A stretch of 34,461 nucleotides of DNA from Candidatus Woesearchaeota archaeon (GTDB lineage Archaea; Nanobdellota; Nanobdellia; Woesearchaeales; GW2011-AR15): the NCBI GenBank assembly GCA_014729915.1, contig WJJD01000036.1, forward strand, positions 1 through 34,461. Reading direction: 5' to 3'. The position numbers and the translations under genes are program-made. Below, piece by piece: positions 1 to 34,461 of the stretch. Numbering within the stretch: the first letter of the stretch is position 1; the number at the start of each line of letters is the position of its first letter. The notes under the pieces are model-generated. The model did no database searches. It was not told the origin of the DNA and was given only the letters and a program-made list of their open reading frames with translations.

Positions 1-130
1 TATAGAGAACTTTGAATTACCTATAGAGAACTTTGAATTACCAATAAATTGATCTCTATTTTCAGATGTTTATAGAGAATAATTCAAAGTTCTTCTTAAA
101 GAATTTTGATGTTTTTCAAAATTCTCTATA
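1..130. repeat. Iteron/palindromic intergenic element, copy 1 (truncated by window start)
   Basis: Two units of TATAGAGAACTTTGAATTACC followed by a conserved tail ending TTCAAAATTCTCTATA; the tail is near-identical to 4736-4886. Confidence 0.9.
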
Positions 131-193
131 GTGCTAAAGAATAGAATTCGGGGTTTTAAAACAATAATAAAGCAAGGAAATTTTTTATCTTAA

Positions 194-1471
194 CTATGAT
201 TTTTTTCCGGAGATTAACTTTTGATATAAGCTGTATCTATCATTTTTCTGATCTAATTCATCCGGACAAACAGGCCGGGAGTGTGAATCACCATATGCAA
301 CAGACCTAATATCAGGAATTTCTTGTTTTTTTCCAAGAAGGCTTGCATAATAGACCATGACTGGAAAATCCTGCTCAAACATTATTTGCACAGCTTTTTT
401 ATGAACATATTCCCAATTTTCATGTCCTGCTGCAATCTGGTTTGTGTCATGGTTTTCGACAAGAAGAAGCGGTAAATAAGAGTTATCATATTTCTCAAAA
501 TGAGATTCTAGTTTGCGTTCAAATTTTTCTTCATCAGATTCATCTTGCAAATAACCTCTTAATAATTTTAAAAAAGCAAAATCAATAATTCCGTCAAACA
601 TTTCTTCATAATGAAGCTGCAGGTCCTGTTGAGCCTCTATTGGATCTTTTTCATATTTTTCAATAAGCTGTTTTCTAAAATTTCTGTCTCCGACAAGAAT
701 AGTGTTTTTATTATCTGCAAAACTTTTATCAACACATGCTTCTCCGACTAAAAAAATATCCCGGTCATGTTCAGTTTCATATTTTTTGATTTCGTTATTA
801 AATTTTTTCCAGAAAGTATCACTAGGGCCTATTACATGATCTAATCTTAAGCCGTCTATTCCCTTGTCAAGCCAGAATTTGGCAGTCTCAATCATATAGT
901 CTCGTGCAGAAGAATTGTCAAGATTTATTTTTGCAAGAGCATCTACTCCAAGATATGTAAGATATTTTTTGTCCTTAAAATTAATATCAGGATATTTTTC
1001 CTGGTCTTCTTTAAAATAAAACCAGTCTCTTTTATCTTTTTTTTCTTTTGCATCCTTAAAAAAAGGATGTTTTGTTGAGCAGTGATTCGGAACAAAATCC
1101 ATAACAACTTTTAAGCCCTTTTCATGAGCTTTTTCTATCAGTTTCTCAAGATCCTGAATTGTCCCGAATCTGGGATCAACTTCTCTGAAATCTACTGCAT
1201 GATAACCATGATAATTTGTGCCTGCATCATCATTTTTAAAAAATGGAGATAAGTAGAGAACATCTGCTCCAAGCTCAGCTATATAATCAAGGTTTATAGT
1301 TATTCCTGAAATTTTTCCGCCGGCAAACTCAGCAGGATAATCTTCAGTAGAAGCCAGATGTTTTTTATACTCTTTTCTTAACTCTTTACTAAATCCATCA
1401 GGGTTGCAGAATCTGTCTATCATCACATGAAACCAGACAGAGCTTTTCCAGTTGAAATTGTTATCTTCCAT
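194..1471 (-). CDS. GH13 alpha-amylase family glycosidase (no obvious signal peptide)
   Basis: VMDFVPNHCS, GIDGLRLDHV, FLVGEA and LLLVENHDTNQ match GH13 conserved regions including the catalytic D/E/D. Confidence 0.93.
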   Translation of the reverse strand: MEDNNFNWKSSVWFHVMIDRFCNPDGFSKELRKEYKKHLASTEDYPAEFAGGKISGITINLDYIAELGADVLYLSPFFKNDDAGTNYHGYHAVDFREVDPRFGTIQDLEKLIEKAHEKGLKVVMDFVPNHCSTKHPFFKDAKEKKDKRDWFYFKEDQEKYPDINFKDKKYLTYLGVDALAKINLDNSSARDYMIETAKFWLDKGIDGLRLDHVIGPSDTFWKKFNNEIKKYETEHDRDIFLVGEACVDKSFADNKNTILVGDRNFRKQLIEKYEKDPIEAQQDLQLHYEEMFDGIIDFAFLKLLRGYLQDESDEEKFERKLESHFEKYDNSYLPLLLVENHDTNQIAAGHENWEYVHKKAVQIMFEQDFPVMVYYASLLGKKQEIPDIRSVAYGDSHSRPVCPDELDQKNDRYSLYQKLISGKKS

Positions 1472-1627
1472 TGTTATGAGGGTTTATTGACTTATATTTA
1501 AATCATACTTTTTGCTTTAAAAATTAGCAAAAAGTATTTGTGAATCTAAAGAAAATACACGGGTTAGCTGTAAGAACTATTATGATAAATTTATTCTCTG
1601 CTGATTTCCGTGAGAAATCCATAAATC

Positions 1628-1635
1628 TATATAAG
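1628..1635 (+). promoter_or_regulatory. Archaeal TATA-box-like element
   Basis: TATATAAG-like sequence about 25-30 nt before the ATG at 1659, spacing consistent with a leaderless transcript. Confidence 0.5.
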
Positions 1636-1658
1636 TACATGTTCTTTTCCAGATATGT

Positions 1659-2015
1659 ATGACCTACCTCATTGCATGCCTCTCAACCGGAAAAGGGACA
1701 TGGGGTCATGTCTCAAGGCTTATAAAATCAGAAGACTGGGAAAAGGTCTTTCTTATAACCAATGAATTCGGAAAAGAAAGATTCTCTCCTGACAAAGATA
1801 CCCGGCTTGTTCTTGTTCCAAACAAGCTGCATATTAACAAGATGGTTGAGCTTATAAAAGAGCAGCTGAAAAACCAGATTGATGATACACAGGTTGCAGT
1901 AAATTTTGTTTCAGGTACAGGAAAAGAACATATGGCACTTGTATCCGCGCTACTTAAGATGGGGCTTGCTTTAAGGTTTGTTTATATGGATGACGACAAA
2001 TGGATAGAGCTCTAG
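1659..2015 (+). CDS. Small Rossmann-like protein, possibly CARF-like
   Basis: LIACLSTGKGTWGHVSRLI ... VAVNFVSGTGKEHMALVSALLKMGLALRFVYM; alternating strand/helix pattern with a glycine-rich SGTGKEHMAL segment. Confidence 0.6.
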   Translation: MTYLIACLSTGKGTWGHVSRLIKSEDWEKVFLITNEFGKERFSPDKDTRLVLVPNKLHINKMVELIKEQLKNQIDDTQVAVNFVSGTGKEHMALVSALLKMGLALRFVYMDDDKWIEL

Positions 2016-2605
2016 ACTTTTTCACCAATATAAACTCTGTATCCTGACTTCTTGGCAACTGTTCTCATATTACCAAAAACATTTTTTATTTTTTTAGATA
2101 AAGATTTTCCCCCCTTGTTGTGTCTTGCAACAACCTGGACCAAACCTCCTTTGTTAAGGTGTGCATAACTTTTCTCAATCATCTTATAGCATACTTCTTT
2201 TCCTGCTGTCTGCGGAGGATTTAAGAGGATAGTATCAAAACTTTCTTTAATGTTTTCATATACATCACTTTGAATTACCTTAATTTCTTCAAGAGAATGA
2301 AGCATAATATTTTTTTTTGCAAGTTTTACTGCTCTTTTATTTATATCACTCATAACAACAGAAATATCAGGATGAATTTTTTTAAGAGAAACTCCTACGA
2401 CACCATTCCCGCATCCAAGATCATGAACTGCCCAGTTACTTTTTATAATGCAGTTTTCAATAAGAATTTTTGATCCCTTATCAAGCCTTTTTTTAGAAAA
2501 AACACCGCTTCCTGAATACAAGTAAAATTCCTGATTATCTACTCTTATCAGAATCTTTTTTATGTCCGGTTTTGAATCCTGGTCTTTGGAATAATAATGA
2601 GGCAT
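2012..2605 (-). CDS. Class I SAM-dependent methyltransferase (MTS/RsmC-like)
   Basis: VHDLGCGNGVVGVSL (motif I) and ILLNPPQTAG (NPPx motif of N-methyltransferases). Confidence 0.85.
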   Translation of the reverse strand: MPHYYSKDQDSKPDIKKILIRVDNQEFYLYSGSGVFSKKRLDKGSKILIENCIIKSNWAVHDLGCGNGVVGVSLKKIHPDISVVMSDINKRAVKLAKKNIMLHSLEEIKVIQSDVYENIKESFDTILLNPPQTAGKEVCYKMIEKSYAHLNKGGLVQVVARHNKGGKSLSKKIKNVFGNMRTVAKKSGYRVYIGEKV

Positions 2606-3348
2606 TATGAAACAACAATCTTCTTTTTGTCAACACCTAAAAGATTATAGGAAAGCCTGTCAGCAGCTCGTATTATTTCATCCTCATCTGTGCCTTCAAC
2701 AATAATGCATCCGGTATTGTCTCTTAAAACCTGTGTTGTGTCTCCTTTCCTGAGCATTACCACTTTTGTTTTGTCAGATACATTTTCACATGTAACAACC
2801 GGTATATTCGGGTTATCTGTGTTTTTGGAGACTGCGGATTTAACAGTAATAAAAAATATCTTTCCCAGAACCTTTGAAATCTCTGTTCCTGCAATAACTG
2901 ATTTTGAATTCAATTCGGGATCAACAGAGATATAGACAACCTGGTCACCGCTTAATTTTAAGACAGTTCCTGCATTTCTATCTATCGATATGTTTTCTGT
3001 TTCAGCAGGTGAATAATGAAAACCGGGATTGTATGATAATTTTTTTCCCTGCCAATTAACAACAATATTAGTATACCAGGTATCATCGATTTTTGTAAAA
3101 TCAAAACCATTATATGAAAGAGAATTCTGAACAACAGTATCAGTTTTCTGAGGGTTGTTTATCCCCGGAAAATATTTTATGGTTATGACTCCTGCAACAA
3201 AAATGACAACAATAAATATCAGGGCGCCGATCATAACAAAATCTCTGCTCATATCCTCTTCTGCTTCAATCTCATCATCAATATCTTCTTCTAATTCCTT
3301 AATATCCTCTTTTATGTCTTTATCTTTCTTCTTTTTTCCGGATGTCAT
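2605..3348 (-). CDS. Single-TM protein, paralog of the upstream gene
   Basis: Acidic N-terminus, TM helix FVMIGALIFIVVIFVAGVITI, C-terminal block PVVTCENVSDKTKVVMLRKGDTTQV...GCIIVEG shared with 3345-3947. Confidence 0.75.
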   Translation of the reverse strand: MTSGKKKKDKDIKEDIKELEEDIDDEIEAEEDMSRDFVMIGALIFIVVIFVAGVITIKYFPGINNPQKTDTVVQNSLSYNGFDFTKIDDTWYTNIVVNWQGKKLSYNPGFHYSPAETENISIDRNAGTVLKLSGDQVVYISVDPELNSKSVIAGTEISKVLGKIFFITVKSAVSKNTDNPNIPVVTCENVSDKTKVVMLRKGDTTQVLRDNTGCIIVEGTDEDEIIRAADRLSYNLLGVDKKKIVVS

Positions 3349-3947
3349 TTTATTATACCATTTAATTTATAATTTATTTTGTCCATTACTTTGATAAAAC
3401 CACGGGATCTTGATTGTATATGTATACAATTATCCTTTTCAAAAACTTTTGTTGTGTTTGACCCTGAAAATAAGAGAACAGGAATAAACTGTGTTGCATT
3501 CTCACACGTGATTACTGGAAGATTATAAATTTCAGATTGTTGAGATACTCCTTCAATTACATAAATTCCTTTCTCCCTGAATTGATTTCCCATCTCAAAT
3601 CTTATAAAATCAACATAAGTAAGATCCTCAACACCAGGATCAAATGAAAAAAAGAGCATCCTTGAATCAGATAGTTTATCAAGAATATCTTCACTTATAT
3701 TGATGTAATCAACCTCATAAGGAAGATTATAAACCCTGAGTGTTTTTTTGTTTGCAGCAACAGTATAGTAATTCTGTTCTCTTGTAAAATCATAAAAATT
3801 GCCTGAGACATTTAGGATTATTGAATTGTCCTGTGAATTTCCCTGGTATAAAACCACTCCTGCAATACTTGATATTAAAAAGATAGCACTCATTACAGCA
3901 ATCAGTATTTTCTGCCTTTTTTCCCTGTTCTTTCTTTTTTTTCTCAT
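3345..3947 (-). CDS. Single-TM protein, paralog of the downstream gene
   Basis: TM helix near the N-terminus; PVITCENATQFIPVLLFSGSNTTKVFEKDNCIHIQ resembles the neighbour's C-terminal block; 4-bp overlap with 2605-3348. Confidence 0.75.
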   Translation of the reverse strand: MRKKRKNREKRQKILIAVMSAIFLISSIAGVVLYQGNSQDNSIILNVSGNFYDFTREQNYYTVAANKKTLRVYNLPYEVDYINISEDILDKLSDSRMLFFSFDPGVEDLTYVDFIRFEMGNQFREKGIYVIEGVSQQSEIYNLPVITCENATQFIPVLLFSGSNTTKVFEKDNCIHIQSRSRGFIKVMDKINYKLNGIIK

Positions 3948-4017
3948 TTTAAAAAATGAAAAAATACAAATTTAAAAAAGTTGCTGTATATAGATGAATT
4001 TTTACAAAAGCATAAAT

Positions 4018-4686
4018 TTATAATCTATTCTCTCTCCAGCTCCAGTAGGATTCACCAACAATTACATGGTCCAGCACTTTTATACAGAGAAGATCTCCTG
4101 CTTTTTTTATCTTTTCTGTTAGGATTATATCTTCCTGGGATGGATTTGGATCTCCGCTTGGATGATTATGCACCAAAATTATCCTTGAAGAGGAATTTTT
4201 TATTGCAGGTTTAAATACCTCTCTTGGATGAAGTATTGCCTGATCCAATATCCCGATTGAAATAATTTTATCAGAGATTATCTTGTTTTTCGTATCTAGC
4301 ATGACAATAATGAACCTTTCCTGTTTTTCATCCTTAACTTCCTCGTAATACATATTAAAGACATCCTGTGCGGAATTTATGTATTTCTTTTCCTTTTTTT
4401 TTGTCCTTTTAATAAATTCAAAAAGAGCTTTAATCTGCATTGCTTTGGCTGGTCCGATTCCGTTAATCTTCTGCAGTTCAATTAAGGACAAATTTGAGAG
4501 GTTCTCTTTTCCGAAATTACTTAAAAGCCTGTTGGCAATCTCAATTGCGTTTTCATTTTTTGTTCCCTTTGATAGAATTATTGCAAGAAGTTCAGAATCA
4601 CTAAGTGCTTTTTCACCTAACTTTTTAAACCTGTATCTGGGCTGAGACTCTTTTGGCATATCTTTTATCCGCATGCATGTTTCCAA
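4018..4686 (-). CDS. radC: RadC-like JAB/MPN-domain protein
   Basis: HhH-like INGIGPAKAMQIKAL and LVHNHPSGDPNPSQEDI (JAMM-type HxH..SxxxD). Confidence 0.93.
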   Translation of the reverse strand: METCMRIKDMPKESQPRYRFKKLGEKALSDSELLAIILSKGTKNENAIEIANRLLSNFGKENLSNLSLIELQKINGIGPAKAMQIKALFEFIKRTKKKEKKYINSAQDVFNMYYEEVKDEKQERFIIVMLDTKNKIISDKIISIGILDQAILHPREVFKPAIKNSSSRIILVHNHPSGDPNPSQEDIILTEKIKKAGDLLCIKVLDHVIVGESYWSWRENRL

Positions 4687-4735
4687 TTATTTAATTTTTA
4701 ATAATCTTTTTGTTTTTTTAATCAATAATATTTTT

Positions 4736-4886
4736 TATAGAGAACTTTGAATTACCTATAGAGAACTTTGAATTACCTATAGAGAACTTTGAATTACCTA
4801 TAAATTGATCTCTATTTTCAGATGTTTATAGAGAATAATTCAAAGTTCTTCTTAAAGAATTTTGATGTTTTTCAAAATTCTCTATA
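4736..4886. repeat. Iteron/palindromic intergenic element, copy 2
   Basis: Three tandem TATAGAGAACTTTGAATTACC units then the same tail as 1-130; exactly 21 bp longer than copy 1. Confidence 0.93.
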
Positions 4887-5018
4887 CTTAAGGCAAATGA
4901 AAATTTTATTGTGATTATAGATGAATATATCCATTAGAAATTCTACCTTAGGCCAATGGATTTCGATAGGAATCCATAAACCAAAAAATATATATGTCTA
5001 ATTATTTATGATTAAAAT

Positions 5019-5561
5019 ATGAAAAAAGATGTGTCAAGAATAATTGTAAGTGAAATCTTCGGGGTTATGATTTTTTTGATAATTCTTCTTATTTCAACAA
5101 TATTATTCAAAAAGCTTAATCTGCAGATTGCAAAAGCAATCATACATTTTGTAAACAATAATGCTCTTTTAATAATTACAATTTCACTTTTTTTCTCATC
5201 AGCAAAGGTTATTAAGTTAATGAAATTCCCTGCTAATTTGTTTTATCCGGTATTAAATGCATTTGCTTTTCTTTATTTCATTAAATTTTTTTTTAAACTA
5301 CTTGAGTTTGTTGATGTATTAACTGGAGCAAACCTTTTTTGGATTTTTGAGATTTTGGAGGTGTTTGCTTATCCATTTTGTTTTATTCTTATAGTAATAC
5401 TTGGTTATATAAAATATATAAAAACACATGTCAAACCACTTAAAAAGAAAAAAGATTCAAAAGAAGTATCCTGGGAAGAGATAGGATCTGAATTTAAAAA
5501 AACACTTCTTGAACTAATTAAATCAGCTGGAAAGCCTGATGGTTCAAGGAAAAATTCATAA
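5019..5561 (+). CDS. Integral membrane protein, unknown function
   Basis: Long ORF with several hydrophobic segments and a Lys-rich C-terminus. Confidence 0.7.
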   Translation: MKKDVSRIIVSEIFGVMIFLIILLISTILFKKLNLQIAKAIIHFVNNNALLIITISLFFSSAKVIKLMKFPANLFYPVLNAFAFLYFIKFFFKLLEFVDVLTGANLFWIFEILEVFAYPFCFILIVILGYIKYIKTHVKPLKKKKDSKEVSWEEIGSEFKKTLLELIKSAGKPDGSRKNS

Positions 5562-5614
5562 ACTTATTTTCTAAAAGTATATCTTTAAAAATATATATTT
5601 CACCATCATACATC

Positions 5615-6109
5615 ATGAACTACCAATATAAACTTCAAAAAGCTAAAAATATCCAGGAACTATTTGAATTGGTTAAAGAAATTTGTTATGTTCATTTCGG
5701 AAAAGACCAGGCAGGATTAATGGTTGGCCTTTCTGATCTTGGAATTTATGGCGGATCCTTTCTTGGAGCATACTACTCATTGAATGCAAACACGATTGTC
5801 ATAAATAAAAAGCCTCTTTCAAGGATCAGACAGACAAATCCTGATTTATACAAACCTTATGTTTTTCATATTCTCCTGCATGAATATATTCACAGTCTCG
5901 GTTATATGGATGAAACTATTGTACGAAAATTGGTCTATGAGATCTCTGTTAATTATCTGGGAAAAAATCATCTAGCTGTAAAAATTGCAGCTGACATGAA
6001 TGAATTTTTACCATATATATCATTGTCCGGAAATATATCTGAACCAGGGGATTTATCTATAGAATACTTGTCAGGAATTGACAGAAAAAATACAAATTAT
6101 ATAATCTAA
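5615..6109 (+). CDS. Putative small zincin-like metallopeptidase
   Basis: HEYIHSLGYMDE fits HExxH with downstream acidic residues. Confidence 0.6.
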   Translation: MNYQYKLQKAKNIQELFELVKEICYVHFGKDQAGLMVGLSDLGIYGGSFLGAYYSLNANTIVINKKPLSRIRQTNPDLYKPYVFHILLHEYIHSLGYMDETIVRKLVYEISVNYLGKNHLAVKIAADMNEFLPYISLSGNISEPGDLSIEYLSGIDRKNTNYII

Positions 6110-6218
6110 ATTTGAACCTACTTCAACTAGGTGAAAAACCGTAACATATTAATAGTAGTACATTATTATTGTTTCTATAACTTAACATAAATTTTTAAAA
6201 TAATTTTTTTCAAATTAC

Positions 6219-6224
6219 GGAGGT
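6219..6224 (+). promoter_or_regulatory. Shine-Dalgarno for the TrmB-family gene
   Basis: GGAGGT 6 nt before ATG 6231, favouring that ATG over the track's TTG at 6225. Confidence 0.7.
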
Positions 6225-6230
6225 TTGAGA

Positions 6231-7058
6231 ATGATAGTTAAAGATGAATTTTTAAGCAAACTTAGAAGATATTTTAACCTGAACCTTTATGAAGTAAAGA
6301 TCTGGACAGCTATGCTTTCAAGAGGAGTATCAACAGCAGGGGAGCTTTCTGACATTGCCAATGTCCCGAGATCAAGAAGTTATGACGTATTAGAATCCCT
6401 GGAAAAAAAGGGGTTTGTTATTATGAAATTGGGAAAGCCCATTAAGTATATTGCTGTTCCACCAAGCGAGGTAGTGGAGAGAGTAAAAAAGAATGTAAGA
6501 CAGGATGCGGAAGAATCAGTAAAGAGGCTTGAAAATCTAAAACAGACAGAAGTATTAAAGGAATTAAAAAATTTGCATGAAGAAGGAATAGAGCTTGTTG
6601 AAGCATCTGATTTGAGCGGGAGTCTGAAAGGCAGACATAACTTGTATAATCACTTGGAATTTACTATTAAAAACGCTGAGGAATCAGTAACTATCATGAC
6701 GACAACTGAAGGGCTATTAAGAAAGATTGAAGGGCTAACCCCTGTTTTTGAAAAAATACATAAGAGGGGAGCTAAGATAAGAATTGCAGCTCCTGTAACT
6801 GAAGAAGCTCTTCCTGCAGTCAGAGAAGTTTCTAAATTTGCAGAAGTTAAGGATGCAAAGCTTAAGGCAAGATTTGTTATTGTAGACGCCAAAGAAATAA
6901 TTTTTATGGTTCTAGATGATGCGCAGGTTCATCCGACATATGATATCGGAATCTGGATAAATACTCCCTTTTTTGCAAGTGCTTTGGAAGAACTATTTGA
7001 GCTGGCATGGAAAGATATGAAACCGGTTCTTGAAGCAGTGGAGCAAAAAGTAGAATAA
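6231..7058 (+). CDS. TrmB-family transcriptional regulator
   Basis: N-terminal wHTH (LYEVKIWTAMLSRGVSTAGELSDIANVPRSRSYDVLESLEKKGFV) plus C-terminal TrmB effector-like domain. Confidence 0.92.
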   Translation: MIVKDEFLSKLRRYFNLNLYEVKIWTAMLSRGVSTAGELSDIANVPRSRSYDVLESLEKKGFVIMKLGKPIKYIAVPPSEVVERVKKNVRQDAEESVKRLENLKQTEVLKELKNLHEEGIELVEASDLSGSLKGRHNLYNHLEFTIKNAEESVTIMTTTEGLLRKIEGLTPVFEKIHKRGAKIRIAAPVTEEALPAVREVSKFAEVKDAKLKARFVIVDAKEIIFMVLDDAQVHPTYDIGIWINTPFFASALEELFELAWKDMKPVLEAVEQKVE

Positions 7059-7080
7059 TTGTCTCACTTTTTTTTAAAGA

Positions 7081-7130
7081 TATTCAAAAGTTGCCACTGT
7101 TTCTTGAACAGTGGAAAGTTTTGAATTCTA
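7081..7130 (+). repeat. 50-bp palindrome-containing repeat, copy A
   Basis: TATTCAAAAGTTGCCACTGTTTCTTGAACAGTGGAAAGTTTTGAATTCTA; reverse complement is identical to 16074-16123. Confidence 0.95.
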
Positions 7131-7139
7131 GAAAAAAAG

Positions 7140-7424
7140 TTAGTTTTCAGATTTTTTCTCTTCAGAAGTCTTCTTTTTATTTTTTTTATCCGAAAGAGTA
7201 ATTCCTAATTCTTTGCTAAAAATTTCTTTTACTTTTTTATGAGATGCTTTCTTACTTATTTTAAGGATCTTGTCAATAGGTTCTAAATGTTTGATATTAC
7301 ACTTTCTCCTTCTTGTTTCTCCGTCAATAAGAACATAATTATCTTCTAGAACATCAATTATGACTGCTTTTTTTCGGGCATCTCTTCCCGCAATCTTAAT
7401 AACAACTCTTCCAACATCAAACAT
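7140..7424 (-). CDS. rpl14e: 50S ribosomal protein L14e
   Basis: MFDVGRVVIKIAGRDARKKAVIIDVLEDNYVLIDGETRRRKCNIKHLEP is typical of archaeal L14e. Confidence 0.93.
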   Translation of the reverse strand: MFDVGRVVIKIAGRDARKKAVIIDVLEDNYVLIDGETRRRKCNIKHLEPIDKILKISKKASHKKVKEIFSKELGITLSDKKNKKKTSEEKKSEN

Positions 7425-7480
7425 TTTTTTTCCTCCGGTCTCTTATTCTTAAATGTGCTGTCACCATACACAAAAAGAGA

Positions 7481-7747
7481 CTAGTTTCTGGTTTCTTTTT
7501 TGATTAATTTTCTTGTGCATTTGCTGCAAAGAACCCCACCAAATGGTCTTTTCGGCCTTTTTTTGGATCTGGCCATATTTTTCATTTTGGTTGGTCTTTT
7601 TCTGGGTACTCCTTTAAGGACATTACCGCAGTCTCTGCATTTTGCCTTACCGGGTTTTTTTTTCCTGTAATGGATTTTATTATTTCCTCCCGGTAATTTT
7701 TTCTTTTTCCTTTTGAAACTTCTTGATTTAAATCTTCCTTCTGGCAT
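7481..7747 (-). CDS. rpl34e: 50S ribosomal protein L34e
   Basis: MPEGRFKSRSFKRK...CRDCGNVLKGVPRKRP...RPFGGVLCSKC; start trimmed to MPEGR rather than the track's MTSMPEGR. Confidence 0.93.
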   Translation of the reverse strand: MPEGRFKSRSFKRKKKKLPGGNNKIHYRKKKPGKAKCRDCGNVLKGVPRKRPTKMKNMARSKKRPKRPFGGVLCSKCTRKLIKKETRN

Positions 7748-7779
7748 AGAGGTCAAGAAAACTCGTATAATTTATAAAA

Positions 7780-7829
7780 TTTACTGTAATTCCCGTATCT
7801 TCTTTCAGAGATACTGGTATAACAGTAAA
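7780..7829. promoter_or_regulatory. Nested dyad in a divergent intergenic region
   Basis: TTTACTGT...ACAGTAAA with inner GTATCT...AGATAC, flanked by TTTATAAA at 7771-7778 and 7831-7838. Confidence 0.5.
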
Positions 7830-7926
7830 GTTTATAAACCCCAATATTTATTATTAACCATAAAAAAGCAGGATTTTTTATTGTGAGAAAGATAATGTCT
7901 TGCTTTCAAAATAAAAGGTGATATTT

Positions 7927-8553
7927 ATGAAAAAAAGAGGTGAAAAGTCATTACAGATGATTTTTGGCTTGTTTATGTTGCTAATTATTTCTCTTGTTGT
8001 ACTTGCAATGTTTTTCAGATTTGTAAAACAGGGTACAGGAAAAACCAGTCAAGAACTTGAAGACTGGGCAAAAGAGATGGCAATTGAATCAGCAAAATCA
8101 GAATGTGAAAGACTTTGCAACCAGGCAGGTGATGAAGCATCTAAGATTGAGTTTTGCAGCAAGGCATTTCAGGTTGACTGGGATGAAGACGGAAGCGTTG
8201 AAGGTGCTGCACAGTATGGTCAATGGTGGTTTTGTGAAAAAAAGGTTCCTTGTTTTGTGTTAGTTGATAACTGCAAAAGAACATATACAGGACATTATTG
8301 CAGGGATCTGTTGGCACAGTATTCTCCAAACAAATATATGAATCTTCATTTAGATGTTAATGGTATTGCTCCGGACGGAAATGATGAAGATTATGAGGAT
8401 GGATGTGCTCTGCCTCACTCAAATACAGCAGAAGATATACCCAACCGAATTTATCCTACAGAATATAACTGGAAAGAAAGATTCTGTTTTAATGAGACAT
8501 ATAAAGTTGTTCTTGGATCAACTTGGAGTTGTACTGCTCCATCAATTACATAA
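7927..8553 (+). CDS. Pilin-like single-TM protein with Cys-rich ectodomain
   Basis: MKKRGEKSLQMIFGLFMLLIISLVVLAMFF N-terminus; ATG 7927 preceded by AGGTGAT. Confidence 0.7.
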   Translation: MKKRGEKSLQMIFGLFMLLIISLVVLAMFFRFVKQGTGKTSQELEDWAKEMAIESAKSECERLCNQAGDEASKIEFCSKAFQVDWDEDGSVEGAAQYGQWWFCEKKVPCFVLVDNCKRTYTGHYCRDLLAQYSPNKYMNLHLDVNGIAPDGNDEDYEDGCALPHSNTAEDIPNRIYPTEYNWKERFCFNETYKVVLGSTWSCTAPSIT

Positions 8554-8564
8554 TTTTTTGTTTC

Positions 8565-9095
8565 TTATTCTAAAAATTCTTCTTTCCACGTGATTGTTAT
8601 TTTATCTTCTTTTTCAATTGAATCATAAGCTTTATTAATTGAGAATTTTACTTTTGCAGCCATTTTCTCTCCGGTTGCTTTTCTTACAACTGTAAATAAT
8701 GATTCATCTTCATTAAAATAAATTGTATTCATAGAAATTGCAGGTTTACAATTAAATGGCTCTTTGTCAAGCTCTTCACAGATCCTTTCTTCTAAATACA
8801 TACATAGAGAATGACCTTTTCCATATTCACCAGAGGTTTCATTTTTAACACTGATATTTTGAACAATCCTTGGAAAAACAAAACTTTCAATTTCCTGCCT
8901 TTCTCTTCCAATAGCGCAGACATTAGAAATAGATGCCTTAAGTAAGGAATAACTATTCATTGCCTGGTTCACTTCATTATTGTGCACCCAGTTAGAAAGA
9001 AGAGTGTAGCCTGAAACAAAAATTAAGCTTCCTATGATAAGTCCTGCAATAAGCCACATCCACACCTCAACAGATTCAATGGCTTTTTTGTTCAT
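8565..9095 (-). CDS. Pilin-like single-TM protein
   Basis: MNKKAIESVEVWMWLIAGLIIGSLIFVSGYTLL: short basic start plus hydrophobic helix; 4-bp overlap with upstream gene. Confidence 0.7.
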   Translation of the reverse strand: MNKKAIESVEVWMWLIAGLIIGSLIFVSGYTLLSNWVHNNEVNQAMNSYSLLKASISNVCAIGRERQEIESFVFPRIVQNISVKNETSGEYGKGHSLCMYLEERICEELDKEPFNCKPAISMNTIYFNEDESLFTVVRKATGEKMAAKVKFSINKAYDSIEKEDKITITWKEEFLE

Positions 9096-9532
9096 CTTAT
9101 CCTTACGATGATATCTCCGTAATCAAATTCAATGATTGCTTTATTGCTTGAACTAAATTCACTATAGTCAATTTTTGTATCCCAATCACTTCCTGTAAGG
9201 ACTGAACTTATGTCATTATTGCTTGCAGAACAAGTTTCACATTTTACAGTATAGCAGAGTTCTCCAGCATTCTCATTTCCTTTTGATCTTTCATAGCATA
9301 TCTTTGCATGTTTTACTATCTCATTTACAAATCTGGTGTTGTCTCCTGAGCTTTGTACAGTAATTGTCTGCTTATCTAAAAGAATCTGTTCATCACAGTC
9401 TCCTGATAGCTTGCACATGAACTTGTTTGAGCTAAGAGACCATTTTGAAAGCATGCCAACAATAACAAACACTGCAATGACAGAAACAAATATTAAAAAT
9501 GCGTAATTTAGTGGAAGTGCTGCTTTTTTCAT
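9092..9532 (-). CDS. Pilin-like single-TM protein
   Basis: MKKAALPLNYAFLIFVSVIAVFVIVGML; overlaps both neighbours by 4 bp. Confidence 0.7.
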   Translation of the reverse strand: MKKAALPLNYAFLIFVSVIAVFVIVGMLSKWSLSSNKFMCKLSGDCDEQILLDKQTITVQSSGDNTRFVNEIVKHAKICYERSKGNENAGELCYTVKCETCSASNNDISSVLTGSDWDTKIDYSEFSSSNKAIIEFDYGDIIVRIR

Positions 9533-9957
9533 GTTAACCCAAAATCTTTGTTAAGACCCACAAATTCCCTCCAGTAAGGAGCAAGGATCATATAAACTGC
9601 AAATATTATAATTGCAATTAATATAAAATAAATAATATATAAAATTATCTGAAAATTAAAATTTTTCTTTTTTTCTTTGACATTTTTCTTATCTTCAATA
9701 TTTTCATAATCAACTAATTTTTTTTTCTGTGCTTGTTCCTGAAGTTTATGATCCTGCTGAATCGGCTCCTGGGGTCGGCTCTCACGGGTAACTTCTTCAT
9801 ATTCCATAAGTTCATTTATCATTTCATTTGTCATAGGTGTAAGATTTCCGAATGTATCCATCTGGAAAATCCTGCTCTGTACAGTACTATAATTCACAGC
9901 TTCTTTTAAGCTGTCAAATTGTTTTCTCTGGTTTCCGGTTATAACAACATATGCCAT
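9529..9957 (-). CDS. C-terminally anchored membrane protein of the pilus-like cluster
   Basis: Soluble N-terminus, Lys/Glu-rich linker, C-terminal TM IILYIIYFILIAIIIFAVYMIL; within the overlapping operon. Confidence 0.65.
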   Translation of the reverse strand: MAYVVITGNQRKQFDSLKEAVNYSTVQSRIFQMDTFGNLTPMTNEMINELMEYEEVTRESRPQEPIQQDHKLQEQAQKKKLVDYENIEDKKNVKEKKKNFNFQIILYIIYFILIAIIIFAVYMILAPYWREFVGLNKDFGLT

Positions 9958-9959
9958 CT

Positions 9960-11957
9960 TCAGCTTACAACAATCTGTTTATTTACACCATCATATTCTA
10001 TTAAAATATTGTTAGTGTTATATATATCTTGTGAAAATCTGATATTATCTTCTTTTCCGCAGGCATAGTCATCGCCTCTTATCTTATTGTTTGAGATAAT
10101 ATGACAGGAATTTCTTTTCTTAATAAGCTCAGTAATTAATTCTTCTGTTATTTTGTAATTATACTTATAATTTGAGCTTACAGTAAATTCCTCACATAAA
10201 AAATTCTCTTCAGTGTTTCCATATGAAGATGCTCTCCAGCATTCTAAAATCTTATTGAGCAGATCTTGTTCAAGATCATATAAGAGATATTCTATTTTTA
10301 ACTTAAGCTCAACAGCACCATATTTTCTTGAGTTAAGCTCAATTAAAATATTACATTCTTTATTATTTACAGGACAAATTGAATTATCAGACAGAGTTTG
10401 TGAAATTTCTTTAGTAAGATCAATTAATGCTTTTGGATATGAATAACCAAGATTTTGCAAGGGCACAACGAAATTTCCGATTTTTACAGATCTCATATCA
10501 GGATCAAGCTGATATAATATCTTTAAATTATCAAATACAAGAGCACCTTCATCACTTAATATTTTAATTTCGCATTTTTTTCCGATACATATGTCAGCAA
10601 TAATGTTATTAAAAATATATGAATCAATAATTTGAGGCGAGGAGCTTTCATTTAACACAGGAAGATATTCTCCAATTCTTATTCCTCGCATATAAAGATA
10701 AATTTTTTCCGGATATGGAGTTACCATGATATCAAGAATCCCTTTGAAGATACTTTGTTTATCCTTGAATGTAACCGGAGAAAGATCACTGATTCCTGTT
10801 GTTTCTGTAATAATTTTTTGCATCCATGAATTGATCTGTTTGCAGGTTAAAATATTATCACAATCAGGAGAGCCTACCCCATATCCTTCTGCATTTCCTT
10901 CTTCGTCACCTTCAATAGGAAGTAAATAAATCCATTTATCAAATTTTTTACAGTCCGAAACAGCCTGGGCAATTGCATTTTGTTCTGTTCCGCTGAATCT
11001 AGAGGGTCCATTTTTCCAGTTACCGTCATCAGTTACACCAATAGGACCTCCGCCTGTCGGATCAGAATCACTAATCGGAATAATTATTCTTTTTAACTCT
11101 AGATTATTTCTCCAGGCATGATTTCTTGCAATCCAGGAAATGCCAACTGCCCAGGCTTCTTCATATTTATCATAGGGATGCACATGATAATTTCCAGGTG
11201 ATCCTATAACTGGCCCGGGCTCCTGTAATCTCATCACACTTGAGAGCATTGCATTTGTAAGAGTCTTGTTTACACATTCTCCAATAGTTTGACCTTTGCC
11301 AAGAGCATAAATAAAAAATTCAGAATCAATGTTTCTCTCACTCATTTTTTTTTTTAGATCATTGAGATTCTCACACAATGCTTCCCATTCATTTACCATG
11401 CTTGAAGATGTATCAACAACAAAAACGATATCTGATGCTGCAGGCTTTTGTGTACCGATAATTTCAAATGAAGAGTTTATTATCTTTGAATCAGTTGGTA
11501 TTTTTGCTAACTTTACTGAGGGTAATCTTGGATTAGATATGCTCTTTAAAAATGGAGGAATGATTCTTGTAACTCGTTCTTTTTCAATATTATTTTCTGA
11601 AAAATTTTTTAAAACCAGCTCCTCCAGAGAAATTATTAATGATGCGTTTATTATTTCTGCATTTTTTTTTAGATTAATTGATGTTTCTGCATGCCTGTAA
11701 AAATGTAGTATCTTGTTGGGTTTGTTATCAGAAAATTTATTGACAGTGTAAAGTTTTTTTTTCATTAATCCAAGAGATAAATAGTTCTCACAAAATTCAT
11801 CTTTGTTATTGTTATTATTATAGAATGTTTTGCAATACAATTTTTTTCCAGCATTTGTACTTGTCCCGACCATATAGAAGAGAAGCATGATCCCTGCAAT
11901 AGTAATTAAAATAGAAAAAATAACAAATATTGATAATTCCCCTTTTTTAAAATTCAT
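9960..11957 (-). CDS. Pilin-like protein with a VWA domain
   Basis: Start trimmed from the track's 12164 to MNFKKGELSIFVIFSILITIAGIMLL (ATG 11957), immediately after the preceding gene; SDIVFVVDTSSSM is a VWA MIDAS DxSxS. Confidence 0.85.
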   Translation of the reverse strand: MNFKKGELSIFVIFSILITIAGIMLLFYMVGTSTNAGKKLYCKTFYNNNNNKDEFCENYLSLGLMKKKLYTVNKFSDNKPNKILHFYRHAETSINLKKNAEIINASLIISLEELVLKNFSENNIEKERVTRIIPPFLKSISNPRLPSVKLAKIPTDSKIINSSFEIIGTQKPAASDIVFVVDTSSSMVNEWEALCENLNDLKKKMSERNIDSEFFIYALGKGQTIGECVNKTLTNAMLSSVMRLQEPGPVIGSPGNYHVHPYDKYEEAWAVGISWIARNHAWRNNLELKRIIIPISDSDPTGGGPIGVTDDGNWKNGPSRFSGTEQNAIAQAVSDCKKFDKWIYLLPIEGDEEGNAEGYGVGSPDCDNILTCKQINSWMQKIITETTGISDLSPVTFKDKQSIFKGILDIMVTPYPEKIYLYMRGIRIGEYLPVLNESSSPQIIDSYIFNNIIADICIGKKCEIKILSDEGALVFDNLKILYQLDPDMRSVKIGNFVVPLQNLGYSYPKALIDLTKEISQTLSDNSICPVNNKECNILIELNSRKYGAVELKLKIEYLLYDLEQDLLNKILECWRASSYGNTEENFLCEEFTVSSNYKYNYKITEELITELIKKRNSCHIISNNKIRGDDYACGKEDNIRFSQDIYNTNNILIEYDGVNKQIVVS

Positions 11958-11958
11958 G

Positions 11959-13470
11959 TTAACTACCAGACCCAGGAGTTCCGGGAGGAGATGGTGGTTC
12001 AGGATTTGTTGGGGGAGGGCTGGGTGCAACACCTGCATTGTTATTGTTTCCACCGCATGATAGACAATTTCCATATTCACAGGTGTTTCCAGGTGCAGGA
12101 TGCATCCTTGAAAAATAAGTATGTACTTTGAATTTGAAGGACAGAGGAACAAAATTATTTTCATTTAGTGGTTTTTTGTTAAGTATATCAGTGCATGTAA
12201 TTTCAGCAATCTGGCTCCAGTAATATTTAACTCCTTTTCCCTTGCAAAATCCCAGGCATATCTTTGGATCTGTTGATTTGCCGGTATAATTTCCTCCGTT
12301 ATAATTTACTTCTCCTTCTATACAGGGAGGAGGTGGGTTTACAATATTTGGACAGATATTATCTTCACATAAAACATTGCATTTTTCCTCCTGGTCATTA
12401 ACATATTTGCAGCTCTGCTGAACACACTCCCCCTTGCATATATTTCCAAAACTAGGTTCTCCGGTACAATCATTGGTTTTTTCCGGACAGTCAGCACTTA
12501 TTTCTGGATCCATCTCAGTTGTGATTGAAGAATCTCCTGCGTTAGATTCATCACAGAGTATTTCATAATTGCATTCAACATAAGTGCACTTAAAACAATC
12601 AGGATCTCTTGGATTGCATGTTTCATCACAAAAGTTATCTTGATTACAGGTTCCTGTTTCTGAACCTGTTTCACCAGTACAATCAGGATCCTGAGGAAAA
12701 CAATTGTATACGCATTCATTATCTTCATCAAATGAATTCTGAAGATTATTAACAGCATCTTCAAGCATTTTTTTTCCTGATTCTTTGCTCAGTGCTTTAT
12801 AATTGCAGCAGACTTCACTTCCTAAAATTCCGTATAGAGGCATGTTTGAGCAGATGTCGATAGGATAGGAATTGGGAATGATCCATTCATTAATTTTCCT
12901 GTACAAATACCAAAATCTCCAGTTTTCAATATCAAGTTCAAAATCAGGATAGTTATATGACTGCTCTCCTGACTCTCCTGACAGAATAAACTCATCATCA
13001 TCTTCATCAGTTACAGCTCGAACCCTGAAATTTTCATCATATTCTCCGTTTGCGACACCTTCTGCATCAACAAGAATCTCTACTGTGTCTATTCTTCCGG
13101 TCTCTTCAAAAGAAACAGCACTTATACTGTTATCAGTATTTTCAAGTTCTTCAAAATAAAGATTAATAATGGATTTTACTTTTTCTGAGAGTTCTCCTTT
13201 TACTTCATCCACTCCAGGTGCATTAGGAAGAGAGTAGCTGATAAAATATCCTTTGTTTTTCCAGTCAGATGCAAGTTCTAATGAACCTCTCAATGAAGAA
13301 TCTTCAATAGTATTATATATAAATGAGGACAAGGATTCTGAAGATTGCTGTATGTTTGAAATTTGTTCATTTCCACTATCTGTACCTGAATCATAGTTTA
13401 CCACCAGGAACAAACCAAGTGCGACAGTGATAATAAAAGCAGTTAAAAATACTGAACCTCTTTTTTTCAT
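11959..13470 (-). CDS. Pilin-like protein with large Cys-rich ectodomain and Pro-rich C-terminus
   Basis: MKKRGSVFLTAFIITVALGLFLVV; NCFPQDPDC and CNQDNFCDETCNPRDPDC modules; C-terminal PSPPPTNPEPPSPPGTPGSGS. Confidence 0.8.
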   Translation of the reverse strand: MKKRGSVFLTAFIITVALGLFLVVNYDSGTDSGNEQISNIQQSSESLSSFIYNTIEDSSLRGSLELASDWKNKGYFISYSLPNAPGVDEVKGELSEKVKSIINLYFEELENTDNSISAVSFEETGRIDTVEILVDAEGVANGEYDENFRVRAVTDEDDDEFILSGESGEQSYNYPDFELDIENWRFWYLYRKINEWIIPNSYPIDICSNMPLYGILGSEVCCNYKALSKESGKKMLEDAVNNLQNSFDEDNECVYNCFPQDPDCTGETGSETGTCNQDNFCDETCNPRDPDCFKCTYVECNYEILCDESNAGDSSITTEMDPEISADCPEKTNDCTGEPSFGNICKGECVQQSCKYVNDQEEKCNVLCEDNICPNIVNPPPPCIEGEVNYNGGNYTGKSTDPKICLGFCKGKGVKYYWSQIAEITCTDILNKKPLNENNFVPLSFKFKVHTYFSRMHPAPGNTCEYGNCLSCGGNNNNAGVAPSPPPTNPEPPSPPGTPGSGS

Positions 13471-13493
13471 TTTTTCACCTGTATAAATAAAGA

Positions 13494-14003
13494 TTATCCT
13501 GTTGTTATATATATTTTACCAATTCCTGTATTTATTTTGCAGGGTAGAGGGAACATAAACGTATACATTGTGTATTCTTTTCCCGGAAATGGACTACAGG
13601 TTTTTTCTGAAGATACAGGAGGGCCTTCTAATCCGGTTGAAGTGATGCATGCAATGCTGTTAAGTTCAAGCTTCCAGTTGTTTTTTTCATAGATTCTGTC
13701 AAGTTGCTTTATTATTGAATCTATTATATCAATGCTTCCGATATTTCTTCCGTAATCAGCATTTGTAATAGTATAACAGATATAAACCCCAATAAGTTCA
13801 TTTAAAGGGATTCCTTTTTCAGTGATATAGGGAAATTTTGTAACACTTGTAGCAACATAAATTTTATTGAAATCATCAATACTCTCTTTTGTTTTTTCAA
13901 CATTTGTACCGGCTGACCGGATTTTTGAAAATAAAAGAATAATAACAAGAACAACAACCAACAGCACAACACCGATAAATTCAGAGGATTGTGCTTTTTT
14001 CAT
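13494..14003 (-). CDS. Pilin-like single-TM protein with class III-like signal
   Basis: MKKAQSSEFIGVVLLVVVLVIILLF: K-A-Q-x-S-x-E-F resembles the DUF361 class III signal peptide. Confidence 0.82.
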   Translation of the reverse strand: MKKAQSSEFIGVVLLVVVLVIILLFSKIRSAGTNVEKTKESIDDFNKIYVATSVTKFPYITEKGIPLNELIGVYICYTITNADYGRNIGSIDIIDSIIKQLDRIYEKNNWKLELNSIACITSTGLEGPPVSSEKTCSPFPGKEYTMYTFMFPLPCKINTGIGKIYITTG

Positions 14004-14737
14004 GATAATACCTCAACTTCATTATTTTCAAAATTCAAATAAACTAGTTTTTCTCCTTTTTCAAGATAAAAATCATGTACAGTACAGGAAAAATAAGGCT
14101 TAAAACAAAACTCATCAATGCAGAACTGATTATTTTCATAACGGATGTTCTGGTCAACATCAAGACTATATTCAAGATCTTTTTTTAAGGTACAGCTCTC
14201 TTTAATCTTCCCGTAAAAACCAGGGATGTTTCCGATGTAGGTTGTAAGAGAAGCAGCACCGTTATGGACAATTCCTCCTTGATATCTGATTACACATGGT
14301 AAAGTTATTTTGATTTGTCTTTGCACCCAGTCAAAAGAATTTATAAAAGGACCAATGCGCCAGCTGCTCTGTGTGTCAAGATCTTTTACCACAAGAGCGT
14401 ACATGAAATCAAAATTTTCTACACACCAGAGATCAGCATTATTCTCATCAAATATTTTAAGTTTTTCAGCCTCAAGAACTCCCTGGATAGCAGAATATTT
14501 ACCCTGGTTAAGGTAATTTCCCATTGAAACACAGTTCGGGTTGCTTAAAAGCACCAATATGAATCTACTTGCCAGATCATAATAATCAAAATGTCTTTGT
14601 GTTTGTTTTTGTGAGGATCTTGCTCTTAAAACAGTCATCAGGATAAAAAAAACAAAAAGTACAATAAAAATTGCAAACAAACTCTTGCTTGTGAAAGCAG
14701 ATCCAATCTTACCTGAAATACTGCCTGTACCTTTCAT
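14000..14737 (-). CDS. Single-TM protein of the pilus-like cluster
   Basis: N-terminal TM SLFAIFIVLFVFFILMTVL; ectodomain with Cys; 4-bp overlap with the next gene. Confidence 0.68.
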   Translation of the reverse strand: MKGTGSISGKIGSAFTSKSLFAIFIVLFVFFILMTVLRARSSQKQTQRHFDYYDLASRFILVLLSNPNCVSMGNYLNQGKYSAIQGVLEAEKLKIFDENNADLWCVENFDFMYALVVKDLDTQSSWRIGPFINSFDWVQRQIKITLPCVIRYQGGIVHNGAASLTTYIGNIPGFYGKIKESCTLKKDLEYSLDVDQNIRYENNQFCIDEFCFKPYFSCTVHDFYLEKGEKLVYLNFENNEVEVLS

Positions 14738-15206
14738 CTTTTTTTATATCTTCAACAATTTCCTGATCAGTCTGGTTTGTCCAATTACTCTCTTGTTTTT
14801 GCTCTTTAATGTTTGAATATCTGTTTATATTATCAACGTTGTATATTTCCCTGTCTTTTTCAATTTTTTGCCCTGCGATTTTTTTAAATAACAGGATAAG
14901 AAAACCAAGTATTGTTATGATGCTTGCAGTTCCTAAAATATAGCCCCAGGCAGGATTTGATTCTTGTTTTTTTGTTTCTAGTTTATAATCAGGACAGTCA
15001 GGATCTGTTTTTATGCAGTCAGGATCACATCTTCCTTCATTAACATTATCACAGAAATTATCTTTATGACCTGATGCGCAGTCTTTTTCACAGGAATAAT
15101 AATTTTCATTCTGATCACAAAAACCGTTTCCGCAGGTAAAATCCTGGGATATTACAATATTTACAAAAAAAAATACAGTTAAGATATAAATAAGAGTTTT
15201 TTTCAT
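14709..15206 (-). CDS. Secreted/anchored Cys-rich protein (CDPDC module plus TM)
   Basis: N-terminal signal, TCGNGFCDQNENYYSCEKDC...GRCDPDCIKTDPDC, then TM GYILGTASIITILGFLILLF. Confidence 0.75.
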   Translation of the reverse strand: MKKTLIYILTVFFFVNIVISQDFTCGNGFCDQNENYYSCEKDCASGHKDNFCDNVNEGRCDPDCIKTDPDCPDYKLETKKQESNPAWGYILGTASIITILGFLILLFKKIAGQKIEKDREIYNVDNINRYSNIKEQKQESNWTNQTDQEIVEDIKKDERYRQYFR

Positions 15207-15207
15207 T

Positions 15208-15963
15208 TTAACAGTCTAAATCGTTTCTCATGCAGTCAGGATCACAGACTCCGTTTGCTTTTGTGCTGGAAAGGCAGTCAAGATCACAATAATTATCAAT
15301 TATCATATGAATATCAGGATCACAGATCTCATCTCCAGATGCTGTACAATCAGGATCGTAATATCCGCCGTTTCTGTAGCTGTTATAGCAGTCAGGATCG
15401 CATATTGAGTCCCTGTCTTTCTCATTAATAATTTGATCTTTGTTTGTATCTATGCAAAAACTTATACAGGAATTATCTTTTTCTTCTGAATAGCAGTCAG
15501 GATCACATTTATTTTCAATCATGCATTCAGGATCGCAGACACCGTCATTCATTCTGCAATTAAGTTTATCTGATATATAGATATTTCTGTTTTTAGAAAC
15601 AATATAAATTTTCCCTGAAGTAAAAAAATTATTAGGTATTATATTATAGTTTGATACAATAAGAGCATCCTCAATTGAATAATCGTAATCAGGAAAAAAA
15701 ATCTTTAAACCATGATTATTTATTGAAAGTTCATACTCAGGGACATCTGAAAAACTTAAATTGTATGAAAATCCCGATGGATACATCATGGATTTTTCAA
15801 TTGAATCTTTAACTTTTCTGAAAAACCGGTTAAGTGAATCATGTTCAGTTGTTTTACTCTGCCAGAAAAAGATGTTTTGGATGGAGGATATTGCAATTAC
15901 AGCAATAATCATGAGCCCGAAAATAAGAACAAAATTAACAACAGTAGCACCTCTTTTTGACAT
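15208..15963 (-). CDS. Pilin-like protein with multiple CDPDC repeats
   Basis: MSKRGATVVNFVLIFGLMIIAVIAI N-terminus; VCDPEC, KCDPDC, ICDPDC, YYDPDC, YCDLDC, VCDPDC. Confidence 0.78.
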   Translation of the reverse strand: MSKRGATVVNFVLIFGLMIIAVIAISSIQNIFFWQSKTTEHDSLNRFFRKVKDSIEKSMMYPSGFSYNLSFSDVPEYELSINNHGLKIFFPDYDYSIEDALIVSNYNIIPNNFFTSGKIYIVSKNRNIYISDKLNCRMNDGVCDPECMIENKCDPDCYSEEKDNSCISFCIDTNKDQIINEKDRDSICDPDCYNSYRNGGYYDPDCTASGDEICDPDIHMIIDNYCDLDCLSSTKANGVCDPDCMRNDLDC

Positions 15964-16073
15964 AGATTGTAACTAAGAAATCAGGTTTATAAATTTTTTT
16001 ACTCTCTCCAAAAATTTATGATAGTGTAGACAGGATCGGTTTTCATGCTCTGTATAGATCATTGATTAAAAAA

Positions 16074-16123
16074 TAGAATTCAAAACTTTCCACTGTTCAA
16101 GAAACAGTGGCAACTTTTGAATA
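16074..16123 (-). repeat. 50-bp palindrome-containing repeat, copy B (inverted)
   Basis: Reverse complement identical over 50 bp to 7081-7130. Confidence 0.95.
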
Positions 16124-16160
16124 ATGTCAGAAGAGCGAAAGAGTTGTGAAAAATTCCCAC

Positions 16161-16197
16161 TCAACATCCCAGTCCAACATCCCAGTCCAACATCCCC
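16161..16197 (+). repeat. Short tandem repeat, 13-bp unit
   Basis: TCAACATCCCAG / TCCAACATCCCAG / TCCAACATCCCC. Confidence 0.9.
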
Positions 16198-16202
16198 ACA
16201 TA

Positions 16203-16245
16203 TTTAAAATAAAAAATTCTTTTTTATTGAATTTTTTATTTTAAA
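16203..16245. promoter_or_regulatory. Perfect 17-bp inverted repeat with 9-nt loop upstream of the T2SF gene
   Basis: TTTAAAATAAAAAATTC - TTTTTTATT - GAATTTTTTATTTTAAA. Confidence 0.75.
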
Positions 16246-16289
16246 GTGATAAAGAAATCTTTTAATAGTCAATGATATAAAAAATATCT

Positions 16290-18515
16290 ATGGATGAGGG
16301 TTATGATGATTTTTATGATAAATACAAGGAAAAAATAGACCAGGAATTTTCTTCTGATTATTTTGAATCTCAGGAAACTAAACTTACCTCAAAAGAATAT
16401 CTTGAATTCAGGGAGCAGCACAAACCCACACAATTTGCGTGGTATGAAAAGGGCTGCAATATTGCTGAAAAAATAATAAAAATATCACCTGATAAAAAAA
16501 AAAAACAGGAAATACAGGATTCAATCGAGTTCTGCCACATGAATGTAACTCCGACAGGAGTTGTCAGTTTCTCAATCCTTTTTCCAATTATATACATCCT
16601 GCTTGGCTCATTTGTAAGTCTTATAATCACTTCTGTCTTATTAGGAGAAGGCAGTATGTTTCTGATAATTTTTTTTTTACTCTCCGGAATTGTTATGATA
16701 TTTCCATTAACAAACCTTCCCTTTATCATTGCAAACAACTGGAGATTAAAGGCAAGCAACCAGATGGTTCTGTGCATATTCTATATAGTTTCATACATGA
16801 GACACACCTCAAATCTTGAGCTTGCAGTAAAATTCACATCAGATCATATCGATCCTCCTCTGTCTCTTGATTTAAAAAAAGTGCTGTGGAATGTTGAGAC
16901 AGAAAAATATGAATCAATCCAGGAATCACTCTCAGCATATCTGAAATCATGGGAAAAAACAAACAGGGATTTTGTTGAGGCAATGCATCTAATTGAAAGT
17001 TCGTTGTATGAACCCTCAGAACAGAGAAGAATAGAAGCTTTGGAAAAATCTCTCTCATTGATATTAAGCGAGACATATGAAAAAATGCTTCATTACGCAC
17101 ATGATCTTAAATCCCCGATAACAATGCTTCATATGCTAGGAATAATCCTTCCGATACTCGGACTTGTACTTCTTCCTCTTGTAATAAGCTTTATGGAAAA
17201 TATAAGATGGTACCATATTTCACTTCTTTATAATGTTGCCCTTCCTATCGGAGTATATTACATGGGAAAGATGATACTTTCAAAAAGACCCAGTGGTTAC
17301 GGAGAAACAGAGATTGCAGAAAACCCGAATTATAAAAAGTTTAAGAATATTCTTGTGAGAGTCGGAGAAACAGAGATTGCAATCCCGCCTTTGATAATCT
17401 GTTTCATGATTTTTTTCGTGTTTGCAGGAATCGGACTAACACCAGTCATACTACACAAATTTGATACAACAGAGGACAAATCCTTTGATATAATTGTTGA
17501 CTCAAGGGGAAATCTTAAGACAATACAGACTTTTGCAGAATCAAAGGATGCAAAAATAAGCTTTCTTGGCTACAAAAAAAGTAAGGCAGATTCAACAAAG
17601 ATCATAGGACCATTTGGACTTGGTGCAACAATTTTCAGCATGTTTATTACTCTTGCTGTAGGTCTTAGTATAGGTATATATTACAAGCTTACAACAAAAA
17701 AACTAATAAAAATCAGGGATAAATCAAAAACACTTGAATCAGGATTTGCATCAGCTCTGTTTCAGCTGGGAAACAGGATAGGAGAAGGAATACCAGCAGA
17801 AATTGCATTTTCCAAGGTTGCTGAACTTGAAAAAGGAACCCCTGCAGGTGATTTTTTCAGTTATGTCAGCATAAACATTTCTAAATTTGGTTACGGAGTT
17901 AAAAAAGCCATATTCGATGACCAGAACGGAGCAATCCAGAAATTTCCTTCAGAATTAATAGGAAGCTCCATGAAAATATTTATTGAAAGCGCAAAAAAAG
18001 GTCCGATGATAGCATCCCAGGCATTAATAAACATCTCAATTTATATCAAAGAGATGCATAAGGTTGATGAAAGACTTAAAGATCTTATGGCAGAGATAAT
18101 CAGCAGCATGAACTCCCAGATAAATTTTTTAACTCCTGCAATATCTGGTATTGTAATCGGAATAACATCGATGCTGACTTTAATCATAACAAAGCTAGGG
18201 CAGCAGATAAGCGATCTAAGTTCAGGAGATGCGATGGGGGGTCTTGGAGGAGCAGGATCATTAATTGATATGTTTGGTGATAGTGTCCCTACTTATTATT
18301 TCCAGATAATAGTAGGTATTTATGTTGTCCAGATAATCTATATTCTGACAGTACTTGTAAATTCCATACAAAATGGTGTTGACAGGCTAAGCGAGAAAAA
18401 CATGATTGGAAAAACAATCACAAAAAGCATTCTTCTATATTCTGTAATTGCAACTGTAATAATGATGATATTTAATATGATTGCAGGAGTTGTTATGAGT
18501 GGATTTGGGCTGTAG
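16290..18515 (+). CDS. FlaJ/TadC-type (T2SF-domain) pilus assembly platform protein
   Basis: 741 aa with two sets of TM helices around cytoplasmic T2SF-like helical regions (e.g. FASALFQLGNRIGEGIPAEIAFSKVAE). Confidence 0.85.
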   Translation: MDEGYDDFYDKYKEKIDQEFSSDYFESQETKLTSKEYLEFREQHKPTQFAWYEKGCNIAEKIIKISPDKKKKQEIQDSIEFCHMNVTPTGVVSFSILFPIIYILLGSFVSLIITSVLLGEGSMFLIIFFLLSGIVMIFPLTNLPFIIANNWRLKASNQMVLCIFYIVSYMRHTSNLELAVKFTSDHIDPPLSLDLKKVLWNVETEKYESIQESLSAYLKSWEKTNRDFVEAMHLIESSLYEPSEQRRIEALEKSLSLILSETYEKMLHYAHDLKSPITMLHMLGIILPILGLVLLPLVISFMENIRWYHISLLYNVALPIGVYYMGKMILSKRPSGYGETEIAENPNYKKFKNILVRVGETEIAIPPLIICFMIFFVFAGIGLTPVILHKFDTTEDKSFDIIVDSRGNLKTIQTFAESKDAKISFLGYKKSKADSTKIIGPFGLGATIFSMFITLAVGLSIGIYYKLTTKKLIKIRDKSKTLESGFASALFQLGNRIGEGIPAEIAFSKVAELEKGTPAGDFFSYVSINISKFGYGVKKAIFDDQNGAIQKFPSELIGSSMKIFIESAKKGPMIASQALINISIYIKEMHKVDERLKDLMAEIISSMNSQINFLTPAISGIVIGITSMLTLIITKLGQQISDLSSGDAMGGLGGAGSLIDMFGDSVPTYYFQIIVGIYVVQIIYILTVLVNSIQNGVDRLSEKNMIGKTITKSILLYSVIATVIMMIFNMIAGVVMSGFGL

Positions 18516-18558
18516 AAAATTATTTAAATTTTGATTTACTATTTAGTTAATAAAAAAG

Positions 18559-21285
18559 ATGGTGAATAATAAGCTTATAATTTTTGTCTGTATTTTATCT
18601 TTAGTTGTCATTCCTTATGGATTGTCTTATGAGATAAACATAACATTGACTGAACCTGTATATGGTGTATCCAAAGAATTTGTATTTGATCTTGAGATTT
18701 ATACTGAACAGGAAACAGATGAGTGCAAATACAGCAACTCCCCCCTTCTTAATTATTCAGAAATCCAGGCACAGAGAAACATATTTCAAAACATAAATAA
18801 TCATAGACACAGGATAGAGGATTTTGAGGATCTTAAAAACTCTGAAAATACAGAAAAAAAAATCTATATAAAATGCAGGACAATTACAGGAGAGATTAAT
18901 GAGAATGATTCTGTTGAACTTACATTGATGGTAGATACAACACCTCCTGAAATCACATCTGCTGCTGCTGTTCCTGAAAATGTGATTGAGAAACTCCAGA
19001 CTGAATTAAGGGTTGAAACACAGGATGAAACATACTGCAAATATGATGATGAATTTGAAGAATATGAAGATATGAGATATACTTTTCAAAATGGTTTAAG
19101 TTATGAAAAAGATCCTTATCAAAAAGGAAATCTTTTATTTTCACATTTGAGTACACAGATACTTGAGGAAGACACAGAATTGGAAATTATTGATAAAAAT
19201 AATTACGCTGTTTATGTGTCTTGTATGAACAGGGCACAGGATATAAGTTCGACTAGGGAAATTGATTTTTCAGTAAATCTTGAGGCAAACAATCTCATTG
19301 AAGAAATTTCTCCGTCCGGTTTAGTTTCTGGAGATAACATAACTCTTTATGTCAGGACCAACAAAAATTCTGTTTGTTATTATGGGGAAGAGTATTCAAA
19401 TAAATTTCCTGTTGAACATACTAAAGAACATGAAATCACACTCTCTGATTTTTCTTCCGGAGAAAATCAGGTTCCTGTAAAATGCGTGTATGATCTAGGT
19501 GGGGTGGATAGATTTGCATCAATTGAATTTGTCTGGGATAAGAACCCTCCTGAAATTTTAAACATACATACAACTAATTTTACTTGTCAGACCAATGAGC
19601 TTTCAGCAGAATTTATTTCTGAAGATAAGGATATATCTTATTTTGAATATAGAATATCTGACTCAGAAAATAATACAATAGTTGACTGGGCAAATTCAGA
19701 TGAAAAAGTAAAAGAAACCGGACTCTCTCTTGTAATAAACAATGTTTATTATTGGAATGTACGTCCTGTTGATGCAGCTGCAAATATAGGATCAATCAAA
19801 CAAAGTAAAGGAACCGCAGTATTTTCTGAAAACCATACTTTTTGCAGGAATAATACTCCTCCAAAAGTAAATATTAGTGAAACAAATACAACCTCCGGTA
19901 AAGAAATATCTCTTAGTTGTGTTGATGACGGGTACTGCTCTTCAAAAAAATATTTTATAATTTATGAAAATACAACCGAATGCGATAGATGCAGTAACTG
20001 TCCCATGAAATATTATTATTATCCTCCGGTTATCACTGCGGACTCTGTCTTTTGTTATGTTGTTTCAGATAATGACGGTGCGCAAACAATCGGAAATATG
20101 TCATTTAGATACAGCTGTACTAATGATAAAGACGGCTGTTGTATCTCAAATGAAGATAATATTTGTGATAAAGATTGTGCTGAAAATATTGATCCAGACT
20201 GTGATAAAACATTGGATAAGGATGATGATGGGATGCCTGATGAATGGGAAAGTCTGCATGGACTGAATCCATCCTACTATTATGATTATGATGAAGATCC
20301 TGATCAGGACGGGCTAACAAATTTTCGCGAATATAATTTGACTCTGATATATTTAAACAGTACGGATCCGAATAATGAGGATACAGACGGCGACGGTTAT
20401 TCTGATGGGGAAGAAATTAATAAAAAAACAAACCCATTAAATATTGAGGATTTTCCAATTCCTTCAGAAGATGATCTTTCCAAAGATACAGACAAGGATG
20501 GACTTCCAGATTTAAAAGAAGAAGAATGCGGACTTAATTTCAAGGATCCGCTTGATGCAGCAAAAGATTATGATGGAGACGGTTTAAATAACAAAGAAGA
20601 GTGCACTAGGGGTTTTAATATTCAGAAAGCTGATTCAGACGGCGATGGATTTGATGATTTTGAAGAATTTCAAAAAGGTACAGATCCTCTTTCAAGAGAT
20701 GATAAACCAGAAGGATCAATTATTAGTTTGTTTTTTTATATAATTCCTGTGATTTTGATTATCGGAGGAGTGGTTTTTTTCTTTTTAAAAAAAACCAAAA
20801 AGCCTTCCTCAAAAAAATCATCCACACCAAAAAATATAAACAAAAAAAAACGTTCTGAACCTGTTAAAAAAGCCGGTTTTATAGAAAGAAAATTAATGCA
20901 TAAGAAACCAGAGCCAAAGCCCGTTAAAAAAGAAACCAGACCTGATCAGGGACATGCAATTTTTAAGAGGAGACATCTATTAAAAAACAGAAAAAGAAAC
21001 AGGATATTTGATGAATTTCTTGAAAAACCGGATCTTAAAAAACAAAAAATTATTAAACCTAAAAAAAGAATTATAAAACAACCTGTTAAAAAACAACAGG
21101 TTTCTGTGTTTGACAGATTAAATGAACTTGTTACTCAGAACAAGACATTTTTAAAACTTGATGTGTTGTTAAAAAAAAAACCAGAGACAATTTCCAGATT
21201 AAATGATCTTCATGAAAAATATATTAATAAAAAACAGGCAATATTAAAAAAATTAGAGTCTATCATAAACAAAGATGAATTATAA
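18559..21285 (+). CDS. Large secreted membrane-anchored protein with Asp-rich Ca-binding-like repeats and a basic C-terminal tail
   Basis: N-terminal signal; CDKDCAENIDPDC; DKDDDGMPDEWE, DPDQDGLTNFREYN, DTDGDGYSDGEE, DSDGDGFDDFEEF (thrombospondin-3/dockerin-like loops); TM IISLFFYIIPVILIIGGVVFFFLKK; about 180-aa Lys-rich tail. Confidence 0.82.
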   Translation: MVNNKLIIFVCILSLVVIPYGLSYEINITLTEPVYGVSKEFVFDLEIYTEQETDECKYSNSPLLNYSEIQAQRNIFQNINNHRHRIEDFEDLKNSENTEKKIYIKCRTITGEINENDSVELTLMVDTTPPEITSAAAVPENVIEKLQTELRVETQDETYCKYDDEFEEYEDMRYTFQNGLSYEKDPYQKGNLLFSHLSTQILEEDTELEIIDKNNYAVYVSCMNRAQDISSTREIDFSVNLEANNLIEEISPSGLVSGDNITLYVRTNKNSVCYYGEEYSNKFPVEHTKEHEITLSDFSSGENQVPVKCVYDLGGVDRFASIEFVWDKNPPEILNIHTTNFTCQTNELSAEFISEDKDISYFEYRISDSENNTIVDWANSDEKVKETGLSLVINNVYYWNVRPVDAAANIGSIKQSKGTAVFSENHTFCRNNTPPKVNISETNTTSGKEISLSCVDDGYCSSKKYFIIYENTTECDRCSNCPMKYYYYPPVITADSVFCYVVSDNDGAQTIGNMSFRYSCTNDKDGCCISNEDNICDKDCAENIDPDCDKTLDKDDDGMPDEWESLHGLNPSYYYDYDEDPDQDGLTNFREYNLTLIYLNSTDPNNEDTDGDGYSDGEEINKKTNPLNIEDFPIPSEDDLSKDTDKDGLPDLKEEECGLNFKDPLDAAKDYDGDGLNNKEECTRGFNIQKADSDGDGFDDFEEFQKGTDPLSRDDKPEGSIISLFFYIIPVILIIGGVVFFFLKKTKKPSSKKSSTPKNINKKKRSEPVKKAGFIERKLMHKKPEPKPVKKETRPDQGHAIFKRRHLLKNRKRNRIFDEFLEKPDLKKQKIIKPKKRIIKQPVKKQQVSVFDRLNELVTQNKTFLKLDVLLKKKPETISRLNDLHEKYINKKQAILKKLESIINKDEL

Positions 21286-21853
21286 AAAAGCTCAGATCTC
21301 AAGCCAGGTTTTTATCTATATTCTTGCAGTTGTCATACTATCAATAACAATGTTATTCGGATACAACATGATTGATCGGTTCAGGAAAAATGCAGAATTC
21401 TCCACAATTAATGACTTTGAAAATCAGATTAAGCTGTCAGTAAATGAGCTTTCAAATGAATATCAATCAATAAAACGTGAAAAATTTATTCTCCCGCAAA
21501 AGATAAAATACTTATGTATAGCTGACAGCAATATTAAACATAACAAAAATCACATTATATCAAGACTTGCATTATACAATCCAAATATCATTTCATCTCA
21601 GCTTAAGATTATTCTTGAAGATAGTTTTGAAAGCAATATCCTGAAAAATATTTTTCTTACAGATTCAAATGAAATCATTCATTCATTTTTTATCAACAAC
21701 ACCCAGATTTGGGAAATCGATGCACCTGACTGCGATGATTTTTCCAAAGACTCCTGTAATATTTATTTTAGATGTTTTGAAAATACAAATAACATTGAAA
21801 TTATATTTTACGGAGCCGGAAACAAGGTAAGAATCGCCAAAGATACCACATGA
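21275..21853 (+). CDS. Pilin-like protein with class III-like signal
   Basis: MNYKKAQISSQVFIYILAVVILSITMLF. Confidence 0.8.
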   Translation: MNYKKAQISSQVFIYILAVVILSITMLFGYNMIDRFRKNAEFSTINDFENQIKLSVNELSNEYQSIKREKFILPQKIKYLCIADSNIKHNKNHIISRLALYNPNIISSQLKIILEDSFESNILKNIFLTDSNEIIHSFFINNTQIWEIDAPDCDDFSKDSCNIYFRCFENTNNIEIIFYGAGNKVRIAKDTT

Positions 21854-22881
21854 AAAAAGCAACTATTGAGATTCAGTTCAACTGGCTGTTCATACTTATT
21901 GCAGGAGCTCTTATTCTTTTATTTTTTATTGGAATTACAAGAAAAATTACAAAAAGCTCTGAAGAAACACTGAATTATGATATACTGAGGTATTTGGATG
22001 AAATTATTTCAGGAGTACAAATAAGCTCAGGAACAGAGCATAGTATTAATCTTCCTGAAATAAAATTATCTGTTGATTGTGATTTTTATTCTATTCAGGA
22101 TTCAGAATTTCAGGGAAACACTTTATCAAACAAGATAGTATTTTCACAGGACAGTATTAGTAAAGAATTATTGACTTACACATTAATCTGGGAGGCACCA
22201 TTTAAAAATTCTTATTTTATTTATTTAAGTTCTCCTGATTCGCAATATGTGGTTGTAAACGATCCTATTAATGATTTTGAAAAAGATATTCTTGAAATCC
22301 TTCCAAAGAATGTGAATTCTGAATCTGTTCCTTTTTCAAATCTTAAAGACATAGAAAACAATAACTATGACAGGATTAGATTTATATTTTTTGATAGTCA
22401 CACTCCTGCTTTACAATCCTTTACTAATTTAGATATAGCAAATACAGATATATCAGCAATCAGAATAATTCCTAAATTAGGAAAATTTCCTGACGGATTT
22501 GGAAAAATTGAATTCTATACATATGACGGAACCGATTTTAATCAGAAAGGATTAACAAGCTACTTAAACAAAGCAACGCTTCTTGGTGCTGTGTTTTCTG
22601 AGGATATTGGATTATACGAATGCAATATGAGAAAAGCACTTTTGAGATTGGATGTTGTTTCCCAGACTATAAGAAACAGATTAAATATGCTTAAAGACCA
22701 TTCTGAAGTCAGTTCAAGGTGCGAAACAGGCATCTATTCAGATTCAGAAAGGCTTCTTGAAGATATCGAAGACTATTCTGATATTGGTTTATCATTTCTT
22801 GAAAATATTTACAGAAAGACAGATCAGCTTGCAGATAAAAACAAATACCTGCAGAAAGAATCCTGCCCTATAATCTATTAA
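21850..22881 (+). CDS. Pilin-like single-TM protein
   Basis: MKKATIEIQFNWLFILIAGALILLFFIGI; 4-bp overlap with the upstream gene. Confidence 0.78.
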   Translation: MKKATIEIQFNWLFILIAGALILLFFIGITRKITKSSEETLNYDILRYLDEIISGVQISSGTEHSINLPEIKLSVDCDFYSIQDSEFQGNTLSNKIVFSQDSISKELLTYTLIWEAPFKNSYFIYLSSPDSQYVVVNDPINDFEKDILEILPKNVNSESVPFSNLKDIENNNYDRIRFIFFDSHTPALQSFTNLDIANTDISAIRIIPKLGKFPDGFGKIEFYTYDGTDFNQKGLTSYLNKATLLGAVFSEDIGLYECNMRKALLRLDVVSQTIRNRLNMLKDHSEVSSRCETGIYSDSERLLEDIEDYSDIGLSFLENIYRKTDQLADKNKYLQKESCPIIY

Positions 22882-22883
22882 AA

Positions 22884-23396
22884 ATGAAAAAAAAATCACA
22901 GATCCAGATGATGCAGACAATCATTATTTTAGTAATTTTTTTCTTTTTGATTGCAATAGGATTGATATTTTATTTTTCTTATCAAAAATCAGGTCTTAAA
23001 GACAAGTCAAGAATATATCAGAACATTGAGATGATAAAAAAATCTCAGATACTGAGTTTTTTGCCTGAAATCCAGTGCAGTTTCGGAAATATAATTTCTT
23101 CAGATTGTTATGACATCCAGAAAATTCATGCATTTACATCAACTGTTTATCCTGATAATAAATATTACTATGATTCACTATTTGGAAATGTGAGAATTTC
23201 AATATTAAAATATGAAACCAAGATTCATAATTGGAACCAGTCTTTAATATGGAAAGGAGATTCCGGTTTAACACTTTATGATAATTCAAAACCGGATTAT
23301 TCAGGTATAAGAAATCTTGAGATCCCTGTTAATCTGTTTGATTCAGCATTAAATAAATATTATTTCGGGATAATCAAACTGGAGATATACCAATGA
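22884..23396 (+). CDS. Pilin-like protein with class III-like signal
   Basis: MKKKSQIQMMQTIIILVIFFFLIAIGLIFYF. Confidence 0.8.
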   Translation: MKKKSQIQMMQTIIILVIFFFLIAIGLIFYFSYQKSGLKDKSRIYQNIEMIKKSQILSFLPEIQCSFGNIISSDCYDIQKIHAFTSTVYPDNKYYYDSLFGNVRISILKYETKIHNWNQSLIWKGDSGLTLYDNSKPDYSGIRNLEIPVNLFDSALNKYYFGIIKLEIYQ

Positions 23397-23899
23397 AAAA
23401 GAAGTCACAGACAGAAATTTTTGGTCTTGTAATTATTGTGATAATTCTAATTATGGGAGTTGTGTTTCTTGTGGGTTCAAGACTCAACAAAAAAGAACAA
23501 ACAGATTCAGGAGTAAGTGAATCCAAATATTCGCAGAATTTGTTAGGTTCAATTCTTAGTACAGACACACAAGCCGGTCTTAGCATCTCAGATTGTATCC
23601 AGGATATTGTAAAAACAGACAATAAATGTACAGATGAATCATTTGATTCTTCATTTGATTACACAAGATTTGAAATAGAAAAAATTCTTGAAAAAACATT
23701 AAATAAAAGGAAAAAAGAATACACTTTATTAATAACAAAAAAATCCGGAGAAAATATAAAATCCGCCATAGACTCATCAAAAGAGTTTTTGCCTATTAAA
23801 AACGGAAATTGCAATTCTTTGCAGGAAAAAGAGGCACCCGGAATAATGTTTTTACCTGCTCATGAAACTTTGGTGATAAAATTAGAAGTCTGTAAATAA
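23393..23899 (+). CDS. Pilin-like protein with class III-like signal
   Basis: MKKKSQTEIFGLVIIVIILIMGVVFLV; 4-bp overlap with the upstream gene. Confidence 0.8.
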   Translation: MKKKSQTEIFGLVIIVIILIMGVVFLVGSRLNKKEQTDSGVSESKYSQNLLGSILSTDTQAGLSISDCIQDIVKTDNKCTDESFDSSFDYTRFEIEKILEKTLNKRKKEYTLLITKKSGENIKSAIDSSKEFLPIKNGNCNSLQEKEAPGIMFLPAHETLVIKLEVCK

Positions 23900-23905
23900 C
23901 AGTTT

Positions 23906-24253
23906 TTATGCGAATGTTATCAGGTCGTTTATTTCAATATTTTTTTGACGGATTGAACTACAGGGAAGCTCAATTACGTAATTTGCTTTTTTTTTTGAAT
24001 TATATATTCTAAAAGGTTTGAAATTTTCTTTTATTTCAATAACTTTTTTGTTTTTGTCAAGAAAAACAACATCAATCGGATAAAACACAAAAAACATGTG
24101 CAGATTAATTTTTGTTTTTTTTTCAAAAACAAAAATTAAACATTTGTCTTTTATTGGTTTTGTAAACATTAATCCAAGAGTTTTTGAAAAGATTGATCTG
24201 CATATTTTTATTTTATCTGCAATAATATTTTTTTTTGTTAAGTTTTTTAGCAT
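23906..24253 (-). CDS. DUF192 family protein
   Basis: KTLGLMFTKPIKDKCLIFVFEKKTKINLHMFFVFYPIDVVFLDKNKKVIEI matches the DUF192 pattern. Confidence 0.85.
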   Translation of the reverse strand: MLKNLTKKNIIADKIKICRSIFSKTLGLMFTKPIKDKCLIFVFEKKTKINLHMFFVFYPIDVVFLDKNKKVIEIKENFKPFRIYNSKKKANYVIELPCSSIRQKNIEINDLITFA

Positions 24254-24305
24254 TGGTCAATAAATTTGTATATTATTATAATTTAAATACCTTTATTTTT
24301 TCCCC

Positions 24306-25274
24306 CTAACAACTGTCCTTCTCCAGGATATCAATTTCGTATACTCCTGCATGATTCTGATCAATTCTGAACCAGTCCTGCATGTTCTCAACATTGCAGT
24401 AATCAGTTGTTGTAATATTGTTAAAATAAAGATAATCGATAAGTGTTTTGTTTTTTACAGATAAACCTTGTTTTTGAAAGTCATCAAGGTATACCATGCT
24501 TTCAATGCCCATGCTTGAATTTGATAAATTTCCTGTAAACCTCATTAAAAAACTTGGAGCATCAGTAGAAGTAATATAATAAGAATTATTCAGATGAGTT
24601 TTAAGATTTGTTGTGTCATTTGTTGAATCATCAACAAAGTCAGAAAAAGTTGTTGGGAATATCAGGTTAGAAACTTTATCATCTGAATGTACTGTGTATA
24701 ACGGATCCTCAAAACCCGTTACATTTATGATAGTTCTAAAGGTTTTATTATATGCCCATACTGCAAGATCTTTTTTATCACTTATATTTATAGTTGCATC
24801 AAATATTATTTTTACAGTATAGAAAGAATTCATTTCAAGATCAATATTTCTTGGGTAAAGATTTACCTCAATATTTAGTTTTTCAGATTCTTCATTAATT
24901 CTGGAAAGCCAGGAAGTTATATCTGCACCATGACCTTCCTGCTTCATAATATTTATTTCTGTTCCGTTTGCAGTTCCGTTTTCAAAGATTTCTGAAAAAA
25001 TTGAATCTAAATCCTGGATAAATCCTTTTTTTATTCTTATATATTTTTGGAGACTTAATAGGGATCTATACCCTCCGATAAACATCTCTCGCTGCATATC
25101 ATTCTCAAAATCATCCACAAAATTATTCATTGTTCTGATTCGTGTAGAAATGGCATAACTCTTTTCTCTGTACCTGTTTGGATTTCTGGTACTTACTGCA
25201 ATAACAATAAATATTACCAGAAATACTGCAATAAAAGTAAAAAATACTCCCTTTTTGTTATTAATTATTTCCAT
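24306..25274 (-). CDS. Pilin-like single-TM protein of the second cluster
   Basis: MEIINNKKGVFFTFIAVFLVIFIVIAV followed by a large ectodomain; overlaps the VWA gene. Confidence 0.75.
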   Translation of the reverse strand: MEIINNKKGVFFTFIAVFLVIFIVIAVSTRNPNRYREKSYAISTRIRTMNNFVDDFENDMQREMFIGGYRSLLSLQKYIRIKKGFIQDLDSIFSEIFENGTANGTEINIMKQEGHGADITSWLSRINEESEKLNIEVNLYPRNIDLEMNSFYTVKIIFDATINISDKKDLAVWAYNKTFRTIINVTGFEDPLYTVHSDDKVSNLIFPTTFSDFVDDSTNDTTNLKTHLNNSYYITSTDAPSFLMRFTGNLSNSSMGIESMVYLDDFQKQGLSVKNKTLIDYLYFNNITTTDYCNVENMQDWFRIDQNHAGVYEIDILEKDSC

Positions 25275-28200
25275 ACCCTCACCTCAGCTATTGCAGGACC
25301 CCAGGGGTAAGGAATTTTTCCGACAGATAAAGCACCGATAATAAAATTCTTTTCTTCAAGATCAACAAATATTCGTCCGTTGTCATCAAGGTCAAGCTGG
25401 TTGAGAAGCCTGTACATTGCATCATCATAGGTGTCATTCTGATCAAACTGATAAGTTCCGGATTGAATTGCTGAAAAACTGTAATTACATTTTTTTCCCC
25501 CGGTATAGTCAGGCGGAACAGCAACTGTTGTATTTTTTTTATTTTCAAACTCAACATACCAGGTGCATCCGACTGCTTTTTCAAGCACATCACTGTAAGA
25601 AACAGAAGACTTTAACAAAGCATTATAAATTAAGGTATTATTTTCTGAGCATCCTGTCATGTTTTCATAACTGTCTCCTGTCCTGATACTAATCTGATTT
25701 GTTCCGTTTGTTAGATCTAGATAGGCAATATTTACAATAAAAGGATCTCCAAGTGTTGTGTAATCCTGATTAAAATAACTTAGATTATACACCAGATTAT
25801 TATTCACAACAAGTTCATCAGTCCAGTGCTCAGAAGAATATGAAGTTACTCTTGCGTTTGAAATTCTTATATTATTTGGTATGGTTATATTACTGCTGCA
25901 GTTAACTAAAGGTTCTTCAACAACAACAGATATCTCCCCAAACTCCGGTGGCTCACTAAGCGGAGTATAATTTATCTGGATGTAGGAATCACCATACAGT
26001 TTACTATTTGATAAATTTCCCTGAACCTCGATAGTTTGTGCATGTCTGCTGGCTGAAACAATTTGGGAAGCTACATCAGAATAAAATTCCTGTAAAGCAG
26101 TTATATTATCACTTTTTGAAAAAATACCTTCACCGCAGTTAGCAATTCCCTGTAAAGTCAGTTCATCAGCTTCATCACTGTATCCTACTGCATAAACAGT
26201 AATTCCGTAATTTTCCCTTGCATCACACGCAGCCTGAACAGCATCGTCACTGTCAGTATCTGAATATCCATCCCCGTCAAGATCTCCGGTTATTCCTTGT
26301 TCACTGCAGTCTATATTTGCCTGGCCGTCTGTCATGACCATCATTGCTTTATCCCTGGAATCATTCAATGTTATTAATTTGAGATCAAATTTTGCGGACT
26401 TGTCTGAATTAGATAGATCAACTGCAATAACATTATTTCCCTGGAGAAAATAATTTTTTGAAATACTTTTTCCATGAATATTCCAATACTCTCCCTGATG
26501 TTCCATCGGATCAGAATCAATTATATTTCCATTAAGATATACTATAGCATTATCATCTGAGAGTACATTAAGCACTCCTTTTTTAACATCAGTTATATCG
26601 TCTATAGTAAAATTCTTCCTGAAATAATAATGATTTGTAAGATTAGAGATTTTTAACTGGATATTGTCAAAATACCACTTACCTTCATCATCATTATCAT
26701 CTCGTTTGAGTTTTCCTCCTAAACTCAAATAATAAATACCAGGACCCTCGATCCAGTCTTCAATATATTGGGAAAATGAATCTGATTCATCACCATCCGG
26801 ATCCTCATCAGTATAGATTTCAAAGGAGTCATCAGAAGGATCCATCCCTGAATCTTGATTTTCCCCTAGATAGTGCACACCAGAAAAAGATGAATTCCAT
26901 ACAGATTTTACCCAGACTTGATCCTGGGAACCGAACGTTGATCTGTCATCCCACCACCAGTCAAAAGATATTGTTGCCCTGCCGTTTTCAGAATCAAGTA
27001 TCTCATAAATCTGTTGAGTTATATTTATCTCGATACCATAAGCTCCGGAAACATCATTATCATTATCCCTTGAATCAATACTTAATCTTCCGTTTAAAAT
27101 CCCTTCAAAGTCAACAGATGAAGAATATTCAAAAACACCTGATGAATAATCCCAGCCGTCATTTCCCTGATTTATTCCGAATGTGTTTGCTGTACTGTTT
27201 AAAATTGATGAAGAGAAATCATTGGGGGGACCTGAATTGTCATTCTGATGTTCCCACAGGTTAGCATAAACTATTCCTGTTCTTGAGCCAGTAAATTTCA
27301 ATTCAATATTATCAAACATCCAGTAACCGTCATCATCACTGTCATCTCGTTTGAGTTTTCCTCCTAAACTCAGATAATAAATACCAGGACCCTCGATCCA
27401 ATTACCGATTGATTGTGAAAAAGATCTTTGCCCAGTATCACCATCAGGATCTTCATCAGCGTATATCTCATTTGTTGAATCAGATGGGTTATGACCTGAA
27501 TCATAACCACTGCCAAGGTAATGCACACCAGAAAAAGATGAATTCCATGCAGCCTTTACCCATACCTCGTCCTGGGAGCCGAACCAGCTGTGCTCATCCC
27601 ACCACCAGTCAAAAGAAACTATAGCCTGACCATTATTTGATAAAAGATCATACATTTCCTGGGTTACATTAATCTCGATACCATAAGCTCCTGACACATC
27701 ATCTCCTGTACTCAATGAATCGATCCTTATCCTTGTAGAATACATATCAAATGCTACACTTCCTGAATAATCAAAAACACCTGATGAATAATCCCAGCCG
27801 TCATTTCCCTGATTTATCCCGAATGTATTTGCCGTGGTGTTTAAAATTCCTGAAGAAAAATCATTGGGAGGTCCAAATGTGTCTGATTGATGCTCCCATA
27901 AATTTCCGTATAATGATGGTGCAGAAAGATCATTACCTAATTGTGTATCCACATATGGCTCATAAATATAACTATTTGTGCTTCCTAATATCGCAGAACC
28001 TGTGTTCCATGTTGAATCATTAAATCCCAATTCATACCATATATCTCCTTTTGTATCATTTGGAGGAAAACTATAAAAATAGTTGTTGTTATATTTCCAT
28101 AATGAACCATTTGAGATAACTTCAGTTCTTATGATAGAATCAGTTAATATATCTCTTGCAGAATTAATCCCGCAGCAGATGCATGTGTTTCCGTCTGCTT

Positions 28201-29671
28201 CATAACCTGATTCAGGACTTGAATTTCCGATTGTCTGATACAGCTTTGAAATATTTGTTGTTGGAGCTACAGTCTCAGAGTCATGGGTGACAGCTTCATA
28301 AGAGATTAAACCAACCTCATTTCCAGTTATATTTATTATATTTTCAGCAAAATCCTTGTCGAGGCATTTTGCAACACTTAACCGTGATGTAGAAAGCTCA
28401 CCTAAATTAGCATCATCACAGTTTCTTTTTGTTCCTGTATTACTGTTATCCATTCTCCTGTCCATGCTTCCGGAAATATCAGTAATTAATGCAACATCTG
28501 CATTGCCTTCATAAATATAGCCAAAACTGACATTTTCAAAACCTAATCTGATCGGAACAGTTTTTGAATCTAATGAAGAATATGAAAGATCTGTCAGGTT
28601 ATTATCTTTAAGTGTTATGTTTTCTTCACCGGTTAAGTTTTTTAGTTTTAGAACCGTTGTGTTTCCGATAGTTAAGTACAGAGTGTTGTTTGAACTGTTT
28701 GATTGATTTGCAAAATAATGAAGAAAAACTTCTAATGATTCAAGGTCTCCGGGCACATAAAAAGAAGAATATAAATTTACAATTCCCTTAATTTCAGGAA
28801 ATGAGTATTTGTCTCTTCCTGATTCTGTTTCGATGTTCATTGTATTTGTCTTATATGTTACCCTGAAAAATCCTCCACCGACATATGAGTCTCCCATTTC
28901 ACAATTAAAAACAATTGAAAAATTATTTTTTGCACCAGGAGTTATATTGTTAAGACACTCTGATATATTCCAGGAATCCGCACTCATTGATCCTGTTCCT
29001 GGATTAAATACTCCCTGGCACTGATCATCATTTATAAAAATTTTAAATAATCCTCCAGAATCAAGCTCAACATAAAGTTCAGATAAACTTGCATTTTCCG
29101 GAATATTATCAATATATCCTGAAATATTCCCCTGTCCTACAAATCCACCAAAATAAAGGTATGAAGAAAATGTCTTTTCATTAATACCTTCAAGATAAAC
29201 CTTCGATGTTGCTCCTTTTAATGGTTTGAATTTCTCAAATCCTGAAACCATTCTTCTGTATGATATTAAATCATCAATTCTACCTGATTTAGAATCATTT
29301 GAAATAACTATTTCATCATTTACAAGAATCTGCATTCCGAATTTTTCAGGTATTATTTTTTCAGTGAGTATTTTTGAAAGATTATTGGAAAGTTCAGTTT
29401 TATTTAATACATAAAATTCACTGATCTGCTCTATAACAGAATTATTGATGTTTGTAATATTGCCATTTTTAATCAGACTCTTAACATATGAATCATTTAT
29501 CTCATTAATTTTTAAGTTTGCAAGGCTGTTTACAATATCTTTGGAATAATAATTCATCTGTAAAGAGCTTTGTTCTTCAATAAAAAATGAGAAAATCAAA
29601 ATTAAGCTTGAGGCTAACAAAATCCCAGCAAATAGTCCGTCAATTGTAAAAAACATGCTTTTTTTTTTCAT
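25265..29671 (-). CDS. Giant pilin-like VWA-domain surface protein with internal domain duplication
   Basis: Start likely ATG 29671 (MKKKSMFFTIDGLFAGILLASSLILIF), 4-bp overlap with the upstream gene; ADVALITDISGSM MIDAS; two homologous NLWEHQ...FDNI(E/Q)LK blocks. Confidence 0.85.
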   Translation of the reverse strand: MKKKSMFFTIDGLFAGILLASSLILIFSFFIEEQSSLQMNYYSKDIVNSLANLKINEINDSYVKSLIKNGNITNINNSVIEQISEFYVLNKTELSNNLSKILTEKIIPEKFGMQILVNDEIVISNDSKSGRIDDLISYRRMVSGFEKFKPLKGATSKVYLEGINEKTFSSYLYFGGFVGQGNISGYIDNIPENASLSELYVELDSGGLFKIFINDDQCQGVFNPGTGSMSADSWNISECLNNITPGAKNNFSIVFNCEMGDSYVGGGFFRVTYKTNTMNIETESGRDKYSFPEIKGIVNLYSSFYVPGDLESLEVFLHYFANQSNSSNNTLYLTIGNTTVLKLKNLTGEENITLKDNNLTDLSYSSLDSKTVPIRLGFENVSFGYIYEGNADVALITDISGSMDRRMDNSNTGTKRNCDDANLGELSTSRLSVAKCLDKDFAENIINITGNEVGLISYEAVTHDSETVAPTTNISKLYQTIGNSSPESGYEADGNTCICCGINSARDILTDSIIRTEVISNGSLWKYNNNYFYSFPPNDTKGDIWYELGFNDSTWNTGSAILGSTNSYIYEPYVDTQLGNDLSAPSLYGNLWEHQSDTFGPPNDFSSGILNTTANTFGINQGNDGWDYSSGVFDYSGSVAFDMYSTRIRIDSLSTGDDVSGAYGIEINVTQEMYDLLSNNGQAIVSFDWWWDEHSWFGSQDEVWVKAAWNSSFSGVHYLGSGYDSGHNPSDSTNEIYADEDPDGDTGQRSFSQSIGNWIEGPGIYYLSLGGKLKRDDSDDDGYWMFDNIELKFTGSRTGIVYANLWEHQNDNSGPPNDFSSSILNSTANTFGINQGNDGWDYSSGVFEYSSSVDFEGILNGRLSIDSRDNDNDVSGAYGIEINITQQIYEILDSENGRATISFDWWWDDRSTFGSQDQVWVKSVWNSSFSGVHYLGENQDSGMDPSDDSFEIYTDEDPDGDESDSFSQYIEDWIEGPGIYYLSLGGKLKRDDNDDEGKWYFDNIQLKISNLTNHYYFRKNFTIDDITDVKKGVLNVLSDDNAIVYLNGNIIDSDPMEHQGEYWNIHGKSISKNYFLQGNNVIAVDLSNSDKSAKFDLKLITLNDSRDKAMMVMTDGQANIDCSEQGITGDLDGDGYSDTDSDDAVQAACDARENYGITVYAVGYSDEADELTLQGIANCGEGIFSKSDNITALQEFYSDVASQIVSASRHAQTIEVQGNLSNSKLYGDSYIQINYTPLSEPPEFGEISVVVEEPLVNCSSNITIPNNIRISNARVTSYSSEHWTDELVVNNNLVYNLSYFNQDYTTLGDPFIVNIAYLDLTNGTNQISIRTGDSYENMTGCSENNTLIYNALLKSSVSYSDVLEKAVGCTWYVEFENKKNTTVAVPPDYTGGKKCNYSFSAIQSGTYQFDQNDTYDDAMYRLLNQLDLDDNGRIFVDLEEKNFIIGALSVGKIPYPWGPAIAEVRVWK
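26646..27910 (-). repeat. In-gene tandem duplication of about 640 bp (two ~210-aa domains)
   Basis: Copy 1 27269-27910 and copy 2 26646-27268 share long near-identical stretches, e.g. CACCTGATGAATAATCCCAGCCGTCATTTCCCTGATTTAT. Confidence 0.88.
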
Positions 29672-30210
29672 TCTCGATCCCACAAATAAATGTTCATCTC
29701 AATTATGTTTGAAGTAATATTTCCGTTAATGTTTTTTTTTAAGACAAGATATCTTTTCAGACTTACAAGTTTATCAGGATCCATTGTTTTAAGAGTGTCA
29801 TCAGTTTCACCTGGGTCTCCAAAAAATTTCTGTGTAAGATTAATTGTTCTGTTAACCTGATTTTTAAAAAACACTAAAAAATCATATTTTGTCTGCAACA
29901 GACTTTTTGTATGTTCATAATCAAGCATAGTCAGATTGTAAAACAAAGAAAGTTTTGTCACATTTAGTATATAGTTTCCGTTTGTTATACCGATGCTTAT
30001 TACATTATTTTCATTCCAGGAACCAGGAATTCCCTGACTCATAAGGGATTCAGAAACAGAGTTTAATGATAAAACCATGTCTTTTAATTCATCTTTTTTT
30101 GTATAAGAGTTATCAGACACATATTTTAGTGATATAAGAAAAACAATAAGAAATATAGTGAGACCTAAAATAAAGTCAGTATACCAAATCTGGGCTTTTT
30201 TTTTATCCAT
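29668..30210 (-). CDS. Pilin-like protein with class III-like signal
   Basis: MDKKKAQIWYTDFILGLTIFLIVFLI. Confidence 0.8.
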   Translation of the reverse strand: MDKKKAQIWYTDFILGLTIFLIVFLISLKYVSDNSYTKKDELKDMVLSLNSVSESLMSQGIPGSWNENNVISIGITNGNYILNVTKLSLFYNLTMLDYEHTKSLLQTKYDFLVFFKNQVNRTINLTQKFFGDPGETDDTLKTMDPDKLVSLKRYLVLKKNINGNITSNIIEMNIYLWDRE

Positions 30211-30211
30211 G

Positions 30212-30592
30212 TTAACAATTGATGCATACTGTCTGATTTACTTTTCTTATAACATTTATCCCTTTCTGGATAGATCCAGTTGTGTTAGGGATTAATTTTG
30301 CGATATCTCCTTGAGAATAATTTATGATAATAACCCTGTTAGTATTTCTTATATCAAAATATATATTTTCAATATCATTATCAATTAAAAATTCTCTCAT
30401 GTATCCGTTTTTAGCTTCACTTGCCAGGATAAATTCGTTTTGTAAATAATATGAATAATCCTCCATAATTATCCTTTTTTTTTGTTTTGCATCAGTTTCA
30501 ATCCATTCACCGATCATCAGGATAAAGACAAGAGTGATAGTTAAACCTAGGCTTATCATGAAAATGAATTCCATGCTTATCTGTGCTTTTAT
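30212..30592 (-). CDS. Pilin-like protein, probable non-AUG (AUA) start
   Basis: Track ORF starts at ATG 30574 (MEFIF), but in-frame upstream codons read I-K-A-Q-I-S-M-E-F, a class III signal, from ATA 30592 overlapping the upstream stop (ATAA). Confidence 0.6.
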   Translation of the reverse strand: MKAQISMEFIFMISLGLTITLVFILMIGEWIETDAKQKKRIIMEDYSYYLQNEFILASEAKNGYMREFLIDNDIENIYFDIRNTNRVIIINYSQGDIAKLIPNTTGSIQKGINVIRKVNQTVCINC

Positions 30593-31002
30593 CCTGAGAT
30601 TGATACTGAATCACCCTGAGCTTCAATAACTATATAATGAAGTCCTGAATTAATTGATATGTTTCCAGTGATGTTAACAAGAGAAGTGAAGACAACTGAA
30701 TGGAGTGTATTATGATGTGTTCTGTAGTGAAAAATCAGTTCTCTCTCTGCAATACTTATATTTTCAATCTTTTCAGGAAACATTACTTTTAATGTTGTTT
30801 TTGATGGTTTTCCAAGATAATAAATTGTTTCTGATTTATCAATCAAGTTCATTCCGATATTTCTGATCTGGTTGACATGAATCTTATCTTTTGTTTCGTG
30901 GGACTGGAGCTGGAAAATTATTAAAAGGGGGATTAGCATCACAAAAACAAAACCAAAGATTACAAGAAATTCCATTGCTATCTGTGACCTCTTTTTTTGC
31001 AT
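30589..31002 (-). CDS. Pilin-like protein with class III-like signal
   Basis: MQKKRSQIAMEFLVIFGFVFVMLIPLLIIF. Confidence 0.83.
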   Translation of the reverse strand: MQKKRSQIAMEFLVIFGFVFVMLIPLLIIFQLQSHETKDKIHVNQIRNIGMNLIDKSETIYYLGKPSKTTLKVMFPEKIENISIAERELIFHYRTHHNTLHSVVFTSLVNITGNISINSGLHYIVIEAQGDSVSISG

Positions 31003-31103
31003 ACAATAGATTATATCTCAATTATGTATTTAAAGTTTTTTGCTTTGCAAAAATCTTCTGATTTAAATTTATTCCAGGATAGTTTAAAAAAAGACTCAGA
31101 AAT

Positions 31104-32096
31104 TTATTTTTTAAAAAGTCTTTTCCAGGGAATACCGACAAAGCATAAGAAAAATAATCCAAGACCCGTCCTTATCAGATCTTTTGTTCTGATAAGAATG
31201 CTTATGGCAAGACCAATTGCCCTGTTTAATCCAAGGGCTCCCAAAACCGATACTTGACCGGCTTCAAGAACTCCAAGAGCCATTGGAACAGGCATAGAAT
31301 ACGATACTGCGACAAGCGCAAGGACAAGAAATATTTCAGTTAAGCTTGCACTGTATCCAAACATAGACAAAACTGTCCTGTATTCCATAAACATTAATAT
31401 CCATAAAATGATATTTATTATTATTGCCTTTAGAAAAGTGGTTTTACTGTATTTAAAAAAGTCAAAAACATGTTTCTCAACAGTAACAACTTCTTTTTCA
31501 AATTTTTTCAACCAGTTAATTTTATTAAATCGGAAAAATTTAAAGAGCTTTGAAAGTGTCGGTTTTTGAGTTATTATTCTGTAATAAAAAGAAAGTATAA
31601 GCAATCCAGGTATAAGAACTACTAATAAAAATATGAGCTTCTGCTGAGAGGACAATGAGAAATTTATAAAAAGCAGAATAAAGCCAATAAAAGCAAAAAA
31701 TGCATCAGTTGTAACACTCATTGACTTATCAATTAATATTGAGGAAATACCTTTTTTAAAACTGATACTGTGTTTTTTAAGGCACAATGCTTTAACAGGC
31801 TCTCCACCGATATGTGCCTGCGGGCTTAGATAACCTGTTGCATAACCTATCTCATGGTACATAAGTAATTTGTGAAACGGAACAAAAATATTTTGAGCCT
31901 TTAAGATAAGCTTCCATCTTAATACAAGCAAAAGCTCAATACAAGATACAATAAAGATATATCTTACAACCAAGGGAATAGATGCATGATCAAAAACATC
32001 AAGAACTTCTTTTACAGGTATTCTTGAATAAACTATGGCAAGTAAAGCCAGACCTATAGATATAGAAACAATAAAGAATAATACTTTCTTATTCAT
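31104..32096 (-). CDS. Flippase-like membrane protein (UPF0104 / LPG-synthase TM-domain family)
   Basis: Polytopic; RWKLILKAQ, HEIGYATGYLSPQAHIGGEPVKALCLKK and SILIDKSMSV are typical of the family. Confidence 0.82.
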   Translation of the reverse strand: MNKKVLFFIVSISIGLALLAIVYSRIPVKEVLDVFDHASIPLVVRYIFIVSCIELLLVLRWKLILKAQNIFVPFHKLLMYHEIGYATGYLSPQAHIGGEPVKALCLKKHSISFKKGISSILIDKSMSVTTDAFFAFIGFILLFINFSLSSQQKLIFLLVVLIPGLLILSFYYRIITQKPTLSKLFKFFRFNKINWLKKFEKEVVTVEKHVFDFFKYSKTTFLKAIIINIILWILMFMEYRTVLSMFGYSASLTEIFLVLALVAVSYSMPVPMALGVLEAGQVSVLGALGLNRAIGLAISILIRTKDLIRTGLGLFFLCFVGIPWKRLFKK

Positions 32097-32207
32097 GCAG
32101 TTGATAAAAAAAATAGTATTTAAAAGTTTAATCTTTGAATCTTTTTTTTATATTTCAAACAGATCTATTAAAAAAATAATCCTGTCAAGCCCACGAAAAA
32201 GATCAAC

Positions 32208-32295
32208 CGCGCCCGAGGAGATTCGAACTCCCGGCCTTTACCTGGCTCCTTGAAAATAGGAGGGTACCGCTCTATCCAAACTGAGCTACGGGCGC
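32208..32295 (-). tRNA. tRNA-Arg(CCU) with a 13-nt intron at 37/38
   Basis: Reverse strand: 7-bp acceptor GCGCCCG/CGGGCGC, D-arm GCTCAGTTTGGATAGAGC, T-arm GGGAG-TTCGAAT-CTCCT; removing TTTTCAAGGAGCC (32244-32256) gives anticodon loop CTCCTAA. CCA not encoded. Confidence 0.88.
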
Positions 32296-32395
32296 ATATT
32301 GTAATCTCTAAAAAACCTGATATTATTTAAAAATTTAATCAAAAACCGCTTTTTTCGACACTTACACTCTAATCCTAATCAAAATCTTCTAAAAG

Positions 32396-32445
32396 TTCAT
32401 TTTCCACCAGTCTTTGACTGGTGGTTAAATGTTGTGGAAAATGAA
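32396..32445. repeat. Nested palindrome
   Basis: Outer TTCATTTTCCAC...GTGGAAAATGAA, inner CCACCAGTC-TTT-GACTGGTGG (32404-32424). Confidence 0.85.
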
Positions 32446-32446
32446 G

Positions 32447-32544
32447 TCTGTCATTCCCACAGGTCATTCCTTGACTTCAGAAGCAAGTTCTGAACTCTGT
32501 CATTCCCACAGGTCATTCCTTGACTTCAGAAGCAAGTTCTGAAG
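32447..32544 (+). repeat. Tandem duplication, 49-bp period (2 copies)
   Basis: TCTGTCATTCCCACAGGTCATTCCTTGACTTCAGAAGCAAGTTCTGAA twice. Confidence 0.93.
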
Positions 32545-32549
32545 TTACT

Positions 32550-32613
32550 GAAAACGACCTTCGCCCGTAGGGCGAGCATGCCACTGGTCTCTGACCAGTG
32601 GTGGTCGGTTTTC
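32550..32613. repeat. Compound hairpin region
   Basis: Outer GAAAACGACC...GGTCGGTTTTC, inner TCGCCC-GTA-GGGCGA (32561-32575) and CCACTGGTC-TCT-GACCAGTGG (32581-32601). Confidence 0.8.
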
Positions 32614-32784
32614 GCTTAACATTTTGATAAAGCTGTCTAAGCCTCAGCTAACTCTCTTTCTCCAATAATAGGACTACTCCATGGGTTCTTCACAGGCTGT
32701 TTAGGCTTTTGAAACAAGAAAAATATCCTGAATTTATAAACTTACCAGAAAAATATATAAAAGAGTTCATATGTATATGGTAGC

Positions 32785-33525
32785 ATGAAAACAAAGATAC
32801 ATGATTTTATTAGAGCAGAAGATATTATGTCAAAGGACACTTTTGTAGTTGATATTAAAGCAAGTATCCGGGATGCAGCACAGCTGATGGTAAAATATAA
32901 CACAAATTGTCTTATTGTTATGAAAAAGACAAAACCTATAGGCATAATTACAGATGAAAATATAACAAAAATTGTTGCTGAAGATAAAAATATTAAAAAG
33001 ACAAAAATAAAATCTGTTATGTCAAAACCTCTTTTCACAGCAACTTCAGATAATTCTTTTTTTGAAATTATTAAATTAATGAAAAAAAAGAATATAAGAA
33101 AACTGCCTGTTCTAAGAGAAGATTCCCTGATAGGGATAATTACTGAAAAAGAAGTTACAAAAGGTGTGCTTTATGTTAACAAAGTTCTGAATAAGACTTT
33201 CAGAAACGGTTTTATTTCTCCTGATGAGTATAAAAAACAAGAGGAGAATCTTATAAAAAGTATTTTAGAGAAAGGCTTAAAAAAAGAACCTCCCTGGGTT
33301 AAAAAAGAAATTGATCTTTTAAGAAAGATATATGAAGAACAAGAACAGGTCTATAAAAAGCTTGTTTCAACATCAAGAAAATATACTCTGACAGACTGGA
33401 GAAAAAATATCTGGGTTGACTGTAAATTCAAACATGAAAAAATGGAAAATGACGAGATTGTTTTCATGTGCAAAAAACTAAAAGATTATTGTGTCTACAA
33501 AGATTGTCCTCTTAATAAATTATAA
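32785..33525 (+). CDS. Tandem CBS-domain protein with Cys-containing C-terminal domain
   Basis: Two CBS units (AEDIMSKDTFVVD...IGIITDENITK; IKSVMSKPLFTAT...IGIITEKEVTKGV); C-terminus CKFKHEKMENDEIVFMCKKLKDYCVYKDCPL. Confidence 0.9.
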   Translation: MKTKIHDFIRAEDIMSKDTFVVDIKASIRDAAQLMVKYNTNCLIVMKKTKPIGIITDENITKIVAEDKNIKKTKIKSVMSKPLFTATSDNSFFEIIKLMKKKNIRKLPVLREDSLIGIITEKEVTKGVLYVNKVLNKTFRNGFISPDEYKKQEENLIKSILEKGLKKEPPWVKKEIDLLRKIYEEQEQVYKKLVSTSRKYTLTDWRKNIWVDCKFKHEKMENDEIVFMCKKLKDYCVYKDCPLNKL

Positions 33526-33609
33526 AGAGTGAAAAGCTCCTTTTTATGTGTAAGATTCCTTCTTTACCTTTCATCAAAATTTGCCAAAAGCAGATTTTAA
33601 TTATAAAAA

Positions 33610-33710
33610 GTTGGGCAGAATACCCACTACTTTAGTTGTGGGATGAATGCCGTGCCTCTTTCGGAATTTACTTCAAGAGGCTAACAACAATAAACCATTG
33701 GTTTGTGAGA
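33610..33710 (+). mobile_element. Possible IS200/IS605-type right-end remnant (no tnpB)
   Basis: CCCACTACTTTAGTTGTGGGATGAATGCC resembles the hairpin-plus-tail at tnpB 3' ends; no tnpB ORF in the window. Confidence 0.35.
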
Positions 33711-33720
33711 TTTTAATCAT

Positions 33721-34385
33721 CTAAAGGGCTTTTGATATTAGATAAATTTCTATTGCTTACTTTCGTATATATCAAAGTTGTAGAAATATCAGAATGCCCA
33801 AGTAAATCTCTAATTTATCTAATATCTGTCCCTTTCTCTAAAAGATGTGTTGCAAAACTATGTCTAAGAGTATGGGGAGAAATCTTTTTCTTAATTCCTG
33901 CTTTTTTTGCTGTGTTTTCAATAATCTTCTGGATTGTTCTTTGAGTATATTTCCCTCCTCTTGTTGTTATAAAAACATATCCATTTTAGATTAATGATTT
34001 CACTTAATCTTAATCCTGCTGAATATCTTATTTGAATGATTAGTCTGTGTGTCAAATTGTTTGTTGATAAAATCATACTTTCAATTTCCTCTTTTGTAAG
34101 TATAACAGGAAGTTTCTTCTGTCTCTTAAGATTAAGAATATCTTCAATGATTTTTTCAATGATCTCAGAGTCCTCTTTACTTGCTTTAAGATAAAATTTG
34201 ATTGCAAAACCTGCTGATCTTACTGTCTCGTCAGATTTGTTTTTGGTAATCAAATATAACAAGTAATCTCCTGGAGATTTCTTTGATTGAAGATATTTAT
34301 CAACATGGTATGTGTAATTTTCAATTGTCCTTTTTGAGTATCCTTTTAATTTACACTCATCTGAAATTAGTTTCTTCCATTTCAT
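33721..34385 (-). pseudogene. Decayed tyrosine recombinase/integrase (Xer-like)
   Basis: N-terminal part MKWKKLISDECKLKGYSKRTIENYTYHV...[15 protein letters not shown]; after a deletion/frameshift, [73 protein letters not shown] with an in-frame stop. Confidence 0.9.
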
Positions 34386-34461
34386 AAGCTATTGAAAACT
34401 TGAGATTTCAATATAATTATTACGCTTTTTGCCTTAAAATCCTGTATTAAACGTAATAAAA

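Follow-up and report, generated by a model that had tools for sequence, protein, structure and literature searches.

The DNA analysed here, referred to throughout as the window, is a stretch of 34,461 nucleotides corresponding to contig C164 of a 2.04 Mb assembly (186 contigs, 94% complete). Contigs of this genome are labelled C, genomes of relatives G (the source genome itself being G000) and sampled loci L, and genes are called by their lower coordinate. Between 8565 and 31002 the genes fall into three blocks, as an earlier reading made from the letters alone (the sequence-only reading) had outlined with the same coordinates, and the list of open reading frames agrees. Block 1 comprises nine genes on the minus strand (8565-15963), block 2 six genes on the plus strand (16290-23899), and block 3 five pilin-like genes on the minus strand (24306-31002) together with a DUF192 gene that extends it to 23906. 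Spacing inside the blocks ranges from -29 to +52 bp, and the sole long gap, of 326 bp, separates the divergent genes at 15963/16290. The archaeal origin of the locus was borne out, its nearest named relatives being Woesearchaeota; those of the platform protein described below come from Candidatus Woesearchaeota and other archaeal MAGs. Near the window end, 33918-34385 encodes what was judged by eye to be the N-terminal part of a tyrosine recombinase-like protein.

Prepilin signals were scored with a FlaFind-like pattern rule instead of a trained predictor; it asks for [KR][GAS] and then for 14 residues forming a hydrophobic stretch that lacks charges. Class III signals were accepted in 15 of the 21 products encoded between 8565 and 31002 (16 with a corrected start for 30212, see below) and in 0/14 flanking genes, apart from 7918-8553. 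The background rate of this rule, 106/963 other ORFs of at least 120 aa in the fetched loci, is inflated, many of those loci being pilin-rich. Homologues of most pilin families were accepted at 60-100%, with a lower figure for the 14000 family, while no ATPase or full-length platform was accepted. The class III N-termini proposed by the sequence-only reading were thus recovered by this rule, and so was its picture of a pilus-like locus with many diverse single-copy pilins and a TadC platform. Its K-[AS]-Q-x-x-x-E-F motif fits 30212 strictly and 30589 and 13494 loosely; the remaining signals are K/R-[AGS] variants. Five products are not prepilins: 9529, 14709, 18559, the platform 16290 and the DUF192 protein 23906. 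Two Peptidase_A24 genes, on contigs C16 and C166, supply the genome with prepilin peptidase. Pfam and NCBIfam searches with single region proteins gave almost no matches, and none of these proteins matched a pilin family above the Pfam cut-off.

The centre of the region encodes TadC1 (16290..18515, plus strand), a T2SF/FlaJ-type membrane platform. Pfam returned no match for the window protein and a weak T2SSF match for 4/16 of its orthologues (best E 0.007), and a Foldseek search with the platform model found nothing significant, PilC (3jc8) appearing only at E 0.38. Nor did the platform, 9960 or 25265 match any PDB sequence. Profile-profile comparison of TadC1 with length-filtered, T2SSF-positive TadC halves reached 95% probability (E 2e-8). 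Together with an ATPase neighbour in 18 of 20 sampled genomes of the order, this match upholds the FlaJ/TadC-like platform that had been recognized at the centre from the sequence alone. TadC1 orthologues are 48-71% identical and occur in 273/288 genomes of the order; matches were found in 146/148 good genomes of the phylum, in some of them only to a divergent relative.

No motor ATPase is encoded in the window. The neighbour of TadC1 in relatives is a GspE/CpaF-type ATPase of ~770 aa (ATPase770), the profile of which matches the GspE2, CpaF and FlaI structures. These ATPase770-TadC1 loci usually include two coiled-coil-like, heptad-repeat proteins (cc1 and cc2) and three small membrane proteins, and a pilin-module match lay near TadC1 in only 1/20 sampled genomes. 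At L021:8206-9983 the three small membrane proteins near ATPase770, which have no recognized Pfam family, are kept across the order. The source genome carries its ATPase770 orthologue (66% identical to that of L017) on contig C5, beside a second platform, TadC2, that is 29-32% identical to TadC1. Two small pilin-like genes also lie beside this ATPase770-TadC2 pair, and the genome encodes six T2SSE ATPases in all. A further ATPase770-TadC1 pair, 51-58% identical to the window and C5 proteins, was seen at L045 (G008:C50), back to back with a mini module C and an ATPase500 machine (both described below), so that two motors are adjacent there.

Block 1 is termed module A, and all nine of its genes lie on the minus strand. 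Read in the direction of transcription, it begins with a pilin-like protein containing Cys-rich CDPDC repeats (15208..15963, signal accepted), a family that ranges from 251 to 837 aa in relatives. An accessory protein with a Sec-type signal, a CGNGxCDxxE motif and a C-terminal TM follows at a conserved position (14709..15206). The next gene (14000..14737) serves as the module A marker and encodes a pilin-like protein, supported by alignment, with the signal KS/LFAIF. Downstream are a pilin with the signal KA/QSSEF (13494..14003), accepted along with 7/7 homologues, and a large Cys-rich pilin-like protein with an accepted signal and conserved order (11959..13470). A VWA-headed pilin (9960..11957) precedes an accessory with a soluble N-terminal part and a C-terminal TM, which is non-prepilin by sequence and keeps its position in L044, L051 and L100 (9529..9957). 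The module closes with two accepted pilins, one whose position is kept in L044, L051, L100 and L103 (9092..9532) and one with the signal KA/IESVEVWMW (8565..9095).

Judged by its one marker, module A is lineage-restricted, as that gene was found in 7/118 genomes of the order, two of the matches being weak and with internal stops. Gene order is kept beside TadC1 in G008 and G005, and also, with two extra genes, in G013 from another family. The latter genome has all three, TadC2 (C9:22582), module A and TadC1 (C9:40209), within a short stretch of a single contig. G118 has module A and TadC2 interleaved in a single operon, and in G121 the two are neighbours. Homologues of 8565 were found beside TadC2 in G008, G005 and G118 and within module A of G013. 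Beyond the coordinates given by the sequence-only reading, the plus-strand gene 7918..8553 encodes a pilin-like protein with a class III-like signal (RG/EKSLQMIFGL), and its homologues likewise adjoin TadC2 in G008, G005 and G118. A second, partial module A without a platform was observed elsewhere in the source genome (L099, G000:C120:14000-33999), consisting of a VWA pilin and homologues of 11959, 13494, 14000 and 15208.

Both VWA proteins reported by the sequence-only reading proved real. For 9960, which has no match in Pfam, the DTSxS sequence (MIDAS DxSxS) is invariant in five homologues. Additionally, a Foldseek search with its AF2 model (mean pLDDT 68) pairs it with integrin beta headpieces and I-domains (E 3e-6, prob 1.0), and the global TM-scores of only ~0.2 make this a domain-level match. 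Residues 4-46 and 566-665 of 9960 align to a headless pilin of the same genome (C5:13772-14377), indicating that the head, an insert of ~515 residues (about 47-561) with beta domains and the VWA, is inserted within a small pilin scaffold. The module C protein 25265 was identified by Pfam and by its motif halves. Its Pfam VWA match (E 7e-4) falls under the curated cut-off, and a homologue reaches 5.5e-10. This VWA domain is split, with DISGS at 398, MTDGQ at 1113 and an insert at about 511-1102. The insert is absent in G006, holds one repeat in G004, G007 and G008, and holds two in the window, G005 and G009; the internal repeat was deduced from alignment of the one-copy orthologues, as self-BLAST did not report it. 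In some module C homologues, which are shorter (about 615-640 aa), neither Pfam nor a clear motif reveals a VWA, and the module C head is thus not universal. The VWA heads would be expected to bind metal and ligand.

Downstream of TadC1, on the same strand and after only 43 bp, begins module B, a five-gene plus-strand cassette. Its first gene (18559..21285) encodes a secreted TSP3-repeat protein (Pfam TSP3_bac E 4e-12) with a Sec-type signal, a TM and a basic tail, and the homologue of this gene heads the cassette in most sampled loci. Four pilins with accepted signals follow, at 21275..21853, 21850..22881, 22884..23396 and 23393..23899; the second is the module B marker, and the other three were also found conserved within the cassette. 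Wherever the module is complete, the order 18559-21275-21850-22884-23393 is kept. The 21850 marker was detected in 99/118 genomes of the order and 117/148 of the phylum. Module B is missing or undetected in 19/118 genomes of the order, nearly all of them TadC1-positive, and because TadC1 is near-universal there, co-occurrence of the two within the order is uninformative. No motor was found within 10 kb of module B in the 15 other sampled loci.

Outside the order, module B was present in 25/31 genomes with a strong TadC1 match and in 0/12 with a divergent one, a table in which 11 unlisted genomes were assigned by elimination. The difference between strong and divergent groups (Fisher p 1.2e-6) is uncorrected for phylogeny; counted by family, it becomes 13/13 against 0/7. 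Module B is also present in the one out-of-order genome without a TadC1 match. Genomes with divergent TadC1 may simply evolve faster, which would confound the co-absence of module B. The assignment of module B to the TadC1 motor thus rests on one adjacency in this lineage and on a co-occurrence confounded by phylogeny and faster evolution.

Block 3, on the minus strand, is module C. Its first gene encodes a pilin with the accepted signal RS/QIAMEF (30589..31002). The second, 30212..30592, has an annotated ATG at 30574, and an in-frame K-A/QISMEF lies upstream of it. The true start is probably just upstream, at an ATA that overlaps the TAA of 30589, a reading that fits the window and its relatives: a similar non-AUG arrangement (30575-30592 in the window) is seen in G008, G006 and G007 (where the codon is GTA), and G004 has GTG. 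Next come a pilin with the accepted signal KA/QIWYTDF and conserved order (29668..30210), the VWA pilin (25265..29671) and the module C marker, a pilin with the accepted signal KG/VFFTF (24306..25274) found in 78/118 genomes of the order. The order 30589-30212-29668-25265-24306 is conserved, and the DUF192 protein gene (23906..24253, minus strand, Pfam DUF192 E 9e-18) is often the last gene of the module, a position shared by several module C loci. Elsewhere in the window, 2605-3947 encodes two adjacent membrane-anchored proteins; in G001 (L090) and G007 (L097) their homologues are next to a small set resembling module C.

Module C has a different motor for a neighbour. An array of a wHTH protein, a ~500-aa ATPase (ATPase500) and TadC halves lies within 5 kb of module C in 15/19 sampled loci and, judged by eye over a longer distance, in 17/20. 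The ATPase770 motor or a window-type platform was near it in 0/19. The ATPase500 linkage also holds in the family member G007 (L082). The source genome has wHTH-ATPase500-TadC-half loci on two contigs, C59 and C143; contig C4 encodes one more ATPase500 alongside TadC halves. The sequence-only reading had expected homologues of the region to be linked to T2SF/TadC genes, and this held for modules A and C and failed for module B in the sampled relatives. G006 has module A next to module C, and G008 and G009 have module B there, so that the machines may share some pilins.

Among known systems, the archaellum was set aside, in agreement with the sequence-only reading: none of the 20 proteins scanned matched archaellins, FlaD/E, FlaF/G or FlaH in Pfam. 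A bacterial-type Tad pilus was likewise rejected, the defining pilins Flp, TadE and TadF being unmatched among the region proteins. Class III signals, a T2SF platform and a prepilin peptidase are all present, and a GspE/VirB11-type assembly ATPase is provided, outside the window, by the C5 orthologue beside TadC2. From these genes the system would belong to the type IV filament superfamily, the filament itself being predicted. In a separate locus of this genome (L026, G000:C8), another T2SSE-family ATPase lies by a KaiC-like P-loop protein of 232 aa and small archaellin-like proteins, possibly an archaellum locus.

Two conserved type IV pilus loci with CpaF, TadC and coiled-coil proteins have been described in cluster-2 DPANN (Hamm et al. 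2024, PMC11291902). Compared by description, their CpaF-TadC-coiled-coil grouping matches the ATPase770-TadC1 loci with cc1 and cc2 in relatives; it recurs in the C5 ATPase770-TadC2 locus and not in the window, where TadC1, having parted from the ATPase locus, is placed among pilins. In the passages of that paper devoted to these loci, FlaF and PilA are named only for locus 1, with no description of modules A, B and C or of VWA heads. The archaeal type IV pili of clades 1-2 of Makarova et al. 2016 (PMC4858521), including the Methanococcus Epd pili, have two TadC genes and multiple minor pilins. The present system resembles them in its ATPase with two TadC proteins, its many class III minor pilins and its modular exchange of pilins, and differs in having no Pfam-recognized pilin family and in carrying VWA on the pilins themselves. 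In that study, archaeal VWA proteins are regarded as regulators (ArnB, MoxR-linked), and TadG is cited for bacteria only. Similarly, the bacterial Tad pilus (TadB/TadC, and TadG with VWA) shares a CpaF-like ATPase, two platforms (here TadC1 in the window and TadC2 on C5) and VWA among pilin-like proteins, but archaeal class III signals, different accessory genes and the unmatched Flp, TadE and TadF set the present system apart. PilB of Streptococcus sanguinis is a modular VWA type IV pilin with a direct role in adhesion (PMC8179133). The likeness to PilB, a VWA head on a type IV pilin, is one of architecture, with homology not claimed; in 9960, unlike in PilB, the pilin is interrupted by its head, and the genome encodes a headless paralogue. 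Makarova et al. 2019 (PMC6393860) have also drawn attention to DPANN islands near TadC whose pilins show no detectable similarity. Within the collection of papers searched, none combined DPANN, pilin and von Willebrand; what appears to be new is which module goes with which motor, together with the insertion of VWA heads.

The window carries the pilin sets of at least two machines, as follows from module C's linkage to its own motor and from the restricted distribution of module A. We consider it likely that these 22 kb, from a Woesearchaeota-like archaeon, hold the pilin cassettes of two different type IV filament machines. Shown here are which genes are present, their prepilin signals, the homology of the platform, the linkage of the modules and the VWA fold. 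Machine I would consist of the ~770-aa GspE/CpaF-type ATPase on C5 and TadC1 at 16290, plus TadC2 on C5, and would assemble module A and most likely also module B. Machine II, whose ATPase (~500 aa) and two-protein TadC are encoded on other contigs, would assemble module C. By analogy with established type IV filament biology, from which processing, polymerization and tip position are taken, prepilins with class III signals would be clipped by a membrane A24-type prepilin peptidase, and the ATPase-driven platform would pull the cleaved prepilins from the membrane as their N-terminal helices pack into filaments. The diverse single-copy pilins would form the filament tip and base. No major pilin was identified, which counts against this reading. 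The metal-dependent VWA heads, on one pilin each in modules A and C, would be located at the tip or close to it and bind a partner cell or a surface, and the filaments may thereby serve adhesion and host contact.

The sequence-only reading instead took all three blocks for one large adhesive or host-contact filament machine. Their contiguity fits such a machine, as do the neighbouring B and C modules of G008 and G009 and A and C modules of G006. It is nevertheless improbable, since module C is accompanied across the order by its own ATPase and split TadC and was never found near machine I, and since modules A, B and C are distributed very differently (7, 99 and 78 of 118 genomes). How module B fits is a separate matter. 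It might serve another motor, machine II or one of the further T2SSE ATPases, with its place behind TadC1 being accidental: none of the 15 other loci offers a motor neighbour, six T2SSE ATPases are available in the genome, and pilin sets and motors are reported to recombine (PMC4858521). Against this stand the 43-bp same-strand spacing and the co-absence with divergent TadC1 outside the order, and we regard the idea as doubtful.

Machine I might also build a pseudopilus, used in secretion or in DNA uptake, and no adhesive pilus, with the modules supplying pseudopilins and the VWA proteins guiding substrates. TadC1 is near-universal, strongly conserved and usually single-copy, as expected of a core function, and a repeated major pilin gene is not seen in the window. 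However, the VWA and TSP3 regions are similar to modules known from adhesion or the cell surface, and no partner genes for DNA translocation or secretion were noticed in the loci examined. We therefore think a pseudopilus rather unlikely and retain two filament machines as the preferred interpretation. More tentatively, and with slightly less than even confidence, we propose that TadC1/ATPase770 builds the orphan, order-wide module B, that TadC2 adds module A in a few lineages, and that integrin-like heads have been gained and lost by insertion, yielding a partner-specific attachment filament.

A central question about DPANN archaea is how they attach themselves to other cells and exploit them; their pilus motors are known, whereas most of the filaments built by those motors are not. 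The locus cautions that adjacent pilin genes need not build one machine. It also documents adhesion-type VWA heads inserted in archaeal pilins, with a headless version in the same genome and headless and repeat-expanded ones among relatives. Finally, it suggests how pilins may be paired with two widespread motors and supplies conserved marker genes; in particular, it suggests a link between the near-universal TadC1 motor and the module B pilins, which previously had no known motor.
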